Of a stretch of DNA of 64,000 bases, positions 1 through 64,000 are shown one piece after another. The notes beneath the pieces were generated by a model, which saw nothing but the letters and a program-made list of their open reading frames with translations, did not search any database and was not told the DNA's origin. A program made the position numbers and the translations under genes. The stretch lies in contig NZ_CP166625.1 of assembly GCF_041320595.1 (NCBI RefSeq), forward strand, positions 1,871,501 through 1,935,500. Reading direction: 5' to 3'. Within the stretch, counting starts at the first letter, position 1. Every line of letters starts with the position of its first letter. Source of the DNA: Pleomorphomonas sp. PLEO. GTDB lineage: Bacteria; Pseudomonadota; Alphaproteobacteria; Rhizobiales; Pleomorphomonadaceae.

Positions 1-113
1 CCTCTATTCCCGTTTTATCGCCCATCGGCAGGTGCTAGATGACTATGCTCTCTGTTGGTGTGTTCAATATGTGCGCTTGCATGTGGGAGCAATAGCTGCG
101 GGGGGGGCGATTA

Positions 114-902
114 GTGTTTGTCTGTTATTTGGATGATAGTGATACTGATCTCGGCAGCAACATTTGTATTGGCGGCTACTACGCTAAGCTCGAAGAATGG
201 TTGCACTTTGAGCAGGAGGTCGCATCCGTATTTTCTTCTTTTCATGTCGAGGTTTTGAGAGGAAAAGACATTATTGATGGGAAAGGTAGCTTCAAAAATT
301 GGAGTGCCAACCGAAAAATAGAGTTTACCGAAGCTGTTTTTACTATATTGAGTAGATGCGTAATTCAGGGGGTTTCTTCCTGCGTAGACAAGAAATGGTT
401 TAGACGAGAAAAAGATTCTGGTAGATTAGAGTACCAAAACCTATCTGCTCTGGGCCTCGCCTTTTCGGCAACAGTTGGGTCAATCGCGTATAGGGCACCT
501 GATGGGGGAGATCCTATTAGCGAAGGCATATCGTTTTTCATTGAAACGGGGCACAAAAGCAACGGAAACATAGAGCGGCTATTTTCAAAAATTGCTGACC
601 CAACCGGCATCCTACCACCACACAGCTCACTGACGTTTGTCGACAAAAGAAGTTGCAGAGCTATACAGGTAGCAGACATGCTGGCATTCTTTTCCAGGAA
701 AGAAATAAATCGCGTAAATCCAAATATTCGCCCAAGAAGGGCCTCGTTTGATCACCCTATTTTCAAGGCAATGAAGCAAGGAATCCGTTATAGATTTAAT
801 CATTTGTGGGATAAACCTGGTCAGTTCGATCTGGACTGGGAAGAATTGACCGATGATAGACTCAGTCAGAGTGCCATTGTTATGTTGCCAAAACATCTGT
901 GA
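114..902 (+). CDS. DUF3800 domain protein
   Basis: A 262-residue soluble protein. The N-terminal YLDDSDTD run and the C-terminal block QVADMLAFFSRKE match the layout of the DUF3800 family, whose early acidic residues resemble an RNase H-like fold. The biochemical role is not established; members are common in accessory and defence-rich regions. GTG at 114 is the only plausible start, because an in-frame stop lies at 93-95 and no ATG intervenes. Base composition is visibly AT-richer than the next genes, which suggests acquisition by transfer. No partner gene lies downstream within 190 bp. Family assignment is from pattern recognition of the two end motifs. Confidence 0.7.
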   Translation: MFVCYLDDSDTDLGSNICIGGYYAKLEEWLHFEQEVASVFSSFHVEVLRGKDIIDGKGSFKNWSANRKIEFTEAVFTILSRCVIQGVSSCVDKKWFRREKDSGRLEYQNLSALGLAFSATVGSIAYRAPDGGDPISEGISFFIETGHKSNGNIERLFSKIADPTGILPPHSSLTFVDKRSCRAIQVADMLAFFSRKEINRVNPNIRPRRASFDHPIFKAMKQGIRYRFNHLWDKPGQFDLDWEELTDDRLSQSAIVMLPKHL

Positions 903-1096
903 ACGCCAGAAAAATTGATGTACGTGCCGTCCAGGAGAGTGATTCCATCGATACGGTCGATGATCGCTGGTCGTATCAGGCTCCCCGCGTTCCCGGTGTG
1001 GGATATCTACCACTCGCCTTAAGGTAGTCGGTTTCCCCTGTGGTGTCCGATGGTTTTCTCGGTCAGAATGGGCGGGAATGACGCGATGTTCTAGGG

Positions 1097-1714
1097 ATGA
1101 CGACCATGGGCAGGTTTGATGAGAACTTTCCTTTCGGGGAGGCGCGGGTATCGATCGTCACTGGCAGCCGGACGACGTTGCAGATCGAGGAGTCGATCCT
1201 GCGCATGGTGGCCAAGCCGGTGCCCGAGGAGATGTTCGGATCGGAGACGCTGCACCGCCTCGTCGAGGAAATGTGGATGTGCATGATCGACGCGGGCGGC
1301 GTCGGCATCGCGGCGCCGCAGGTGGGCATCGCCTGGCGGCTGTTCATCGGCGCGGCCAGCAACATTCTGCCCTCGACGGTGTTCGTCAATCCGGAGGTGG
1401 AGTTTCACGGTGCCGCCGATGTGCTTGGCGAGGAAGGCTGCCTCAGCGTTCCCGGCTGGCGATCGGCCAAAGTGCTGCGCCATCCCAAGGTGACGGTGCG
1501 CTACCGCGATATGGACGGCGGGGCGCACGAGGAGACCTTCGAGGGGCTGGCGGCCCGCGTCATCCAGCACGAAAACGACCATCTCAACGGCAAGCTGTTC
1601 ATCGATATCGATGCCAGCCCGGATGTCGACGATCCCCTGCGGCGGCGGGCGCTGAGGGCGATGGCCGAGATGGAGGCGAGGGCGAAGGCGGTGGCGGAAG
1701 GCGAGCGCGTTTAG
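1097..1714 (+). CDS. def: Peptide deformylase
   Basis: Removes the formyl group from the N-terminal methionine of new proteins in the cytoplasm. All three metal-site motifs are present in order: GVGIAAPQVG at about residues 68-77, EEGCLSVPG with the metal-binding Cys at 115, and QHENDHLNG with His158, Glu159 and His162. At 205 residues it is longer than the usual 165-190 because of an N-terminal extension of about 25 residues, so a later start is possible. It is not next to fmt, so it may be a second, paralogous deformylase. Its stop overlaps the 3' end of the convergent VOC gene by four bases. Confidence 0.9.
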   Translation: MTTMGRFDENFPFGEARVSIVTGSRTTLQIEESILRMVAKPVPEEMFGSETLHRLVEEMWMCMIDAGGVGIAAPQVGIAWRLFIGAASNILPSTVFVNPEVEFHGAADVLGEEGCLSVPGWRSAKVLRHPKVTVRYRDMDGGAHEETFEGLAARVIQHENDHLNGKLFIDIDASPDVDDPLRRRALRAMAEMEARAKAVAEGERV

Positions 1715-2109
1715 CGCGACCCGAAACGCTGTCTCGCGGCCTCGGTCGCGGGCATATAGAGCGACACCGCCGTGCCCTCGGGATCGCGGAACTGGAAGGT
1801 CTTGTTGCCCCAGGGCATGATCTTCAAGTCGTGAACCAGCGCCACCTTGTCTTTCAGGCGGGCGTAGTCGGCATCGACGTCGGCCACCTGGAACTCCAAA
1901 ATGGCGGTGCGATTGTGGCCCGGTTCGGCGGCGCCCTCCTGCCACAGGCCGACCGTCTCAGCGGCGCCGATGGCCAGCGTGCCGGCCGGCGTGACGATCT
2001 CGGCGAAAACCGGCGCCAGCCAGTCGGCGGCGAGGCCGGTCACCATCTCATAGAAGGACACCATGGCCTTGATATCGGCGGCGATCAGACGGGTGGAGGC
2101 GAACTTCAT
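1711..2109 (-). CDS. VOC (glyoxalase-like) family protein
   Basis: A 132-residue single-domain protein of the vicinal oxygen chelate superfamily. The N-terminal pattern ADIKAMVSFYEMVTGL and the C-terminal FRDPEGTAVSLYMP are typical of the two beta-alpha-beta-beta-beta halves. The reaction is unknown; members include dioxygenases, lyases and antibiotic-binding proteins. It is divergent from the TetR gene at 2193, with a 19-bp palindrome between them, so this gene is the probable target of that repressor. ATG at 2109 is preceded by a purine-rich stretch. Confidence 0.85.
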   Translation of the reverse strand: MKFASTRLIAADIKAMVSFYEMVTGLAADWLAPVFAEIVTPAGTLAIGAAETVGLWQEGAAEPGHNRTAILEFQVADVDADYARLKDKVALVHDLKIMPWGNKTFQFRDPEGTAVSLYMPATEAARQRFGSR

Positions 2110-2148
2110 GATGATCTCCCTGGGTCATAAGGCCTGTGGGCATTTGCA

Positions 2149-2167
2149 CTACGATACGGTATCGTAG
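2149..2167. promoter_or_regulatory. TetR-type operator between VOC and tetR
   Basis: A perfect inverted repeat with one central base: CTACGATAC-G-GTATCGTAG. It lies 40 bp upstream of the VOC start and 25 bp upstream of the TetR start, a position that could control both promoters. The binding protein is inferred to be the adjacent TetR regulator. Confidence 0.75.
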
Positions 2168-2192
2168 CGAATAAGTCGAGAGCGCGGGGACC

Positions 2193-2780
2193 ATGGTGAA
2201 AAAGCCACCAAGAGACGAGCAAGCCGCCGATAGCACGGACGAAAGGGTCCGCCGCTCACGGGCGGCCGTCATCGCCGCGACGGCCGAGATCTTGTTCGAA
2301 CGGGGCTATTCCGGCGCCAGCGTCGATGAAATCGCCCGGCGGTCCGGCGTGGCGAAAACCACCATCTACCGGCATTGGCCGACCCGAACCGACCTGCTGC
2401 GCGACGCCTGCTCGACGATTGGCACCCCCCAGGCGGCGCCGGACAGCGGCGGCCTTGCCGGCGATATCGCCGCCTTGATGGGCGATCTCGCCCATGCGCT
2501 CAGCACGGAGAAATGGCCCTCGGTGCTGCCGTCCATCATCGATGCCGGCGAGCGCGATCCCGAGATGGCCGAGATGTATCGCCGCCTGCAGCAAGGCTAT
2601 TCGGCGCCGTTCGAGGCGGTCCTTTCGCGAGCCGTCGGCCGGGGCGAATTGCCTGATGATACCGACGTCGCCGCGCTGGTCGCCGCGCTGATCGGCCCGC
2701 TGTTCTTCCGCCGCTGGTTCTCCCGCGAACCCCTGACCGATGCCTTCGTGGCGGAGGTGATCCGGCGGGCGGTGCGGTAG
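2193..2780 (+). CDS. TetR family transcriptional regulator
   Basis: A 195-residue repressor. The N-terminal helix-turn-helix (about residues 30-75) shows the canonical TetR pattern, with GYSGASVDEIARRSGVAKTT and then IYRHWPTR. The C-terminal ligand-binding domain is of the common TetR_C type. The start ATG at 2193 follows a GGGGA ribosome binding site. It is transcribed away from the VOC gene, and the palindrome at 2149-2167 is the likely autoregulated operator. Confidence 0.9.
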   Translation: MVKKPPRDEQAADSTDERVRRSRAAVIAATAEILFERGYSGASVDEIARRSGVAKTTIYRHWPTRTDLLRDACSTIGTPQAAPDSGGLAGDIAALMGDLAHALSTEKWPSVLPSIIDAGERDPEMAEMYRRLQQGYSAPFEAVLSRAVGRGELPDDTDVAALVAALIGPLFFRRWFSREPLTDAFVAEVIRRAVR

Positions 2781-2838
2781 GGGGCGGATGCGGGCGGGCT
2801 TGGTTATGGAGACCGATATCGGTGGCTCGCTTCGTTCG

Positions 2839-2960
2839 GCCTGAGATCCTCTGCCTGCGCAGAGGAGGACAGTATTATGTGATGGATCAAAGGCTTGGCT
2901 GCCTGCGAACCTCCCTATTAGGCTGTCCTCCTCTGCGCAGGCAGAGGACCTCCGGACGAG
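2839..2960. repeat. Family A palindromic repeat, inverted pair
   Basis: A forward unit (2839-2872) and an inverted unit (2923-2960) of the window-wide family A repeat. Each has core stem CCTCTGC/GCAGAGG with loop CTGC or GCAG. The remainder of the gene-free stretch (2961-3256) holds no recognisable gene. It does contain two copies of a short CCTGATGGGAAA...GAGTCAGG motif, near 3041 and 3131. Confidence 0.85.
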
Positions 2961-3256
2961 AAGGTGCCGAGGTTCATATCCGGCTCCCCTTGGCGCTGAA
3001 GCGCCAGGGTGACGGGATATCGCCTTTGCGCGGAATGGCGCCCTGATGGGAAATTGAGTCAGGTCTGGAACCTATCCCTTTGTGCCATCAATGTAATTTC
3101 GTCATTCCGCGTGAAGGTTTAGGATAAAAGCCTGATGGGAAAAAGAGTCAGGGCCGGCAGCTATCCGGCTGTTTTGATTACATCATTTCGCCGTCCTGCG
3201 CGAGGTGCAGGATCCCGGTACGAGACGGCGCGGCGGTGGGTACAGCGCTCCCCGCC

Positions 3257-3700
3257 TCACACGCTGCTGAGCAGCAGGCTGGTTTCGCTGTTGGCGATGC
3301 CGTCGATCAGGCGAATTTCGCGCAACACGCGGTCGAAGTCGGACAGGCTGGCGGCGCGGATGTTGGCGACCAGATCCCAGTTGCCGTTGGTGGTGTGCAG
3401 CGAGGAGATCTCGGGGAAGCCGCGCAGCTGGCGGATCACCTGGGTGGTGGATTTGCCGATCACCTCGACCATCATCACCGCCGTCACGGCGTGGTCGTCG
3501 TAATCCTCGCGCACCCGCACGGTGAAGCCGAGCAGCGTGCCGGTTTCCAGCAAGCGCTCCAATCGGTTCTGCACCGTGCCGCGCGCCACCTTCAGCAGAT
3601 CGGCCAGCTTGGCAAGCGGCGCCCGGCCGTCGGCCCTGAGCAGTGCGATGAGCCGGCGATCGAGTTCGTCGGGCAAATATTTGGCAATGATCGGTTCCAT
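3257..3700 (-). CDS. Lrp/AsnC family transcriptional regulator
   Basis: A 147-residue feast/famine regulator. From ATG at 3700 it starts MEPIIAKYLPDELDRRLIALL, followed by the helix-turn-helix (about residues 10-60, LAKLADLLKVARGTVQNRLERL) and a C-terminal RAM/AsnC effector domain. An upstream in-frame ATG at 3766 exists but would add 22 atypical residues. It is divergent from ornithine cyclodeaminase at 3838, and AsnC proteins often control adjacent amino acid catabolic genes. The inferred role is therefore an ornithine or arginine responsive regulator of the ocd-ctlX operon. Confidence 0.9.
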   Translation of the reverse strand: MEPIIAKYLPDELDRRLIALLRADGRAPLAKLADLLKVARGTVQNRLERLLETGTLLGFTVRVREDYDDHAVTAVMMVEVIGKSTTQVIRQLRGFPEISSLHTTNGNWDLVANIRAASLSDFDRVLREIRLIDGIANSETSLLLSSV

Positions 3701-3837
3701 GCAAAGCTCTGGCGTTTCGTTCAATGAGGCTGAGCGATTTGTATAATGAAGCCCGCTAAATGACAACGAACTGACATTTCGATCGGCGTGGTGACAGCGA
3801 TAGCATGGGGCAACCGAACAGCCGTGGAGCCCCCTCG

Positions 3838-4887
3838 ATGAATGCGCCGTTACCCTCGGAAAAGGCCTTCGTGCCCTTCGTCAGCGTCGACAACATGCTG
3901 CGGCTGGTCAACCGGATCGGCGTCGAGCGGATGCTGGCCGAGCTGGCCGATGCCATCGAGGCGGATTTCCGGCGCTGGCCGTCGTTCGACAAGACGCCTC
4001 GCCTGGCCTCGCATTCGGCGGACGGGGTGATCGAGCTGATGCCGACCTCGGACGGCGAGGTCTACGGCTTCAAATACGTCAACGGCCACCCGCGCAACCA
4101 GAGCCGGGGCTTGCAGACGGTGGCCGCCCTGGGCCTGCTCGCCCACGTGCCGACCGGCTATCCGCTGCTCGTCTCGGAGATGACGCTGCTGACCGCGCTG
4201 CGCACCGCCGCGACGTCGGCGATGGCCGCCCGGCATCTGGCGCCGCGCAACGCCCGTACGCTGGCGGTGATCGGCAACGGTGCCCAGTGCGAATTCCAGG
4301 TGTTGGCGATGAAGGCGGTGCTCGGCATCGCGCGGGTGCGCCTTTACGACATCGATCCGTCGGCCACCGCCAAGGCGGTCCGCAACCTGACGGGACGCGG
4401 GCTGGAGGTGATCGCCTGCGCCTCGGGCAGCGAGGCGGTGGAGGGCGCCGAGATCATCACCACCTGCACCGCCGACAAGCGCTACTCGACCATATTGACC
4501 GACAACATGGTGGGGTCGGGCGTACACATCAACGCCATCGGCGGCGACTGCCCCGGCAAGACCGAGCTACACCGCGACATCCTCCTGCGTTCGGATATCT
4601 TCGTGGAATATCCGCCGCAGACCCGCGTCGAGGGCGAGATCCAGCAACTGCCGGCCGACCACCCGGTGACCGAGCTGTGGCAGGTGATCTCTGGCGCGGC
4701 GGCCGGCCGGCAGCGGGCCGAGCAGATCACCCTGTTCGACAGCGTCGGCTTTGCCATCGAGGACTTTTCGGCGCTGCGCTATGTTCGGCAGGCGATCGTC
4801 GGCACCGAGCTCTACCTCGACCTCGACATGATCGCCGACCCCGACGACCCGCGCGATCTGTTCGGCATGGTCGAGAGGGCGCGATGA
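3838..4887 (+). CDS. ocd: Ornithine cyclodeaminase
   Basis: Converts L-ornithine to L-proline plus ammonia with bound NAD (EC 4.3.1.12). The protein is 349 residues from ATG 3838; an in-frame ATG at 3805 would add 11 residues. It shows the family features: the KYVNGHP lysine region, TALRTAATSAMAA, the Rossmann motif GNGAQCEF, and GGDCPGKTEL with the Asp expected for catalysis. The stop overlaps the next start as ATGA, so it is translationally coupled to the CtlX-like hydrolase. The two genes plausibly form an arginine/citrulline to proline route. Confidence 0.93.
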   Translation: MNAPLPSEKAFVPFVSVDNMLRLVNRIGVERMLAELADAIEADFRRWPSFDKTPRLASHSADGVIELMPTSDGEVYGFKYVNGHPRNQSRGLQTVAALGLLAHVPTGYPLLVSEMTLLTALRTAATSAMAARHLAPRNARTLAVIGNGAQCEFQVLAMKAVLGIARVRLYDIDPSATAKAVRNLTGRGLEVIACASGSEAVEGAEIITTCTADKRYSTILTDNMVGSGVHINAIGGDCPGKTELHRDILLRSDIFVEYPPQTRVEGEIQQLPADHPVTELWQVISGAAAGRQRAEQITLFDSVGFAIEDFSALRYVRQAIVGTELYLDLDMIADPDDPRDLFGMVERAR

Positions 4888-5819
4888 CCATGGCCCGATT
4901 GATGAGGCTTTCGCCGCAGGCGCCGGCCGCCGTGGTGATGGTGCGGCCGCGCCACTTCACCGTCAACACCGAGACCGCCGCCGACAACCGCTTTCAGGTG
5001 GCGGGCGACGACGACGGGCTGGCGCCGCTGGCCCATGCCGAGATCAGCCGCGCGGCTGAGCAGCTGACGGCGGCGGGCGTCACCGTGCACCTGTTCGAGG
5101 ACACCGGCACCGAGACGCCGGATTCGGTGTTCCCCAACAACTGGTTTTCCACCCATGCCGGCGGCCACGTGGCCATTTATCCGATGAAGGCGCCGAGCCG
5201 CCGCCGCGAGCGGCGCGCCGACGTCATCGAGATGCTGAAGAGCCGCTATCGCGTGCAGGAGGTGATCGACTATTCCGGCCTGGAGCCGGATGGCCTGTTC
5301 CTCGAAGGCACCGGCGCCATGGTGCTCGACCATATCGACCGCGTGGCCTACGCCGTGCGCTCCGACCGCACCGACCCGATCGCGCTGGAGCGCTTCTGCA
5401 CCCAGTTCAACTTCGAACCGATGGTGTTCGAAGCGCGCGATGGCGATGGCATGCCGATCTACCACACCAACGTGTTGATGTGCGTCGCCAGCGACTTCGC
5501 ACTGATCGGGCTCGACATGATGACCGAGCCGGCGCGGCGGCGGGAGATCGTCGGCCGGCTGGAGCAGTCGGGCCGGCGGGTGATCGGCCTTCGCAACGAC
5601 CAGATCGCCCGCTTCGCCGGCAACGCGCTGGAACTGCAAGGCCGGGAGCGGCGGCTCCTGGCGCTGTCGACCACGGCGCGCGATGCCCTCGACGCCGAGC
5701 AGATCGCCGCCATCGAAGAAAGCGCCACGCTGCTACCGCTCGACATCCCCACCATCGAGCGGGCGGGAGGATCGGTGCGCTGCACGCTGGCGGGGGTGCA
5801 TCTGACGGCGCGGCATTGA
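4884..5819 (+). CDS. ctlX: CtlX-like citrulline/arginine hydrolase (amidinotransferase superfamily)
   Basis: A 311-residue pentein-fold enzyme of the arginine deiminase/amidinotransferase superfamily. It resembles the citrulline-utilisation hydrolase CtlX, which acts on ureido or guanidino amino acids. Visible landmarks are FPNNW at 83-87, EGTGAMV at 141-147, the catalytic His in YHTN (194), and the catalytic Cys at 300 in GGSVRC. The ATG is chosen because it overlaps the ocd stop and gives the expected N-terminus. With ocd next door, the substrate is likely arginine or citrulline, yielding ornithine for cyclodeamination. The exact substrate is not decidable from sequence alone. Confidence 0.85.
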   Translation: MTMARLMRLSPQAPAAVVMVRPRHFTVNTETAADNRFQVAGDDDGLAPLAHAEISRAAEQLTAAGVTVHLFEDTGTETPDSVFPNNWFSTHAGGHVAIYPMKAPSRRRERRADVIEMLKSRYRVQEVIDYSGLEPDGLFLEGTGAMVLDHIDRVAYAVRSDRTDPIALERFCTQFNFEPMVFEARDGDGMPIYHTNVLMCVASDFALIGLDMMTEPARRREIVGRLEQSGRRVIGLRNDQIARFAGNALELQGRERRLLALSTTARDALDAEQIAAIEESATLLPLDIPTIERAGGSVRCTLAGVHLTARH

Positions 5820-5890
5820 GAGGGGGTGTTCATCCGCCTCGGGGCGGCGGTTGGCGCTTGTCGCGGGCGTCGCTGTTGTCGTGGCGTTGA

Positions 5891-5954
5891 GTGCATCACA
5901 AATGTTTTTGCTGCACACTTGCCCTTGCGTGCAGCTTATTTATATTTGATGCAC
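5891..5954. promoter_or_regulatory. Nested inverted repeats upstream of the nucleotidyltransferase
   Basis: The outer arms are GTGCATCA (5891-5898) and TGATGCAC (5947-5954). The inner arms are GCTGCAC (5910-5916) and GTGCAGC (5929-5935). Both pairs are perfect and lie 16 bp upstream of the ATG at 5971. They could be operators or a 5' leader hairpin; a role in autoregulation is inferred. Confidence 0.6.
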
Positions 5955-5970
5955 ACACCGAGATTATCCG

Positions 5971-6990
5971 ATGGCCCTCATCTCCCATTCCCGTGCCGCC
6001 CAGGTTGCCTATCAGGATCTGCTGCGTCTTCATCTCGACGAGTCCGCCTCCGAGTTGATCGGCAGCATCGAGGAGCGGATGCGCAACGGGCGAGTCTACC
6101 TTTACGACAAGTTCCGCATCGGCTCGGAGATGAAGAGCCGCTATCTCGGTGAGGGGACGCCTGAGCTGCGCGCACGCCTGAACCGCGCCGTCGAGCTGAA
6201 GGTAGCGGGCGAGGAACGTCGCAGCACAATGGCCCGGCTCGCCCGCGTGTTGCGCGCCGAGGGGTTCATCGGCACAGACCGCGATACCGGCTCCCTGCTG
6301 ATGGCTTTTGCCCGTTCTGGGGTCTTCCGCTTGGGCGGTACGCTGATTGGAACGGCCGCCTATGCCCTCCTTCAGGGTGATTTGGGCGTGCGCTTCGGTT
6401 CCGAAGAGTTGGCACAAACGGGCGACATCGATTTTGCAAGCTTCGAACGGCTTTCGGTCGCCCTGGGTGACGAGGTCGAAGAGAACCCCGGAGACATCTT
6501 GCGGGCGCTGAAGTTCGATCCGGTGCCCGGGATATCGGATCGGCAGGTCTGGAAATGGCGGCAGAGCAGCGGCACGGCGATGGTCGAGTTTCTGACGCCG
6601 GCTTTTGGTGATGAGAGGGTCAAGCCTCTGCCCGCGCTGGGAGTCAGTGCGCAGGCTCTCAACTATCTGAACTTTCTGATCGCCGAACCCATTCCCGCGA
6701 TCGCACTCTATCGATCAGGTGTGCTGGTGCAGATTCCGCGCCCCGAGCGCTTCGCGATCCACAAACTGATCGTTGCCGACCGTCGCCAGGGCGGCCCCGA
6801 TCACGCCAAGTCCCGCAAGGATCGTGGCCAGGCGGCGTTTCTGATCGAAATACTCGCTGAAGACCGACCCGACGACTTGCGTGAAGCTTATGAAGATGCG
6901 CTTTCGCGCGGCCCGCGCTGGCGCGAACGGATAACAGCAAGTCTTGCCCGACTGCCAAAGGCTGCCGAGATCCTTCGCACTCTGACGTGA
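5971..6990 (+). CDS. GSU2403-family nucleotidyltransferase-fold protein
   Basis: A 339-residue protein with the nucleotidyltransferase-like core of the GSU2403 family. FRLGGTLIGTAAY at about residues 119-131 is followed by TGDIDFA with Asp152 and Asp154, the metal-binding pair. It also has an N-terminal helical region and a C-terminal helical region with SRKDRGQAAFLIEIL. The target is unknown; related minimal nucleotidyltransferases include toxins that modify tRNA or proteins. It sits between arginine-catabolism genes and a DinD-like gene, and has nested inverted repeats in its promoter. Function is inferred only from the fold. Confidence 0.75.
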   Translation: MALISHSRAAQVAYQDLLRLHLDESASELIGSIEERMRNGRVYLYDKFRIGSEMKSRYLGEGTPELRARLNRAVELKVAGEERRSTMARLARVLRAEGFIGTDRDTGSLLMAFARSGVFRLGGTLIGTAAYALLQGDLGVRFGSEELAQTGDIDFASFERLSVALGDEVEENPGDILRALKFDPVPGISDRQVWKWRQSSGTAMVEFLTPAFGDERVKPLPALGVSAQALNYLNFLIAEPIPAIALYRSGVLVQIPRPERFAIHKLIVADRRQGGPDHAKSRKDRGQAAFLIEILAEDRPDDLREAYEDALSRGPRWRERITASLARLPKAAEILRTLT

Positions 6991-7050
6991 TGGTGCCTGT
7001 CGAAAACGTCTCCCCCAAGTCTAGCGATATGCATCCTTTGGTGGTATTTA

Positions 7051-7065
7051 GAACAAACAGTGTAC
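7051..7065 (+). promoter_or_regulatory. LexA-like SOS box upstream of dinD
   Basis: GAAC-N7-GTAC, one mismatch from the alphaproteobacterial LexA consensus GAAC-N7-GAAC. It is 99 bp upstream of the DinD-like start. DinD is SOS-induced in E. coli, so damage control is plausible, but a single-mismatch 8-base motif can occur by chance. Confidence 0.45.
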
Positions 7066-7163
7066 ATTTAGATCGTGGGCGCGATAATCAGGGTGAGCGC
7101 CCGCAGGGCTGAGCGAACTGGTTGCTGTGTTGAAGGCGGTGTGGCCTACAAGGAATTGATCGC

Positions 7164-8504
7164 ATGATAGACAAACGAAGTGACAAACTGTCCAGCATGC
7201 CTTCTGACGAGGCGCTACAACGCCTAACGCAGACAGACCCGCAAGAAGTGGCCATTCTCTCCAACGCGTCCATGAAAGATGGTGAGATCGAACGGCTAAT
7301 TGCCGAGTTTGAGAATGCTTCACAATTCGACGACGATGGCTTCGAGTTTTGGAGCGCCCGTACGCTCTCGCGCTTGCTCGAATATTCGGATTACAGGAAT
7401 TTTCTCAATATCATCGAGAAGGCGAAAATCGCCTGTGCGAATGCCGGCCAGCTACCGGAAGACCATTTCGGTGACGTCACCGAAATGGTCGAATTAGGTA
7501 GCGGCGCCGTACGTGAAATCGATGATATGCGGCTAACTCGTTATGCCTGCTATCTGATCACGCAGAACGGTGACGCACGAAAAAAGCCAGTGGCCTTCGG
7601 ACAGACCTACTTTGCAATCCAGACCCGCCGTCAGGAGCTTTCCGATCAAGCGGCCGCCGCGGTTCCCGCCTCCGAGGATGAAAAGCGTGTATTCCTGCGC
7701 AATCAAATAAAAGAACACAACATCAAGCTTTCAAGCGCTGCGAAGGATGCCGGTGTGGTTACATCGCAGGAATTCGCGATTTTCCATAGTAAGGGCTATC
7801 AAGGGCTCTATGGAAAAACGGTTCCGGAGATTCGGCGTTACAAAGGGTTGCCAGCCAGCGCTGACATTCTCGACCGCATGGGCAGTACGGAGCTTGCCGC
7901 GAACTTTTTCCGCGTCACACAGACGGAAGAAAAGCTTCGCAAAGATAAGATCCTAGGACTGAATGCCGCCTATGCGACGCATTACGCTGTCGGCCGGCAG
8001 GTCCGCGACGCTATGTTGAAAATCAGCGGGATTGCGCCTGAGGACCTCGCCGTCGCCGATAACATAAAGAATGCGGAAAAGCGGATTAAGTCCGACCGTC
8101 CCCTTCAGCCGCTTCCTCTTGAACCGGCACCAAGCCCCGCGCCCTCCCAGGTTGAGATTGCGCTTGCGGTCGAAGCCGATCCGGTCGAGGACCATCGTCC
8201 GATCGATCTGCGCAAAGATCTCTGGAAATTTGCGTTGCTGGTCATGGCGTTGCGAACGGATGGCGTGATTTCCACGAGCGACCTCATCGCCGAACTGCCG
8301 AATTACATCCACGTACCGGATGGCTCACAAGAAGCCCTCACAGGTCGTAACGACAACAAGTTCTCGCAGATCGTCAGAAACCTGAAGTCGCACAAAACGG
8401 CCAAAACCAACTTCATTTTTCAGGGCTATGCGGAAGACACCAAAGGTGGATTTCGTATTACCGCGAAGGGGCGCGAGTTCGTCAAAACGTATTTCGCTGA
8501 ATAG
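7164..8504 (+). CDS. dinD: DinD-like DNA-damage-inducible protein with C-terminal winged-helix extension
   Basis: A 446-residue protein. Residues of about 57-280 match DinD, starting with FEFWSARTLSRLLEYSDYRNF and continuing through DDMRLTRYACYLITQNGD and the KKPVAFGQTYFAIQTRRQE helix. DinD of E. coli inhibits RecA filaments and is about 275 residues. Here a Pro-rich linker (about 310-335, LEPAPSPAPS) leads to an added domain with FSQIVRNLKSHKTAKTNF and GGFRITAKGREF. That resembles the winged helix found at the ends of some restriction enzymes. The start ATG lacks a strong ribosome site. A LexA-like box lies upstream. Confidence 0.8.
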   Translation: MIDKRSDKLSSMPSDEALQRLTQTDPQEVAILSNASMKDGEIERLIAEFENASQFDDDGFEFWSARTLSRLLEYSDYRNFLNIIEKAKIACANAGQLPEDHFGDVTEMVELGSGAVREIDDMRLTRYACYLITQNGDARKKPVAFGQTYFAIQTRRQELSDQAAAAVPASEDEKRVFLRNQIKEHNIKLSSAAKDAGVVTSQEFAIFHSKGYQGLYGKTVPEIRRYKGLPASADILDRMGSTELAANFFRVTQTEEKLRKDKILGLNAAYATHYAVGRQVRDAMLKISGIAPEDLAVADNIKNAEKRIKSDRPLQPLPLEPAPSPAPSQVEIALAVEADPVEDHRPIDLRKDLWKFALLVMALRTDGVISTSDLIAELPNYIHVPDGSQEALTGRNDNKFSQIVRNLKSHKTAKTNFIFQGYAEDTKGGFRITAKGREFVKTYFAE

Positions 8505-8558
8505 ATTCGGCGAATATCGCACCCCGCATGTAGGTTCCAAGTTTTTCAGGGAACGACT

Positions 8559-9521
8559 TCACCCCGCCTGCCTAGCCAGCACGCCCAGCGCGGTGGTGAT
8601 GAGGCGGGCGAAGGTGAAGGCGCCGATGCCGTCGACGTCGCGTTCGGGCATGAATTCGACGAAGTCCATGGCGGCGACGCGGCCGCGCGAGGCGGCGCCC
8701 TTGATCAGGTCGACGGCCTGATAATAGCTGAGGCCGCCGGGGGCGCGACCGATGACGCCGGGGATCAGGGCGGGATCGAGGGCGTCGGCGTCGATGCAGA
8801 CGATGATGTCGCTGCCCTCGGGGATCAGGTCGATGACCGCCTCGACGCCGCGCTTGCGCAACTCGTCGGCGGTGACGAAGCGGACGCCCCAGGCGAGCGC
8901 GTCTTCGTAATCGCCGGTGGAGGCCGAGCCGATGCCACGGGCGCCGACCTGGATGATGCGCTCGATGTGCGGCATTTCCGATGCCCGGCGCATGGTCGAT
9001 GACAGGCCCATGCGCTCGCCCATGTGGGTGTCGCGCCAGTCGATGTGGGCGTCGATCTGCAGCACGGTGAAGCGGCGGCCGGCGGCGTGGTCGCCCACCG
9101 CCTCGATCATCGGAATGGGCACGGAATCGTCGCCGCCCAGCAGCACCGGCACGGCGCCACGGCCGAGGATGCGGCCGACGGCGTCGCGGATGGCGGCGCG
9201 GTTGGCGGCGCTGTCGGTCTCGCTGAAGGAGAGGTTGCCGCAATCGACGGGGCGGACGGCCGGCGTCGGGAACACCGGGCCGCCGTGGTCGAAATCGTGG
9301 CGGTCGACGTTGGCGGTGAGCACGCCGGTCGCTTGGCGCAGCGCATCGGGCGCGTTGCGGCAATAGGCACCGACCGAGGCGTAGGGCGTGGCGGCCGGCG
9401 CGCCGAGGATGGCGATGGGGGCGGTCAGGGCGTCGAGGTCGGCGCAGGTGGAAAGGTTGAGGAAGCTGGTGGTCTCGCTGTCGGCGCCATAGAGGGCGCC
9501 GAGGTTCGGCTTGCTGTCCAA
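8559..9521 (-). CDS. Arginase/agmatinase family hydrolase (variant metal site)
   Basis: A 320-residue ureohydrolase-fold enzyme, expected to split a guanidino or formimino compound with a binuclear manganese centre. DAHIDW at 157-162 and CIDADALDPALIP at 242-254 supply the usual Asp/His ligands. The first motif reads GGDDS (129-133) rather than GGDHS, so the usual His ligand is Asp132. It is the last gene of an amino acid ABC transporter operon (34 bp after the permease), so its substrate is probably the transported compound, such as arginine, agmatine or a relative. It is better called an agmatinase-like protein than a proven agmatinase. Confidence 0.85.
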   Translation of the reverse strand: MDSKPNLGALYGADSETTSFLNLSTCADLDALTAPIAILGAPAATPYASVGAYCRNAPDALRQATGVLTANVDRHDFDHGGPVFPTPAVRPVDCGNLSFSETDSAANRAAIRDAVGRILGRGAVPVLLGGDDSVPIPMIEAVGDHAAGRRFTVLQIDAHIDWRDTHMGERMGLSSTMRRASEMPHIERIIQVGARGIGSASTGDYEDALAWGVRFVTADELRKRGVEAVIDLIPEGSDIIVCIDADALDPALIPGVIGRAPGGLSYYQAVDLIKGAASRGRVAAMDFVEFMPERDVDGIGAFTFARLITTALGVLARQAG

Positions 9522-9555
9522 GATAAGTCTCCGCGGAACGGGAAATGAAGGGCGG

Positions 9556-10248
9556 TCAGCCCATGCGTGTCGTGAGGTGCTTGCCCCAGCGGCGCTGCGC
9601 CAGCTGGAAGGCGGAGACCAGGGCGCCGGTCAGCACGAGGTAGATGCCGGCAGCCGTCACGTAGGGCTCGAACTGGATGTAGCTGGTGAGCGTGATGTTG
9701 CGCGCGACGCCGGTGGTTTCCAACAGCGTGACGGTGCTGGCGAGCGAAGTGGCGTGCAGCATCATGATCATCTCGTTGCTGTAGAGCGGCAGCGAGCGGG
9801 TGAGCATGGCTGGAATGAGAATTCGCCGGGCGGCCACCCAGTCGGACATGCCGTAGGCGCGGGCGGCCTCGATCTCGCCGCTCGGGATATGGCGCAGGCC
9901 GCCGGCGAAGATCTCGGTGGTGTAGGCTGCGGAGTTGAGCACGAAGGCGGCGAGCACGCAGACCATGGGGCTCGACAGCCACGGCCAGAAAATGCTGGCT
10001 CGCACCAGCTCGAACTGGGCGAGGCCGAAATAGATCAGGAACAGCTGCACCAACAGCGGCGTGCCGCGAAAGATCAGCGTGTAGCCGAGCACTCCGTAGC
10101 GCAGCCAGGGGCGGCGGCTGTTGCGGGCGAAGGCGAGCGGCAGCGCCAGCACGAAGGAGAGGACGAGCGAGGCCACCGTCAGCGTGACGGTGAGGCGGGC
10201 GCCCTGGGCGTAGAGCCCGAGATTTTCGGCGATGACATCCCAGTTCAC
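9556..10248 (-). CDS. Polar amino acid ABC transporter permease (HisM-like)
   Basis: A 230-residue inner-membrane permease with about five membrane segments. The EAA loop reads EIEAARAYGMSDWVAARRIL, typical of the His/Glu/Gln/Arg family. The GTG start overlaps the stop of the upstream permease (GTGA), indicating translational coupling. It pairs with the product of 10245-10934 to form the membrane channel. Confidence 0.92.
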   Translation of the reverse strand: MNWDVIAENLGLYAQGARLTVTLTVASLVLSFVLALPLAFARNSRRPWLRYGVLGYTLIFRGTPLLVQLFLIYFGLAQFELVRASIFWPWLSSPMVCVLAAFVLNSAAYTTEIFAGGLRHIPSGEIEAARAYGMSDWVAARRILIPAMLTRSLPLYSNEMIMMLHATSLASTVTLLETTGVARNITLTSYIQFEPYVTAAGIYLVLTGALVSAFQLAQRRWGKHLTTRMG

Positions 10249-10934
10249 AGCGTCAGCTCCCGGTGGCCGATTTCGTAGCGGCGGGCGACCAGCCCCAGGG
10301 CGACCAGCGAGGCCAGCGTCAGGAACAGGTAGAAGCCGGCGGCGACCAGATAGAAGGTGAAGGGCTTGCCGGTGGCCTCGGCGGCGCCCTTGGCGCGGAA
10401 CATCACATCCTGCAGGCCGATCAGCGACACCAGCGCCGTGCCCTTGACCAGCACCAGCCAGTTGTTGGTAAAGCCCGGCAACGACAGGCGGATCATCTGC
10501 GGCAGGATGATGCGCCAGAACATGCGGCGGCGGCTGAGGCCGTAGGCGATGGCCGCCTCGATCTGCCCCTTGGGGATGCCCTGCAGGGCCGATTTGAAGG
10601 TCTCGGTCATGTAGGCGCCGAAGATCAGGCCCAGCGTGGCGGTGCCGGCGATCTCCGGCGAGAACTCGACGCGGGCGTCGATGCCGAGGGCGTCAAACGT
10701 CTGGTTGACGAAAGCGGGCAGGCTGTAGAACACCAGCAGCATGACCACGAGGTCGGGAATGCCGCGCACCACGAAGGTGTAGAGCGAGGCGACGGCGCGC
10801 AGCCCGCCGTGCCGCGACAGCTTGGCGAAGGCGGCGAGAAGGCCAAGCACCGTTGCGACGACCAGCGAGGCGAGCGCCAGCAGCAGGGTCGTCGACCCCG
10901 CTGCCAGAATGGTCATGATGAACTCGGAGACCAT
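10245..10934 (-). CDS. Polar amino acid ABC transporter permease (HisQ-like)
   Basis: A 229-residue permease of the His/Glu/Gln/Arg/opine transporter family. The N-terminal FIMTILAAGSTTLLLALASL begins the first membrane helix, and the EAA loop is QIEAAIAYGLSRRRMFWRIILPQ. It lies between the binding-protein gene and the second permease. A 135-bp gap upstream contains strong hairpins, which may make its expression lower than that of the binding protein. Confidence 0.92.
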   Translation of the reverse strand: MVSEFIMTILAAGSTTLLLALASLVVATVLGLLAAFAKLSRHGGLRAVASLYTFVVRGIPDLVVMLLVFYSLPAFVNQTFDALGIDARVEFSPEIAGTATLGLIFGAYMTETFKSALQGIPKGQIEAAIAYGLSRRRMFWRIILPQMIRLSLPGFTNNWLVLVKGTALVSLIGLQDVMFRAKGAAEATGKPFTFYLVAAGFYLFLTLASLVALGLVARRYEIGHRELTL

Positions 10935-10957
10935 TAGATCCTATACCAATTCGCGAA

Positions 10958-11068
10958 GATGCTGACGCATCCGCTCATTGAAACCATTGCCGATTTCTCA
11001 TCTGCATCAAGCGCATGAGAAATCGGCAAACGGAATACCAAGCCGCATTTTCAATGCATCTTGGTATT
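10958..11068. terminator. Hairpin cluster between binding-protein and permease genes
   Basis: Two strong perfect inverted repeats: TTGCCGATTTCTCAT at 10987-11001 with its complement at 11015-11029, and AATACCAAG at 11034-11042 with its complement at 11060-11068. A smaller one, GATGC-tgac-GCATC, lies at 10958-10971. No U-tract follows, so an RNA processing/stabilisation or partial attenuation role is more likely than full termination. Confidence 0.7.
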
Positions 11069-11069
11069 G

Positions 11070-11837
11070 TTATTCGCTGAAGTACTTGGCGTTGAGCGCC
11101 TTGAGCGTGCCGTTGTCGCGGACGATGGCGAGGCCCTTGTTGAAGGCTTCCACCAGCTCGGGGTGCTTCTTGTTGACGGCGATGGCGACACCCTCGCCGA
11201 ATTCCTTGGCGTCCTTGCCGGTCAGCTCGGGGCCGGTGAGCGCGAAGTCCTTGCCGGCGTCGGTGGCAAGGAAGCCGTGGATGATCTGCGCCTGATAGCT
11301 GATGTGCAGGTCGGCGCGGCCGGCGGTCAGCTCCAGATAGGGGGCGCTGCCGGTGTCGTAGCGCTTGATGGTGGCGCTGGGGTAGTGGGCGGTGACGTAG
11401 GCATCCATCGGCGTGCCGGTCTGGACGGCGATGGTCTTGCCCGTGAGGCCCTCGGGCGTGAAGTCGACGGTGGTGCCCTTCTTGGCGACGAAGCGGAAGA
11501 TCGGGTGATCGTAGATGTCGGAGAAGGCGATGACCTGCCGGCGCTTCTCGGTGACGGTCAGCTGGGAGATCAGCGCGTCATACTTGCCGTCGATCAGGCC
11601 GGGGATCATGCCGTCCCAGGCGGCGTTGAAGATGTTGCAATCGAGCTTGGCGGCGTCGCAGATCGCCCGCATCAGCTCGACGTCGTAGCCGATCAGCTTG
11701 CCGTTGGCGTCGATGGATTCAAACGGCGGGAAGGTGGCGTCGGTGGCGATGTCGATCTTGCCGTCGGCGGCGGCCACCGGGCCGGCGAAGGCGGCGAGCG
11801 CCAGGGCGAGGCAAAGCCCCTTGATCGTGGTCTTCAT
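11070..11837 (-). CDS. Amino acid ABC transporter periplasmic binding protein (HisJ-like)
   Basis: A 255-residue type 2 periplasmic binding protein. Residues 1-23 form a Sec signal peptide ending PVAAADG. The mature part begins KIDIATDATFPPFESIDANGK, the standard amino-acid-binding start. Further landmarks are YDALISQLTVTEKRRQVIAFSD and the paired cysteines in CDAAKLDC. It delivers basic or polar amino acids to the adjacent permeases. Hairpins on both sides of the gene suggest separately tuned mRNA levels. Confidence 0.93.
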   Translation of the reverse strand: MKTTIKGLCLALALAAFAGPVAAADGKIDIATDATFPPFESIDANGKLIGYDVELMRAICDAAKLDCNIFNAAWDGMIPGLIDGKYDALISQLTVTEKRRQVIAFSDIYDHPIFRFVAKKGTTVDFTPEGLTGKTIAVQTGTPMDAYVTAHYPSATIKRYDTGSAPYLELTAGRADLHISYQAQIIHGFLATDAGKDFALTGPELTGKDAKEFGEGVAIAVNKKHPELVEAFNKGLAIVRDNGTLKALNAKYFSE

Positions 11838-11860
11838 TGGTTTCGGTCCCTCTGGTCTAA

Positions 11861-11902
11861 TTAGAGCGCTATTCGATCTGATTGAGTGAGATCGCGCTCT
11901 AA
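11861..11902. terminator. Hairpin between ATPase and binding-protein genes
   Basis: TTAGAGCG (11861-11868) pairs with CGCTCTAA (11895-11902), with further pairing of GATCT and AGATC inside. It lies 24 bp upstream of the binding-protein start in the transport operon. It may be a processing site or an attenuator; no U-run is present. Confidence 0.55.
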
Positions 11903-12001
11903 GTTCTTGTTTGGAAGCATCATCTTTTCGATCCTCGTTTCACTCCGGTCGGATGATGCTCCGTGGTTGCTGGCTCAGTCGTCATGTCCGGTTGATCCGG
12001 A

Positions 12002-12772
12002 TCAGTGTTTCAGCCGTCCGGCGAGGAACTGCTGAAGGCGGGGGCTCTCGGCCCGATCGAAAATGGCGTCCGGCGTGCCCTGTTCTTCCACCTGGCCCTG
12101 GTGGAGGAACATGACGGAGGAGGAGGCGTGGCGGGCAAAGCCCATCTCGTGGGTGACCACCACCATGGTGCGGCCCTCGTCGGCCAGTGCCTGCATGACG
12201 CGCAGCACCTCGCTGACCAGCTCGGGGTCGAGCGCCGAGGTCGGCTCGTCGAACAGCATGACGTCGGGATTGACGCTGAGCGCCCGGGCGATGGCCACCC
12301 GCTGCTGCTGGCCGCCGGACAGATGCGAGGGGTATTTGTCGAGCACGTCGAAGCCCAACCCGACCTTGGCGAGATTGGCCTTGGCCCGCTCGACCGCCTC
12401 GGCGCGCGGCACGCCGAGCACGCTCATCGGCACCTCGATGACGTTGGACAGCACCGACATGTGCGACCACAGGCAGAAGTTCTGAAACACCATGGCCAGG
12501 CGGGCGCGCAGGCGCCTGAGCTGGGCGGCGTCGCTGGCGCGCAGCATGCCGTCGCGCTCGCGGCGGGTGGCGAGCACCTCGCCGTCGACGGCGATGGTGC
12601 CGGCGTGCGGCCGCTCAAGGAAATTGACGCAGCGCAGGAAGGTGCTCTTGCCCGAACCGCTGGCGCCGATGATGCTGATCACGTCGCCGGCGGCGGCGGT
12701 GAGGCTGACGCCCTTCAGCACCTCATGGTCGCCGTAGGACTTGTGAACGTCGCTGACGCTGAGTTTCAGCAT
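12002..12772 (-). CDS. Polar amino acid ABC transporter ATP-binding protein (HisP-like)
   Basis: A 256-residue ATPase. Walker [10 protein letters not shown] is at 36-44, followed by the signature [15 protein letters not shown], Walker [13 protein letters not shown] and the switch [11 protein letters not shown]. The start at 12772 gives [21 protein letters not shown], the usual family N-terminus, although the frame is open further upstream. It is the first gene of the operon ATPase, binding protein, two permeases, arginase-family enzyme. The 204-bp gap to the upstream LysR gene should hold the operon promoter. Confidence 0.93.
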
Positions 12773-12976
12773 TTCGATCTTTCGCTGCCTTGCCCATGGC
12801 GCTGCCTGCCGGGGCGTGCCTAAATTTGAGACAATCATGCATTTGGCGCGAATTTGCGCAAATGATGAATTTTCACCGCATACATGAACTGAGATCATGT
12901 GACGCGGCAATAAGCGGCAAACTGCGCGCGGAATAACCACCAACCAGTGATTTTCCATCAAGAATCGGTCAGTATT

Positions 12977-13867
12977 TTACCGGAAGTGGTCGAGCAGCCA
13001 GCGCTGGAACAGCACGGTGGCCGATCGTCGTTCGCCGGCCGTTGTGGTGATGGTGTACCAGCCGCCGACGGCATCGATGGCGGTGGGGAACGGCTTGATC
13101 AACAGGCCGCGCTTGAAGTCGATCGACGACAGCGGATCGCTGACCAGCGCCAGCCCGGTGCCGTGGATGCTGAGGTCGATGGCCATGGCAAGGTCGCTGC
13201 AATAGAGGTGGCGGGCCTGCTTTTCCACCTCGGGCACGCCGGCCTTGGCCATCCAGCGCCGCCATTCCGAGCCGTCGTCCCAATGCAGCAGGCGGGTGTG
13301 GCGGATGTCGGAGGGCTGCGTCATGGCGCCGCCGAGGCGCTCGAACAGCTGCGGGCTGCAGACGGGCGTGACGTTGACGCGCGCCAGAAGGGCCGAACGC
13401 CGGTCGGCCCAGCCGCCGGAGCCGAAGGCGATGCCGACGTCGATGTCGGGGATCTCCGGCACCAGGCGATTGTCGACCAGGCGGATGTGGCATTCGATCG
13501 ACGGGTGGGTGTCGCAGAAGTCGTTGAGGTGCTTGGCCAGCCAGGTGTTGGCGAACATCGGCGGGCAGGCGATGGTGAGCGACCCGCCGGGCTCGTTCAT
13601 TTCGCCGAGGTGATCGGCGGCGTCGGCGATCGACCGCAGCGAGGCCGTCACCGCCCGGGCAAAGGTGCGCCCGGCATCGGTGAGCACGATGCCGCGCCCG
13701 ACCCGGATGAACAGCTCCTGGTCGAGCGCCGCCTCGAGCCGGCGCATCTGGTGGCTGACGGCGCTATCGGTGAGGTGCAGCTCGGCGGCTGCCTTGGACA
13801 GGGACTGATGGCGCGCGACGGCCTCGAATGTCCTGAGCGTGGCGAGAGGAAGGTTGCGCTGGGACAC
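12977..13867 (-). CDS. LysR family regulator (GcvA-like)
   Basis: A 296-residue activator from a GTG start at 13867 that gives the family-typical VSQRNLPLATLRTFEAVARH. The frame continues upstream to an ATG at 13978. The helix-turn-helix is at about residues 20-60 (SLSKAAAELHLTDSAVSHQ), followed by a LysR substrate-binding domain with TIACPPMFANTWLAKHL. It lies upstream of the amino acid transport operon in the same orientation and is its likely regulator. The start is uncertain because no clear ribosome binding site is seen. Confidence 0.88.
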   Translation of the reverse strand: MSQRNLPLATLRTFEAVARHQSLSKAAAELHLTDSAVSHQMRRLEAALDQELFIRVGRGIVLTDAGRTFARAVTASLRSIADAADHLGEMNEPGGSLTIACPPMFANTWLAKHLNDFCDTHPSIECHIRLVDNRLVPEIPDIDVGIAFGSGGWADRRSALLARVNVTPVCSPQLFERLGGAMTQPSDIRHTRLLHWDDGSEWRRWMAKAGVPEVEKQARHLYCSDLAMAIDLSIHGTGLALVSDPLSSIDFKRGLLIKPFPTAIDAVGGWYTITTTAGERRSATVLFQRWLLDHFR

Positions 13868-13996
13868 GTTGGCCGGTTCGGGAGGGGAGTGGAAGGAAGC
13901 GGGGCGCCTAGCCAAAACATGGCACGCACACGGGGGGAAGTCCATCGGAGGCGATGGACCGGCCGGCCAGCGCCTCAAGGCTGAAGGCCGCTCGCG

Positions 13997-14509
13997 TTAT
14001 CGGTTGCCCCTTGCCGGCACGACGCGCACGGCGAGCCTGCCTTGCCGGCGCAAATAGAAGATCTGGGCCGACAGGCCGGCTATCAGCATGACCAGGAGGC
14101 TGGCCTGCGAGCCGAGAAGGAGCGGCGAACTCAGATCGGTCACGAGGGGATGGCCGTCCGGAACGCGGCGCAGGATTTCCGTGATGGTGGGCAACATCAG
14201 CAAAAACGCCGTCAGGCTGAGGAAGATCGTTTCGAGATATCTGCCGGCGCGCCCGAAAGCGGCGATGCGGCCGACGCCAAATCCGGCGAGCAGCAGCGCG
14301 AGCGTCACCGTGCCGATGACGTAGCTCACCGGCTCATGAGCGACAAGAAACACCGTCGCCGCGCCGACGAACATGAAGACGAAATAGGCGGCGCCGAGTG
14401 CCGAGCGGGGAACGATCCGCCCATGGCGGGCAAACATGTAGATGGCCAGCGGAATGGCGGGCAGGCTGCCGAGCGTGTGAACCCAGCCGATCGGTGAAAT
14501 TCCAAACAT
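13997..14509 (-). CDS. Small multi-spanning membrane protein
   Basis: A 170-residue protein from ATG 14509, starting MFGISPIGWVHTLGSLPA. Four hydrophobic helices are visible, separated by short charged loops and ending in a basic tail (RRQGRLAVRVVPARGNR). The layout resembles DUF2306-like small membrane proteins, but I do not recognise it firmly. It follows the TetR gene in the same orientation. A CTACC-N8-GGTAG site in front of it is shared with the TetR promoter, so it is the probable regulated gene. Confidence 0.7.
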   Translation of the reverse strand: MFGISPIGWVHTLGSLPAIPLAIYMFARHGRIVPRSALGAAYFVFMFVGAATVFLVAHEPVSYVIGTVTLALLLAGFGVGRIAAFGRAGRYLETIFLSLTAFLLMLPTITEILRRVPDGHPLVTDLSSPLLLGSQASLLVMLIAGLSAQIFYLRRQGRLAVRVVPARGNR

Positions 14510-14567
14510 GACGGTCTCCGTCGTTTCGAGGCGTGAATGCCCCTGGATATCGGGGTGCATCGCTTAG

Positions 14568-14585
14568 CTACCTACTGAATGGTAG
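14568..14585. promoter_or_regulatory. TetR operator copy upstream of membrane protein
   Basis: CTACC-N8-GGTAG, 59 bp upstream of the ATG at 14509. It has the same half-sites and spacing as the site at 15218-15235 upstream of the TetR gene. Confidence 0.7.
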
Positions 14586-14620
14586 GCTGTGGTCGCAAAT
14601 GAACGCGTTCGGACACGCCG

Positions 14621-15208
14621 TTAGCGGCGGGCCGGGACCAGCCTGTCGATCAGCGGCTGGGTGACGGCGGCGAAAACCGTGGGCTCGCCGTAAGCGCGGG
14701 CAGACAGCATGGCGCCATGCACCGTGGCCATGAATACCTCGGCCTCGGCGCCGGCGGTGCCGGACAGAACGATGCTCCCCTGCCGGGCGCCCCGCTGCAT
14801 GACGGAGGTCAGCCAGGCGGAAAACAGGCGAAAATAGGCCCTGACCTCCGCCATGATTTCCGGCGGCAAGGCGGGCATTTCGCTGGCCAGCAGGGCACAG
14901 ACGCAGAACGGCCTCGTCCCGTCGGCGATGCAGGCCCGCCAGTAACCGGTGTAGGCGACCAGCTGATCGGCCGGCTCGGGATGATGGCGCTCCACCTCGA
15001 CGACGGCCGCCTCGGCTTCCTCGCGGTAGCGCGCCACCAAGGTCCGGACCAGATCGACCTTGCTGGGGAAGTGGTGATGGATGCTCGCCTTGCGAATGCC
15101 GACGACCTCGGCGATGTCGGCGTAGCTGAACCCGTTGTACCCACCTGTGACGATGAGCGAGCGGGCGCAGCGGAGAATGTCGTCGGAGGTGGTCTTGAGT
15201 TGGCTCAT
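14621..15208 (-). CDS. TetR family transcriptional regulator
   Basis: A 195-residue repressor. The HTH at about residues 10-55 reads GYNGFSYADIAEVVGIRKASIHHH, then FPSKVDLVRTLVARYR, as in the AcrR/TetR group that controls efflux or stress genes. The C-terminal domain is of the TetR_C_16-like helical type. An operator palindrome lies 8-29 bp upstream of the start. The next gene, a membrane protein, carries a matching site. Confidence 0.9.
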   Translation of the reverse strand: MSQLKTTSDDILRCARSLIVTGGYNGFSYADIAEVVGIRKASIHHHFPSKVDLVRTLVARYREEAEAAVVEVERHHPEPADQLVAYTGYWRACIADGTRPFCVCALLASEMPALPPEIMAEVRAYFRLFSAWLTSVMQRGARQGSIVLSGTAGAEAEVFMATVHGAMLSARAYGEPTVFAAVTQPLIDRLVPARR

Positions 15209-15215
15209 GCCGTCT

Positions 15216-15237
15216 GTCTACCTTCTGGTAGGTAGAC
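15216..15237. promoter_or_regulatory. TetR autoregulatory operator
   Basis: GTCTACC-N8-GGTAGAC, a perfect 7-bp inverted repeat immediately upstream of the TetR start at 15208. It shares the CTACC-N8-GGTAG core with the site at 14568-14585. Confidence 0.75.
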
Positions 15238-15360
15238 TGTCAAGATAGGGAGGAGTGACGGACGGTTCGGCCCCGGCGTTGGCGCGTGTTCGATGGCGGT
15301 GATAGGTCTCGGCTTGTCCTTTTGCGCGGATGGCGCAACATTGGGCCGACAGGAGGCGAC

Positions 15361-15786
15361 ATGGCGGACGACACGAAGGTGCTGACCGGCCGGTGCCATT
15401 GCGGCGCGGTGCATTTCGAGGTGACGCTCAGCGACGGCTTCAATTCGATCCGCCGCTGCACCTGCTCCTATTGCCGGATGCGCGGCGCCGTCGTCGCCAT
15501 GGCCGAGATGGGCGGGGTCAAGATCCTTGAGGGCGAGGAGGCGCTGACCACCTATCGCTTCCACACCGGCACCGCGCAGCACTTCTTCTGCTCGCGCTGC
15601 GGCATCTACACCCACCATCAACGGCGATCCGACCAGAACCTCTACGCGGTGAACGTGGCTTGTCTCGACGGCGTCAGCCCGTTCGATTTCCCGGAGGTGC
15701 CGGTGATGGACGGCATCAACCACACCAACGACACCGGCAAGCCGACGCGGCGGGCCGGCACGCTTCGCTACATCCCGGCCGACTGA
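15361..15786 (+). CDS. GFA (CENP-V) family zinc protein
   Basis: A 141-residue protein of the glutathione-dependent formaldehyde-activating (Gfa/CENP-V) family. The zinc cysteines are Cys12 and Cys14 in GRCHCGAV, Cys33, Cys35 and Cys38 in RRCTCSYC, and Cys77 and Cys80 in FFCSRCGIY. ATG 15361 follows an AGGAGG-like site. Most members have no proven enzyme activity. It is divergent from the TetR gene and stands alone. Confidence 0.9.
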   Translation: MADDTKVLTGRCHCGAVHFEVTLSDGFNSIRRCTCSYCRMRGAVVAMAEMGGVKILEGEEALTTYRFHTGTAQHFFCSRCGIYTHHQRRSDQNLYAVNVACLDGVSPFDFPEVPVMDGINHTNDTGKPTRRAGTLRYIPAD

Positions 15787-16042
15787 ACCGGCGGCCGCTA
15801 TCCCGCCATTGCCCTTCCCCGCCGTCGCGAGGGAGGCGGTTTGGTATCCATGACACAAACGCCGACCAACTGCTGACAGAAAAGTGTCACTGCCTGTGCA
15901 TTCATGGCGAGGTGGCGATCCAGACCAGTCCGTGTCGCTCCGCTCGTCCGCATCGCCGGGATTTGCTGGCGACGCCTCATGTCCGCTTCCGCCCGTGCGT
16001 TGCGCCTTTTTTCAATGACATCAATATCTAAGGAGCAATGGC

Positions 16043-16738
16043 TTGACCCCGATCCTGCTCGTTCCCGGCCTCGTTTGCACGGCCGAGGTTTTTGCCCCGC
16101 AAGCCGTTGCCCTGTGGCCTTACGGCCCGGTCACCATCGCATCGACGCTCAATGGCCGCTCGATGCGTGACATCGCTGCTGCCATTTTGGCCGATGCGCC
16201 GCCGCGTTTCGCCCTGGCGGGGATTTCGATGGGCGGCTACATCTCTTTCGAGATCCTGCGGCAGGCGCCCGAACGCGTGCTCAAGCTGGCGTTGCTGGAT
16301 ACCTCCGCCCGTCCCGACACGCCCGAGCAGACCGCCGCGCGACGCGGCGCGGTGGAGCGGGCGAAGAGCGGTGATTTCGCGGCGCTGCTCGAAGCGATCA
16401 CCACCTCGTTCCTGCACCCGGCGCACCGCGACGATGCCGGGCTGCGGGATATCAACGTCCGGATGGGCCTGAGCGTCGGCGTGGAGGGCTTCGCACGCCA
16501 GACCGAGGCGATCATCGGTCGTGTCGACTCCCGGCCGTCCCTTGCTGCCATCGCGGTGCCGACGCTGGTTCTGGTGGGTGACGCCGATCCGCTGACCCCG
16601 GTTGAACTGTCAAAGGAGATCGCCGCCGGCATACCCCAGGCAAAGCTGGTTGTGATCGAAGACTGTGGACATGGCTCCACGCTCGAGCAGCCGGCGGCGG
16701 TCAATCGGCAGCTTGTGGACTGGATCAGCGCTGCGTGA
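16043..16738 (+). CDS. Alpha/beta hydrolase
   Basis: A 231-residue cytoplasmic hydrolase. The nucleophile elbow GISMGG places Ser62. The acid is in LVGDADPLTP and the catalytic His in EDCGHGSTLEQP. The start is TTG at 16043, supported by AGGAG at 16031-16035 with 7-base spacing. The nearby ATG at 16038 is out of frame and meets a stop after two codons. The substrate is unknown. The 256-bp gap upstream (15787-16042) shows no gene. Confidence 0.85.
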   Translation: MTPILLVPGLVCTAEVFAPQAVALWPYGPVTIASTLNGRSMRDIAAAILADAPPRFALAGISMGGYISFEILRQAPERVLKLALLDTSARPDTPEQTAARRGAVERAKSGDFAALLEAITTSFLHPAHRDDAGLRDINVRMGLSVGVEGFARQTEAIIGRVDSRPSLAAIAVPTLVLVGDADPLTPVELSKEIAAGIPQAKLVVIEDCGHGSTLEQPAAVNRQLVDWISAA

Positions 16739-16881
16739 TCACCGCTGCGTTGCGCCGCCCCGACCTGTTGCCGTTCTGCCGTTCCTCGGCTAACTTGGGT
16801 TCGTGCTTGGCACAGGACCCCCGCGCGTTCGCGGGCGTCGGCCGGCGCATTCCCCCTTCAAAGCTAATCTGAGGATGGCAC

Positions 16882-17400
16882 ATGTGTGACCATTTGTTTG
16901 TCGTGACCGGTGGCCCCGGCACGGGAAAGAGCACGTTGATCGAAGCCCTTGCGCGGCGCGGCTTCCGACACATGCCGGAGGCGGGGCGGGCGATCATCCG
17001 CGATCAAGTTACGATCGGCGGGCCAGCCCTGCCGTGGGGCGACCGGGCGCTTTACGCCGAGCTGATGCTGGGCTGGGAGCTGAGGTCCTACCACGAGGCC
17101 GAGGCGATGGCCGGGCCGGTGGTGATGGATCGCGGCATCCCCGACATCGTCGGCTATCTCCGGCTGATCGGCCTGCCGGTGCCCGCCCATATCGAGGAAG
17201 CGGCGCGGCGGTTGCGCTATAACGGCACGGTGTTCCTGGCACCGTATTGGGAGGCGATTTTTGCCCAGGACGCCGAGCGCAAGCAGGACCGCGAGGAGGC
17301 CGAGGCGACGGGGCGGATGATGGCCGAGACCTATGCGGGGTTGGGCTATGAGGTGGTGGAGCTGCCGTGCGTGGGGGGGAGGAGCGGGCGGATTTCGTGA
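16882..17400 (+). CDS. AAA_28-like P-loop kinase/ATPase, frameshifted C-terminus
   Basis: A 172-residue P-loop protein. Walker A GGPGTGKST is at 10-18, MPEAGRAIIRDQ is a family feature, and VVMDRGIPDIVGYL is the Walker B-like Asp region; the set resembles NadR-type kinases. The last residues (CVGGRSGRIS) look foreign. A run of seven G at 17373-17379 is followed, in the next frame, by codons reading EERADFVRERLAG and a stop at 17420. That fits the usual end of the family. A one-base slip in the homopolymer, real or a sequencing error, is the likely cause. Confidence 0.75.
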   Translation: MCDHLFVVTGGPGTGKSTLIEALARRGFRHMPEAGRAIIRDQVTIGGPALPWGDRALYAELMLGWELRSYHEAEAMAGPVVMDRGIPDIVGYLRLIGLPVPAHIEEAARRLRYNGTVFLAPYWEAIFAQDAERKQDREEAEATGRMMAETYAGLGYEVVELPCVGGRSGRIS

Positions 17401-17445
17401 GGGAGAGGCTCGCGGGGTAGGCGCTTTCTTGCGGTTGGAAATCGA

Positions 17446-17502
17446 TATTGGCCGCTCGCCCCATTCGGCCTGAGGTCCTATGCTTGCGCGTAAGAAGAAC
17501 AC
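17446..17502. repeat. Degenerate family A repeat
   Basis: A GATATTGGCCGC leader and CCTGAGGTCCT are recognisable, but the central stem is eroded (CTATGCTTGCGCG). It resembles the forward units near 2839 and 20316. Confidence 0.6.
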
Positions 17503-17590
17503 CGGGACAGCCAGAGTGAGCCGCGCAGAATCTCGACTTAATGGCGAGTTCGACTGTAGAGTAATAGCATTGAGAAACCGGGGAAGGCGG

Positions 17591-17899
17591 ATGATGGTTG
17601 GGCAATTCGGCAGTCGGGAGCGATTTGAACTAAGGCGACAGAGCGATGATCTCGTTTACACGTTCGTGCGCGAACAGTTTGATGACGGGAGCGCTGCTTA
17701 CAAACGTCAAGACCAAGACCTGTGGATCGTCCATCGCCCGGAATGGGGCTGGGTTGCTTGGGATCACGCAAGTGACACATGCATGGGAAGACCATGGAAT
17801 ACGCTTCCGCATCAACAAGCTGACCATCCCCCGGAAGGCGACTGGGTCAGCCGAAAAGGCTCGAAATCCTACGTCTACACATTGGTCTATGTGGAATAG
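17591..17899 (+). CDS. Hypothetical protein
   Basis: A possible 102-residue soluble protein starting MMVGQFGSRERFELRRQ. It is rich in Trp and Tyr (LWIVHRPEWGWVAWDH) and ends SYVYTLVYVE. The frame is open upstream to 17480, but that part runs through a degenerate repeat, so the later ATG is preferred. Base composition is less GC-rich than the neighbours. No family is recognised. The ordered aromatic pattern favours a real gene, but evidence is limited to the open frame. Confidence 0.4.
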   Translation: MMVGQFGSRERFELRRQSDDLVYTFVREQFDDGSAAYKRQDQDLWIVHRPEWGWVAWDHASDTCMGRPWNTLPHQQADHPPEGDWVSRKGSKSYVYTLVYVE

Positions 17900-17983
17900 A
17901 CCGCCGCGGCTTCTGTATTACGGCCTCGTGGCACCTGCATCCATGATGCCGGAATTATATATACGAAACATATACATAATATA

Positions 17984-18010
17984 TCCTCCCCCGCTTTGGG
18001 CGGGGGAGGA
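17984..18010. terminator. GC-rich hairpin after phoX
   Basis: A perfect 11-bp stem TCCTCCCCCGC/GCGGGGGAGGA with a five-base loop, 14 bp beyond the PhoX stop. The tract following on the minus strand is TA-rich rather than U-rich, so termination is likely but not certain. Confidence 0.65.
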
Positions 18011-18024
18011 CGGGCGATCGGCCT

Positions 18025-19992
18025 TCAGATCATGCCGTCATCAATACGGCTGAGGATCACCAGCGACGGGCGGGCGGGTTGGCCGGGGGTGAGGTCGGGC
18101 CAGGTGGTGCTGGCGTCGGCGATCGAGGTGGCGTCCTCGTTGTCGGCCATGCGCAACTCGCCGGGGTGCTGGACGGACAGGAACACCGTTTTGCCATCGG
18201 GCGTGAAGGTCGGCGAGCAGCATTCCGAGCCGACCGGCGCGATGTAGAAGCACTTGGGCAGGGCGCGGTTGGCGCCTTCGGTTTCCATCACGTAGACGGC
18301 GTCGGCAATGCCTTCCGGCGGCGGGCCATCGGTGGCCACCCACAGGCGGCCGGCCGGATCGACGGCGAGGTTGTCCGGGTCGGTGAACCAGCCATTGGCC
18401 GAAGTGCCGGGATGGAACATGGCGCCGTCCTCTGGCTTGGCGGGGTCGCCGCACAGCACGAACACATCCCACTGAAGATGGTCGGCCGCGTAGTCGGGCT
18501 TGTCACTGATGCGGGGCACGGTGATCTCGAGGAGATGGCCGTGCGGGTTGGGGCCGCGCGGGTTGGCGACGTTGACCTGCTTTTTCGCATCGCCTTCGCC
18601 CGAGGCGAGGCGCTTTTCGTTTTCGGTCATGGCGACATAGAGCTTGCCGGTGCCCTGGTGGATGATGAAGCCCTCGGGGGAGTCCATCGGCGTGGCGCCG
18701 ACCAAATCGGCGGCGGCCCGCGTCTTCAGGCAGACGTCGGCCTGGCTGGCAAACCCGGCGGCGGCGGTCAGAGGGCCTTCACCGGCGATCAGCGGCAGCC
18801 ATTGCATGGAGCCGTCGGCGGAGAATTTGGCCACCGACAGCGTGCCGTGGTCGAGCAGGTTCTTGTTGGCGGCGCGGTCGGTGGGGTTCCAGGGATCGCG
18901 CGTGACGAAGCGATAGAGATATTCGAAATCGTCGTCATCGCCCATGAACACGACCAGCCGGCCATCGGGGGCGACGCAGCACTGGGCGCCCTCGTGCGTC
19001 ATGCGGCCGAGCGCCGTGCGCTTGATCGGCTTGGCTTCGGGGTCGAAGGGGTCGATCTCCACCACCCAGTCAAAGCGCATCCACTCGTTCGGCTCGGTCT
19101 CGAAGTTGAGGCGCGGTTCGACGCGGCCGGCGGCGTAGATATCGTTTTCGTCCTCGTCCCAGCCCTGGCGCTCCACCAGTTCCTGGTCGGCGAGCACCTT
19201 GTAGTCGCCGGCGAACACGTCCATCGCCCCTTCCTCGCCCGAGAGCATGGTGCCCCAGGGGGTGATGCCGCCGTTGCAGTTGGAGATGGTGCCGAACACG
19301 CTGGTGCCGGTCGGGTCGGCCTTGGTCTTCAGTCCGTCGTGGCCGGCGGCGGGGCCGGAGATCGCCATCTCGGTGCCCATGTGGACGCGGCGATTGTACT
19401 TGCCGTCGGCGACCACCTGCCATTCGGCGCCGGCCTTGCGCACCTCGACGATGCTGACGCCGACGGAGGCCATCACGGCGCGGATCTGATCCTCCGACAT
19501 CTTTTCCCGGTAGTCGTCCTTGTTGAGGCCGGGAAACATCAGGAAGGGCGTCGCATATTCGTGGCTGACGACCATCAACCCGTGATCGGAACTATCGGTG
19601 CCCCAGGGCAGCGGCAGATATTGCGTGAAGTCGTTGTTGTAGCCGAACTGGCGCGCCGCCGCCGGGCCGTTCAGCGTGGCGAGATCGAACTTCGGGCTGT
19701 CGGGGAAAATGCCGTCGCCCCAGCGCAGCAGGATCTGGCGGCGGTAGCCGTCCGGCCAATGGTCGTGTTCGTCGCGCACCCGCTTGAGCTCGGCAAAGTC
19801 CAGCCCCTTGCCGTCGGCGGCCATCGCCTGGGGGATGCCGACATGCCGGGCGACCAGGGCCGTCGCCGCTCCGGCGACAAGGCCTTTCAGCAGCGTGCGC
19901 CGTTCGATGCCGCGCGCCAGGATCTCGCCATAGGTTTCGCCGAATTCGCGCCGTGCATTGGGTCTTGCGCGTGTTTTCTGCCTGTCCGACAT
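18025..19992 (-). CDS. phoX: PhoX-family alkaline phosphatase (DUF839), Tat-exported
   Basis: A 655-residue secreted phosphatase of the PhoX family, which uses calcium and iron to release phosphate from organic esters. From ATG 19992 a twin-arginine signal is visible (ERRTLLKGL at 30-38, then a hydrophobic stretch ending AMAADG). Landmarks of the beta-propeller include NCNGGITPWGTMLSGEE, GRMTHEGAQCCVAPDGR and NPHGHLLEI. The frame runs 31 residues further upstream, but that would bury the Tat motif. Control by phosphate limitation is expected from the family, but no clear Pho box was identified. Confidence 0.88.
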   Translation of the reverse strand: MSDRQKTRARPNARREFGETYGEILARGIERRTLLKGLVAGAATALVARHVGIPQAMAADGKGLDFAELKRVRDEHDHWPDGYRRQILLRWGDGIFPDSPKFDLATLNGPAAARQFGYNNDFTQYLPLPWGTDSSDHGLMVVSHEYATPFLMFPGLNKDDYREKMSEDQIRAVMASVGVSIVEVRKAGAEWQVVADGKYNRRVHMGTEMAISGPAAGHDGLKTKADPTGTSVFGTISNCNGGITPWGTMLSGEEGAMDVFAGDYKVLADQELVERQGWDEDENDIYAAGRVEPRLNFETEPNEWMRFDWVVEIDPFDPEAKPIKRTALGRMTHEGAQCCVAPDGRLVVFMGDDDDFEYLYRFVTRDPWNPTDRAANKNLLDHGTLSVAKFSADGSMQWLPLIAGEGPLTAAAGFASQADVCLKTRAAADLVGATPMDSPEGFIIHQGTGKLYVAMTENEKRLASGEGDAKKQVNVANPRGPNPHGHLLEITVPRISDKPDYAADHLQWDVFVLCGDPAKPEDGAMFHPGTSANGWFTDPDNLAVDPAGRLWVATDGPPPEGIADAVYVMETEGANRALPKCFYIAPVGSECCSPTFTPDGKTVFLSVQHPGELRMADNEDATSIADASTTWPDLTPGQPARPSLVILSRIDDGMI

Positions 19993-20253
19993 CGATGCCT
20001 CCAAATCCAGGGAAAGGTTGGGCGACCACGCCTGAGGCCTCCGGCGAACGCGGGTTCGTCGGAGATGTATAAAGTACTGTTTCAAAACGAATTCTGCGCC
20101 GATACGCCGCGCAATCCAGCCGTGCCGCCCTGGCCCTGCGCTAGCCTAGCAACCTTCCACGAAAACTTGGTGACGACCCGCAGGTTTGGATGGGGCCCAC
20201 TGCTTTCGGTTGACGGAGGATAGCCGGCTGAGATGGGGTACGGGAGGAGACCG

Positions 20254-20770
20254 TGGGGAGGGAGGCATCGGGCTCCCTGCGTGCTTGGAGCGCGATATTG
20301 GCCGCCGGCTCCATCCTGCCTGAGGTCCTCTGCCTTCGCAGAGGATGACAGCTTGATAGATAGCGGGAGCTAACCACTAACCGACCGTGTCCGGGTGCGC
20401 TATCCAGCTGTTTCCTATATATAGTTCACCTGTCATCCTCGCGAAGGCGAGGACCTCGGGACGAGAAGGTGGGGAGGGAGGTATCAGGCTCCCTGCGTGC
20501 TTGGGGCGCGATATTGGCCGCTTGCTCCATCCTGCCTGAGGTCCTCTGCCTTCGCAGAGGAAGACAGCTTGATAGATAGCGGGAGCTAACCACTAACCGA
20601 CCGTGTCCGGGTGCGCTATCCAGCTGTTTCCTATATATAATTCACCTTCCCTCCTCGCGAAGGCGAGGACCTCGGGACGAGAAGGTGGGGAGGGAGGTAT
20701 CAGGCTCCCTGCGTGCTTGGAGCGCGATAGTGGCCGCTGGCTCCAGCCTGCCTGAGGTCCTCTTCTCAAG
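20254..20770. repeat. 216-bp tandem repeat carrying family A units
   Basis: The landmark GGCTCCCTGC occurs at 20271, 20487 and 20703, spaced exactly 216 bp each time. Each unit carries a forward family A hairpin and an inverted, variant one (CCTCGC/GCGAGG). It is about 2.4 units long. It fills the gene-free stretch between phoX and the DUF1330 gene; nothing else was seen in 20086-20253 or 20771-20921. Confidence 0.85.
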
Positions 20771-20921
20771 CGGGGGTGACGGCTTGATCGTTTTTATGGT
20801 TGCCCTTGCGCGGGATGGCGGATTGATCGTTGCGTCCGCGTGCGGTCAGGTGAATTATATATAGGAAACAGCTGGGTAGTAGCGCGCTGCTGGTCCGGCG
20901 AGGGTCCATCTTCCGAGGCAC

Positions 20922-21221
20922 ATGATGACCGCCTATTTCGTGGCTCAGATCCGCATCGACGACCCCGCCGAGTACCAGCGTTATCTCGAGGCCTGCGATG
21001 AGGTGTTCGCACGCTTTAACGGCGAATATCTCGCCGTCGACGCGGCGCCGACGGTGCTGGAGGGCGACTGGCCCTATACGCGCTCGGTGCTGATCCGCTT
21101 TCCCAGCGAGGCCGATCTGCTCGCCTGGTACAGCTCGCCGGAGTATCAGGCGATCGTTGTGCATCGGCTCGGCGGCGCCAAGTGCGACAGCATCCTCCTG
21201 CATGGCAAGGATGAGAGCTAG
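20922..21221 (+). CDS. DUF1330 family protein
   Basis: A 99-residue ferredoxin-like alpha/beta barrel protein. It begins TAYFVAQIRIDDPAEYQRYLE and carries VLEGDWPYTRSVLIRFPSEADLLAWYSSPEY, the standard DUF1330 pattern. Function is unknown. Two adjacent ATG codons (20922 and 20925) are possible starts. It stands alone between the repeat array and the MocR gene. Confidence 0.88.
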   Translation: MMTAYFVAQIRIDDPAEYQRYLEACDEVFARFNGEYLAVDAAPTVLEGDWPYTRSVLIRFPSEADLLAWYSSPEYQAIVVHRLGGAKCDSILLHGKDES

Positions 21222-21279
21222 GGGCGCTTTCGGCAAGGGGCGGCCGGATCAGGCGGGTCGTCGGGTGCCTGGCCGCCGC

Positions 21280-21424
21280 CATACATGGCTGAGCCATTGT
21301 GTATGCGATATAGCCATACATTTGAAGATGCCGCTCCGGGATCAATACGCGGATAAAGTCCGGGATAATGCCGGATTTGGCGAAACGCCGCTTTCCTTTT
21401 GGTGCCATACACAGTATACGTATG
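21280..21424. promoter_or_regulatory. CATAC/GTATG operator cluster upstream of mocR-like gene
   Basis: GTATG-N9-CATAC at 21301-21319 and CATAC-N9-GTATG at 21406-21424, with an extra CATAC at 21280-21284. Repeated half-sites at equal spacing ahead of a MocR-type gene suggest its own binding sites. Confidence 0.5.
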
Positions 21425-21457
21425 TATGCTTATGAGCCGTACACGAAAGAGGGCGCC

Positions 21458-22834
21458 ATGTGGAAGCCGCGGTTGATCGAGAGTGCCCGGACGAAATATC
21501 TGGGCATCGTCGATGCTCTCGAAGCGGATATTCGCGCGGGACGGGTGGCGCGCGGCGACCGGCTGCCGGCGCAGCGCGCCATTGCCGAGGCGCTGGGCGT
21601 CGATCTGACGACGGTGACGCGGGCCTTCAATGAGGCGGGCCGTCGGGGGCTGGTGGCAGCGCAGGCCGGCCGGGGCACCTTTATCCGCGAGGCGATGGAC
21701 GGGGAGGGCGGGGATGTCGCCCAGCCGCTGATCGATCTCAGCATGAACATTCCGCCGCAGCCGGCGGCGTTCGATTTCCGCAAGCTGCTGCCGCACGGCA
21801 TCGCCGGCGTTCTCGGCAATGCCAATGGCCTGCTTCGCCTTCATTACCAGGACAGCACCGGGTCGGAACCCGACCGGCATGCCGGCGCCCACTGGCTGGC
21901 CCAGCGCATCGAGGGCGTGACGGCCGACCGGGTGGTGGTGGCGGGCGGAGCGCAGAGCGCGCTGTTCGCGGTGAGCGAACTGCTGCTCAATCGCGGCGAC
22001 GTGGTGGCGGCCGGGGCGATGACCTATCCGGGGCTGAAGGCCGTGGTCCTGCAGAAAGGGCTGGTGGTCGCCCCCCTCGACATGGACGACAAGGGCATCC
22101 TGCCCGAGGCCTTCGAAAGGGCCTGCCGGGAGCGGGGGGCCAAGCTGCTCTACGTCATTCCGAGCATCGACAATCCGACGACGGCGACGCTGCCTGAGGA
22201 TCGCCGCCGCGCGCTTGCATCCATCGCCCGCCAGTACGATGTGGCGATCATCGAGGACGACCCTTACGCGCCGCTGCTGCCGGAGCGCCGGCTGTCGATC
22301 GCCGAGCTGGCGCCCGACATCACCTGGCATATCGCCACCTTGTCGAAATGCGCGACGCCGGCTCTGAGGGTGGCCTATGTGGTGGCGCCGAGTTCCACCC
22401 TCGCGCTGCGCCTCGCCGGCGTGTTGCGCGCCACCATCCTGATGGCGCCGCCGCTGATGTCGGCGCTGGTCAGCCGCTGGATTGCCGACGGGGCGCTCGA
22501 CGATCTCGCGCGGGCGATCCGTGAGGAGAACGTCGAGCGGCAAAAGCTTGCGGCGTCCATTCTGGGCGGCTCGGGCTATGCCGCCGATCCGCACGGCCAT
22601 CACCTGTGGCTGCGCCTGCCCGATCCCTGGCGCGCCGCCGACTTTGCCGCGCATGCCGACCGGGCCGGCGTGTCGATCGTGCCGGCCTCCGCCTTCGCCA
22701 CCGTCACCAATCCCGAGGAGGCCGTGCGGATATCGCTCGGCGTCGCGCCTGACCGGGGTGATCTCGAAGACGGGCTGACCCAGCTTGCAAGCCTCATTTC
22801 CCAGCCGACACTCGGCACCAAGGCCGTCGTGTGA
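21458..22834 (+). CDS. MocR-type GntR/aminotransferase regulator
   Basis: A 458-residue chimeric regulator. The N-terminal GntR winged helix (about residues 1-75) contains [25 protein letters not shown]. The large C-terminal domain is a fold-type I aminotransferase with a PLP-lysine region [21 protein letters not shown] 21458 gives the usual MWKPRLIES start; the frame continues upstream without a better site. Such proteins sense PLP or amino compounds. It precedes cioA by 85 bp in the same direction and could be cotranscribed with or regulate it, but this is inference. Confidence 0.9.
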
Positions 22835-22919
22835 GCCCGGCTCTGAGTTTCAGGATGTTCGCCATGCGTGTCTTCAAAGCCGCCCTCATCCACCTCTCAC
22901 CCCCGAAGGAGGGCTCGTC

Positions 22920-24335
22920 ATGTTCGGTCTGACCGCGCTGGAACTGGCCCGCATCCAGTTTGGCTTCACCATCTCCTTCCACATCGTCTTCCCGGCGATC
23001 ACCATCGGCCTTGCCAGCTATCTGGCGGTACTCGAGGGGCTGTGGCTGTGGAAGAAGGACGTCGTCTATCGCGACCTCTATCATTTCTGGTCGAAGATCT
23101 TCGCCGTCAACTTCGCCATGGGCGTCGTCTCCGGTCTGGTGATGGCCTATCAGTTCGGCACCAACTGGAGCTATTTCTCCTCGTTCGCCGGCTCGATCAC
23201 CGGCCCGCTTCTCGCCTACGAGGTGCTGACCGCCTTCTTCCTGGAGGCGGGCTTTCTCGGGGTGATGCTGTTCGGCTGGAACAAGGTGGGGCCGGGGCTG
23301 CACTTGTTTGCCACCATCATGGTGGCGATCGGCACGCTGATTTCCGCCACCTGGATCCTCGCCTCCAACAGCTGGATGCAGACGCCGCAGGGCTATGAGA
23401 TCGTCAACAACGTGGTGGTGCCGGTCGACTGGCTGAAGGTGATCTTCAACCCCTCCTTCCCCTATCGGCTCGCCCACATGGTGGTGGCGGCCTTCCTGTC
23501 GACGGGCCTGTTCGTCGGGGCGTCCGGCGCCTGGCATCTTCTGAGGCGCAACGACACGCCGCGCATCCGGACCATGTTCTCGATGGCGATGTGGATGGTG
23601 CTGATCGTGACGCCGCTGCAGATCTTCGTCGGCGACCTGCACGGCATCAACACGCTGGAGCATCAGCCGGCCAAGATCGCGGCGATGGAAGGCCACTGGC
23701 GCAACGAGCCGGGCGCCGGCGTGCCGCTGATCCTGTTCGGCCTGCCGGACATGGACGGCGAGGTGACGCGCTACAAGCTGGAAATTCCCCGGCTCGGCGG
23801 CCTCATCCTGACCCATAGCCTCGACGGCCAGTACAAGGGCCTCAGCGAGTTCCCCAAAGAGGATCGGCCCAACTCGGCGGTGGTGTTCTGGTCGTTCCGC
23901 GTCATGGTCGGCCTTGGCATGCTGATGCTGCTGCTCGGCGTCTGGAGCGCCTGGCTGCGCTGGCGCGGCGCCTTCTTCGCACAGCCCTGGTTCCTGCGCT
24001 TTGCCACGGTGATGGGGCCATCGGGGCTGATCGCCATCCTGGCCGGGTGGTACACCACGGAAATCGGCCGTCAGCCCTGGGTCGTCTATGGCGTGATGCG
24101 CACGAAAGACGCCGTCTCCAACCACTCGGCGCCGGTGCTGTCGGCAACACTGATCGTGTTCATGGTGATGTACTTTGCCGTGTTCGGCACCGGCGTCAGC
24201 TACATGCTGAAGCTGATCGCCAAGGGCCCGGCCGACAGCGATGACGAGCACACCCCGCATGATGCAGGCCAATCGCCACGACCCGCCCGCCCCCTGTCGG
24301 CCGCGCCCGACGACATCGATCCGTCGATCAACTGA
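22920..24335 (+). CDS. cioA: Cytochrome bd-type quinol oxidase subunit I (CioA)
   Basis: A 471-residue inner-membrane subunit that oxidises quinol and reduces oxygen to water. Haem ligands are visible as His21 (SFHIVFP) and His186 (RLAHMV). The conserved acid residues occur in AYEVLTAFFLEAGFLG. It is about 50 residues shorter than E. coli CydA, as expected for the short Q-loop, cyanide-insensitive subgroup. ATG 22920 has AAGGAGGG six bases upstream. It is the first of a three-gene unit with cioB and DUF2474. Confidence 0.93.
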   Translation: MFGLTALELARIQFGFTISFHIVFPAITIGLASYLAVLEGLWLWKKDVVYRDLYHFWSKIFAVNFAMGVVSGLVMAYQFGTNWSYFSSFAGSITGPLLAYEVLTAFFLEAGFLGVMLFGWNKVGPGLHLFATIMVAIGTLISATWILASNSWMQTPQGYEIVNNVVVPVDWLKVIFNPSFPYRLAHMVVAAFLSTGLFVGASGAWHLLRRNDTPRIRTMFSMAMWMVLIVTPLQIFVGDLHGINTLEHQPAKIAAMEGHWRNEPGAGVPLILFGLPDMDGEVTRYKLEIPRLGGLILTHSLDGQYKGLSEFPKEDRPNSAVVFWSFRVMVGLGMLMLLLGVWSAWLRWRGAFFAQPWFLRFATVMGPSGLIAILAGWYTTEIGRQPWVVYGVMRTKDAVSNHSAPVLSATLIVFMVMYFAVFGTGVSYMLKLIAKGPADSDDEHTPHDAGQSPRPARPLSAAPDDIDPSIN

Positions 24336-24347
24336 GGAGGAAAAACC

Positions 24348-25355
24348 ATGGGCATCGATCTTCCTCTCATTTGGGCGATCATCATCGGCTTCGGCCTGAT
24401 GATGTACGTCATCATGGACGGCTTCGATCTCGGCATCGGCATCCTGTTCCCCTTCGTGCGCGATCCTGAGGATCGCGACACCATGGTCAACAGCGTGGCG
24501 CCGGTGTGGGATGGCAACGAAACCTGGCTGGTGCTGGGCGGCGCGGCGCTGATGGCCGCCTTCCCCATCGCCTACGCGGTGATCCTCAGCGCGCTCTACC
24601 TGCCGCTGATGCTGATGCTGGCCGGCCTGATCTGGCGCGGCGTCGCCTTCGAGTTCCGCTTCAAGGCCGACGAGGGCCACAAGCCGTTCTGGGACAAGGC
24701 CTTCATCTGGGGCTCCTATATCGCCACCTTCTCGCAAGGGGCGGCGCTGGGGGCGTTCATCAACGGCTTTAACGTGCAAGACGGCGCCTATGCCGGCGGC
24801 GTCTTCGACTGGTTGACGCCGTTCAGCCTGTTCACCGGGCTCGGTCTGGTCGTCGCCTATGCGCTGCTCGGATCGACATGGCTGGTGATGAAGACCGAAG
24901 GCAACCTGCAACGGCGCATGCGTGCCCTCGGCAAGCCGATCACGCTGGCGGTGCTGGCGTTGATCGTCGTGGTCAGCATCTGGACGCCGATCGGCCATCC
25001 GGACATTGCCGTGCGCTGGTTCTCGCTGCCCAACCTGTTCTTCCTGGCGCCGGTGCCGGTGCTGGTCGCCCTGGCAACGTGGCTGCTGATCAAAACTCTG
25101 ACTACCCAGAGCCACGCTGGCCCGTTCCTGTTGTCGCTGGTGTTATTGTTTCTGGGCTATTCGGGGCTGGCGATCAGCCTGTGGCCGAACATCATTCCGC
25201 CGTCGATCTCGATCTGGGCCGCCGCGTCGCCGCCTCAGAGCATGGGCTTTGCCCTGGTTGGCGCGCTGTTCATCATCCCCTTCATCCTCGCCTACACCGC
25301 GTGGTCCTACTACGTGTTCCGCGGCAAGGTGAAGGCCGGCGAGGGGTATCATTGA
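24348..25355 (+). CDS. cioB: Cytochrome bd-type quinol oxidase subunit II (CioB)
   Basis: A 335-residue subunit with about eight membrane helices. It starts with IWAIIIGFGLMMYVIMDGFDLG, where MDGFDLG is the subunit II signature. WDGNETWLVLGGAALMAAFP follows. It lies 12 bp after cioA with a good GGAGG site, and its stop shares bases with the start of the DUF2474 gene. Confidence 0.94.
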   Translation: MGIDLPLIWAIIIGFGLMMYVIMDGFDLGIGILFPFVRDPEDRDTMVNSVAPVWDGNETWLVLGGAALMAAFPIAYAVILSALYLPLMLMLAGLIWRGVAFEFRFKADEGHKPFWDKAFIWGSYIATFSQGAALGAFINGFNVQDGAYAGGVFDWLTPFSLFTGLGLVVAYALLGSTWLVMKTEGNLQRRMRALGKPITLAVLALIVVVSIWTPIGHPDIAVRWFSLPNLFFLAPVPVLVALATWLLIKTLTTQSHAGPFLLSLVLLFLGYSGLAISLWPNIIPPSISIWAAASPPQSMGFALVGALFIIPFILAYTAWSYYVFRGKVKAGEGYH

Positions 25356-25498
25356 TGGCCGCCGAGACAACCCCGCGCCGCCAGTGGCTCCGCCGCGTCG
25401 GCTGGCTGGTCGCCATCTGGGCGGGCAGCATCCTCGCGCTCGGCGTCGTGGCGATGATGTTCCGGTTGATGATGAACCTTGCCGGCATGAAGAGCTGA
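25355..25498 (+). CDS. DUF2474 small membrane protein of the CioAB complex
   Basis: A 47-residue single-span protein. A basic N-terminus (RRQWLRRVGW) precedes one helix, LVAIWAGSILALGVVAMMF, and it ends NLAGMKS. This is the DUF2474 pattern. Such proteins accompany CioAB and are thought to act like CydX in stabilising the oxidase. The ATG overlaps the cioB stop (TGATG). Confidence 0.85.
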   Translation: MAAETTPRRQWLRRVGWLVAIWAGSILALGVVAMMFRLMMNLAGMKS

Positions 25499-25739
25499 TG
25501 GGTGGCGGCGTCGGAAGGCTAGCGTGGGCAGCGGGAGCCGAAGCCGGCGGGTGGGCTGCCGGTCAGGAAGGAGTATGCGATATAAGTGTTACTACCCATG
25601 AACATTGTGCGAACTCGCGGGGCAGGGTATGATCTATTCCAGATCGAATTGATTCTCTGGCGAAATCCACAGATCAAAACGCCGTTGCGATTGCCAGGAC
25701 CGGAATTGCGTGAATTCGTGTCGTTGGCGGGAGAGAACG

Positions 25740-26876
25740 ATGCGCTGTGTAGAGCTTTTCACCGGATGCGGTGGTCTGGCGATGGGCCTTTCCAGGGCTG
25801 GGTTTCAGCCCCAGCGGATGATCGAGTGGGATCGTCACGCCGTCGGCAATGTGGCGCACAACAAAGGGCGCGGCGTTGACTACGTCGAGCACTGGCCGAT
25901 CGAACAGCGCGATGTGCGTGAAATCAATTGGACGCAGTATCACGGTCTCGCCCTGGTGGCGGGTGGTCCGCCGTGCCAGCCGTTTTCGATCGGCGGCAAG
26001 CATCGTGGTCATGATGATCACCGCGACATGTGGCCGGAGGCGGTCCGCGCGGTGCGCGAAGCAAAGCCGCGGGGATTTGCCTTTGAGAATGTTCGTGGGC
26101 TAGCTCGGGCGGCGTTCTCGGACTATCTCGAATGGATTCTTTTGTCGCTGTCGATGCCCCATATCGAGCGTCGCGAGGCAGAGACCAGCCAAGAACACTT
26201 GGAACGGCTCAGAACGCTCAAGCGGACGGCGACTTACCAAGTGCGCTTTCAACAGGTCAACGCCGCCGATTTCGGGGCCGCGCAAAAGCGTTTTCGCGTG
26301 TTGGTGCTGGGTGTTCGCAAGGATATCGGGCTTGAGCCGCCGGTCCTCGTTCCAACTCACTCTCGCGAGGCTCTGCTTTGGGATCAGTGGGTCAGCGGCG
26401 GCTATTGGCGGCGCCATGGCATCGAGCGGCCGTCGGCTGGTCCGATGGCGGTCGATACGGGGACACTGCGTCGGCTGGAGCGGGCTGGCATCCAGCCAGC
26501 CGAACTGCCGTGGAGAACGATACGCGACGCCATCGCCGATCTGGGGGCGCCTGGTACGCCAGGCGTTTTGAACCATGATCCGCAGCTGGGCGCGCGCTCC
26601 TATCCTGGACATACCGGCAGCCCACTTGATTACCCAAGCAAAGCCCTGAAGGCCGGTGTGCACGGTGTGCCGGGCGGCGAAAACACCCTCTCGTTGCCTG
26701 ACGGTAGAATCAGATACTACACGGTGAGGGAAGCGGCGCGTTTGCAAGGTCTGCCCGACGATTACGAGTTCGTCGGTTCGTGGTCGGAGAACATGCGCCA
26801 GTTGGGCAATGCCGTCCCCGTGCAATTGGCCGAGGCCGTTGCGAAAGCGATGAGGGCGGTCGTCGGGGTTATTTGA
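25740..26876 (+). CDS. Type II DNA (cytosine-5) methyltransferase
   Basis: A 378-residue C5-cytosine methylase. Motif I is VELFTGCGGLAMG, motif IV PPCQPFS with catalytic Cys79, and motif VI FENVRG. Motif VIII is QVNAADFGAAQKRFR, and motif X is RQLGNAVPVQLAEAVA. Start ATG 25740 follows GAGAG; an upstream in-frame ATG at 25710 would add ten residues. The gene directly precedes the GIY-YIG nuclease, so it protects host DNA. If the nuclease is a true Eco29kI relative the site would be CCGCGG, which is inference. The upstream gap (25499-25739) holds no convincing gene. Confidence 0.95.
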   Translation: MRCVELFTGCGGLAMGLSRAGFQPQRMIEWDRHAVGNVAHNKGRGVDYVEHWPIEQRDVREINWTQYHGLALVAGGPPCQPFSIGGKHRGHDDHRDMWPEAVRAVREAKPRGFAFENVRGLARAAFSDYLEWILLSLSMPHIERREAETSQEHLERLRTLKRTATYQVRFQQVNAADFGAAQKRFRVLVLGVRKDIGLEPPVLVPTHSREALLWDQWVSGGYWRRHGIERPSAGPMAVDTGTLRRLERAGIQPAELPWRTIRDAIADLGAPGTPGVLNHDPQLGARSYPGHTGSPLDYPSKALKAGVHGVPGGENTLSLPDGRIRYYTVREAARLQGLPDDYEFVGSWSENMRQLGNAVPVQLAEAVAKAMRAVVGVI

Positions 26877-26877
26877 G

Positions 26878-27798
26878 ATGGCAAAGCGGCCGCATCGATA
26901 CCAAGAACTAATAGGTCTGATGCGTGATGCCGCTAACGAGCTTGGTGCCCTCGGGCCGTCGCTTACGACGGTGATGAACACCAGAGTGCGTCGCGATTTT
27001 TTCACTCTTCTCGAAGAGATGGAAAAGTTTGCCTCGTCCCTTGATCCGGTTCTTGAGCCAAGGTTTTGGTTCGATCCCGCCGATCAGCGCACCGCCGGCA
27101 ACTTGGTCGCCGCGGCGCTTATTTCACAGCAACGTGTTCCCTTGAATCTCATTCAAAGAAGCTATGGCGCTGGCGTCTATGCCATTTATTACGTGGGAGA
27201 TCACCCGCTTTACGCGCCAATATCGGCAAGTGAAACGCCAATCTATGTTGGGAAAGCCGATCCCCAGACGCCAATGGCTCGGCGTCCTCGCGATCAGGGC
27301 GAAAAGCTTTACGGCCGATTATCCGATCACCGCAAGATGATCCGGACTGTTTCCGCCTATGCGTTTGAGAATAACCTTCCCAACCCGCTGAGGATCGAAG
27401 ATTTTGAATGTCGTCGTCTCGTGACGGCATCGAATGCGCAGATGCACGCCGAGTCCCACCTGATCTCTATGTTCAAGCCGGTTTGGAACGCCGAGACCAG
27501 GATTTGCTGGGGAATATCCAAGCACGGCGATACCGAGGGCCGCAACAACGCCCGCAGTCCCTGGGATGTGATCCATCCTGGTCGAAAGTGGGCCATGTTG
27601 GAAAAGCTCGAGGACTCAAGGCCGCCTGAGAAAATTCTGACGGACGTTACCGCTCACTTCGAAAACAATCCGCCGTTCAATAACCGCGACGCGCTTATCA
27701 AGGCGTTCATGGATTCCTTCTCACAGGACCCGATGATCGCGGCCGAGGCGGTGAAGGATGACGAGCAAGAGCCAGAGGACGCATCTTCGTCGCCGTGA
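26878..27798 (+). CDS. Eco29kI-like GIY-YIG restriction endonuclease
   Basis: A 306-residue nuclease. The GIY-YIG core is clear: GVYAIYY at 99-105, IYVGKA at 122-127, an HR pair at 151-152, then HAESHL with Glu192 and Asn204 in PVWN. This order matches Eco29kI-family type II enzymes, which cut CCGCGG. It is longer than Eco29kI (about 214 residues) because of about 50 extra residues at the N-terminus and an acidic C-terminal tail. It starts one base after the methylase stop and overlaps vsr by GTGA. Confidence 0.88.
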   Translation: MAKRPHRYQELIGLMRDAANELGALGPSLTTVMNTRVRRDFFTLLEEMEKFASSLDPVLEPRFWFDPADQRTAGNLVAAALISQQRVPLNLIQRSYGAGVYAIYYVGDHPLYAPISASETPIYVGKADPQTPMARRPRDQGEKLYGRLSDHRKMIRTVSAYAFENNLPNPLRIEDFECRRLVTASNAQMHAESHLISMFKPVWNAETRICWGISKHGDTEGRNNARSPWDVIHPGRKWAMLEKLEDSRPPEKILTDVTAHFENNPPFNNRDALIKAFMDSFSQDPMIAAEAVKDDEQEPEDASSSP

Positions 27799-28208
27799 CC
27801 GACCCTGCCAGAAGCCGTCAAATGTCCCTCGTCCGTTCGAAGGACACCAAACCGGAGTTGGTCGTCCGGCGGCTTTTACATGGCCTGGGATTTCGGTTTC
27901 GCCTCCATCGCCGGGATTTGCCGGGTTGCCCTGACATTGTCCTGCCAAGGTACAAGACGGCCATCTTCGTGCACGGCTGTTTCTGGCATCAACACGGTGA
28001 TCCGACTTGCTGGCGATCGCGGATTCCCAAAACGCGCCAGGACTTTTGGATCCCGAAGCTTGAACGAAATGTTGCCCGCGATCGCGAAGTCATGGACGAG
28101 CTTCGCGCATTGGGCTGGACTGTCGTTGTCATGTGGGAGTGCGAGACAACGCCAAGTAAACGAGCAAGCTTGGAAGCCAAACTGCGATCGCAATTTGCTT
28201 GTTTGTAG
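27795..28208 (+). CDS. vsr: Very short patch repair endonuclease
   Basis: A 137-residue Vsr nuclease that nicks next to T:G mismatches formed when 5-methylcytosine deaminates. The N-terminus reads SRQMSLVRSKDTKPELVVRR. The catalytic Asp is in LPGCPDIVLPRYK, and the zinc-site residues are in VHGCFWHQH and PTCW. The GTG start overlaps the nuclease stop, so methylase, nuclease and Vsr are one coupled unit. Its presence fits a methylase that leaves mutable 5-methylcytosine. Confidence 0.95.
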   Translation: MTDPARSRQMSLVRSKDTKPELVVRRLLHGLGFRFRLHRRDLPGCPDIVLPRYKTAIFVHGCFWHQHGDPTCWRSRIPKTRQDFWIPKLERNVARDREVMDELRALGWTVVVMWECETTPSKRASLEAKLRSQFACL

Positions 28209-28248
28209 TGGATAGGCCGAGGCGTTCCCCATCCGCCGTATTCGTCGG

Positions 28249-29151
28249 CTATACCCCCGTCCCATGCCTTACGCTCTCGGTCATGAAATCGACGAAGGTT
28301 CGCACCTTGGCCGAGAGATACTTGCGGCTGGGGTAGACGGCGTAGAGGGTGAGGGAGAGTTTGGCGGCTTCCGGCATGATCATTTCGAGGCGGCCGGCGG
28401 CGATGTCGTCGGCGGCCATCCAGGTGGGCAGGAAGACGAGGCCCATGCCGGCAAGGGCGGCGAGGTGGAGGACGGTTTCGTTCTCGCTTAGCATGACGAT
28501 GCGGAACGTCACCTTGCGCGGGCCGTCCGGGCCTTTCAGCATCATGCTGTCGCCGGGGGCGATGCCGCTGAAGCGCAGCATGGCGTGGCCGTTGAGGTCG
28601 TCGATGTCGCGCGGGCGGCCGGTGCGTGTCAGATAGTCGGGCGCGGCCATCAGGCGGAACTCGATGTTCATGATCGGCCGGGCAATCAGGCCGGGGTCGA
28701 GCCGCTCGGGGTTGGTGGCGCGCAGCGCCAGGTCGAAGCCCTCATCGACGAGGTTGACGAGGCGGCCGCTCAGGTCGAGATCGAGGCAGACGTCCGGGTA
28801 GCGGCGGTTGTAGTCGGCCATCCGGTCGACGAAGAAGCCGCTGGCGATCCACACGGGCGCGCTGAGTTTCAGGATGCCGCGCGGCGCCAGCGTGGCGTTG
28901 CCGATCGCCGCTTCCACCTCGTCGAGGCCTTCGAGCATCTGCCGGCTCTGGTTGAAGTAGAGCGTGCCGGCCTCGGTGAGGCTGACGCGCCGGCTCGTCC
29001 GGTTGAGAAGGCGGCTGCCCAGCCGGCCTTCCAGCTGCATCACGTGCTTGCTGGCCATGGCTGGCGACAGGCCGAGGCGGTCGGCGGCGGCGGTGAAGCT
29101 CTTCAGTTCGGCGACGGCGCAAAACACCCGGAGGCTGACCAGCGTATCCAT
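28249..29151 (-). CDS. LysR family regulator
   Basis: A 300-residue regulator with N-terminal HTH SFTAAADRLGLSPAMASKHV and a LysR effector domain (VDLVDEG-type segment, RLVNLVDEGFDLALR). It belongs to the large group resembling DmlR/AaeR. It is divergent from the DODA dioxygenase gene at 29307 across a 155-bp gap and is its likely regulator. Its 3' end converges with vsr. Confidence 0.92.
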   Translation of the reverse strand: MDTLVSLRVFCAVAELKSFTAAADRLGLSPAMASKHVMQLEGRLGSRLLNRTSRRVSLTEAGTLYFNQSRQMLEGLDEVEAAIGNATLAPRGILKLSAPVWIASGFFVDRMADYNRRYPDVCLDLDLSGRLVNLVDEGFDLALRATNPERLDPGLIARPIMNIEFRLMAAPDYLTRTGRPRDIDDLNGHAMLRFSGIAPGDSMMLKGPDGPRKVTFRIVMLSENETVLHLAALAGMGLVFLPTWMAADDIAAGRLEMIMPEAAKLSLTLYAVYPSRKYLSAKVRTFVDFMTESVRHGTGV

Positions 29152-29306
29152 GGATCATCAACTCTCAGGAAATGGTTCTTCAATATTCGGCAGATTGATC
29201 CTTGATGAGGAAAAGATCAATGTCCTGTCAACGAGACCGGCGGGCACGCTTGCCACAGGGTCTCACTCTCCGCGCCGTCGCGGCGGGCTTCTGAGGGATC
29301 AATCCG

Positions 29307-30122
29307 ATGACAGCTTCCCGACTTCCCACCTATTTCATCAGCCATGGTGGTGGCCCATGGCCCTACATGACCGGTGAATTCCGCAGCAATTTCGATGTGC
29401 TGGAGCAGTCGCTCGTCGACATGCGCCATGAGCTCGGCGCAAAGCCGAAGGCCATTTTAGTGGTCACCGGCCATTGGGAAACGCGCGGCTTGGCCATTTC
29501 CTCGGGCGTGAAGCCGGGCATGGTCTACGACTATTACGGCTTCCCCGATTATCTCTACCACATCGCCTACAAGGCGCCCGGCTCGCCGGAGCTGGCGAAC
29601 CGCGTGCGGCAGCTGCTCGGCACGGCCGGCGTCGAGGCGACACTCGACCCGACGCGCGGCTTCGACCACGGCACCTTCTCCATCCTGAAGCCGCTCTATC
29701 CCGACGAGGACGTGCCGGTGGTGCAGCTGTCGCTGGATGCAAACCTCGATCCGGCGCAGCACCTGGCGGTGGGCCGGGCTCTCGCCCCGCTGCGCGATGA
29801 GGGCGTGCTGATCGTCGGCAGCGGCCTCAGCTATCACAACCTCTCGGCCATGCGCGGCACCGGCGGCTACGAGCCGTCGCGCCGCTTCGATGCCTGGCTG
29901 CAGGAAACGCTGCTTCACGAGCCGAGCAAGACGCGCACCGAGCGGCTGATCGGCTGGGAAAAGGCCCCCGCCGCCCGCGCCGCCCATCCGCGCGAAGACC
30001 ACCTGATCCCCCTGATGGTGGTGGTGGGCGCCGCCGAAAGCGAGCCCGGCGCCATCACTTATCACCAGACCGACTTTTTTGGAGGGCTCACCGCCTCCAG
30101 TTTCCGCTTCGGATCCGCCTGA
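29307..30122 (+). CDS. DODA-type (LigB-like) extradiol dioxygenase
   Basis: A 271-residue non-haem metal enzyme of the DODA/YgiD group, which opens catechol-type rings such as DOPA. His13 in FISHGGGP and His56 in VTGHWE are candidate metal ligands. The segment DHGTFSILKPLYP carries the conserved His of the middle region, and REDHLIPLMVVVGA is the C-terminal signature. Its TGA stop lies within the left arm of a family B element. DoxX follows about 200 bp later. Confidence 0.9.
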   Translation: MTASRLPTYFISHGGGPWPYMTGEFRSNFDVLEQSLVDMRHELGAKPKAILVVTGHWETRGLAISSGVKPGMVYDYYGFPDYLYHIAYKAPGSPELANRVRQLLGTAGVEATLDPTRGFDHGTFSILKPLYPDEDVPVVQLSLDANLDPAQHLAVGRALAPLRDEGVLIVGSGLSYHNLSAMRGTGGYEPSRRFDAWLQETLLHEPSKTRTERLIGWEKAPAARAAHPREDHLIPLMVVVGAAESEPGAITYHQTDFFGGLTASSFRFGSA

Positions 30123-30254
30123 GCGGAAATTCTACTGGGGCGGGCATATAGCTTAGTCTTCTGCGCTTCCGGTGCTCACGGACCTGATGTCCGCTCCGCT
30201 CCGGTTCTCGAAGCCGTTGCTCTTTGCCGCGCCCCAGCGAATTTCGGCTCAGGC
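30117..30254 (+). repeat. Family B structured element, copy 1
   Basis: About 138 bp. The outer arms are GCCTGAGC...GCTCAGGC, the second stem CTGGGGCG/CGCCCCAG, and the apical stem GGAC/GTCC. The left arm supplies the TGA stop of the DODA gene. Confidence 0.8.
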
Positions 30255-30317
30255 TCTCACCACCAGCAGCTCTCACCGTCTTAGATTTTGACCGCCTAAC
30301 CACCCTGGAGACCTCCC

Positions 30318-30722
30318 ATGCTTGATACTTCCGTCTGGGGCCCGCGCGCCCTCGCTGTCCTCCGCGTCATCACCGCCCTGTTGTTCCTCGAGCACGCCAC
30401 CATGAAGTTCTTCGCCTTCCCGGCGGGGATGGGAATGGGCGATGGCCCGCTGCCAACGCTGATCGCGGTGGCCGGCGCCATCGAGATCATCGCCTCGCTG
30501 ATGATCATCACCGGCTTGTATGCGCGCATCGCCGCCTTCATCGCCTCGGGCGAAATGGCCATCGCCTATTTCATGGCCCATGCGCCGTCGAGCTTCTGGC
30601 CGGCCATCAACAAGGGTGAATCGGCCATCCTGTTCTGCTTCATCTTCCTGTACATCGCCGCCGCCGGCGCCGGTGCCTGGTCGGCGGATAACGTCCGCGC
30701 CGCCGCCAAAGCCGCCGCCTGA
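30318..30722 (+). CDS. DoxX family membrane protein
   Basis: A 134-residue protein with four membrane helices. ALAVLRVITALLFLEHATMKF at the start and GALLYARIA-like GLYARIAAFIASGEMAIAYF in the middle match DoxX/SURF4-type proteins. The family is linked to thiol redox and quinone-related functions. It follows the dioxygenase, a common pairing. The stop TGA is again part of a family B element. Confidence 0.9.
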   Translation: MLDTSVWGPRALAVLRVITALLFLEHATMKFFAFPAGMGMGDGPLPTLIAVAGAIEIIASLMIITGLYARIAAFIASGEMAIAYFMAHAPSSFWPAINKGESAILFCFIFLYIAAAGAGAWSADNVRAAAKAAA

Positions 30723-30854
30723 CCCGAAACTCTACTGGTGTGGACATCTGGCTTAGTCTTCTGCGCTTGCCGTGCTCACGGACAGGAAGTCCGCTGCGCT
30801 CCGGTTCTCGAAGCCGTCGCCAGCTGCCTCACACCAGCGAATTTCAAGTCAGGC
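30717..30854 (+). repeat. Family B structured element, copy 2
   Basis: 138 bp, the same length as copy 1. The second stem is changed on both sides to CTGGTGTG/CACACCAG, and the inner CTGGC pairs with GCCAG. The TGA of DoxX lies in the left arm. Confidence 0.8.
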
Positions 30855-30881
30855 TCCGCCGACAGCCTTTAGCCACTGACG

Positions 30882-30915
30882 AAAAGGGCGCGACCTTAGG
30901 GGGCCGCGCCCTTTT
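30882..30915 (+). terminator. Intrinsic terminator after DoxX
   Basis: AAAAGGGCGCG pairs with CGCGCCCTTTT across a 12-base loop, giving a perfect 11-bp stem that includes its own U-tract. It can act on either strand. Confidence 0.85.
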
Positions 30916-30962
30916 GTCGTTGGTGGGATCGGGAGATCGATATCGGCCGGGAGTTTCATTCT

Positions 30963-31580
30963 GCCCGAGATCCTCTGCCTCACGCAGAGGAGGACAGTTT
31001 TATATAGAGGGAACAGAGGGATGGCGCGTCGCCCTTCGCCTTGCTCCCGCTGCCATCATGCTGTCCTCCTCTGCGAAGGCAGAGGATCTCGGGACGAGAG
31101 GGCTCGGAGGGGCGTATCAAGTGCCTGAGGTGCTTGGAGCGTTATATCGGCCGGGAGCTTCATTCTGCCTGAGATCCTCTGCCTTCGCAGAGGAGGACAG
31201 TTTTATATAGAGCGGACAGAGGGATAGCGCGTCGCCCGTTGCCTTGCGCCCGCCGCCATCAAGCTGTCCTCCTCTGCGAAGGCAGAGGATCTCGGGACGC
31301 GAGGGCGCGGAGGGGCGTATCGGGCGCCCGAGGTTCCCATCACGCTGTCCTCCTCTGCGAAGGCAGAGGATCTCAGGACGAGAAGATGCTGGGGGATGTA
31401 TCGGGCTCCCGGTGTGCTTTGAGACTTATATCGGCCGGGAGTTTCATTCTGCCTGAGATCCTCTGCCTTCGCAGAGGAGGACAATTTATATAGAGGGGGC
31501 AGAGGGATAGCGCGTCGCCCTTCGCCTTGCGCCCGTTCCCATCACGCTGTCTTCCTCTGCGTGAGGCAGAGGATCTCAGG
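30963..31580. repeat. Family A repeat cluster (seven units)
   Basis: Forward units lie at about 30963, 31168 and 31451. Inverted units lie at about 31060, 31264, 31344 and 31547. Core stems are CCTCTGC/GCAGAGG with loops CTTC, GAAG, CTCAC or GTGAG. Units alternate in orientation, with one doubled inverted unit. The gene-free stretch 30916-31627 holds nothing else. Confidence 0.9.
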
Positions 31581-31627
31581 CAGGAAAGGGCGCTTCGGGA
31601 CATATCGGGCTCCGGGGAGGGCAAGCC

Positions 31628-32521
31628 TCAGCCCCCTCGGATTTCCTCCACCAGCATGGCGACGAAGGCGGTGACTTTGGTGGGGCGGAAGCGGGCGGCT
31701 GGGTAGACGGCGTGGATGCCGCCCGAGGGCAGGGTCCATGCCGGCAGGACGTGGACGAGTCGGCCGGCGGCGATGGGGTCGGCGGCCTGGAAATCGGGCA
31801 GCACCGACAGGCCGCCGCCGACCAGCGTCGCCGCCAGCACGGCGGGTGAGGTGTTGATGGTGACGGCCGGGCGCATGCGGACGGCGCGGCGGTCGAAATC
31901 GCCTTTCGTGAAGTGCCACAGCAGCGGCTCCCGCAGCGCGCCGTTGGCAATGAAGGGCAGGGACGCCAGGGCTTCCGGCTCGTCGGTGGCAATGGTCGCG
32001 GCGATATCGGGCGCGGCGACCAGCAGCTGGCGGAAGGTGCCGATCCGCCTTGCCTGCAGGCTGGAGTCGTCGAGCCAGCCGACCCGGATGGACAGGTCGA
32101 TCTGGTCGGCGAGGAGATCGGTCTTGGCGTCCGACAGCACGAGATCGACGGCGCAGGCGGGAAAGCGCCGGGCGAATTTGGCGGCCAGCGGCGCGATGGT
32201 CGATGTGCCGTAGTCGTTGGGCGCGGCGATGCGCAACAGGCCGGTGGGCTCGGCATTGGCCTCCGCCAGTTCCTCGACGGCGTCCTCCGCCTCGCGCAGG
32301 ATCATGACGCAGCGGGCATGCAACAGGCGACCGGCTTCGGTCGGTGCGACGCGGCGCGTCGTCCGGACCAGGAGGCTCGTCCTGAGTTCGGCTTCCAGCT
32401 TGGCCACCTGCTGGCTGACCACCGTCTTGGTGATGCCCAGGCGATCGGCCGCCTTGGTGAAGGAGCCGGTGTCGACCACGGCGGCGAAGTAGGCGAGGCG
32501 GTTGAGGTTGATGGCTTCCAT
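31628..32521 (-). CDS. LysR family regulator
   Basis: A 297-residue regulator beginning with NRLAYFAAVVDTGSFTKAADR and the HTH recognition part GITKTVVSQQVAKLE. The effector domain follows (LRIAAPNDYGTSTIAPLAAKF). It is divergent from the DsbA-like gene at 32631 across about 110 bp and probably controls the DsbA-MBL pair. Its C-terminus ends just before a family A cluster. Confidence 0.92.
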   Translation of the reverse strand: MEAINLNRLAYFAAVVDTGSFTKAADRLGITKTVVSQQVAKLEAELRTSLLVRTTRRVAPTEAGRLLHARCVMILREAEDAVEELAEANAEPTGLLRIAAPNDYGTSTIAPLAAKFARRFPACAVDLVLSDAKTDLLADQIDLSIRVGWLDDSSLQARRIGTFRQLLVAAPDIAATIATDEPEALASLPFIANGALREPLLWHFTKGDFDRRAVRMRPAVTINTSPAVLAATLVGGGLSVLPDFQAADPIAAGRLVHVLPAWTLPSGGIHAVYPAARFRPTKVTAFVAMLVEEIRGG

Positions 32522-32630
32522 GGCGGCTCGCTCAATTGTGCGTCAATGACATACAGTATGTCAGATTGAGTGCCGTTTATCGATATGGCCGCGTCCGGTA
32601 TTTCTCCGTTCAGACAGTTCGGAGACGACC

Positions 32631-33263
32631 ATGCGGATCACCTATCTTTTCGACCCCCTGTGCGGCTGGTGCTACGGCGCCGGCCCGGCCCTCGAGCGGC
32701 TCGCCGGCCTTGATGGCGTCACGCTGAGCCTGGCGCCGACCGGCCTGTTCGCTGGCGCCGGGGCGCGGCCGATGGAGGCCTCGTTCGCCGCCTATGCCTG
32801 GCAGAACGACCAGCGCATCGCCCGGCTGACCGGCCAGCCGTTTTCCCAGAGCTACCGGCGCCAGGTGCTGGGCGCCAGCGGCGGCCTGTTCGATTCCGCG
32901 CCGGCAACGCTGGGCATCATCGCCGCCGGGCTCGACGATGCCGGCCATGAACTGACCGTGCTGAAGCGCTTGCAGGCCGGCCGCTACCAGGAGGGCCGCG
33001 ACATCGCCGACCGCGCCGTCGTCGCCGACATTCTGGACGAGGCCGGCTTCACCGCCGCCGCCGGCCGGGTGCGCACGCTCGATGCCGGTCTGATCGCCGC
33101 CTACGACCGGCGCACCGCCGCCGCCCGCGCCGACATGCAGCGCTTCGGCTTTGAGGGCGTGCCCTCGCTGGTCATCGACGACGGCGCCGGACGACGCCCG
33201 CTGAGGGGCAGCGCCCTGTTCGGCGGCTTCGACCAACTGACCGCCCAACTGCGGGCCGCCTGA
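32631..33263 (+). CDS. DsbA-like thioredoxin-fold protein
   Basis: A 210-residue cytoplasmic DsbA/FrnE-type oxidoreductase. The active site is CGWC at residues 11-14 (FDPLCGWCYGAGP), and the cis-Pro loop is in FEGVPSLVIDD. There is no signal peptide. It is in one direction with the MBL-fold gene 46 bp downstream and opposite a LysR regulator. The physiological thiol substrate is unknown. Confidence 0.88.
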   Translation: MRITYLFDPLCGWCYGAGPALERLAGLDGVTLSLAPTGLFAGAGARPMEASFAAYAWQNDQRIARLTGQPFSQSYRRQVLGASGGLFDSAPATLGIIAAGLDDAGHELTVLKRLQAGRYQEGRDIADRAVVADILDEAGFTAAAGRVRTLDAGLIAAYDRRTAAARADMQRFGFEGVPSLVIDDGAGRRPLRGSALFGGFDQLTAQLRAA

Positions 33264-33309
33264 CCCGGCCGGTTCCAACCATCCCCCACGACGCTTTTGG
33301 AGATTCCCC

Positions 33310-34206
33310 ATGCTTTCTCGGAGACAGATCATGAAGACCACGCTCGCCCTTGGCGCCGTCGCCACCTTCGCCCCCGCCGGCCTCGGCCATGCCGCCGCGC
33401 CGAAGCTGGCCTTCAAGCATTTCCCGGCCGGCCCCAACGGCTTCTTCCGGGCGCCGGTTCTGGTGACCGGCCCGACGGAAGCGCTGCTGATCGACGGCGG
33501 CTTCAGCTATCCCGATGGCCGCGCCCTGGTGGACGCCATCAAGGCGACCGGCAAGAGGTTGACCACCATCTACATCAGCCAGTCGGACCCCGACTATTAC
33601 TTCTCCCTGAAGCCGATCCACGAGGCGTTCCCGGAGGCCAAGGTGCTGGCCGCTTCCGCCACGCTCGCCGCCATCAAGGGCAACATCGAGGGCAAGCTGG
33701 CCACCTGGGGGCCGATGCTCAAGGAGAACGGTCCGCGGACGCTGGCCGACATCGTGCTGCCGGAAGCCTTCGACGGCCCCAGCCTCAGCGTTGACGGCGA
33801 AACCGTGGAGATCGTCACGCCCAAGGGCCTCGACAACCGCCGCTATCTCTGGGTGCCGTCGCTTCAGGCGGTGTTCGGCGGCGTGCTGGTGTTCTCCGGC
33901 GTGCATGTCTGGACCGCCGATACGCAGGCCAGAGAACAGCGTGCCGCCTGGGTCGCCGCGCTCGACGAGATCGCCGCCCGCAAGCCGGCCGTCGTGGTGG
34001 CCGGGCACATGGTGGCGGATGCACCGACCGACCTCACGGGTGTCACCCACACCAAGGCCTATCTCCTCGCCTTCGATGAAGAGCTGTCCAAGGCCACCGA
34101 CGCCGCCGCGCTGAAGGCGGCCATGGAAGCCCGCTTCCCCGGCCTGGAGATGGGCGTTGCGCTGGACATCGGCTCGAAGGTGGCCAAAGGCGAGATGAAG
34201 TGGTGA
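33310..34206 (+). CDS. MBL-fold hydrolase-like protein, exported, variant metal motif
   Basis: A 298-residue protein with an N-terminal export signal (SRRQIMKTTLALG, ending GLGHAAAP), possibly Tat. The beta-lactamase fold is supported by LLIDGGFSYPDG and the late VVAGHMV. The usual HxHxDH motif reads SQSDPDYY at about residues 97-104. The first His pair is absent while Asp and Tyr remain, as in the DPDYYF subgroup. Metal binding and catalysis are therefore doubtful. The stop overlaps a family B element. Confidence 0.8.
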   Translation: MLSRRQIMKTTLALGAVATFAPAGLGHAAAPKLAFKHFPAGPNGFFRAPVLVTGPTEALLIDGGFSYPDGRALVDAIKATGKRLTTIYISQSDPDYYFSLKPIHEAFPEAKVLAASATLAAIKGNIEGKLATWGPMLKENGPRTLADIVLPEAFDGPSLSVDGETVEIVTPKGLDNRRYLWVPSLQAVFGGVLVFSGVHVWTADTQAREQRAAWVAALDEIAARKPAVVVAGHMVADAPTDLTGVTHTKAYLLAFDEELSKATDAAALKAAMEARFPGLEMGVALDIGSKVAKGEMKW

Positions 34207-34347
34207 GATTGACTGGAAATTCTACTGGGGCGGGCAGCTAGTTTAGAGGCCTGCGCTTCCGGTGCTCACGGACTTGAATGTCCGCTCCGCTCCGGTTCTC
34301 GGCCTCGTCGCTATCTGCCGCACCCCAGCGAATTTCGAGCCAATCTC
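34205..34347 (+). repeat. Family B structured element, copy 3
   Basis: About 143 bp. The outer arms are GAGATTG...CAATCTC, both changed relative to GAGCCTG...CAGGCTC in other copies, so pairing is kept. The apical stem is GGAC/GTCC. It begins at the MBL stop codon. Confidence 0.8.
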
Positions 34348-34371
34348 GTGTCGAGATCTGCATATGCGAAG

Positions 34372-34404
34372 AAAGGGTGCGGCCGAGAAGGCTGCGCCCT
34401 TTTT
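34372..34404 (+). terminator. Intrinsic terminator after MBL gene
   Basis: AAAGGGTGCGGCC pairs with GGCTGCGCCCTTT (two mismatches) over a short loop and is followed by a T-run. Confidence 0.8.
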
Positions 34405-34460
34405 CGTTGCGATGGGTTGGGGCGTCGTTGGAGCGCTATATTGGCCGATCGTTTCATTCT

Positions 34461-34590
34461 GCCTGAGATCCTCTGCCTTCGCAGAGGAGGACAATTTTAT
34501 ATAGAGGGGGCAGAGGGATAGCGCGTCGCCCTTTGCCTTGCGCCGGTTCCCATCACGCTGTCCTCCTCTGCGTAGGCAGAGGATCTCAGG
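34461..34590. repeat. Family A inverted pair
   Basis: A forward unit at 34461-34493 (loop CTTC) and an inverted unit at 34558-34590 (loop GTAG), separated by about 65 bp containing the GCGCGTCGCCCTTTGCC segment. Confidence 0.9.
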
Positions 34591-34618
34591 ACGAGAGGGC
34601 GCGGACGGACGTATCGGG

Positions 34619-34720
34619 CTCCGTGTGAGAGAGACCGATGTCCGCTTGGGCTGCTGTCAGGCCGTGCTGATGTTGGCGGTCACTTCCGCCATGCAGGCCG
34701 ACGCCTGGGTGACGATGCCG
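34619..34720 (-). pseudogene. Fossil of chemoreceptor 3' end
   Basis: CTCCGTGTGAGAGAG leads into CCGCTTGG...GCTGTCAGGCCG and then GATGTTGGCGGTCACTTCCG. The same blocks occur, in the same order, at the 3' end of the intact chemoreceptor near 39225-39480. The terminator and about 100 bp of coding sequence between them are missing here. No open frame remains. Confidence 0.7.
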
Positions 34721-34927
34721 CTCTTTCATCCGCGCCGCGCGCCGTACCACTCCATCCTCACAAGAAAACGGAATCACGCCAACACACTGTTGGAAAGAAC
34801 TTTTTCATTCTAGAGCCAGTTTTTCTAAATAAAAACGGTACTGAAAAAAGTCCAAGAAAAACCAAAAAGCGTATATTTCATAATATTAAACAATGAGAAA
34901 CTATTTACGGTCATCGTATATTTTGTA

Positions 34928-34965
34928 ATCTCGATATATATAAGTATAACTCAAGTAATCGAGAT
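34928..34965. promoter_or_regulatory. AT-rich promoter region with inverted repeat
   Basis: ATCTCGAT (34928-34935) and ATCGAGAT (34958-34965) flank an AT-rich spacer, 29 bp upstream of the Cache-like gene. The whole 34790-34990 stretch is unusually AT-rich and probably contains the promoter. Confidence 0.5.
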
Positions 34966-34993
34966 GCGAAAAAATATCAATAAGGAAACAACG

Positions 34994-35473
34994 ATGAAAC
35001 GTTACGTTCATATCGTATGTGCCACTACAGCCCTTGTTTTTGTCGCGGGGAGCGCTATTGCTGCCGACTATTCTGTGGAAGCGGCCAGCACCAAGGCATA
35101 CTTTGAGAAAGCGCTGCCGGTTTTCAAGCAAATGGGTCCTGAGGCCGCCCTCAAGGACTTCAATACGCCGAAGAAGTGGTACGAGGATCAGTATGGCCTT
35201 CACGTCACCGTGACGCTCAAGGACAGCACCTTGGTAGCCGATAGTGGCTTCCCGGAGCTGGTCGGCATGAAGTGGAACGATGTGGACGATCTCGACGGCA
35301 AGGCCCTTGGGCCGACCGTGCTCAAGGCTGTCGAGAAGTCTCCGGATGGTGTTGCCGTCCAGCTTCGCTTCGCTATTCCCAAGAGCACGCATGCCGGCCA
35401 CGCCGAAGGCTACTGCGCGCTGGTGGATCAAGATCACATCCTGTGCGGCTGGACCGAGGTCGAAGAGCGCTAA
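34994..35473 (+). CDS. Secreted single-Cache-like sensor protein
   Basis: A 159-residue protein with a clear signal peptide (MKRYVHIVCATTALVFVAGS, then AIAADYS). The mature part has the Cache_2-like order: YFEKALPVFKQMGPEAALKDF, KWYEDQYGLHVTVTL, then GFPELVGMKWNDVDDLDGKA. There are no further membrane segments, so it should be free in the periplasm. ATG 34994 follows TAAGGAA. A chemoreceptor gene starts 116 bp downstream on the same strand, so it may pass ligand information to that receptor. That link is inference. Confidence 0.75.
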   Translation: MKRYVHIVCATTALVFVAGSAIAADYSVEAASTKAYFEKALPVFKQMGPEAALKDFNTPKKWYEDQYGLHVTVTLKDSTLVADSGFPELVGMKWNDVDDLDGKALGPTVLKAVEKSPDGVAVQLRFAIPKSTHAGHAEGYCALVDQDHILCGWTEVEER

Positions 35474-35589
35474 TCAACTGAAATAACGTTCTCGACATAC
35501 CCCTGCCTTGCCCGGTTAACCGACTGGCGGCAAGGCAGGATTTCCTCGCACGATTTGTTTTAGCGATCATCCAAAATCAGGGGTAGATC

Positions 35590-37299
35590 ATGGTCTCAGG
35601 CGTTTCCCCTATGGCCACGGCAAACGGCTCCAGGCAGCGCGCCTGGCATCGCATCGGGTTCAAGATCAGCTTAGGCCCGGCCGTCGGTATCGGTATGCTG
35701 CTCATTTTGGTGGGTCTCACGGTCAGCATGGTCCAGGGTGGACTGAGATCGGTGACAGTGCAGGAGCGGACCATCGAAGCCATTGCCCGTGGACAGGAAG
35801 CGTCCGCGACCATGCTGTCCTTGCAATCCGATCTCTTCAAACTGACCACATGGTTGTTCATGCAGGGCAATCCTGAGGACGCCAACAAGATAAAGAGCGA
35901 CATCGCCGCCGAGATCGAAGGCCTGAAAGCGATATCCATCGGCGACACGACGCTCATCTCCGCCGAGCAGATCGACTTCCTTCAGTCCAAGACCGCTAGC
36001 GCACTGTTGCTCCTTGAAAAGAATCCGGCACTCGGCTTCCAAAGCACCAGCCGCTTGGCCAAGGAAATCGTCAATATCCGCAATGGCATCTTGGATCAAT
36101 TGAAGCAACGCGTCGCCAGCGCGGGTCAAGCGCACGACGAGCTTGTCAACGGGTTCACGACGGCCCGTTGGGTGTTTCCCAGCGCGGGCGCCTTCCAGAT
36201 CATCGTGCTCGTCGCGGCGGCGGTCCTGGTTGGGCGTTCGCTCGCCACCGGCATCAAGCGTCTGACCGCGACGATGACCGGCTTGGCCCGCGGATCCGAT
36301 GCCGATCTGCGGCTGCCGATTCCAGGCGTGGACCGCGTTGACGAAGTCGGCGACATGGCGCGTATGGTTGAGACATTCAAACAGAATGCGATCAGGGTCA
36401 GGGCTCTGGAAGCCGAACAGGCCGAAAACATCAAGCGGTCGGAGGCGGAGCGCAAGGCGGATCTTGCCCGCATTGCCAACGAATTCAAGGACTCCGTCTC
36501 GGGAATCGTGAACACAGTCGCCACGGCGGCCAACGAGATGCTGGCGGCTTCCGGCAATCTTCGACACTCGGCCAATCAAACCAGCAAGCAAGCCGAGACA
36601 GTTTCCGTGGCAACCGCTGAAACCTCTGCCAACGTACAGACCGTGGCCGCCGCGACGGAGGAAATGAGCGCCTCGATTTCGGAGATCGGCAGGCAGGTCG
36701 AGGTCTCTGCGAGCATCGCTCGCGGCGCCGTTGGGCAGGCAAATAATACCCGAGTTACTGTCAGTGGGCTGGCCGAGGCCGCCAACAAGATTGGCAACGT
36801 TATCCGCCTTATCCAGGATATCGCCGGCCAAACGAACCTGCTGGCGTTGAATGCGACGATCGAGGCCGCGCGCGCCGGAGAGGCGGGCAAGGGCTTCGCG
36901 GTCGTGGCATCGGAGGTGAAAATGCTGGCCAGCCAGACGGCGCAGGCGAGCGAGGAGATTGCTGCCCAGGTCAACAGCATTCAAATCTCGACAGCCAATA
37001 CCGTCGACGCGATCGATGATATCAGTGGCGTCATCCAGAAACTCGATGAAATTTCCACGGCCATTGCTTCCGCTGTTCAAGAGCAGTCGGCTGCGACATC
37101 GAACATCAGCGATAGCGTATCTCATGCCTCGCACGGCACCGCGGAAATAGCCTCCAACATTCTCAACGTCACAGAGGCGGCGACCCAGACGGCCGCCGCC
37201 TCGGAGCAAATTGGCGCCTATTCCGCCAATCTTTCGAAACAGGGTGATGAACTTCGCAAGCAGGTCGACTATTTCCTCGGAGCGCTGCAAACCGGCTAG
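35590..37299 (+). CDS. Methyl-accepting chemotaxis protein
   Basis: A 569-residue receptor. TM1 is at about 25-48, a helical periplasmic region runs to about residue 190, and TM2 is at about 197-217. A HAMP domain follows ([19 protein letters not shown]...[18 protein letters not shown]). The signalling domain has its hairpin tip at [21 protein letters not shown]. No C-terminal CheR-binding pentapeptide is visible. ATG 35590 comes after a GGGGTAGATC leader. Together with the secreted Cache protein it forms a likely sensing pair. Confidence 0.93.
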
Positions 37300-37423
37300 T
37301 GCGTTGGAAAAGGGGAAGCCGGTTTTCCGAGAATAACAATGCGACAACAAAGCCCTAGGGCAATTTGCGTTCGGCAGGACGCATGTTGCCCTGGAGCTTT
37401 TGAATTTGACATCGGGGAGCCCT

Positions 37424-37690
37424 ATGCCAGCGGCTCGCTCCTTCCTGCCTGAGGCCCTCTGCGTGAGAAAGAGGGTGTCGGGACGAGAGGACGTGGAGGG
37501 ACGTATCGGGCGCCCGAGGTTCCCATCATGCTGTCCTCCTCTGCGTAGGCAGAGGACCTCGGGCCGAAAGAGGCGCCGCCACAAGTATCGGGCTCCGTGT
37601 GAGAGAGCCCCAAACGAAGAGGTCTCAACCTTCTGAGTCGCGCCCAATGTCCGCTTGGGGGGGAGCTGTCAGGCCGCGCGCGTTCGGTTT
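37424..37690. repeat. Family A units plus decayed chemoreceptor end
   Basis: A damaged forward unit (CCTCTGCGTGAGAAAGAGG) and a complete inverted unit near 37529 (loop GTAG) are followed by CTCCGTGTGAGAGAG at about 37593. A degraded terminator and GCTGTCAGGCCGCGCG come next. The last part matches the end of the chemoreceptor at 39298. Confidence 0.75.
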
Positions 37691-37758
37691 CGCCTTCGGC
37701 GCGGGCAGAGCAAGGAGCATGTATTGACAATTGTATGTACATCACTCATGCTTCAAGT

Positions 37759-38028
37759 ATGAAATTCGAATGGGACGATACAAAATGCGCGGAGAATATC
37801 AGGGCGCGCGGCCTTGATTTTCAAGACGCTATCCCTGCCTTCTTTGATGCTGAAAGGAAAATCTGGGAGGACGATAGAAAAGATTATGGAGAAGTGCGAT
37901 ATAATATGCTCTCCGAAAGCAACAATCGCATATTTGCTGTAACTTTTACAATCCGGAATGGCGTCGTTCGTATCATTTCGTTCCGAAAGGCTAACAAGCG
38001 GGAGACCAGGAAATATGGCCAGCTCTAA
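37759..38028 (+). CDS. brnT: BrnT family toxin
   Basis: An 89-residue RelE/BrnT-type ribonuclease toxin that halts growth by cutting mRNA. From ATG 37759 it starts MKFEWDDTKCAENIRARGLDF. RYNMLSESNNRIFAVTFTIRNG and the C-terminal RIISFRKANKRETRKYG are diagnostic. An ATG at 37735 would add eight residues. It overlaps the antitoxin gene by 14 bases. The region is AT-rich and bordered by repeats, which suggests a mobile origin. Confidence 0.93.
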   Translation: MKFEWDDTKCAENIRARGLDFQDAIPAFFDAERKIWEDDRKDYGEVRYNMLSESNNRIFAVTFTIRNGVVRIISFRKANKRETRKYGQL

Positions 38029-38362
38029 ACAAGTGAACATCGTAAAAATTGGCGATGCTCTCTATGAGAGCTTGCCTGACGGTATTTTGAAGCCCCTCAA
38101 CGGTAACTCTGATTGGGCCCGCGTGGACGCCATGACGGAGGAACAAGTGGAAGCCGCCGCGCTGTCCGATAAGGATGGCCAGCCCCTGACCGATGAGGAA
38201 TGGGCAAAGGTGAAGCTTGTTGATCCGTTCAAAATGCCGGTCACTATCCGACTGGATGCCGATGTGGTGGAGTGGTTCAAAGCCCAAGGCCAACGAGGCT
38301 ACCAAACCCGCATGAACAGCGTTTTGCGGCGCTACATGGAAGCTAACCGGAAGGTTGGATAG
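38015..38362 (+). CDS. brnA: BrnA family antitoxin
   Basis: A 115-residue antitoxin. The C-terminal MetJ/Arc-type ribbon-helix-helix begins MPVTIRLDADVVEWFKAQG and ends NSVLRRYMEANRKVG. The N-terminal acidic part (MTEEQVEAAALSDKDGQPLTDEEW) should wrap the toxin. ATG 38015 lies inside the end of brnT, so the pair is translationally coupled. BrnA normally also represses its own promoter. Confidence 0.92.
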   Translation: MASSKQVNIVKIGDALYESLPDGILKPLNGNSDWARVDAMTEEQVEAAALSDKDGQPLTDEEWAKVKLVDPFKMPVTIRLDADVVEWFKAQGQRGYQTRMNSVLRRYMEANRKVG

Positions 38363-38436
38363 GCCGACCCAAACGAAACAAAGAGGGGCGCAATCGGCAG
38401 ACTTTGCGCTGCCGTTCTTTGCGCCCTCGTGTAGCT

Positions 38437-38530
38437 CCGTGTGAGAGAGCCCAAACAAAAAGGGCGCGACCTTGTCAGTCGCGCCAAAGCCCGCTTGGAG
38501 GGGCTGTCAGGGCGCGCGGATCGTCGCGAT
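38437..38530 (-). pseudogene. Terminator and 3' fossil of a chemoreceptor gene
   Basis: CTCCGTGTGAGAGAGCCC, a GGCGCGAC/GTCGCGCC hairpin (38463-38485), then CCGCTTGGAGGGGCTGTCAG and GCGCGGATCGTCGCG. These match 39224-39316 at the end of the intact receptor. On the minus strand the hairpin is followed by a T-run, so it may now terminate the Nudix gene. Confidence 0.7.
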
Positions 38531-38597
38531 AGCCTAGACTTACGGCGAGCGCCAAGCCGAAGTCGGTTAGGCGGGGCGGGCGTCTTTTCGAGCTGTC

Positions 38598-39011
38598 TCA
38601 GTGTTTGGTTTTGATGGCTTGGAAGCCGCCAAGAATTTCCGCGCGGACCGGTGCATGGAGCTCGACGGAATCGAGATCCGTCTCACCCAGCCATAAGTAA
38701 TCGGTATGTTCAGGGCTCAGTTTGATATCAACGCTCAACGGCTCGGCCAAAAACGTAATTCCAATCAGCTGCACGTCTTCACTTTGAATGAAGTCCCAAG
38801 CGGCAAGTGGCTGGTAGACCTTCACCTCAATCCCGAGTTCTTCCCTGACCTCGCGACATAAGGCCTCAATCAGCGGTTCGCCGATCTCGACTTTGCCGCC
38901 GGGAATTTCCCACAAGCTGAATTGCTTGTCTGCTTGCGAGGCTTCCTTTTTGACCAGAAGGCACTTGTCATTGTCGATAATGACGGCCTTGACGGCAACC
39001 CGCTGCTGCAC
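38598..39011 (-). CDS. Nudix hydrolase
   Basis: A 137-residue nucleoside-diphosphate-linked hydrolase. The Nudix box GGKVEIGEPLIEALCREVRE continues into ELGIEV and fits Gx5Ex7REUxEExGU. The preceding QFSLWEIPG is typical. GTG at 39011 (VQQRVAVKAVII) is preferred because GGAAAGG lies just upstream and the size is normal. An in-frame ATG at 39215 would add 68 atypical residues that run into repeat sequence. Substrate is not predictable. Confidence 0.85.
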   Translation of the reverse strand: MQQRVAVKAVIIDNDKCLLVKKEASQADKQFSLWEIPGGKVEIGEPLIEALCREVREELGIEVKVYQPLAAWDFIQSEDVQLIGITFLAEPLSVDIKLSPEHTDYLWLGETDLDSVELHAPVRAEILGGFQAIKTKH

Positions 39012-39244
39012 ACCGAGCCCTTTCCGTTGATCGAAAATACTGGTGCCCTCGTCGTTGCTCCCGGCCGCATGAAGCACGTGGTGGCCGGACTGGGCGCGCT
39101 CGGCCAGTGAACCACATATCCTGAGGCGCGCAATGTATTTCGCGCGCTGGCCGGAAGCCGTTTCGCGGCGGTCACGGCAATATGGAACCTCGGGCCGAAA
39201 GAGGCGCCGCCACAAGTATCGGGCTCCGTGTGAGAGAGCCCAAA

Positions 39245-39275
39245 CAAAAAGGGCGCGACCTTTTCAGTCGCGCCC
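39245..39275 (-). terminator. Intrinsic terminator of the second chemoreceptor gene
   Basis: On the minus strand GGGCGCGAC pairs with GTCGCGCCC over a six-base loop, followed by a T-run. It is 23 bp past the stop at 39298. A half family A unit (CCTCGGGCCGAAAGAGG) precedes it at about 39187. Confidence 0.85.
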
Positions 39276-39297
39276 AGTGTTCCGCTTGGAGGTGCTG

Positions 39298-41385
39298 TCA
39301 GGCCGCGCGGATGGTCGCCAGGAACCTCGTCATTTCGGTGGAGAGGGCTTGCGACTGGGAGGAGAGGTCGCCGGCCAGTTCGTTGACGCGGCTGGCCGCG
39401 TCGCCGATGTGCTGGGTGGTGGCGGCGACCGTGGAGATGTTGGCGGTGACTTCCGCCGTGCCGGCCGACGCCTGGGTGACGTTGCGGACGATCTCGTGGG
39501 TGGCGGCGCCCTGCTGTTCGACGGCGGCGGCGATGGCTGAGGAATAGTCGCTCATCGACTGGATGGTGCCGGCGATCGAGCTGATGGCCGTCACCGCCTG
39601 GTTGGTCGACGACTGGATGGCGCCGATCTGGTCGGAGATGTCGGCGGTGGCCTTGGCGGTTTGGGTTGCCAGTTCCTTCACCTCGGCGGCGACGACGGCA
39701 AAGCCGCGCCCGGCTTCACCGGCCCGCGCCGCCTCGATGGTGGCGTTGAGCGCCAGAAGGTTGGTCTGGGCGGCGATGTTGGAGATGAAGGCGATGATGT
39801 CGTTGATCTTGCCGGCGGCGTGCGACAACTGCTGGACGATGCCGGCGGTGCTGTTGGCCTCGGAGACGGCGGTCTGGGAGATCTCCACCGACTGCACCAC
39901 CTGACGGCCGATCTCGCTGACCGAGCTCGACAGCTCCTCGGCGGAGGCCGAGACGACGGCGACGTTGGCGGAGGCCTGCTCGGCGGCGGCGGCCACCGTG
40001 TTGGAGCGTTCGGCCGTATCCTCGACGCTGGAGGCCAGATCCTTGGCGGACAGGCTCAGCGTTTCCGACGCTTGGCCGACGGCGCTGACGATGCCGCCGA
40101 CGGTCTGTTCGAACATGTCGGCGAGGCGGGCCATTTCCCGCTGGCGGTCTGCCTTGCGGGTGGCCTCGTCGCGGGTGGCTTCTTCTTCCATGGCGCGGTT
40201 GCGCAGCAGGGAATCCTTGAACACATGCACCGAGGCGGCCATGGCGCCGATCTCGTCGCGGTTGCCGACGCCGGGAATGGCGGTGTCGAGGTCGCCCTCG
40301 GCGATGCGGCCGATGGCGACGGTCATGTTGGACAGCGGGCGGATGACGCGCTTGCGCACCACCCAGAGCACGACGGCCGAGCCGAGCAGCGCGGCCAGCA
40401 GCGAACCGAGCGACACCCAGAGATTGGAGCGGCTGGCGGCGATGGAGGCATCGAGCGCGTCGCCGGCGGCATCGAAGGCGGCATCGCGCAGCGCGATCAC
40501 CTTGTCCCACATGGCAACGGTGCGGCCGCGATAGCCGGCGCCGTCATAGGGGAACTTGCCGTCGGCAAAGCCGGGGGTCACCTCGGCCTTGATGCCGGCG
40601 AAATAATCGACATAGCCGCTCTTGGTGTCGGCGAGCGCCGCCTTGAAGGCGGCCGGCGTGTCGTCGAGGCTGCCGAGCGCGGCCAGCGTCGACCAGACCT
40701 GATCGGTGGGGCCTTGCAGCAGGGCGAGATCGACCATCTGCTCGGCGGTGACCGGCTTGGCGGCGGCGACCACGGTCTGCAGCATGCCGGCGTAGCGGCC
40801 GCCGTAGTTGCGCAGGTCCCAGACGGTGGAGGCGATGGAGGCCCAGCGGAAGGCGCCGCCGCTCGATTGCGACAACAGGCGCGTTTGCGTCGCCATGACG
40901 GCGTTGGCGGCCGTGTTGACGGCGGTGAATTTCTCGGTGATCGCCTTCACGGCGTCACCGCGCTGGTCGACGGAGAGGGCGAGCTTGCCGTCGCCGAGCG
41001 CGCGGGCGTCCTTGAACAGGGCCTCGATGCCGGTCATCGCCTGATCGAGCGCCTCGGCGCCGTCGAGACCGTCAGCCTTGGCGGCGTCGACGGCGGCGCG
41101 GGCCTTGGCCATGGCCTCGTCGCTCTTGCCGCGCAGGGCGGTGAAGTCTGTGGAGGCCTTGACGTCCTCGGGGGACTTGCTCTGGGCCAGCAGCGTGGTC
41201 AATCCGCGCTCGCCGTTCATCCGGTTGGGAATGTCGGAGACCGCCCGCAGCGTCGTCAGACGAGCGGCGCCCTGTTCGGCGGCGCTGAGCGCGCTGTACT
41301 GGCGCAGGGCCGCCGAGGTGGCGATGGCGAAGGCGATCAGGGCGATGAACAGGATAGAGGCGGACAGAAGACGGCTGAGCGACAT
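39298..41385 (-). CDS. Methyl-accepting chemotaxis protein with long sensor domain
   Basis: A 695-residue receptor from ATG 41385 (GGAG nine bases upstream). TM1 is at about residues 5-27. A periplasmic helical domain of about 280 residues contains [13 protein letters not shown], reminiscent of nitrate-sensing-type (NIT) helices. TM2 is at about 310-332, HAMP follows ([20 protein letters not shown]), and the signalling tip is [21 protein letters not shown]. The C-terminus ends ATIRAA without a CheR pentapeptide. Partial copies of its 3' end lie at 34.6, 37.6 and 38.4 kb. Confidence 0.93.
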
Positions 41386-41766
41386 GCATACAACTCCGTT
41401 GAAGCGATACAAGCTTGACGGCAACCAACTGAACGTTGCGTTAATGCCGGTGTTAAACTTGCTGAGTTTGGTCAGATTTCCGTCAGCATGCCGGTTTTGG
41501 CGCGGATCGGCGGTTGGCGGAGGGCGGTCGTTACCGGTTTTTGCCTGTTGGCGGGGGTTATTTGATCGTTTTCATTAACGAGGAAGCAACTCAACAGGGC
41601 GGATGCTCCGCGCAACGTAAAACAATGAGGCGGCCATGCGGTGGGGCGGGGTTTTCGGCACGGCGGCGCCCATGGGCGGCTGCCGGCTCGGTTCGGCGGC
41701 GCTGGCCGAGCACTGGCAGATTGCAACGGCAAGCGGCAATTCCGACCACGACAACGAGGACTGAGT

Positions 41767-44541
41767 GTGATCCCAGCCTGGCTTGAATTTGCGCTCCAGA
41801 AGGGGCGCGCCGCCTTCGGCCCCGACGCGCTGTCGCGCGCCGTACAGCTGATGGTTCGGGCCGCGCTGGTGGGCGCCGTCACCATGGCGCTGTGGTTCTC
41901 CGGCGGCTTCGAGCAGCTGGACAACCGGCTGACCGACCTGCGCTTTTCCGTTTACACCCGGCCGCCGACGCAATCGCTTGTCATGGTGGACATCGACGCC
42001 AAAAGCCTGGCCGCCGTCGGCGCCTGGCCATGGGACCGCTCGATCGACGCCCGGCTGATCGCGGCGCTGGATCGGCTCGGCGCCCGGCAGATCGCCTTCG
42101 ACATCGACTTCAGCGCCCGCTCCAACGCCGAGGCGGACGCTACCTTCGCCCAGGCGCTGACCGAGGCCAACGTGCCGGTGTTCCTCGCCACCTTCCGGCA
42201 GAGCCGGACCGCCCACGACGCCGACATCGTGCTCAACCGGCCGCTGTTCACCAGCGGCTGGCCGGCGATGGTCAACGTGCCCATGGACAATGATGGGCTG
42301 GCGCGGCGCTTTCCGGCGCAAATGACCGTCAACGGCGAACGGCTGGATGCCCTGCCGGCGCTGATCGCCGGGGCGGCCCAGGACAAGCGTTCCGGCAAGC
42401 GCTCCATCGTCATCGACTATTCCATCGACCGGGACGCCATGGCGCATGTGTCGGTGGCCGACGTGCTCGACGGGCGGGTGAAGGCCGAGGCGGTGGCCGG
42501 CAAGACGGCGCTGATCGGCGCGCGGGCGCTGGAGCTGCACGACTATTTCCTGGTGCCGCGCTGGGGCATGGTGCCCGGCGCCGACATCGTGGCGCTGGCC
42601 GCCGAAACGCTGACGCAGGGCCGAAGCCTTGCCGGGGTGCCGGCGCCGCCGGTGCTGCTGCCGCTGATGGCGTTGGCACTTCTGCTATCGCTGCTGCCGA
42701 CGCGGCCGGCGCTGGCGCTGCTCGCCGGGCTGTCGATCCTGACGGAAGCCGCCGCCACCGCCCTGCAGCTGTCGCAGGCGCTGGTGCTGGACACGGCGGC
42801 GCTGCATCTGACGGTGATCTGCGTGGCGAGCCTTATGCTCGTCCAGGAATACGACCTCCGCCGCGTGCTGCTGACCGTGGCGCGGCGCGAGACCATCAAT
42901 GCCCGCCGCCTGCTGGAGCGGGTGGTGGACGACGGCTTTGACGGCATCATCCTGATCGACGACCACGACGTGGTGGTGCGGCTCAACGGCGAGGCGGCGC
43001 GGCTGCTGGGCCTTGAGGAATTTCCGTCCACGGCGCCGCCGCGTTTGCCCGATCCGCTGCTGGCCACGGTGGCGGCGGTGCGTCGGCGGGCAGACGGCGG
43101 CCGGGCCAACCTGATCGCCATGGCCGAGCTGGCGACGCCCGCCGGCTCGCGCATGCTGGAATACTCCGCCACCACCTTCCAGGTGGAGGCCGGCGCCTTT
43201 CGCCAGGGGGCGAGCAAGACCTATGTTTCGGTGGCGCTGCGCGATGTGACGGAGCGGCAGCGGGTGGCTGACCGGCTGCGCTACATGGCGCTGCACGACG
43301 AGCTGACCGGCGTGGCCAACCGCGCCGGCCTTGCCGAGGCGGTGAGCGGGCCGAGCGGCGCGCTGGTCTATTTCGACCTCGATCATTTCAAGACCATCAA
43401 CGACAGCCTGGGCCACAAGACCGGCGATCTTCTGCTGGCCGAAGTGGCGCGACGGGTGCGGGGGCGGGTGGGCACGGCCGGAACGCTGGCGCGCATGGGC
43501 GGCGACGAATTCGCCGTGTTCTGCCCGGAAGGGCTGGATGTCGCCTCAGAGCTGGCGGCGGCGCTCTTGGGCGATTTTGCCAAGCCGTTCGTGGTGGGCG
43601 GCCATCGGCTGACCGTCAGCGCCAGTTTCGGGGTGGCCGACGCCGGCTGGGACTGCCGCGACCTCAACGTGCTGATGCGCCGGGCCGATCTGGCGCTCAA
43701 CGCCGCCAAGAAGCAGGGCCGCCGCCGCATCGCCCATTTCGAGGCGGCGATGGAGGCGAGCCTGGTGCGGCGGCTGATGCTGCAGAGCGAGCTGGCCTCG
43801 GCGCTCGACCGGGGCGAGATCCACGTCGCCTACCAGCCGCAGTTCGACCTTACCACCGGCGCCGTGGTGGGCGCCGAGGCGCTGATGCGCTGGCGCCACC
43901 CCAGCCTCGGCGCGGTGCCGCCCAACGTGTTCATTCCCATCGCCGAGGAAACCGGCCTCATCCACGATCTCACCGCCTGGATGATGAAGCGGGCCTGCCG
44001 CGACGCCGCCGCCTGGCCACGGCCGATCCCCGTGTCGGTCAACGTGTCGGCCATCGATCTCAAATCGGGCGACGTGCCGGCCATGGCGCTGGCCGCCCTG
44101 GAAGAGGCCGGCCTGTCGGCCAACCGCTTCGAGGTGGAAGTAACCGAATCCGCCTTCGTCGGCGCCGATCCGGTGGTGAGCGACGCCTTCGCCCGGCTGC
44201 GCGCCCGCGGCATTCCGCTGGCGCTCGACGATTACGGCACCGGCTACGCCTCGCTCGGCTATCTGCACCGCTTCCCCTTCTCGACGCTGAAGATCGACAA
44301 GTGCTTCGTCGACGGCGTGCCGGACGACGCCGAGGCGATGGTGATCCTCAAGTCGCTGGTGGTGCTGGCGCGCGGCCTCGGCCTGAAGACGGTGGCCGAG
44401 GGCATCGAGCAGCCCGAGCAGCGCGACGCGCTGGCCGCGCTCGGCTGCGACATCGGCCAGGGGTTTTTGTTCTCGGCGCCGGTGGATAACTGCGCCCTGC
44501 GCAAGCTGCTGATGGGGGAACGCGGGGCGATGGTGGGGTAG
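41767..44541 (+). CDS. CHASE2-GGDEF-EAL cyclic-di-GMP enzyme
   Basis: A 924-residue membrane protein. TM1 (about 25-42) is followed by a CHASE2 sensor domain (VMVDIDAKSLAAVGAWPWDRS), then a cluster of three helices (about 290-365), a PAS-like segment, and the two catalytic domains. GGDEF is intact (LARMGGDEFAVF) but no RxxD inhibitory site precedes it. EAL is intact (GAEALMRWRHP, DDYGTGYASLGY, EGIEQ). Both synthesis and breakdown of c-di-GMP are possible. GTG 41767 is chosen because GAGG lies seven bases upstream. The 380-bp gap 41386-41766 contains no gene and should hold both divergent promoters. Confidence 0.92.
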   Translation: MIPAWLEFALQKGRAAFGPDALSRAVQLMVRAALVGAVTMALWFSGGFEQLDNRLTDLRFSVYTRPPTQSLVMVDIDAKSLAAVGAWPWDRSIDARLIAALDRLGARQIAFDIDFSARSNAEADATFAQALTEANVPVFLATFRQSRTAHDADIVLNRPLFTSGWPAMVNVPMDNDGLARRFPAQMTVNGERLDALPALIAGAAQDKRSGKRSIVIDYSIDRDAMAHVSVADVLDGRVKAEAVAGKTALIGARALELHDYFLVPRWGMVPGADIVALAAETLTQGRSLAGVPAPPVLLPLMALALLLSLLPTRPALALLAGLSILTEAAATALQLSQALVLDTAALHLTVICVASLMLVQEYDLRRVLLTVARRETINARRLLERVVDDGFDGIILIDDHDVVVRLNGEAARLLGLEEFPSTAPPRLPDPLLATVAAVRRRADGGRANLIAMAELATPAGSRMLEYSATTFQVEAGAFRQGASKTYVSVALRDVTERQRVADRLRYMALHDELTGVANRAGLAEAVSGPSGALVYFDLDHFKTINDSLGHKTGDLLLAEVARRVRGRVGTAGTLARMGGDEFAVFCPEGLDVASELAAALLGDFAKPFVVGGHRLTVSASFGVADAGWDCRDLNVLMRRADLALNAAKKQGRRRIAHFEAAMEASLVRRLMLQSELASALDRGEIHVAYQPQFDLTTGAVVGAEALMRWRHPSLGAVPPNVFIPIAEETGLIHDLTAWMMKRACRDAAAWPRPIPVSVNVSAIDLKSGDVPAMALAALEEAGLSANRFEVEVTESAFVGADPVVSDAFARLRARGIPLALDDYGTGYASLGYLHRFPFSTLKIDKCFVDGVPDDAEAMVILKSLVVLARGLGLKTVAEGIEQPEQRDALAALGCDIGQGFLFSAPVDNCALRKLLMGERGAMVG

Positions 44542-44596
44542 GGGGGCGCTTGGGCGCTCTGGAGCGCACTATCGGCCGGGAGGCGCCCCCATCACG

Positions 44597-44831
44597 CTGT
44601 CCTCCTCTGCGTAGGCAGAGGATATCGGGACGGAAAGGCGCGGAGGGACGTATCAGGCGCCCGTGGTGCTTGGAGCGCTATATCGCCGGGAGCTTCATTC
44701 TGCCTGAGATCCTCTGCCTTCGCAGAGGAGGACAATTTTATATAGAGGGAACAGAGGGATAGCGCGTCGCCCTTCGTCTCGTACCCGCATGCCATCATGC
44801 TGTCCTCCTCTGCGTAGGCAGAGGATCTCAG
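44597..44831. repeat. Family A repeat cluster (three units)
   Basis: An inverted unit at 44597 (loop GTAG), a forward unit at 44702 (loop CTTC) and an inverted unit at 44799 (loop GTAG). The 44542-44883 gap holds nothing else. Confidence 0.9.
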
Positions 44832-44883
44832 GACGAGAAGGCGCGGGGGAAATATAGGGCGACCCCGAGGGGGCTGCGTCGCC

Positions 44884-45138
44884 TCACGCCCGCTTCTTTT
44901 CCAGCCATTCCCTCAGTGCGGTATTGATGCGCGACTGCCAGCCGTCACCGCCAGCGCGGAATTCGGCGATCACGTCGGCATCGAGGCGGATGGTGGTCGA
45001 TACCTTCCGGCTATCGGCTTTCGGCCGGCCGCGCTGCGCCTTGGCGGCGGCGAACTTCTCCTGCCATTCGGGCGTGCTGAGGTCAGGCGCTTCGTCAGGA
45101 TCAAAGCCGGGGGGAATAGGCGGCCTGTTCGCGGTCAT
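44884..45138 (-). CDS. brnA: BrnA family antitoxin
   Basis: An 84-residue antitoxin. The N-terminal PPIPPGFDPDEAPDLSTPEW is the toxin-wrapping part. The C-terminal ribbon-helix-helix reads KVSTTIRLDADVIAEFRAGG and then WQSRINTALREWLEKK. It follows brnT with a 38-bp overlap. It is distinct from the antitoxin at 38015, so this is a second, separate module. Confidence 0.92.
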   Translation of the reverse strand: MTANRPPIPPGFDPDEAPDLSTPEWQEKFAAAKAQRGRPKADSRKVSTTIRLDADVIAEFRAGGDGWQSRINTALREWLEKKRA

Positions 45139-45370
45139 TGGCTTTCCTCAAAGAAATGATGCGGCGGGCCGCGCCGCGCGGGGTCCAGACCATTACCACC
45201 ATGCGCCCATCAAGTCGGCCGATGGTGATGAAGCGCTGTTCTCCATAGTTGAAGCGATCGTCTTCGATCGTCAGCGTGTCGCCCTCGAACACCCGTTCGG
45301 CCTCCGTGAGGTCGATGTGATGTTTTGCCAGATTGGTGACACGCTTGGTGGGGTCGAATTCGATCGACAT
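45101..45370 (-). CDS. brnT: BrnT family toxin
   Basis: An 89-residue toxin starting MSIEFDPTKRVTNLAKHHIDL, with YGEQRFITIGRLDGRMVVMVW and the diagnostic RRIISLRKANDRE. ATG 45370 gives the family-standard N-terminus; the frame extends 13 residues upstream through a palindrome. No Shine-Dalgarno sequence is visible: the five bases before the ATG lead straight into a 17-bp inverted repeat. Translation may therefore depend on operator or leader structure. Confidence 0.93.
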   Translation of the reverse strand: MSIEFDPTKRVTNLAKHHIDLTEAERVFEGDTLTIEDDRFNYGEQRFITIGRLDGRMVVMVWTPRGAARRIISLRKANDREQAAYSPRL

Positions 45371-45375
45371 AGAAA

Positions 45376-45425
45376 TTTTGTTACTACAAAAAATGATGAC
45401 GCACAACATTTTTGTAGTAACAAAA
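45376..45425. promoter_or_regulatory. 17-bp perfect inverted repeat at brnT promoter
   Basis: TTTTGTTACTACAAAAA at 45376-45392 and its exact complement at 45409-45425, with a 16-base spacer. It ends five bases before the brnT ATG. This is a probable BrnA operator, or a leader hairpin that hides the start. Confidence 0.8.
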
Positions 45426-45472
45426 AATAGGAATGCCGCAGCGGCTCACTATCGGCCGGGAGATCCATTCTG

Positions 45473-46075
45473 CCTGAGATCCTCTGCCTTCGCAGAGGAG
45501 GACAGCTTTATATAGAGGGAACAGAGGGATAGCGCGCCGCCCTTCGTCTTGCGCACGCTGCCATCATTCTGTCCTCCTCTGCGTGAGGCAGAGGATCTCG
45601 GGACGAGAGGGCACGGAGGGACGTATCAGGCGCCCGAGGCCGCCATCATTCTGTCCTCCTCTGCGAAGGCAGAGGATCTCAGGACGAGAGGGCGCGGAGG
45701 GGTGTATCGGGCGCCCGAGGTGGTTGGAGCGTTATATCGGCCGGGAGCTTCATTCTGCCTGAGATCCTCTGCCTTCGCAGAGGAGGACAGCTTTATATAG
45801 AGCGGACAGAGGGATAGCGCGTCGCCCTTCGCCTTGCTCCCGCTCCCATCAAGCTGTCCTCCTCTGCGTGAGAAAGAGGATCTCGGGACGAGAGGGCGCG
45901 GAGAGGCGTATCAGGCGCCCGTGGTCCCCATCACGCTGTCCTCCTCTGCGAAGGCAGAGGATCTCAGGACGAGAAGGCGCGGGGGGACGTATCAGGCACC
46001 CACGTGTTTGGAGCGCTATATGGGCCGCGAGCTTCATTCTGCCTGAGATCCTCTGCCTTCGCAGAGGAGGACAAT
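45473..46075. repeat. Family A repeat cluster
   Basis: Alternating forward and inverted units fill the whole gap between the brnT promoter and the thioredoxin-like gene. Forward units include those beginning 45473 and near 46043; one inverted unit near 45854 is damaged (GTGAGAAAGAGG). No gene is seen. Confidence 0.9.
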
Positions 46076-46104
46076 TTATATAATTTGAGCAGCGTATTAG
46101 CTGG

Positions 46105-46341
46105 TTAGGCTGTGAGCCAGCCATCCACATCGGCCGCCTTTGGCAATCCTCCGGCGTGCACCACCTTGCCGTTGACCACCACGCCGGGGGTGGCGGCGAT
46201 GCCGTAGTTGGCGATGGCGGCGAAGTCGGTGATCTTTTCGAGGGTGATGGGGATGCCGAGCTTTTCGGCTTCGGCTTTCAGGAGGTCGGCGGTGCGCTGG
46301 CAGGTGGCGCAGCCGGAGCCGAGCACTTTGATGTCTTTCAT
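46105..46341 (-). CDS. Thioredoxin-like small redox protein
   Basis: A 78-residue protein of the MTH895-like glutaredoxin/thioredoxin group. The CATC active site is at residues 11-14 (GSGCATCQRT), and the cis-Pro region is in GIAATPGVVVNGKVV. It lies 14 bp after the permease gene, a common pairing in arsenic or metal resistance loci. It probably transfers electrons or handles thiol-bound metal for the permease. Confidence 0.9.
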   Translation of the reverse strand: MKDIKVLGSGCATCQRTADLLKAEAEKLGIPITLEKITDFAAIANYGIAATPGVVVNGKVVHAGGLPKAADVDGWLTA

Positions 46342-46355
46342 GATGGTCTCCCAGG

Positions 46356-47498
46356 TCAGGCGAATAGCAGATTGAACAGGTATCCGACGGTGAGGATGCC
46401 GGTGCCGACGATGGCGATGAAGACGGCGATCAGCTTTGCGGTGAGCACCTTTTTCAGGATGATCATCTCGGGCAGCGACAGGGCGATCACCGCCATCATG
46501 AAGGCCAGCACGGTGCCGAGCGCCGCGCCCTTGTCGATCAGCGCTTCGATGATCGGCAGGATGGTGGAGGCGCTGGCATACATGGGGATGCCGATCACCA
46601 CGGCGGCCGGCACCGACCACCAGGCGTCCTTGCCCATGATGGAAACGAGCAGCTGGGTGGGGGCGTAGCCGTGGATCAGCGCGCCGACGCCGATGCCGAG
46701 GGCCACCCACAGCCAGACCTTGGCGACGATCTCCTTGACCGCCGCCCAGCCGGCTTCCAGCCGATCGGTCAGTGTCAGGCGATGATCGGGCAGGGTGGCG
46801 ACGCCCATGCGCACGTCGCGCACCCAGGGCTGAAGCCAGCCTTCCAGACGCAATTGGCCGATGATCAGGCCGGAGAGGATGGCGATGGTAAGACCGAAGG
46901 CGAGATAGGTGAGCGCCACCTGCCAGCCGACCAGGGCGAACAGCAGGCCGAGGGCGACCTCGTTGACCATGGGCGCGGCGATCAGGAAGGAGAAGGTGAC
47001 GCCGAGCGGCACGCCGGCCGACACGAAGCCGAGGAACAGCGGCACCGCCGAGCAGGAGCAGAAGGGCGTGGCAACGCCCAGCGTGGCGGCGGCGACGTTG
47101 CCGATGCCGAGGCGCTTGCCGGCCAAGAGGCGGCGGGTGGCCTCCACCGAGAAATAGCTGCGCACAAAGCCGGTGACGAAGACGATGGCGACAAGCAGCA
47201 TCAACACCTTGGGCAGATCGTAGAGCACGAAGGCCAGCGCGTCGCCGAGGGGACTTTGCCGGTCAACGGGCAAATGGGCGACGATGGTTTCGGCCAACGG
47301 CTCCAGCCAGGGATAGACGGCGATCCAGGCGATGGCGCCGGCGGCCGTGGCGGCGAGCCAACGGGCGGGGCGGCGCGGATCGGTGGCGGGCGCCGGCTGA
47401 GTGCCGCCACAGCCACAGGTGGGTTTCACCGCTTCGCCACAGCAGGGCGCGGCGGCGATGGCCGGGGCGGCAACCTTGTCAGAACAGCATGTGCTCAT
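46356..47498 (-). CDS. Permease of the ArsP/DUF318 family
   Basis: A 380-residue inner-membrane permease with about eight helices. ATPFCSCSAVPLFLGF is the family signature, with Cys residues implicated in organoarsenical export in ArsP. MVNEVALGLLFALVG and IGIPMYASASTILP are further landmarks. The N-terminus adds a Cys-rich segment (STCCSDKV, PCCGEAVKPTCGCGG) that could bind thiophilic metal. It is divergent from arsR, whose operators lie in the shared promoter. The substrate is likely an arsenical. Confidence 0.88.
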   Translation of the reverse strand: MSTCCSDKVAAPAIAAAPCCGEAVKPTCGCGGTQPAPATDPRRPARWLAATAAGAIAWIAVYPWLEPLAETIVAHLPVDRQSPLGDALAFVLYDLPKVLMLLVAIVFVTGFVRSYFSVEATRRLLAGKRLGIGNVAAATLGVATPFCSCSAVPLFLGFVSAGVPLGVTFSFLIAAPMVNEVALGLLFALVGWQVALTYLAFGLTIAILSGLIIGQLRLEGWLQPWVRDVRMGVATLPDHRLTLTDRLEAGWAAVKEIVAKVWLWVALGIGVGALIHGYAPTQLLVSIMGKDAWWSVPAAVVIGIPMYASASTILPIIEALIDKGAALGTVLAFMMAVIALSLPEMIILKKVLTAKLIAVFIAIVGTGILTVGYLFNLLFA

Positions 47499-47530
47499 GC
47501 GAGCGATCCTTCGAGTCCTACATTGCGATA

Positions 47531-47607
47531 ATTCGACGAATATCGAAATATTGGGATGTGTGCTATCCGCATCTTGCCTTATATCGATAGTTCGGCTAGC
47601 GTCGAAT
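47531..47607. promoter_or_regulatory. ArsR operator region between permease and arsR
   Basis: ATTCG-A-CGAAT (47531-47541) is a perfect palindrome, followed by TATCGAAATATT. GTCGAAT (47601-47607) overlaps the arsR start region. Repeated TCGAA-type half-sites are typical of ArsR/SmtB operators. Confidence 0.65.
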
Positions 47608-47608
47608 T

Positions 47609-47983
47609 ATGGAAAAAGCCCAAGCCCTCGATGCCCTCTCGGCGCTGTCGCAGCAGACGCGCCTCGACGTGTTCCAGCTATTGATCCGCAATGAGCCGGA
47701 AGGCTTGGCGGCCGGCGACATCGCCGATCAGCTGGGCGTGCCGCAGAACACGCTCTCCACCCATCTCGCCATTCTGGTGCGCGCCGGGCTTGCGACATCG
47801 GAACGGCGCAGCCGGTCGATCATCTACCGCGCCGTGGTGCCGACGGTGCGCGGCCTCGTCCGCTATCTGGTGGACGACTGCTGCGCTGGCCACCCGGAAC
47901 TTGGCCGCCGCTTCGATTATGGAAGCGACAGCTGCGCGCCCGGCGCCTGCAACTCCAACGCCCCCGAAGGCGAACCCAAATGA
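47609..47983 (+). CDS. arsR: ArsR/SmtB family repressor
   Basis: A 124-residue winged-helix repressor. It begins ALDALSALSQQTRLDVFQLL. The recognition helix is in LGVPQNTLSTHLAILVRAG and the wing in SERRSRSIIYRAVV. The first arsenite site CVC is absent. The C-terminal DDCCAGHPELG and SCAPGACN supply cysteines, as in alphaproteobacterial ArsR proteins that sense As(III) with C-terminal thiols. It overlaps or abuts arsC and heads the operon arsC-acr3-arsC/N. Confidence 0.92.
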   Translation: MEKAQALDALSALSQQTRLDVFQLLIRNEPEGLAAGDIADQLGVPQNTLSTHLAILVRAGLATSERRSRSIIYRAVVPTVRGLVRYLVDDCCAGHPELGRRFDYGSDSCAPGACNSNAPEGEPK

Positions 47984-48054
47984 CATCGACTGCCACTTCG
48001 ACTGTGGCGGCCGATGATGCCTGTGCCACCTCACCCTCCCAGGGGACCGCTGCC

Positions 48055-48582
48055 ATGCCTGACCGCGTCTACAACGTCCTGTTCCTGTGCACCGGCAATT
48101 CCGCCCGGTCGATCCTTGCCGAGACCATTCTCAACCATGATGGCGCCGGCCGCTTCCGCGCCTTTTCGGCCGGCAGCCGCCCGGCCGGGCAGGTCAATCC
48201 GCTGGCCCTCGAGGTGCTGGCGGAAGAGGGATTCCCGACCGAGGGCCTGCGCTCCAAGAGCTGGGACGAGTTCGCCGTGCCGGGCGCGCCGGAGATGGAT
48301 TTCGTGTTCACCGTCTGCGACAACGCGGCCGGCGAGAGCTGCCCGGTGTGGCCGGGCCACCCGATGACCGCCCACTGGGGCATCGAGGATCCGGCGCGCG
48401 TCGTCGGCACGCATTTCCAGCAGAAGGCGGCGTTCATCACCGCCTCCCGCTATCTCAAAAACCGGATAACCGCCTTTCTGGCGCTGCCGCTTGCCACCAT
48501 CGACCGCATGGCTCTGACCAGCCAGCTGCGCGATATCGGCCGGCTCGACGGCGCCACCACCAAGGCAGGAGAGGCCAAATGA
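48055..48582 (+). CDS. arsC: Arsenate reductase, thioredoxin-coupled (LMW phosphatase type)
   Basis: A 175-residue low-molecular-weight phosphatase-fold enzyme that reduces arsenate to arsenite. The P-loop LCTGNSARS carries the nucleophilic Cys, and Cys residues in [16 protein letters not shown] form the relay. ATG 48055 has AGGGGA eight bases upstream and gives [12 protein letters not shown]. An earlier ATG at 47980 overlaps the arsR stop and could also be used. Its stop overlaps acr3 (ATGA). Confidence 0.92.
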
Positions 48583-49631
48583 GTTCCGTTGCCAGCCGGC
48601 TCAGCTTCCTCGACCGCTATCTCACGCTATGGATCTTCGCCGCCATGGCGCTGGGCATCGCGCTCGGCTACGCCGTGCCCGGCGTGGAAGCGGCGATCAA
48701 TTCGGTGTCGGTGGGCACCACCAATATTCCGATCGCCGCCGGCCTGATCCTGATGATGTACCCGCCGTTCGCCAAGGTGCGCTACGAGGACCTGCCCAAG
48801 GTGTTCGCCGACGGCAAGGTGCTGGCGCTGTCGCTGGTGCAGAACTGGCTGATCGGGCCGGTGCTGATGTTCGCGCTGGCGATCATCTTCCTGCCCGACA
48901 AGCCGGAATACATGGTGGGTCTGATCCTGATTGGTCTTGCCCGCTGCATTGCCATGGTGGTGGTGTGGAACGAGCTGGCCAAGGGCTCGACGGAATACGC
49001 GGCCGGCCTGGTCGCCTTCAACTCGATCTTCCAGGTGCTGTTCTATTCGGTATTCGCCTGGTTCTTCATCACCGTGCTGCCGCCGCTGTTTGGGCTATCG
49101 GGCTCGGAGGTGAACATCTCCATCGGCGAGATCGCGAAAAGCGTGTTCATCTACCTCGGCATTCCCGCCATCGCCGGCGTGCTGACGCGGGTGGTGATGC
49201 TGCGCTTTGTTTCCAAGGAGTGGTACCACGGCCACTTCGTGCCGAAGATCGGGCCGATCACCCTGATCGCGCTTCTGTTCACCATCGTGGTGATGTTCTC
49301 GCTGAAGGGCGAGCTGATCCTGACCATCCCCGGTGATGTGGTGCGGATCGCCATTCCGCTACTCATCTACTTTGTGGTGATGTTTGGGCTGAGCTTCATC
49401 CTGTCGTTGAAAGCCGGCACCGATTATAAACGCTGTACGACGTTATGCTTCACGGCGGCCAGCAATAACTTCGAATTGGCAATTGCCGTGGCGGTGGCAG
49501 TGTATGGTATCAACTCCGGCGCGGCGTTCGCCGCCGTCATCGGGCCGCTGGTCGAGGTGCCGGTGATGATCGGCCTCGTCAACGTGGCGCTGTGGACGCG
49601 GCGGTTTTTCCCGGCCGAAAAGCTGGCTTGA
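48579..49631 (+). CDS. acr3: ACR3-type arsenite efflux permease
   Basis: A 350-residue transporter with ten predicted helices that expels arsenite. The signature segments are [35 protein letters not shown] with the essential Cys, and [23 protein letters not shown] 48579 overlaps the arsC stop. A family B element begins immediately after its stop codon. Confidence 0.95.
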
Positions 49632-49767
49632 GAGCCTGACCCGAAACTCACCTGGGGCGGGCATCTAGCTTCGACTTCCGCGCTTGCCGTGCTCACGGAC
49701 AGAAGGTCCGCCCGTTTCTCGAACTCATCGCCATCTGCCTCGCCCCAGCGCGTTTCAGATCGGGCTC
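49632..49767 (+). repeat. Family B structured element, copy 4
   Basis: 136 bp. The outer arms are GAGCCTGACCCGAAAC and GTTTCAGATCGGGCTC, the second stem CTGGGGCG/CGCCCCAG, and the apical stem GGAC/GTCC. It starts one base after the acr3 stop and ends 15 bp before the next gene. Confidence 0.8.
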
Positions 49768-49782
49768 TAACGAAGGCTGACC

Positions 49783-50610
49783 ATGGACGTCGTGATCTAC
49801 CACAACCCCGGCTGTGGCACCTCTCGCAATGTGCTGGCGCTGATCCGCCACGCCGGCATCGAGCCGCACGTGATCGACTACCAGATGTGCCCGCCGAGCC
49901 TGGACCTGCTGGCCCAGCTGATCGGCCGCATGGACATGGCGGTGCGCGACGTGCTCAGGGTGAAGGGCACCCCCTATGACGCGCTGGAGCTGGGCGACCC
50001 CAAGCTGACCGACAGCCAATTGCTCGACGCCATGATGGCCCACCCCATCCTGATCAACCGGCCGATCGTGGTGAGCCCGCTCGGCGTTGCGCTGTGCCGG
50101 CCCTCCGACATGGTGCTGGACCTGTTGCCCGACGCGCCGATGGCCGATTTTACCAAAGACGACGGCGAGATCTGCCTGCGCGACCGGGAGATCGCCGCCG
50201 ATGACGCGGGGCTCATCGCCGCGCTGGAGGCCGAGCGGCTGCCGACCGACGACCTTTCCGAACCCGGCCGGCGCTTTTATGCCTATTTCACGCTGTCGGG
50301 CCAGATCGTCGGCTATGCCGGCCGCGAGCTGTTCGGCGGCGACGGATTCCTGCGCTCGCTGGTGGTGCTGCCGGCGGCGCGCGACCGCAACATCGGCAAG
50401 GCGATCGTCGCCCGGCTGGCCCGCCGCGCCTTCGACGAGGGTGGGCGGCGGCTGTGGCTGATGACCACCTGGGCGACCGGCTTCTTCGAGGCGATCGGTT
50501 TTGAGAAGGTGGAGCGCGCCGACACGGTGCCGGCCATCCTCGATACCCGCCAGGCAAGGGGGCTGTGCCCCTCGTCGGCGGTGATCCTGTCGCGGGGGAT
50601 CAGGCTGTAG
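49783..50610 (+). CDS. arsC: Glutaredoxin-type arsenate reductase fused to ArsN2-like acetyltransferase
   Basis: A 275-residue two-domain protein. Residues 1-125 form a glutaredoxin-coupled ArsC (YHNPGCGTSRN with catalytic Cys11; INRPIVVSPLGVALCRPSD). Residues of about 145-270 form a GNAT acetyltransferase of the ArsN2 kind (LRSLVVLPAARDRNIGKAIV as the acetyl-CoA loop, LWLMTTWATGFFEAIGFEKV). ArsN proteins acetylate organoarsenicals. The locus thus has two unrelated arsenate reductases. A family B element lies between this gene and acr3. Confidence 0.9.
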   Translation: MDVVIYHNPGCGTSRNVLALIRHAGIEPHVIDYQMCPPSLDLLAQLIGRMDMAVRDVLRVKGTPYDALELGDPKLTDSQLLDAMMAHPILINRPIVVSPLGVALCRPSDMVLDLLPDAPMADFTKDDGEICLRDREIAADDAGLIAALEAERLPTDDLSEPGRRFYAYFTLSGQIVGYAGRELFGGDGFLRSLVVLPAARDRNIGKAIVARLARRAFDEGGRRLWLMTTWATGFFEAIGFEKVERADTVPAILDTRQARGLCPSSAVILSRGIRL

Positions 50611-50633
50611 GGGCGATGGGGGAGCGTTATATT

Positions 50634-52190
50634 GGCCGATCGTCATATTCTGCCTGAGGTCCTCTGCCTGCGCAGAGGATGACAGGTAAATTATATAAAT
50701 GAAACAGTTGGATAGAGGTTAGAGATTGCTGCCATCCTGCTGTCATCCTCTCCCATCAAGCCGTCCTCCCGCTCCCATAACGCTGTCCTCCTCTGCGAAG
50801 GCAGAGGATCTCGGGACGAGAGGGCGCGAAAGGACGTATCAGGCGCCCGAGGTGCTTTGAGCCCCATATCGGCCGATCGTTTCATTCTGCCTGAGATCCT
50901 CTGCCTTCGCAGAGGAGGACAGATTTATATATAGGGAACAGAGGGATAGCGCGCCGCCCTTCGCCCTTCGCCGTTCGCCCTTCGCCGTTCGCCCATCGCC
51001 TTGCTCCCGCTCCCATAACGCTGTCCTCCTCTGCGAAGGCAGAGGATCTCGGGACGAGAGGGCGCGAAAGGACGTATCGGGCACCCGAGGCGCTTGGAGC
51101 GTTATATTGGCCGATCGTTTCATTCTGCCTGAGATCCTCTGCCTCCGCAGAGGAGGACAGATTTATATAGAGGGAACAGAAGGATAGTGCGTCGCCCTTC
51201 GCCCTTCGCCGTTCGCCCATCGCCTTGCTCCCGCTCCCATAACGCTGTCCTCCTCTGCGAAGGCAGAGGATCTCGGGACGAGAGGGCGCGAAAGGACGTA
51301 TCAGGCGCCCAAGGTGCTTTGAGCCTCATATCGGCCGATCGTTTCATTCTGCCTGAGATCCTCTGCCTTCGCAGAGGAGGACAATTTTATATATAGGGAA
51401 CAGAGGGATAGCGCGCCGCCCTTCGCCGTTCGCCCTTCGCCCTTCGCCGTTCGCCCATCGCCTTGCTCCCGCTCCCATAACGCTGTCCTCCTCTGCGAAG
51501 GCAGAGGATCTCGGGACGAGAGGGCGCGGAGGGACGTATCGGGCACCCGAGGCGCTTGGAGCGTTATATTGGCCGATCGTTTCATTCTGCCTGAGATCCT
51601 CTGCCTCCGCAGAGGAGGACAAATTTATATAGAGGGAACAGAAGGATAGTGCGTCGCCCTTCGCCCTTCGCCCTTCGCCCTTCGCCTTGCTCCCGCTCCC
51701 ATAACGCTGTCCTCCTCTGCGAAGGCAGAGGATCTCGGGACGAGAGGGCGCGAAAGGACGTATCAGGCGCCCAAGGTGCTTTGAGCCTCATATCGGCCGA
51801 TCGTTTCATTCTGCCTGAGATCCTCTGCCTTCGCAGAGGAGGACAGCTTTATATATAGGGAACAGGGGGATAGCGCGTCGCCCTTCGCCGTTCGCCGTTC
51901 GCCCTTCGCCCTTCGCCCTTCGCCCATCGCCTTGCTCCCGCTCCCATAACGCTGTCCTCCTCTGCGAAGGCAGAGGATCTCGGGACGAGAGGGCGCGGAG
52001 GGACGTATCGGGCACCCGAGGCGCTTGGAGCGTTATATTGGCCGATCGTTTCATTCTGCCTGAGATCCTCTGCCTCCGCAGAGGAGGACAGATTTATATA
52101 GAGGGAACAGAAGGATAGTGCGTCGCCCTTCGCCCTTCGCCCTTCGCCCTTCGCCCTTCACCTTGCTCCCGCTCCCATCAAGCTGTCCTC
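50634..52190. repeat. Family A higher-order array with nested heptamer minisatellite
   Basis: GGCCGATCGT-type landmarks occur at 50634, 50871, 51109, 51333, 51571, 51795 and 52040. Spacings after the first are 238, 224, 238, 224 and 245. Each unit has one forward and one inverted family A hairpin separated by heptamers GCC(C/G)TTC or GCCCATC. The heptamer counts 6, 4, 6, 4 and 7 account exactly for the length differences (196 + 7n). The two unit subtypes alternate, giving a 462-bp higher-order period. No gene is present. Confidence 0.92.
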
Positions 52191-52221
52191 CACTGCTTGG
52201 CCGCCGCGCCGGGGAATGGCG

Positions 52222-52247
52222 AAGGGCCACTCTTGCGAGCGGCCCTT
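52222..52247 (-). terminator. Probable terminator hairpin of the MFS gene
   Basis: AAGGGCC-A-CTC pairs with GAG-C-GGCCCTT over loop TTGC, with one internal mismatch. It lies about 115 bp past the MFS stop on its strand. Confidence 0.5.
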
Positions 52248-52361
52248 CCCGGTCTGGTTCGCGGGGCGACGGCATCCTGGAGGAAGACAGGATTTTCCAG
52301 GACGCCGGGGCCTTTTTCAACCAACGCCTGACGCAAGACGGGACAGTCTGCCGGGGTTGGC

Positions 52362-53642
52362 TTAGCGGACCGACCGGATCATGGCGATCATGGCGACGCC
52401 GATGAGGGCGACGACGGCGACCGTGGGGAAGATCATCTGATAGCCGATGGCCGAGATCGCGATGGCCGCGATGGCCGGGCCGAGGATCTGCCCGCCGGTG
52501 TTGGCCAGGTTGAGCACGCCGAGATCCTTGGCCGCCGTTTCGGCGTTGGGCAGCACCTCGACGTTGAGCGCCTGATCGACCGAGTTGAAGATGCCGCTGC
52601 CGATACCGGCGATCAGCGCGTAGACCAGCATGGTCCACGGCTGGGTGGAGAAGAACGGCACCAGCGCGCCGATGGCAACCAACAGGCCGGCCAGAGCCAC
52701 CGGCCCCTTCCTGCGACCCAACTTGTCGGAGATCGGGCCTGCCACCAGGGCCATGCCCAGCGCCGTCACCATCAGGATGATCGAGATCAGCTCGATCTGG
52801 TGGCCGACCTCGTCCTGCGTGACCTTGAGATAGTCGGTGAGGATGAACAGCTGATAGCCCTGGATGGCGAAGGTTGCCGTGGTGATCATCAGCTTGCCGA
52901 ACAGGGCAAGGTAGTAATCACGGGCGTTGCGGCGGGGAATGCTGAAGTTGTCCAGGACCATGTCGCGGTTGAGGACACGCCTCGGCATCGACTGGCTGGA
53001 TGCCTCGCGCATGATCAGCGCGGCGAGCGGCCCGGAGAGCAGGATCAGCACCGCCATGGAGACAAAGCCGGTCGAGAGATCGCCGAGGAAGCGGGCATTG
53101 ATGAACTGTCCGCCGTAGATGCCGAGCGTGAAGCCGAAGGCATAGATCGACGAGATCGTGCCGCGATGGGCCGGGGCGATCCGGTCGGAGATCACCGCCA
53201 GCAACGGGGCGACGATGGCGTTCAGGAACACCTGGAAAATGCACCACTCGACGAGCAGCATGGTGACGCTTTCCGCCCTGCCCATGAGGATGAGCATGGC
53301 CGCCGAGCCGACGGAACCGGCGATCAGCCAGGGCGTACGGCGACCGAGACGCGAGCGCGTCAGGTCGGAGAGGGCGCCGATCAGGATGTTGGCGACCGTG
53401 GCGACGACCATGGCCGAGATCGACAGCATGGCAATGATGTTGGCCTTGTTGCCGGGATCGATGATGGCAACGCGGCCCGGCAGCAGCACGGTGGCGGTGC
53501 CGAAGTAGGGGCCGAGCCAGAGCAGCACGCCGGCGCACAGCGCAATGCCGAGGCGATAGGGGATTTGCGGTTGTTCGGCATCGCTGATGGAGGCCGACCA
53601 GGCGGCGACAGACTCGCTCTGTCGGGACGAAACAAGGGTCAT
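52362..53642 (-). CDS. MFS transporter (sugar/glycoside-type)
   Basis: A 426-residue transporter with twelve helices from ATG 53642 (GGAG eight bases upstream). The motif A loops read GALSDLTRSRLGRRTPW and GPISDKLGRRKGP, and the central loop is long. It resembles the SLC45/glycoside-type MFS proteins. It lies directly downstream of the GH3 glycosidase on the same strand, so a beta-glucoside or its product is a reasonable substrate. A family B element separates the two genes. Confidence 0.88.
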   Translation of the reverse strand: MTLVSSRQSESVAAWSASISDAEQPQIPYRLGIALCAGVLLWLGPYFGTATVLLPGRVAIIDPGNKANIIAMLSISAMVVATVANILIGALSDLTRSRLGRRTPWLIAGSVGSAAMLILMGRAESVTMLLVEWCIFQVFLNAIVAPLLAVISDRIAPAHRGTISSIYAFGFTLGIYGGQFINARFLGDLSTGFVSMAVLILLSGPLAALIMREASSQSMPRRVLNRDMVLDNFSIPRRNARDYYLALFGKLMITTATFAIQGYQLFILTDYLKVTQDEVGHQIELISIILMVTALGMALVAGPISDKLGRRKGPVALAGLLVAIGALVPFFSTQPWTMLVYALIAGIGSGIFNSVDQALNVEVLPNAETAAKDLGVLNLANTGGQILGPAIAAIAISAIGYQMIFPTVAVVALIGVAMIAMIRSVR

Positions 53643-53684
53643 GGGAAAACTCCGAAGGGGATCAACCACGCCGTCGGGCTCTGA

Positions 53685-53826
53685 GAGCCTGACCCGAAAC
53701 TCTACTGGGGCGGGCATCTAGCTTCGAATTCTGCGCTTCCGGTGCTCACGAACCTCAAGTTCGCTCCGCTCCGGTTCTCAAATCCATCGCTATCTGCCGC
53801 ACCCCAGCGAATTTCGAGTCAGGCTC
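53685..53826 (-). repeat. Family B structured element, copy 5
   Basis: 142 bp. The outer arms are GAGCCTGAC...GTCAGGCTC. The apical stem is GAAC/GTTC, changed on both sides from GGAC/GTCC. It lies 47 bp past the GH3 stop. Confidence 0.82.
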
Positions 53827-53873
53827 TACGGCCCGGCGGCGGGAAAAGCCAAGGCGCTCGTGGCGAGCTCGAA

Positions 53874-56120
53874 CTAGTTGCCGGCGACCTTGACGGTGGT
53901 TGACAGGCGATCGGGATCGCCCCAGCAGGCGGCGGCCTCGATTGAGACCAAACCAGCGGCGACGCGGATGCGGCGGGTGGCGCCATCCCACCGGCCGAGC
54001 GGCAACAGAGAGGCCGTTACTTCCACCGTCTTGCGTTCCCCGGCGGCGAGTTCGACCACGGCAAAGCCCAGCAGCTCGCGCTCGTCCGCCCGGTCGCCGT
54101 CGCGGCGCGAACCGTAGATCTGCACCACGTGGTGGCCGGCCCTGGCGCCGGTGTTGGCGACGCTGACGCCGACCCGGACGCCGTCACGGCCCAAGGGCTC
54201 GACGGTCATGTCGGCGAGCCGGTAGCTCGCGTAAGACAGGCCAAAACCGAGCGGGAATTCGGCTTCAACGCCGTTTTTCACCATCAGCCGATGGCTGTAC
54301 CAGTGGTCGTAGGTGATGGCCTTGGCGTCCCGGTCGAAGAAGGGCGTATCCTTGGCATCGGCGGGAATGGGGTAGGGCAGGCGGCCGCTGGGGTTGCGTT
54401 TGCCGAACAGGATGTCGGCCAGCGCGTGGCCGCCTTCCATGCCGGCGTACCAGCCGAGCAGGATAGCTGGCACCAGATCCTTCCAGTCGTGGACGATGAC
54501 GGCGCCGGCCGTTTCGATGACCACGATGGTGCGGGGATTGGCGGCGGCGACGGCCTTGATGAGGGCGACATCCTCGGCCAGCAGTTCCAGGGAGAGACGG
54601 TCGCCACCGGCCTTGCCGCCGCCGACCACGCTGGTGCCGCCGCCGAGCGCGGCGAGCACCTTGGCGCGCTGGCGCCGTTCCTCGTCGGTCCGGGCATCGG
54701 GATAAAGCGCCAGAAGATCGGCGCGGCTGGCCACCGAGCCATCGACGAACTCGCCCTCGTCGGCCGAGGTGTAGCCGACGACGACGACGGCCGCGTCCGA
54801 AGTGGCGGCCAGCGCGGCGGCCATGGCGACATCGCCGCTGGCGTCGGAATTGACGAGAACGCCGGAGCCGGCGAGCGCCTGGGTGAGACCGGCGAGCGGG
54901 GTGACGACATAGGGCGCGCGCACCGACGACGAGCCGAGATCGCCGGTGTTGGCGGTGTCGCACAGCCGGCCGACGACGGCCAGCGAGGCGAGCTTGGCCG
55001 GGTTGAGCGGCAACAGCGGTCTGCCGGCCACCTTTTCATTGCGGAGCAGCACCATGGAGCGGCCGGCAACCTCGCGGGCCAGGGCGACGTGCTCGACCGA
55101 AGCGACCACCGATGCGGCCGGCTCGGCTTGCTCGCGCTCGGCGTAGAAGCGCAACTGGGTTTTCAGGATGCGCAAGGCCGCGCGTTCGACATCGGCCCAG
55201 CCGCACTTGCCGGCGTCAAGGTCGGCCCGCAGACGCTCGCCGCGCTGCTGGCGCATCGGCGCCTCGACATCCAGCCCGGCGACGAGGGCCTTGCCGCCGT
55301 CGCGCATGCCCCAGATGAAGTCGGTGATGACGAAACCCTGGAAGTGCCAGGTGTCGCGCAGGGTGTTGGTCAGCAGGTTGGCATTCTGGCCGGACCAGGT
55401 GCCGTTGACCGAGTTGTAAGAACTCATCACCGCGAAGGCGCCTTCGTCGATGACGCGCTTGAAATGCGGCAGGAACGTTTCCTGGAGGTCGGCCTCGTCG
55501 ATGGTGACATCAACCGAGAAGCGGGCGTTTTCCATGCTGTTGAGCGCGAAGTGCTTGGCGCAGGCCATGGCATGGTGCTGGATGCCGCGCGTCAGCGCCG
55601 CGCCCATTTCACCCAGGATCACCGGCTGGTCGGAATAGGTTTCCTGCACCCGGCCCCAGGCCGGATGGCGCGGCAGGTTGATGCAGACGCCGCCGAAGAA
55701 ATTGGCGCCGAGGGCGCGGATTTCCTGGCCGATGGCCGTGCCAACCTTTTCCTCGAGCCCGACATCCCACGTGGCGCCGCGCGCCATGGAAACGGGAAAG
55801 CAGGTGGAGTGGCCGAGAACCGAGCCGCGCGGCCCGTCGGCAAAGCGCACGCCGGGCACGCCCAGCCGGTCCACCGCGCCCATGACGTAGGGGTAGATGT
55901 TGTAGCCGTCCTCAACCAGACTCAGCATGCCTTCCCAGAAAGGCTGGTCGCCGTCCAGCAGCCCGAGGCGTTCGGAAACGGTCATCTTGGCGTAAAGGGC
56001 CTGCGCCTCGGATTGGGGATCGGCGCCTTTGCGAACCCGGTCGACGGCTTGGGTGAAGGTTTTGGGCGCCGGCGACGCAGCGTCGGGCGCCGCCTCCGTG
56101 TGGGGGCGGTGTAAGGTCAT
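53874..56120 (-). CDS. Glycoside hydrolase family 3 (beta-glucosidase-like)
   Basis: A 748-residue enzyme. The GH3 N-terminal barrel contains GVRFADGPRGS, the substrate-binding KH pair at 189-190 (CAKHFALNS), and the nucleophile Asp267 in GFVITDF. The C-terminal sandwich (about 370-610) and a fibronectin-type end domain (LGFGLSYASY, VSVANTGARAGHHVVQIY) follow. There is no signal peptide, so it is cytoplasmic. ATG 56120 follows GGGAGGA. It is divergent from a TetR gene, with a symmetric operator between them. The likely substrate is a beta-glucoside taken up by the adjacent MFS protein. Confidence 0.92.
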   Translation of the reverse strand: MTLHRPHTEAAPDAASPAPKTFTQAVDRVRKGADPQSEAQALYAKMTVSERLGLLDGDQPFWEGMLSLVEDGYNIYPYVMGAVDRLGVPGVRFADGPRGSVLGHSTCFPVSMARGATWDVGLEEKVGTAIGQEIRALGANFFGGVCINLPRHPAWGRVQETYSDQPVILGEMGAALTRGIQHHAMACAKHFALNSMENARFSVDVTIDEADLQETFLPHFKRVIDEGAFAVMSSYNSVNGTWSGQNANLLTNTLRDTWHFQGFVITDFIWGMRDGGKALVAGLDVEAPMRQQRGERLRADLDAGKCGWADVERAALRILKTQLRFYAEREQAEPAASVVASVEHVALAREVAGRSMVLLRNEKVAGRPLLPLNPAKLASLAVVGRLCDTANTGDLGSSSVRAPYVVTPLAGLTQALAGSGVLVNSDASGDVAMAAALAATSDAAVVVVGYTSADEGEFVDGSVASRADLLALYPDARTDEERRQRAKVLAALGGGTSVVGGGKAGGDRLSLELLAEDVALIKAVAAANPRTIVVIETAGAVIVHDWKDLVPAILLGWYAGMEGGHALADILFGKRNPSGRLPYPIPADAKDTPFFDRDAKAITYDHWYSHRLMVKNGVEAEFPLGFGLSYASYRLADMTVEPLGRDGVRVGVSVANTGARAGHHVVQIYGSRRDGDRADERELLGFAVVELAAGERKTVEVTASLLPLGRWDGATRRIRVAAGLVSIEAAACWGDPDRLSTTVKVAGN

Positions 56121-56150
56121 TCTGGTCCTCCCTCGAAAACTCAATGTGCC

Positions 56151-56179
56151 TTACTTAATACATACTAGGTATTCTGTAA
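56151..56179. promoter_or_regulatory. Symmetric operator between GH3 and TetR genes
   Basis: AATAC-N7-GTATT (56157-56173) is nested within TTAC...GTAA (56151-56179), all sharing one centre at 56165. It lies 31 bp upstream of the GH3 start and 55 bp upstream of the TetR start. Confidence 0.7.
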
Positions 56180-56233
56180 AGCCGGGATGCGACGGTCGCA
56201 GGCCCGAAAAGATGTGCTATAAGAAGGCCATCC

Positions 56234-56911
56234 GTGAATTTACGAGGAGAGTTGATTCCCTTGTCCCGCGACCTCTCACCACCGCCCCGGCTCACCCGCG
56301 AGCGCAAATCGGCCGACGAGCGCCGCGCGCAGATCATCGAGGCGGCGACCCAGCTGATTGCCGAGCGTGGCTTCTGGGGCGTGACCTTGCGGGATGCCGC
56401 CGTGTTGTGCGGGATCACCGAGGCGGGGGTTCTGCATCACTTCCAGAACAAGGCGCGGCTGTTGATCGCGGTGCTGGAATATCGCGACGAGGCCGACTTT
56501 CAGGCGCTGGCCAAACTGTTGGGGCTGAGCCGGGCGGATATCGATCTCGACCCGCTGCCCGCCAGCCTGCGCCAGCTGTGCACCGCGCTGATCACCCGCA
56601 ATGTCGCCCAGCCGGAAATCGTGCGGCTGTACAGCGTGCTCAACGCCGAAGCGCTGGAGCCCACCCACCCCGCCTACGCCTATTTCCAACAGCGGGAAGA
56701 CATGGCCTTGTCGCTGTTTGCAAGGTCGTTGCGGGACGTGGACAATGCCGACCACGTGGCGCGGCAGGTTCTGGCGGTGATGGATGGGCTGCAACTGCGC
56801 TGGCTGCGCAAGCCGGACCGGATCGATCTTCTGGAGGAGTGGGACAGCCTGTTCGAGCGTGCCTTCGCGCACCTCGGGCCGCAGGGCGGAGATTCGCCCC
56901 CGGCGGGCTGA
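56234..56911 (+). CDS. TetR family regulator of the glycoside locus
   Basis: A 225-residue repressor. The HTH (about 28-75) reads RAQIIEAATQLIAERGFWGVT, then LRDAAVLCGITEAGVLHHF. The C-terminal domain is of the kind found beside glycosidase genes. GTG 56234 has AAGAAGG eight bases upstream. A TTG at 56261 preceded by GAGGAGAG is an alternative start and would remove nine residues. The gene-free stretch 56912-57178 shows nothing recognisable. Confidence 0.88.
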   Translation: MNLRGELIPLSRDLSPPPRLTRERKSADERRAQIIEAATQLIAERGFWGVTLRDAAVLCGITEAGVLHHFQNKARLLIAVLEYRDEADFQALAKLLGLSRADIDLDPLPASLRQLCTALITRNVAQPEIVRLYSVLNAEALEPTHPAYAYFQQREDMALSLFARSLRDVDNADHVARQVLAVMDGLQLRWLRKPDRIDLLEEWDSLFERAFAHLGPQGGDSPPAG

Positions 56912-57178
56912 CGATCGGCGCGGGGCGCTTGTTTCCCGCGATCCGGACAAAGGCAGCGCAAGGCGCGTCGCGCGGCGCCGCCGGGCACAACCATCTTGCC
57001 TTGGCGCCCGCTTTGGCGTATCTGGCGGCTATCGCGCAAAGCGATCGCTTCCCTTGATCCGCCCATTGGCGGAGTAAACAGGTGGACGAATTATCGTCCA
57101 GGCGGTCATGCACAAGCGATCAGCGCCGCTTAGCGCCGGTCGACCAGCGATTTTCCTGACCTAACCGCCTGAACCACC

Positions 57179-57318
57179 GAGCCTGACCCGAACTCACTGG
57201 GGCGGGCATCTAGCTTCGAATTCCGCGCTTGCCGTGCTGACGAACTTACGTTCGCTCCGCTCCGGTCCTCGCGTTCATCGCTAGCTGCCTAGCCACCCGC
57301 GAATTTCAAGCCAGGCTC
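57179..57318 (+). repeat. Family B structured element, copy 6
   Basis: 140 bp. The outer arms are GAGCCTGAC...GCCAGGCTC, the inner CTAGC/GCTAG pair is perfect, and the apical stem is CGAAC/GTTCG. The lower CTGGGGCG stem is eroded on the right side. It is not adjacent to a stop codon and is the most diverged copy. Confidence 0.75.
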
Positions 57319-57409
57319 TCTCAGGCTCCATCCGTCCGCCATGGCGCTTTTGCGTCTGGCCCCTTGTGCTTGGGCTGTCGCTTTTCGCGGCCGCCCCTGG
57401 GATTCCGCC

Positions 57410-58573
57410 ATGAACAGATCGCTCATCGTCATTTTCTCGGCCATCCTGCTCGACGCCGTCGGCATCGGCCTCATCTTTCCCATCCTGCCGGCGCTGCTCA
57501 CCGAGGTGACCCACGCCGCCAACGTGGCGCCGTATATCGGCATCATGACCGCGCTATACGCGGCGGTGCAGTTCGTTTTCGCGCCGGTGCTGGGCTCGCT
57601 GTCCGACCGGATCGGCCGCCGTCCGGTGCTGCTGATCTCTCTGTTTGGCGCCGCCATCAACTACCTGTTTCTCGCCTTCGCCGGCAGCCTGACGCTGCTG
57701 CTGGTGGGGCGGGCGATCGCCGGGCTGACGTCGGCCAACATATCGGTGGCCACCGCCTATCTCACCGACATCACCGCCGAGGACCAGCGCGCCCGCCGCT
57801 TCGGCCTGATGAACGCCATGTTCGGCATCGGCTTCATCGTCGGCCCGGTGCTGGGCGGCCTTTTGGGCGATCACTGGGTGCGGCTGCCGTTCATCGCCGC
57901 CGCGGTGCTGAACGGGGTCAATCTTCTGATCGCGCTGTTCATGTTGCCGGAGTCGCGGCAGCCTTCGCATGAGAAGCTGGATATCGCGGCGCTCAACCCA
58001 CTGAAGCCGTTCGGCTGGGTATTTCAGGTGAAAAGCCTGTGGCCGCTCATCGCCATCTTCTTTCTGCTCTCAGCCACCGGCGAGGCCTATGGCACCGCCT
58101 GGGCGCTGTGGGGCGGCGACACCTTCGGCTGGAACGGCCTGATGATCGGCCTGTCGCTCGGCACCTTCGGCATCTGCCAGACGCTGGCGCAAGCCTTCCT
58201 GCCGGGGCCGGCGGTGAAGCTTCTGGGCGAGCGCGCCGCCATCCTCACCGGCCTCACCGGCGCCTGCCTGGCGCTGACCGTGATGGCCTTCGCCACCAAG
58301 GGTTGGATCGTGTTCGCCATCATGCCCCTGTTCGCCCTCGGCGGCCTCGGCGTGCCGACCCTGCAAGCGATGGCCAGCCGGCAGGTGGACGAAAGCCAGC
58401 AAGGCCAGTTCCAGGGGGTATTGGCCTCGGCGCTGAGCCTGGCGTCGATCGTGGCGCCGCTGGGGTTCTCGAGCTTCTACGCCATGGTGCGGGGGACGTG
58501 GCCGGGCGCGGTGTGGCTGAGCGTGGTGGCGGTGTATGCGGTGGCGGCGGTGATGGTGGGGAGGAGGCGGTGA
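57410..58573 (+). CDS. TetA-like MFS drug transporter
   Basis: A 387-residue, twelve-helix transporter. Residues 1-25 begin MNRSLIVIFSAILLDAVGIG, the loop 2-3 motif is GSLSDRIGRRPVL, and AIAGLTSANISVATAYLTDI matches the TetA(A/B/C) group. ATG 57410 is preferred over the open frame upstream. Tetracycline is only one possible substrate of this family. No TetR partner is adjacent. Confidence 0.88.
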   Translation: MNRSLIVIFSAILLDAVGIGLIFPILPALLTEVTHAANVAPYIGIMTALYAAVQFVFAPVLGSLSDRIGRRPVLLISLFGAAINYLFLAFAGSLTLLLVGRAIAGLTSANISVATAYLTDITAEDQRARRFGLMNAMFGIGFIVGPVLGGLLGDHWVRLPFIAAAVLNGVNLLIALFMLPESRQPSHEKLDIAALNPLKPFGWVFQVKSLWPLIAIFFLLSATGEAYGTAWALWGGDTFGWNGLMIGLSLGTFGICQTLAQAFLPGPAVKLLGERAAILTGLTGACLALTVMAFATKGWIVFAIMPLFALGGLGVPTLQAMASRQVDESQQGQFQGVLASALSLASIVAPLGFSSFYAMVRGTWPGAVWLSVVAVYAVAAVMVGRRR

Positions 58574-58635
58574 GGGGAGCCATTGCCTGCGCGAGCCTGA
58601 AGACGCGCTGCGGACGGTCGCGCGTATCGCGGCCT

Positions 58636-59118
58636 TCAGGAACCGATAAAAGCTGATATCGCCATGAGGATGACGATCGCACCGAGATAAGTCGCGATCC
58701 AACGGCGCTTCAGTTGTCGGTCGGTGAGGACCTCGCTGGGAAAGACCCAAAAGTGCGTTAGCATCAGCTCGTCGTTCAGGAGCCGTTCCAGAATGGGCTC
58801 GACGATCCCAAAATATAGAAGAAACGGGATTGGAATGTATATGGACCACTCGCTTGGTCGAAGCTCGTGTATGCCTTGCAAATATCCGTCGCCATAATAA
58901 AGCTGGCTAGCCGATGCAAAAGCGACGAACAAATATTGCGCCACCAATAGGCGCTTAAAATCTTTCCTTGTGAGCCGATCTCCGAATAGTTTCATTCCCT
59001 GCATGATTAGGTAATGTTCCAGAATGATTTCTTTTTTCAAGATTTTCTCAAGTATTGGCTCTACAATGCCCAAATATGAAAACAAGACGAGATTTAGGTA
59101 GAGGTACTCGAGCGGCAT
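58636..59118 (-). CDS. Membrane protein with internal duplication
   Basis: A 160-residue protein with about four membrane segments and no recognised family. Two halves resemble each other: YLGIVEPILEKIL at 15-27 and YFGIVEPILERLL at 102-114. Each is followed by a charged stretch ending in a similar LTRKDFKR or LTDRQLKR block, then a hydrophobic helix. Composition is AT-rich compared with the preceding MFS gene, suggesting transfer. It is convergent with that gene. Confidence 0.65.
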   Translation of the reverse strand: MPLEYLYLNLVLFSYLGIVEPILEKILKKEIILEHYLIMQGMKLFGDRLTRKDFKRLLVAQYLFVAFASASQLYYGDGYLQGIHELRPSEWSIYIPIPFLLYFGIVEPILERLLNDELMLTHFWVFPSEVLTDRQLKRRWIATYLGAIVILMAISAFIGS

Positions 59119-59645
59119 TTGTCAGCCCTATAAAGCGCGTTGCCTCAATGTAACCAAAAGATGCTCATTTGTCGCGTGCAACCATACGGCTGGTGAGAGA
59201 GGCCATGGTTCGCCGGAAGTGGGTGGGGCCAGTTCCCCGGCATTTTCGCTTCGGCGCTGGGGTTGGCGTCAATACGAAATTTCCGGGGCAGTGCGGCTAA
59301 CGGTGACGCTGTGTAGGCGATGCGTGTGCCGCTGGTGTGAAGGATGGGGGAACAGAGCAGAGGGACATATTGCCGATTTATCCCGATGCACAGCCCGAAC
59401 GAGCCTGATACCAGTATGAAGAGCAGGCTGGCGCTTGCTCGCGCATTCGTAACGCCGGGGCTCAGAGTGAAGACGTCGGAAAGCTCGGTCGCCAAATATG
59501 AGAAAAGCCCGCCTGAGGCGAGCTTTTCCCTTTGATCTGGTGACGATGAGGGTGGTGTCACCCCGCGACCTCACGCGCCTTTCACTCATTTTAGGGTATT
59601 CGCACAGACTTCTCAACCCGCCAGCATTTCGGCCGGCCGATCAGC
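59119..59645. other. Gene-free stretch with one terminator
   Basis: No convincing gene on either strand; the open frames here overlap on both strands and lack family features. It contains the terminator described at 59502-59528. Confidence 0.5.
59502..59528. terminator. Bidirectional intrinsic terminator
   Basis: GAAAAGC...GCTTTTC outer stem with a CGCC/GGCG inner stem and TGA loop. A- and T-runs on both sides allow termination in both directions. Confidence 0.75.
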
Positions 59646-59870
59646 TCAGCCTTTGGGCGGGCACGGGTCGTTTCCGTAGCTGTTGCGCTCGCGGATCTGT
59701 CCGTTTTCGCCGTGGATCAGCAATTCAGATTCCTGATTGCGGGCGATGCCGCGTCCTGCCTCGATCGCTTCACACTGCGTCTGGTGGACGGACGTCACTT
59801 TCTGATTACCCTCGCCACGCACGGCCCAGCCTTCGGAATGCGATGCAACGTGCTGATTCTGATGCGACAT
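59646..59870 (-). CDS. DUF2188 family protein
   Basis: A 74-residue small soluble protein. HVASHSEGWAVRGEGNQKVT and TQCEAIEAGRGIARNQESEL match DUF2188. The ending GQIRERNSYGNDPCPPKG is characteristic. The function is unknown; members often sit in accessory regions. It is divergent from the XRE-ImmA gene, with a palindrome between them. Confidence 0.88.
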   Translation of the reverse strand: MSHQNQHVASHSEGWAVRGEGNQKVTSVHQTQCEAIEAGRGIARNQESELLIHGENGQIRERNSYGNDPCPPKG

Positions 59871-59906
59871 TTTAAACCTCGTTGAGCTAATATGGCGGCT
59901 TGAATG

Positions 59907-59921
59907 TCAACTGTGTGTTGA
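59907..59921. promoter_or_regulatory. Palindrome upstream of XRE-ImmA gene
   Basis: TCAAC-TGTGT-GTTGA lies between the DUF2188 and XRE-ImmA genes. It is a plausible operator for the XRE domain. Confidence 0.6.
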
Positions 59922-59972
59922 TATATACTGTACATGAATGCGTTTATCAACCAGCGAAACCGGGAGATCCAA

Positions 59973-61058
59973 ATGTTCGGAGATAGGCTTCGTTTGGCAA
60001 GGAAAAAGGCCGGGCTGTCGCTGCAGGCTTTATCCGAGCGGGTCTCGCCCGCGGTGTCCGCCCAGGCCATCAGCAAGTACGAGAGCGGCAAGATGATGCC
60101 GTCCTCGTCGGTTCTCGTCGGCCTAGGTAAGGCTCTTGGCGTGTCGCTCGATTTTCTGATGAGCGGGCAGGTTGCGGAGCTATGCGGAATCGAGTTTCGA
60201 AAGCATTCCGATACTTCGGCCCAAGATCGAGCTCACGCCGAAGCACTGGTGATTGAGAAGCTTGAAGATTATCTCGCTATCGAGAGTATACTCGGTTTGG
60301 ATGAGCCTACCGATCCTATAGCCGACTTGCGGTGCGAGGCGGTGGCTTCATGGGACGAGATCGAACGGAAGGCCCGAGACCTACGCGACGCATGGGAGTT
60401 GGGGAGCGATCCCATTCCCAGCATGATCGATCTCCTTGAGAAGAAGGGGATAAAGGTCATCGTGGCGGACTTGCCGGAGCGGTTCGATGGGTTGGCCTGT
60501 ACCGTAAAGCGGACCGATAACAAGCCCGACACCGAGGTGGTGGTTATCTCGAGCAAGACCAACGTCGAGCGCAAGCGGTTCAGCCTTGCGCACGAGTTGG
60601 CGCATCGGATCATTCGCGCGGTGGCAGACCCTGCCCCCATCAAGCTTGAAAAAGCGATGCATCGGTTCGCGGGCGCTTTTCTTGCCCCAGCCGATCATCT
60701 CCGCAAGGAAGTTGGCGAGAATCGACATGGAATCACCTATCATGAGTTGATAAGGTTGAAGCGGTCTTATGGAATGTCCGCAGCTGCCATGTTGATCCGA
60801 TTGAGGGATGTTGGGCTTCTGCCGGAAACTACCGTCGACTACGCCTTTCGGACTTATGCGCGCGCATGGCGCACCGAGGAGCCTGCTCCCATTGAAGATG
60901 GGCAGGGCCTTGGTGCATTTGAAAAGCCTCTTCGCTTTGAGCGCCTAGTTTATCAGGCACTCGCCGAGGAGATGATATCGCCTGTGCGAGCGGCGCAGTT
61001 TCTCAAAGTGCCTCTCGCCAAGCTGGAAGAAGAAATGCGGGGGCCGCGCGAACCGTGA
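59973..61058 (+). CDS. XRE-ImmA/IrrE metallopeptidase antitoxin
   Basis: A 361-residue protein. The N-terminal XRE helix-turn-helix begins MFGDRLRLARKKAGLSLQAL and includes VSAQAISKYESGKMMPS. The ImmA/IrrE peptidase domain carries FSLAHELAHRII, with the HExxH zinc motif at 207-211. ATG 59973 is chosen because GGGAG precedes it; an ATG at 59934 lacks a ribosome site. The stop overlaps the PIN gene start (GTGA). Such fusions usually neutralise or cleave to release a partner protein, here the PIN toxin. Confidence 0.9.
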   Translation: MFGDRLRLARKKAGLSLQALSERVSPAVSAQAISKYESGKMMPSSSVLVGLGKALGVSLDFLMSGQVAELCGIEFRKHSDTSAQDRAHAEALVIEKLEDYLAIESILGLDEPTDPIADLRCEAVASWDEIERKARDLRDAWELGSDPIPSMIDLLEKKGIKVIVADLPERFDGLACTVKRTDNKPDTEVVVISSKTNVERKRFSLAHELAHRIIRAVADPAPIKLEKAMHRFAGAFLAPADHLRKEVGENRHGITYHELIRLKRSYGMSAAAMLIRLRDVGLLPETTVDYAFRTYARAWRTEEPAPIEDGQGLGAFEKPLRFERLVYQALAEEMISPVRAAQFLKVPLAKLEEEMRGPREP

Positions 61059-61576
61059 CCGATGATGCCGCACCGATCGTTGTTGTTAATGATGCTTCCT
61101 GTCTGATCGACTTGCGAAAGGCGCGGCTTCTGCATCTTTTGGTGCGGCTACCCTATCGCCTCATTATTCCGTTGCCTGTGAGAGAGTCGGAGTTAATCTC
61201 TTTCACGCCGCAAGAATGGGCCATCCTCGATTCAGGGCTTGAGATTTTTGATCTGCCTTCCGACCAAGTCGGAGAAGCTTTCGGCGTCAAAGCGGTTCAT
61301 CCAAAGCTTTCCGCTAATGACTGTTTTTGCCTGGTAACGACACGGTGCCACCAGAATTCGATTCTCCTAACGGGTGATGCGCTACTGCGTGGCGTCGCAA
61401 TACAAGATGGCCGCCGCGTTCACGGGGTGCTTTGGGTTATCGATGAGCTCAAACGACTGTCGCTATGCGGCGACGGTGTTTTGGCGACTGCTCTTCAGCT
61501 CTGGCGGGATGATCCAACCGTGAGGTTGCCCGTTGAGGAAATGGCTCAGCGCCTGCGCTCACTGGAAGGAAATTAG
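61055..61576 (+). CDS. PIN-like domain toxin
   Basis: A 173-residue protein with a PIN nuclease-like layout. VVNDASCLIDL places the first acid at Asp13, RESEL gives Glu44 or Glu46, SANDCF gives Asp89, and LLTGDALL gives Asp108. PIN proteins cut RNA using such an acid cluster. The GTG start overlaps the antitoxin stop, the tight coupling expected of a toxin-antitoxin pair. A perfect terminator follows 30 bp later. Confidence 0.85.
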   Translation: MTDDAAPIVVVNDASCLIDLRKARLLHLLVRLPYRLIIPLPVRESELISFTPQEWAILDSGLEIFDLPSDQVGEAFGVKAVHPKLSANDCFCLVTTRCHQNSILLTGDALLRGVAIQDGRRVHGVLWVIDELKRLSLCGDGVLATALQLWRDDPTVRLPVEEMAQRLRSLEGN

Positions 61577-61605
61577 TCGTTCTTCAGACGGTGATGGAGT
61601 TTCCG

Positions 61606-61625
61606 CCCCGCTTCGGCGGGGTTTT
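61606..61625 (+). terminator. Intrinsic terminator with UUCG loop
   Basis: CCCCGC-TTCG-GCGGGG followed by TTTT, a perfect 6-bp stem with a stable tetraloop, ending the toxin-antitoxin operon. The remaining gap to 62255 shows only a repeat remnant. Confidence 0.92.
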
Positions 61626-61936
61626 GTTCGTGTCCGCCTCCCTCATCTTCCGTCTCCCCCGCTTACCCGCTTCATTCCGGCCATAGCTTTCTCCGGGGTG
61701 AGAGACGTGACAGCAGGCATGAGAGAGGTACCGTTCCTCTCTTTCCTCTTTGGAATTCAATGTCTTTTGACGTGACGGCGGAGGTTTGCTCGTTCCGTCT
61801 CGTCTACATCCGTCTGTGTGTCGGCTCCCCGAATCCGAGTCATTTTATTGCTCTCCCCTGAAATGAATCTCCGTCCCAACACCCCATTCCCTATACTCAC
61901 GCGTAAAGCAGACGGCCGGCGTGCGGATGCGCCGGA

Positions 61937-62032
61937 GGCTGATATCGGCGCCGCGCCCTTTTCTGCCTGAGGTTCACCTTGAATTCGCGAGCGAATTCAA
62001 GCGGCCTTCGCAGAGAATGACGAATTATGGAA
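61937..62032. repeat. Family A unit interrupted by a perfect hairpin
   Basis: The leader GATATCGGCGCCG...TGCCTGAGG and the end CCTTCGCAGAGAATGAC match a forward family A unit. Its centre is replaced by CTTGAATTCGC-GA-GCGAATTCAAG at 61978-62001, a perfect 11-bp stem with a two-base loop. Confidence 0.7.
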
Positions 62033-62255
62033 TGCGAACAGGGCGGTAGCTCGTCGCTCGGGGTGGGCGGCCGTTTGTTGGCGCCGCCTCAACTCGGCCA
62101 CGGCCGTTAATGCCTTGGCGCCGTTCAGCCCTCGGCAGGCCCGTCTCTCCGGCGCTGCCGCGCCTTTCCCGTCCGCTTCCGCCATTAACGTTTCGCCGTC
62201 ACCCTAGCTCTTGCCCCACGATGCGCCGCGTCGGCTTCCCACATGGAGAGCCGAC

Positions 62256-63275
62256 ATGGCAGACAAGATGACAGCGCGCGCCAGCGAGCGCGCGGATGAG
62301 AGTGAGCGGGACGGTGATTATTCGTCCGGCGGCGGGCGGGGGTTCGAACATGTCAGCCTGCCTCTGAACCGAGTCCTTGCGGGCAGTGGCCTGCTCGGCG
62401 GCATCGAGCAGGGCGCGGGCGGTGATCGCCTGAGGGCGGCTCGGTTGCCGGGCAATGCCTCGGCCGCGGTGCCGCCCCGCTGGAAGGGCCGGCCGGAGAC
62501 GGTGACCGATCGCGCGCTGGAAGGGCAGCCCGACACCTGGTTTTCGGCGGCGCAGATGAGCCGCGAGGCGGCGCGGGCGCTGTTCGATTATCGGCCCGAT
62601 GGCCGGCTGTTCTGGCGCGAGCTGGTGGGGCGGCGGCGGCCGGAGGCGGGCGGCGAGTTCTATCGCAAGCGGCTGGATGCCGGGCCGATCTGGACCATCC
62701 AGCTGGGCAGCCGCGCCAACGTCACCCGCTACATGCGCCGTACGCTCGTGTGGAACTGGCACTTTGGCGGCACCGACCGGGTGCTGCTGCCGATCAATGG
62801 CGACACGCTGGACGACCGCGTCGAGAACATCCGGCTGGGGGCGCGCCTTGAGGGGTTGGCGGCGGATGTTCCCCTTGGCGCGGCGGTGGCGGTTGCGGAA
62901 ACGGGCGTCACCTGTCCGTGCTGCGGTGCGATGGCGCCGGTGCTGTCGCCCAACCTCATCGCCCGCGCCTATGAGCTGCCGCCGCAGCAGGAGGCGATCC
63001 TGGCCCGCGTCTGGCAGGGCCGGGGCAAGCCGGTGACCGGCGAGGCGATCATCAGCGAGATGTATGCCGACGATGAGGACGGAGGGCCGGAATACGAGAC
63101 GGCGCGCAAGTATTTCAAAACGCAGCTGTGTCTGCTGCGGAAGCGCATCGAGGGTTCGGGCGTGCGCATCGAGGTGGTCGGCTATCAGCGCGGCTTCAAG
63201 CTGGTGCTGGGGCCGGGCGGTGAAGGCGGCAAACCGGAGGGCGGTAGTGTCTCGGGCGAGACAGGGGAGGGATGA
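62256..63275 (+). CDS. Phage-type HNH-like protein with C-terminal winged helix
   Basis: A 339-residue protein in a prophage remnant. The middle region (ALFDYRPDGRLFWRELVG, then LLPINGDTLDDRVENIRLG) resembles HNH/AP2-type phage endonucleases. However, the DH of the usual nuclease motif is replaced by NG, so cutting is doubtful. A CPCCG knuckle follows. The C-terminal 70 residues (ETARKYFKTQLCLLRKRIEG, VVGYQRGFKLVL) look like the DNA-binding domain of OmpR-type regulators. ATG 62256 has GGAGAG upstream. It is followed at once by a terminase-like gene. Confidence 0.6.
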   Translation: MADKMTARASERADESERDGDYSSGGGRGFEHVSLPLNRVLAGSGLLGGIEQGAGGDRLRAARLPGNASAAVPPRWKGRPETVTDRALEGQPDTWFSAAQMSREAARALFDYRPDGRLFWRELVGRRRPEAGGEFYRKRLDAGPIWTIQLGSRANVTRYMRRTLVWNWHFGGTDRVLLPINGDTLDDRVENIRLGARLEGLAADVPLGAAVAVAETGVTCPCCGAMAPVLSPNLIARAYELPPQQEAILARVWQGRGKPVTGEAIISEMYADDEDGGPEYETARKYFKTQLCLLRKRIEGSGVRIEVVGYQRGFKLVLGPGGEGGKPEGGSVSGETGEG

Positions 63276-63276
63276 C

Positions 63277-63654
63277 GTGCCGCGCAAGGGGAAAGAGGCT
63301 GTGGATGCCGGCTGGCTGCTGCGCCGGCTGGTCGACGAGGCGAGCGCCGACATCGCCGACCTCTACGACGCCGAGGGCCAGCTGAAGCCGATCGCCGACT
63401 GGCCGGAGGTGTGGCGGCAGGGCCTGGTGCAGGGCGTGGAGATCGAGGAGCGGTTCGAGGGGCGCGGCAATGCCCGCGAGCAGGTGGGGTTTGTCAAGAA
63501 GATCCGGCTGAGCGACCGGCTGAAGCGGCTGGAGCTGATCGGCAAGCACATCGGGGTGAAAGCGTTCGAGGAGACCGTGCGGGTGAAGGGGCTGGAGGGT
63601 TTGGGGGAAAGGCTGGCACGGGCGCGGAAGAGATTGGCGGAGGAGGGGGAATGA
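63277..63654 (+). CDS. Phage terminase small subunit-like protein
   Basis: A 125-residue protein. DAGWLLRRLVDEASADIADLY, VWRQGLVQGVEIEERFEG and KKIRLSDRLKRLELIGKHIG match the terminase small subunit group that recognises phage DNA for packaging. GTG 63277 follows GGGGAGGG and starts one base after the upstream stop. No large subunit follows within the window; family A repeats begin 30 bp later, so this is a truncated prophage. Confidence 0.8.
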   Translation: MPRKGKEAVDAGWLLRRLVDEASADIADLYDAEGQLKPIADWPEVWRQGLVQGVEIEERFEGRGNAREQVGFVKKIRLSDRLKRLELIGKHIGVKAFEETVRVKGLEGLGERLARARKRLAEEGE

Positions 63655-63683
63655 CGATCGAGGGAGACGGATATTGGCGGCGT

Positions 63684-64000
63684 GCTCCATCCTGCCTGAG
63701 ATCCTCTGCCTGCGCAGAGGAGGACAGAATTATATATAATGAAAACAATCGGATAGCTCGGCGCGCCCTCTCATCAGGTGGTCATCCAGGGCTCGCAGAT
63801 AGCGGGTTGGGTGACGCGCTAAATGGCTGTTTCTCCTCTATATTTAGTTGTCCTCCTCTGCGCAGGCAGAGGATCTCGGGAAGGATGGAGGGAGGGGGAC
63901 ATATAGGGCTGTTTGCTGCGGGGGGTGGAGAGGGAGCGCGATATTGGCCGGGTGCCTCTTTCGGCCTGAGATCCTCTGCCTGCGCAGAGGAGGACAATTT
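63684..64000. repeat. Family A repeat cluster at window edge
   Basis: Forward units start near 63690 and 63966 (loop CTGC), with an inverted unit near 63850 (loop GCAG). The last unit runs off the window. No gene is present. Confidence 0.9.

Follow-up and report, generated by a model that had tools for sequence, protein, structure and literature searches.

A structured repeat that abuts stop codons in Pleomorphomonas shares its apical core with elements across Alphaproteobacteria

The repeat described here abuts stop codons, mostly in such an orientation that the strand folding better is the template strand of the gene, and its apical core is shared with elements across Alphaproteobacteria, where it lies inside arms that are different in sequence and still paired. 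This strand, called S hereafter, is the reverse complement of the strand read, and the mismatches in its stems are G-U rather than A-C. According to the explanation that we judge best, and whose chances of being right and wrong we regard as roughly balanced, each copy is the insertion of a non-autonomous mobile hairpin of about 142 bp, which needs the folded single strand S for its mobility.

The starting point was a preliminary description of the window, i.e. the whole 64,000-nucleotide stretch of Pleomorphomonas sp. PLEO DNA that was analyzed, in which six copies had been pointed out together with base changes that keep their stems paired. All six were found in the sequence at the positions it gave (Table 1; borders set by covariance-model search), and the changes were found as named: the outer arm GAGATTG/CAATCTC of copy 3, the paired change CTGGTGTG/CACACCAG of copy 2, the apical GAAC/GTTC of copies 5 and 6, and CTGGC/GCCAG in copy 2 as against CTAGC/GCTAG in copy 6. 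As RNA, copy 5 folds with a z-score of -5.6, none of 200 shuffles being as low, and in the aligned columns it is identical to its counterpart at this site in another genome (G012; L412).

Table 1. Positions and surroundings of the six copies, and of the apical core of copy 5, in the window
Feature	Position	Strand	Surroundings or sequence	Better-folding strand
Copy 1	30115..30256	+	At the end of LigB-family gene, stop codon 30120-30122	minus
Copy 2	30715..30856	+	At the end of DoxX-family gene, stop codon 30720-30722	minus
Copy 3	34205..34347	+	At the end of metallo-beta-lactamase-fold gene, stop codon 34204-34206	minus
Copy 4	49632..49767	+	SBF-family (Acr3-like) gene (stop codon 49629-49631) on one side, ArsC-family gene on the other	minus
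Copy 5	53685..53826	+	Flanked by two minus-strand genes (MFS; glycosyl hydrolase family 3); no abutting stop codon	
Copy 6	57179..57318	+	Intergenic; nearest predicted upstream gene 267 bp away	
Apical core of copy 5	53736..53779	+	CTTCCGGTGCTCACG ... CGCTCCGCTCCGGTTCTC; portion common to other genera	

The size of the family was examined with a covariance model (R1) built from 27 copies, a search of the genome and its relatives that the preliminary description had proposed. R1 gave 81 matches in the host genome, and removal of 26 opposite-strand matches of the same places left 55 distinct places, the weakest of which may be fragments. At E 1e-5 and under strict filters that drop weak matches, 13 of the 14 genomes of the genus were matched, compared with none of six genomes from other genera of the family and three of 40 genomes from other families of the order. 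The core, by contrast, belongs to a class-wide family. A BLAST search with the core hit 17 plasmid records at E 1e-5 (Sphingobium, Agrobacterium, Bosea, Mesorhizobium, and others) and 34 at E 0.01, the weakest of which may be chance matches, and no autonomous element was found among these plasmid copies. The phage search for the core returned no copies; separately, one 51-kb contig of a viral collection carries a window-type copy (L127, 2113-2135). The exact core pattern occurs in at least 119 stretches of named genomes, and a core model (R2) matches 28 of 385 genomes of the class, host included, which is a floor because ten candidates were scored per genome. Twenty-six of 398 genomes of the phylum match R2, four of them lying outside the class with marginal scores; ten core-like matches, also of marginal scores, were noted in one genome outside Alphaproteobacteria (G509).

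The class-wide loci that we fetched range in GC content from 34 to 71%, and two layouts are common, the window type, about 142 bp long in Pleomorphomonas, and the Mesorhizobium type, whose outer arms vary from locus to locus with pairing retained. Two Mesorhizobium copies (L198 and L200) have an insertion in common, which lies close to the inner helix on the 3' side of the stem. The copy sets used below are the own copies of the host genome; copies of relatives, either 80 that represent the best search matches listed or an overlapping set of 28 loci, a few of which are from other families of the order; 82 copies from named genomes, found by the exact core pattern; and 28 class-wide copies.

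Covariation was examined in other genera, in an alignment of 41 Mesorhizobium-type copies taken on the reverse strand. Paired cells make up 95.7% of it, 30 of the 50 pairs have changed on both sides, and double-change cells number 165 against 44.7 after shuffling, with none of 500 shuffles as high. Pairing drops to 30-38% when the partners are slid, a comparison that favors the unslid structure, which had been derived by folding this very alignment. No variation is possible at the 12 core pairs, since an exact core pattern served to find the copies. The pairing and the double changes rule out chance or artefact. Structure maintained by paired changes is seen whether copies, genera or orthologous sites are compared, and the arms therefore do not merely reflect recent terminal inverted repeats. 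That part of the preliminary description which read the changes as a maintained structure thus stands, and its choice of strand has to be reversed, because the reverse complement folds better in all four copy sets.

This preference for S was found by several measures. The folding energy is lower on S in 43 of 50 own copies, 27 of 28 copies of relatives, 28 of 28 class-wide copies and 79 of 82 named copies, with a gap of 9-14 kcal/mol of which dinucleotide shuffles explain 3-4. The excess over such shuffles amounts to 5.2-10.1 kcal/mol and is positive in 45/50, 28/28, 24/28 and 77/82 copies of these sets, respectively, and alignment folding of four alignments also favors S. When only Watson-Crick matches were used to define pairs, the mismatches counted on S were 204 G-U and 68 A-C in the genus (24 columns to 9), and 145 and 53 in the Mesorhizobium type (26 columns to 5). 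Such an asymmetry points to a folded strand of RNA or single-stranded DNA, since a cruciform or plain palindrome would be symmetric. The mRNA-sense strand as a functional RNA was dropped as a candidate, because the folding energies favor S.

The position relative to genes is the second regularity. An ORF stop was found at the 5' border only, as against the 3' border only, in 26:9 of 55 own copies, 46:10 of 80 copies of relatives, 49:3 of 82 named copies and 15:3 of 28 class-wide copies, and at both borders in 2, 11, 14 and 5 copies, respectively; these counts accept any reading frame that stays open over 100 codons (80 for class-wide copies), and some antisense stops are spurious. In the complete genome G500 a predicted stop is no more than 3 nt away from 11 of the 13 copies; our gene caller was home-made and trained on the window, and it missed genes. 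Of the 82 named copies, 73 have an upstream gene that reads toward the element, and for these 73 the distance from stop to core is 48-52 nt in 46 cases and 36-59 nt in 66. Named copies in tandem contexts run with the gene in 40 cases and against it in two.

The stop codon itself takes part in the pairing of the Mesorhizobium type. Among 59 such copies the complementarity begins abruptly at one alignment column, where 39 are paired against 21.5 after shuffling, compared with 20 against 16.7 one column further out, and within the coding sequence no pairing above chance was found. The stop codon fits the alignment exactly in 21 of the 59 copies and within one column in 33. In the 21 exact fits pairing begins with the second stop-codon base, which is paired with the far arm in 18 copies (12.1 shuffled), as is the third base in 19 (10.4 shuffled), whereas the first base is paired in seven (7.0 shuffled). 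The last two bases covary with the far arm, as AG/CT eight times, AA/TT five times and GA/TC four times. The elements may form an old, class-wide mobile family of structured single strands, of ssDNA or RNA, whose insertion is directed exactly to stop codons, always in one orientation, and takes the last two stop-codon bases into the terminal helix; we put this forward as a tentative proposal that is rather unlikely to hold. We know of no bacterial element with a targeting mode that places stop-codon bases of the host in a terminal helix.

Evidence for mobility was obtained from the ends and the flanks. Intact copies of the genus have terminal inverted repeats, GAG...CTC, and identical 3-bp flanks, all of the form TNA, occur at 11 of the 31 intact copies among the 55 own places, the shuffled mean being 3.5 and none of 5000 shuffles as high; identical 4-bp flanks occur at none of the 31. 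Among relatives, 17 of the 62 intact copies (of 80) have identical 3-bp flanks, 16 of them TNA, where 5.0 are expected. None of the six window copies has such a 3-bp repeat, and their insertion scars have therefore decayed or are different; likewise, no convincing direct repeat was found for the Mesorhizobium-type variant. Behind acr3 the element is present in four of 14 genomes (G000, which is the host, G002, G010 and G011), while nine have a short spacer and then the next gene and one reaches the contig end. Behind ligB it is present in one of six close orthologues, that of the host only, and the empty site of G012 has GGCTC, a possible remnant. Since orthologous sites are found with and without the element, we consider it MITE-like and mobile. 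The preliminary description has to be corrected in this respect, because in this genus the repeat, besides being structured, has the ends and the 3-bp target repeats of such an insertion.

The search for an enzyme or a parent gave the following. The seven DUF4096-type IS copies of the host genome, which are IS427-like, were ruled out as parents by their different ends, and when 38 fetched transposase loci, a part of all transposase matches, were scanned for matching ends, only one weak, dissimilar pair came up; a parent may exist elsewhere. A Y1 transposase is present in five of 24 genomes tested and had no match in the host genome, which rules out a RAYT-driven REP. Reverse transcriptases occur in seven of the 24 genomes, the host among them, a distribution too patchy to speak for or against a retro route.

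A bias toward one chromosome strand exists besides the gene-linked one. Of the 55 places in the host genome, 51 fall in the segment from 0.54 to 3.53 Mb, about 55% of the chromosome, and the rest has only four copies. Forty-four of these 51 places are on the plus strand, the sampled GC skew of the region is mostly positive, and gene orientation there is mixed, the tandem contexts being 16:1 for plus genes and 9:5 for minus genes (Fisher p 0.067). Orientation in the host thus also tracks the chromosome strand, so that the gene effect is not clean in this genome. Among relatives, pairs of copies on the same contig agree in strand 21 to 1; in G500 the GC skew is weak. This second bias is probably linked to replication.

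For the mobile hairpin, these findings suggest the following course. The genus variant would be moved in trans by a DDE-type transposase, and folded single-stranded S, as ssDNA or RNA, would be the recognized intermediate, which could be why the S fold is conserved while the arms drift. Either targeting or later loss would leave S on the strand that is absent from mRNA, and in the host genome S would be left probably off the lagging-strand template.

Change at orthologous sites is important in weighing this explanation against others. Thirteen of 20 flank clusters were used (three were too different, two identical and two within one genome). Pairing survived all 17 double changes seen in these clusters of orthologues, where simulation gave 1.3 that kept and 1.4 that broke it; under a second definition of pairs 18 kept and seven broke it. 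The structure is therefore still being remade at sites that do not move, whether through selection, gene conversion or template switching, and such change suggests a role in place or gene conversion, not mobility alone. At the orthologous sites alone, mismatches on S are G-U in 17 cases and A-C in 12, and in view of this weak asymmetry we place the strand-specific constraint mainly in the spread of the element.

A role in place would be served if S were a structured non-coding RNA, either antisense to the 3' end of the upstream gene or part of the 3' UTR of a convergent gene, with dispersal only secondary. The strand-specific pairing and the paired change at orthologous sites agree with such an RNA, as do purine-rich internal loops conserved in the S core, where the core was fixed by the search pattern, and the clustering of Bradyrhizobium antisense transcription start sites near ORF ends that is reported in passages of PMC5082802. 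Against it, the ratio at orthologous sites is only 17:12, presence is patchy between close genomes, and tandem contexts put S nearly always antisense with no evident driver. A scan for sigma-70-type sites, the only type scanned, also found no promoter-like site near any of the six window copies, a slight argument against independent transcription of an S RNA. We hold a host RNA to be rather unlikely, though it is the main rival, and the fit to the stop codon together with the strand rule makes it possible to test an antisense RNA directly against a mobile hairpin of single-stranded nucleic acid.

The covariation might also have arisen from gene conversion between copies or from template switching at hairpins, in place of selection on the fold. 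High copy number would favor this, and the orthologues L415 and L464 differ in blocks that cover both arms. Neither process is expected to give a strand asymmetry, however; pairing ends at the second stop-codon base and does not continue into the coding sequence, and the differences between L473 and L478, one double and one single change, all lie in the stem. This origin of the covariation appears quite unlikely to us. A REP-like element of the 3' UTR that acts in the mRNA sense, as stabilizer, attenuator or terminator, is least probable of all: it would suit the position at the stop codon, the sense orientation to the gene and the T run that follows the stem on the gene strand in two class-wide copies (L284 and L288) in the manner of an intrinsic terminator, but the mRNA-sense strand folds worse, copies occur within apparent operons such as acr3-arsC, and none of the six window copies has a T run directly behind it, the terminator-like site at 30898-30913, about 40 bp past copy 2, being a separate hairpin.

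Comparison with known systems places the mobile hairpin close to several of them. Integron attC sites are imperfect palindromes behind stop codons, with fixed orientation and one folded strand active. By analogy, our element may be likened to them in being palindromic, oriented, located behind stop codons and favored on one strand, whereas its outermost bases are not conserved between variants and its copies are dispersed, not in arrays. GAG...CTC ends and 3-bp TNA target repeats are traits of the IS1031 group of the IS5 family. The Pleomorphomonas element resembles MITEs of this group in both, but it has no parent IS among those examined, its fold is strand-specific, its core is shared by variants without conserved ends, and it is oriented to stop codons. 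Three nucleotides at the insertion site are described as common in the IS1031 group in a portion of PMC2516522. REPs, those of E. coli and Br-REP1 and Br-REP2 of Bradyrhizobium, are likewise dispersed palindromes in 3' UTRs, as far as extracts of PMC5082802 describe the latter, and those of E. coli can sit near stop codons. The element is unlike them in being about 140 nt long and in differing from the Br-REP consensus given in those extracts, and also in that the host genome has no Y1 transposase match and that the strand which folds better serves as the gene's template.

The CIR repeats known from Caulobacter and Brucella (Chen and Shapiro 2003, as related in PMC2229807) are likewise intergenic, structured and longer than 100 bp in Alphaproteobacteria; they have two arms and a linker, unpaired ends and a conserved GANTC. 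Our element has ends that pair, and it is this description, not sequence, that sets it apart from CIR. A conserved GANTC methylation site was found neither in own copies (19 of 55, against 21.8 in shuffles) nor in relatives (15 of 80, against 31), while GANTC is present in 60 of the 82 named copies.

The preliminary description had also placed the element in no known family, and we can agree: there was no Rfam match in the window at the gathering score, and of 12 weak matches in five loci, with E values up to 10, none overlaps the element, which rules out a known RNA family. Core strings retrieved no paper on bacterial repeats, and among the papers listed on alphaproteobacterial palindromic repeats at stop codons or on Pleomorphomonas repeats, a literature from which most subscription papers were outside our scope, none was seen to describe the element. 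A family of such breadth and strong covariation that has no Rfam entry means that an unnamed element lies in many alphaproteobacterial 3' regions. The family may also be relevant to the intergenic repeats left aside in rhizobial sRNA screens (PMC2573895).

Other repeats were observed along with the element. A second hairpin of about 50 bp (GGGCATCCGCTTGGCCCGAAAAGTCTGCAACTTTTCGGGCGGATGCC or close) is nested at one fixed place in some copies, namely four own copies (G000:C1 1496921, 1555794, 1804221 and 2285431) and also L135, L159 and L331. The TNA flanks are still identical in two of these four own composites, and the G002 copy behind acr3 has the nested hairpin, which its three orthologues do not. 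The window also contains a more abundant second repeat, built on CCTCTGCCTTCGCAGAGGAGGACA, at 20241-20763, 30918-31580, 34416-34651, 44561-46074 and 50607-52228, which partly forms tandem arrays whose units are spaced 216 to 245 bp apart.
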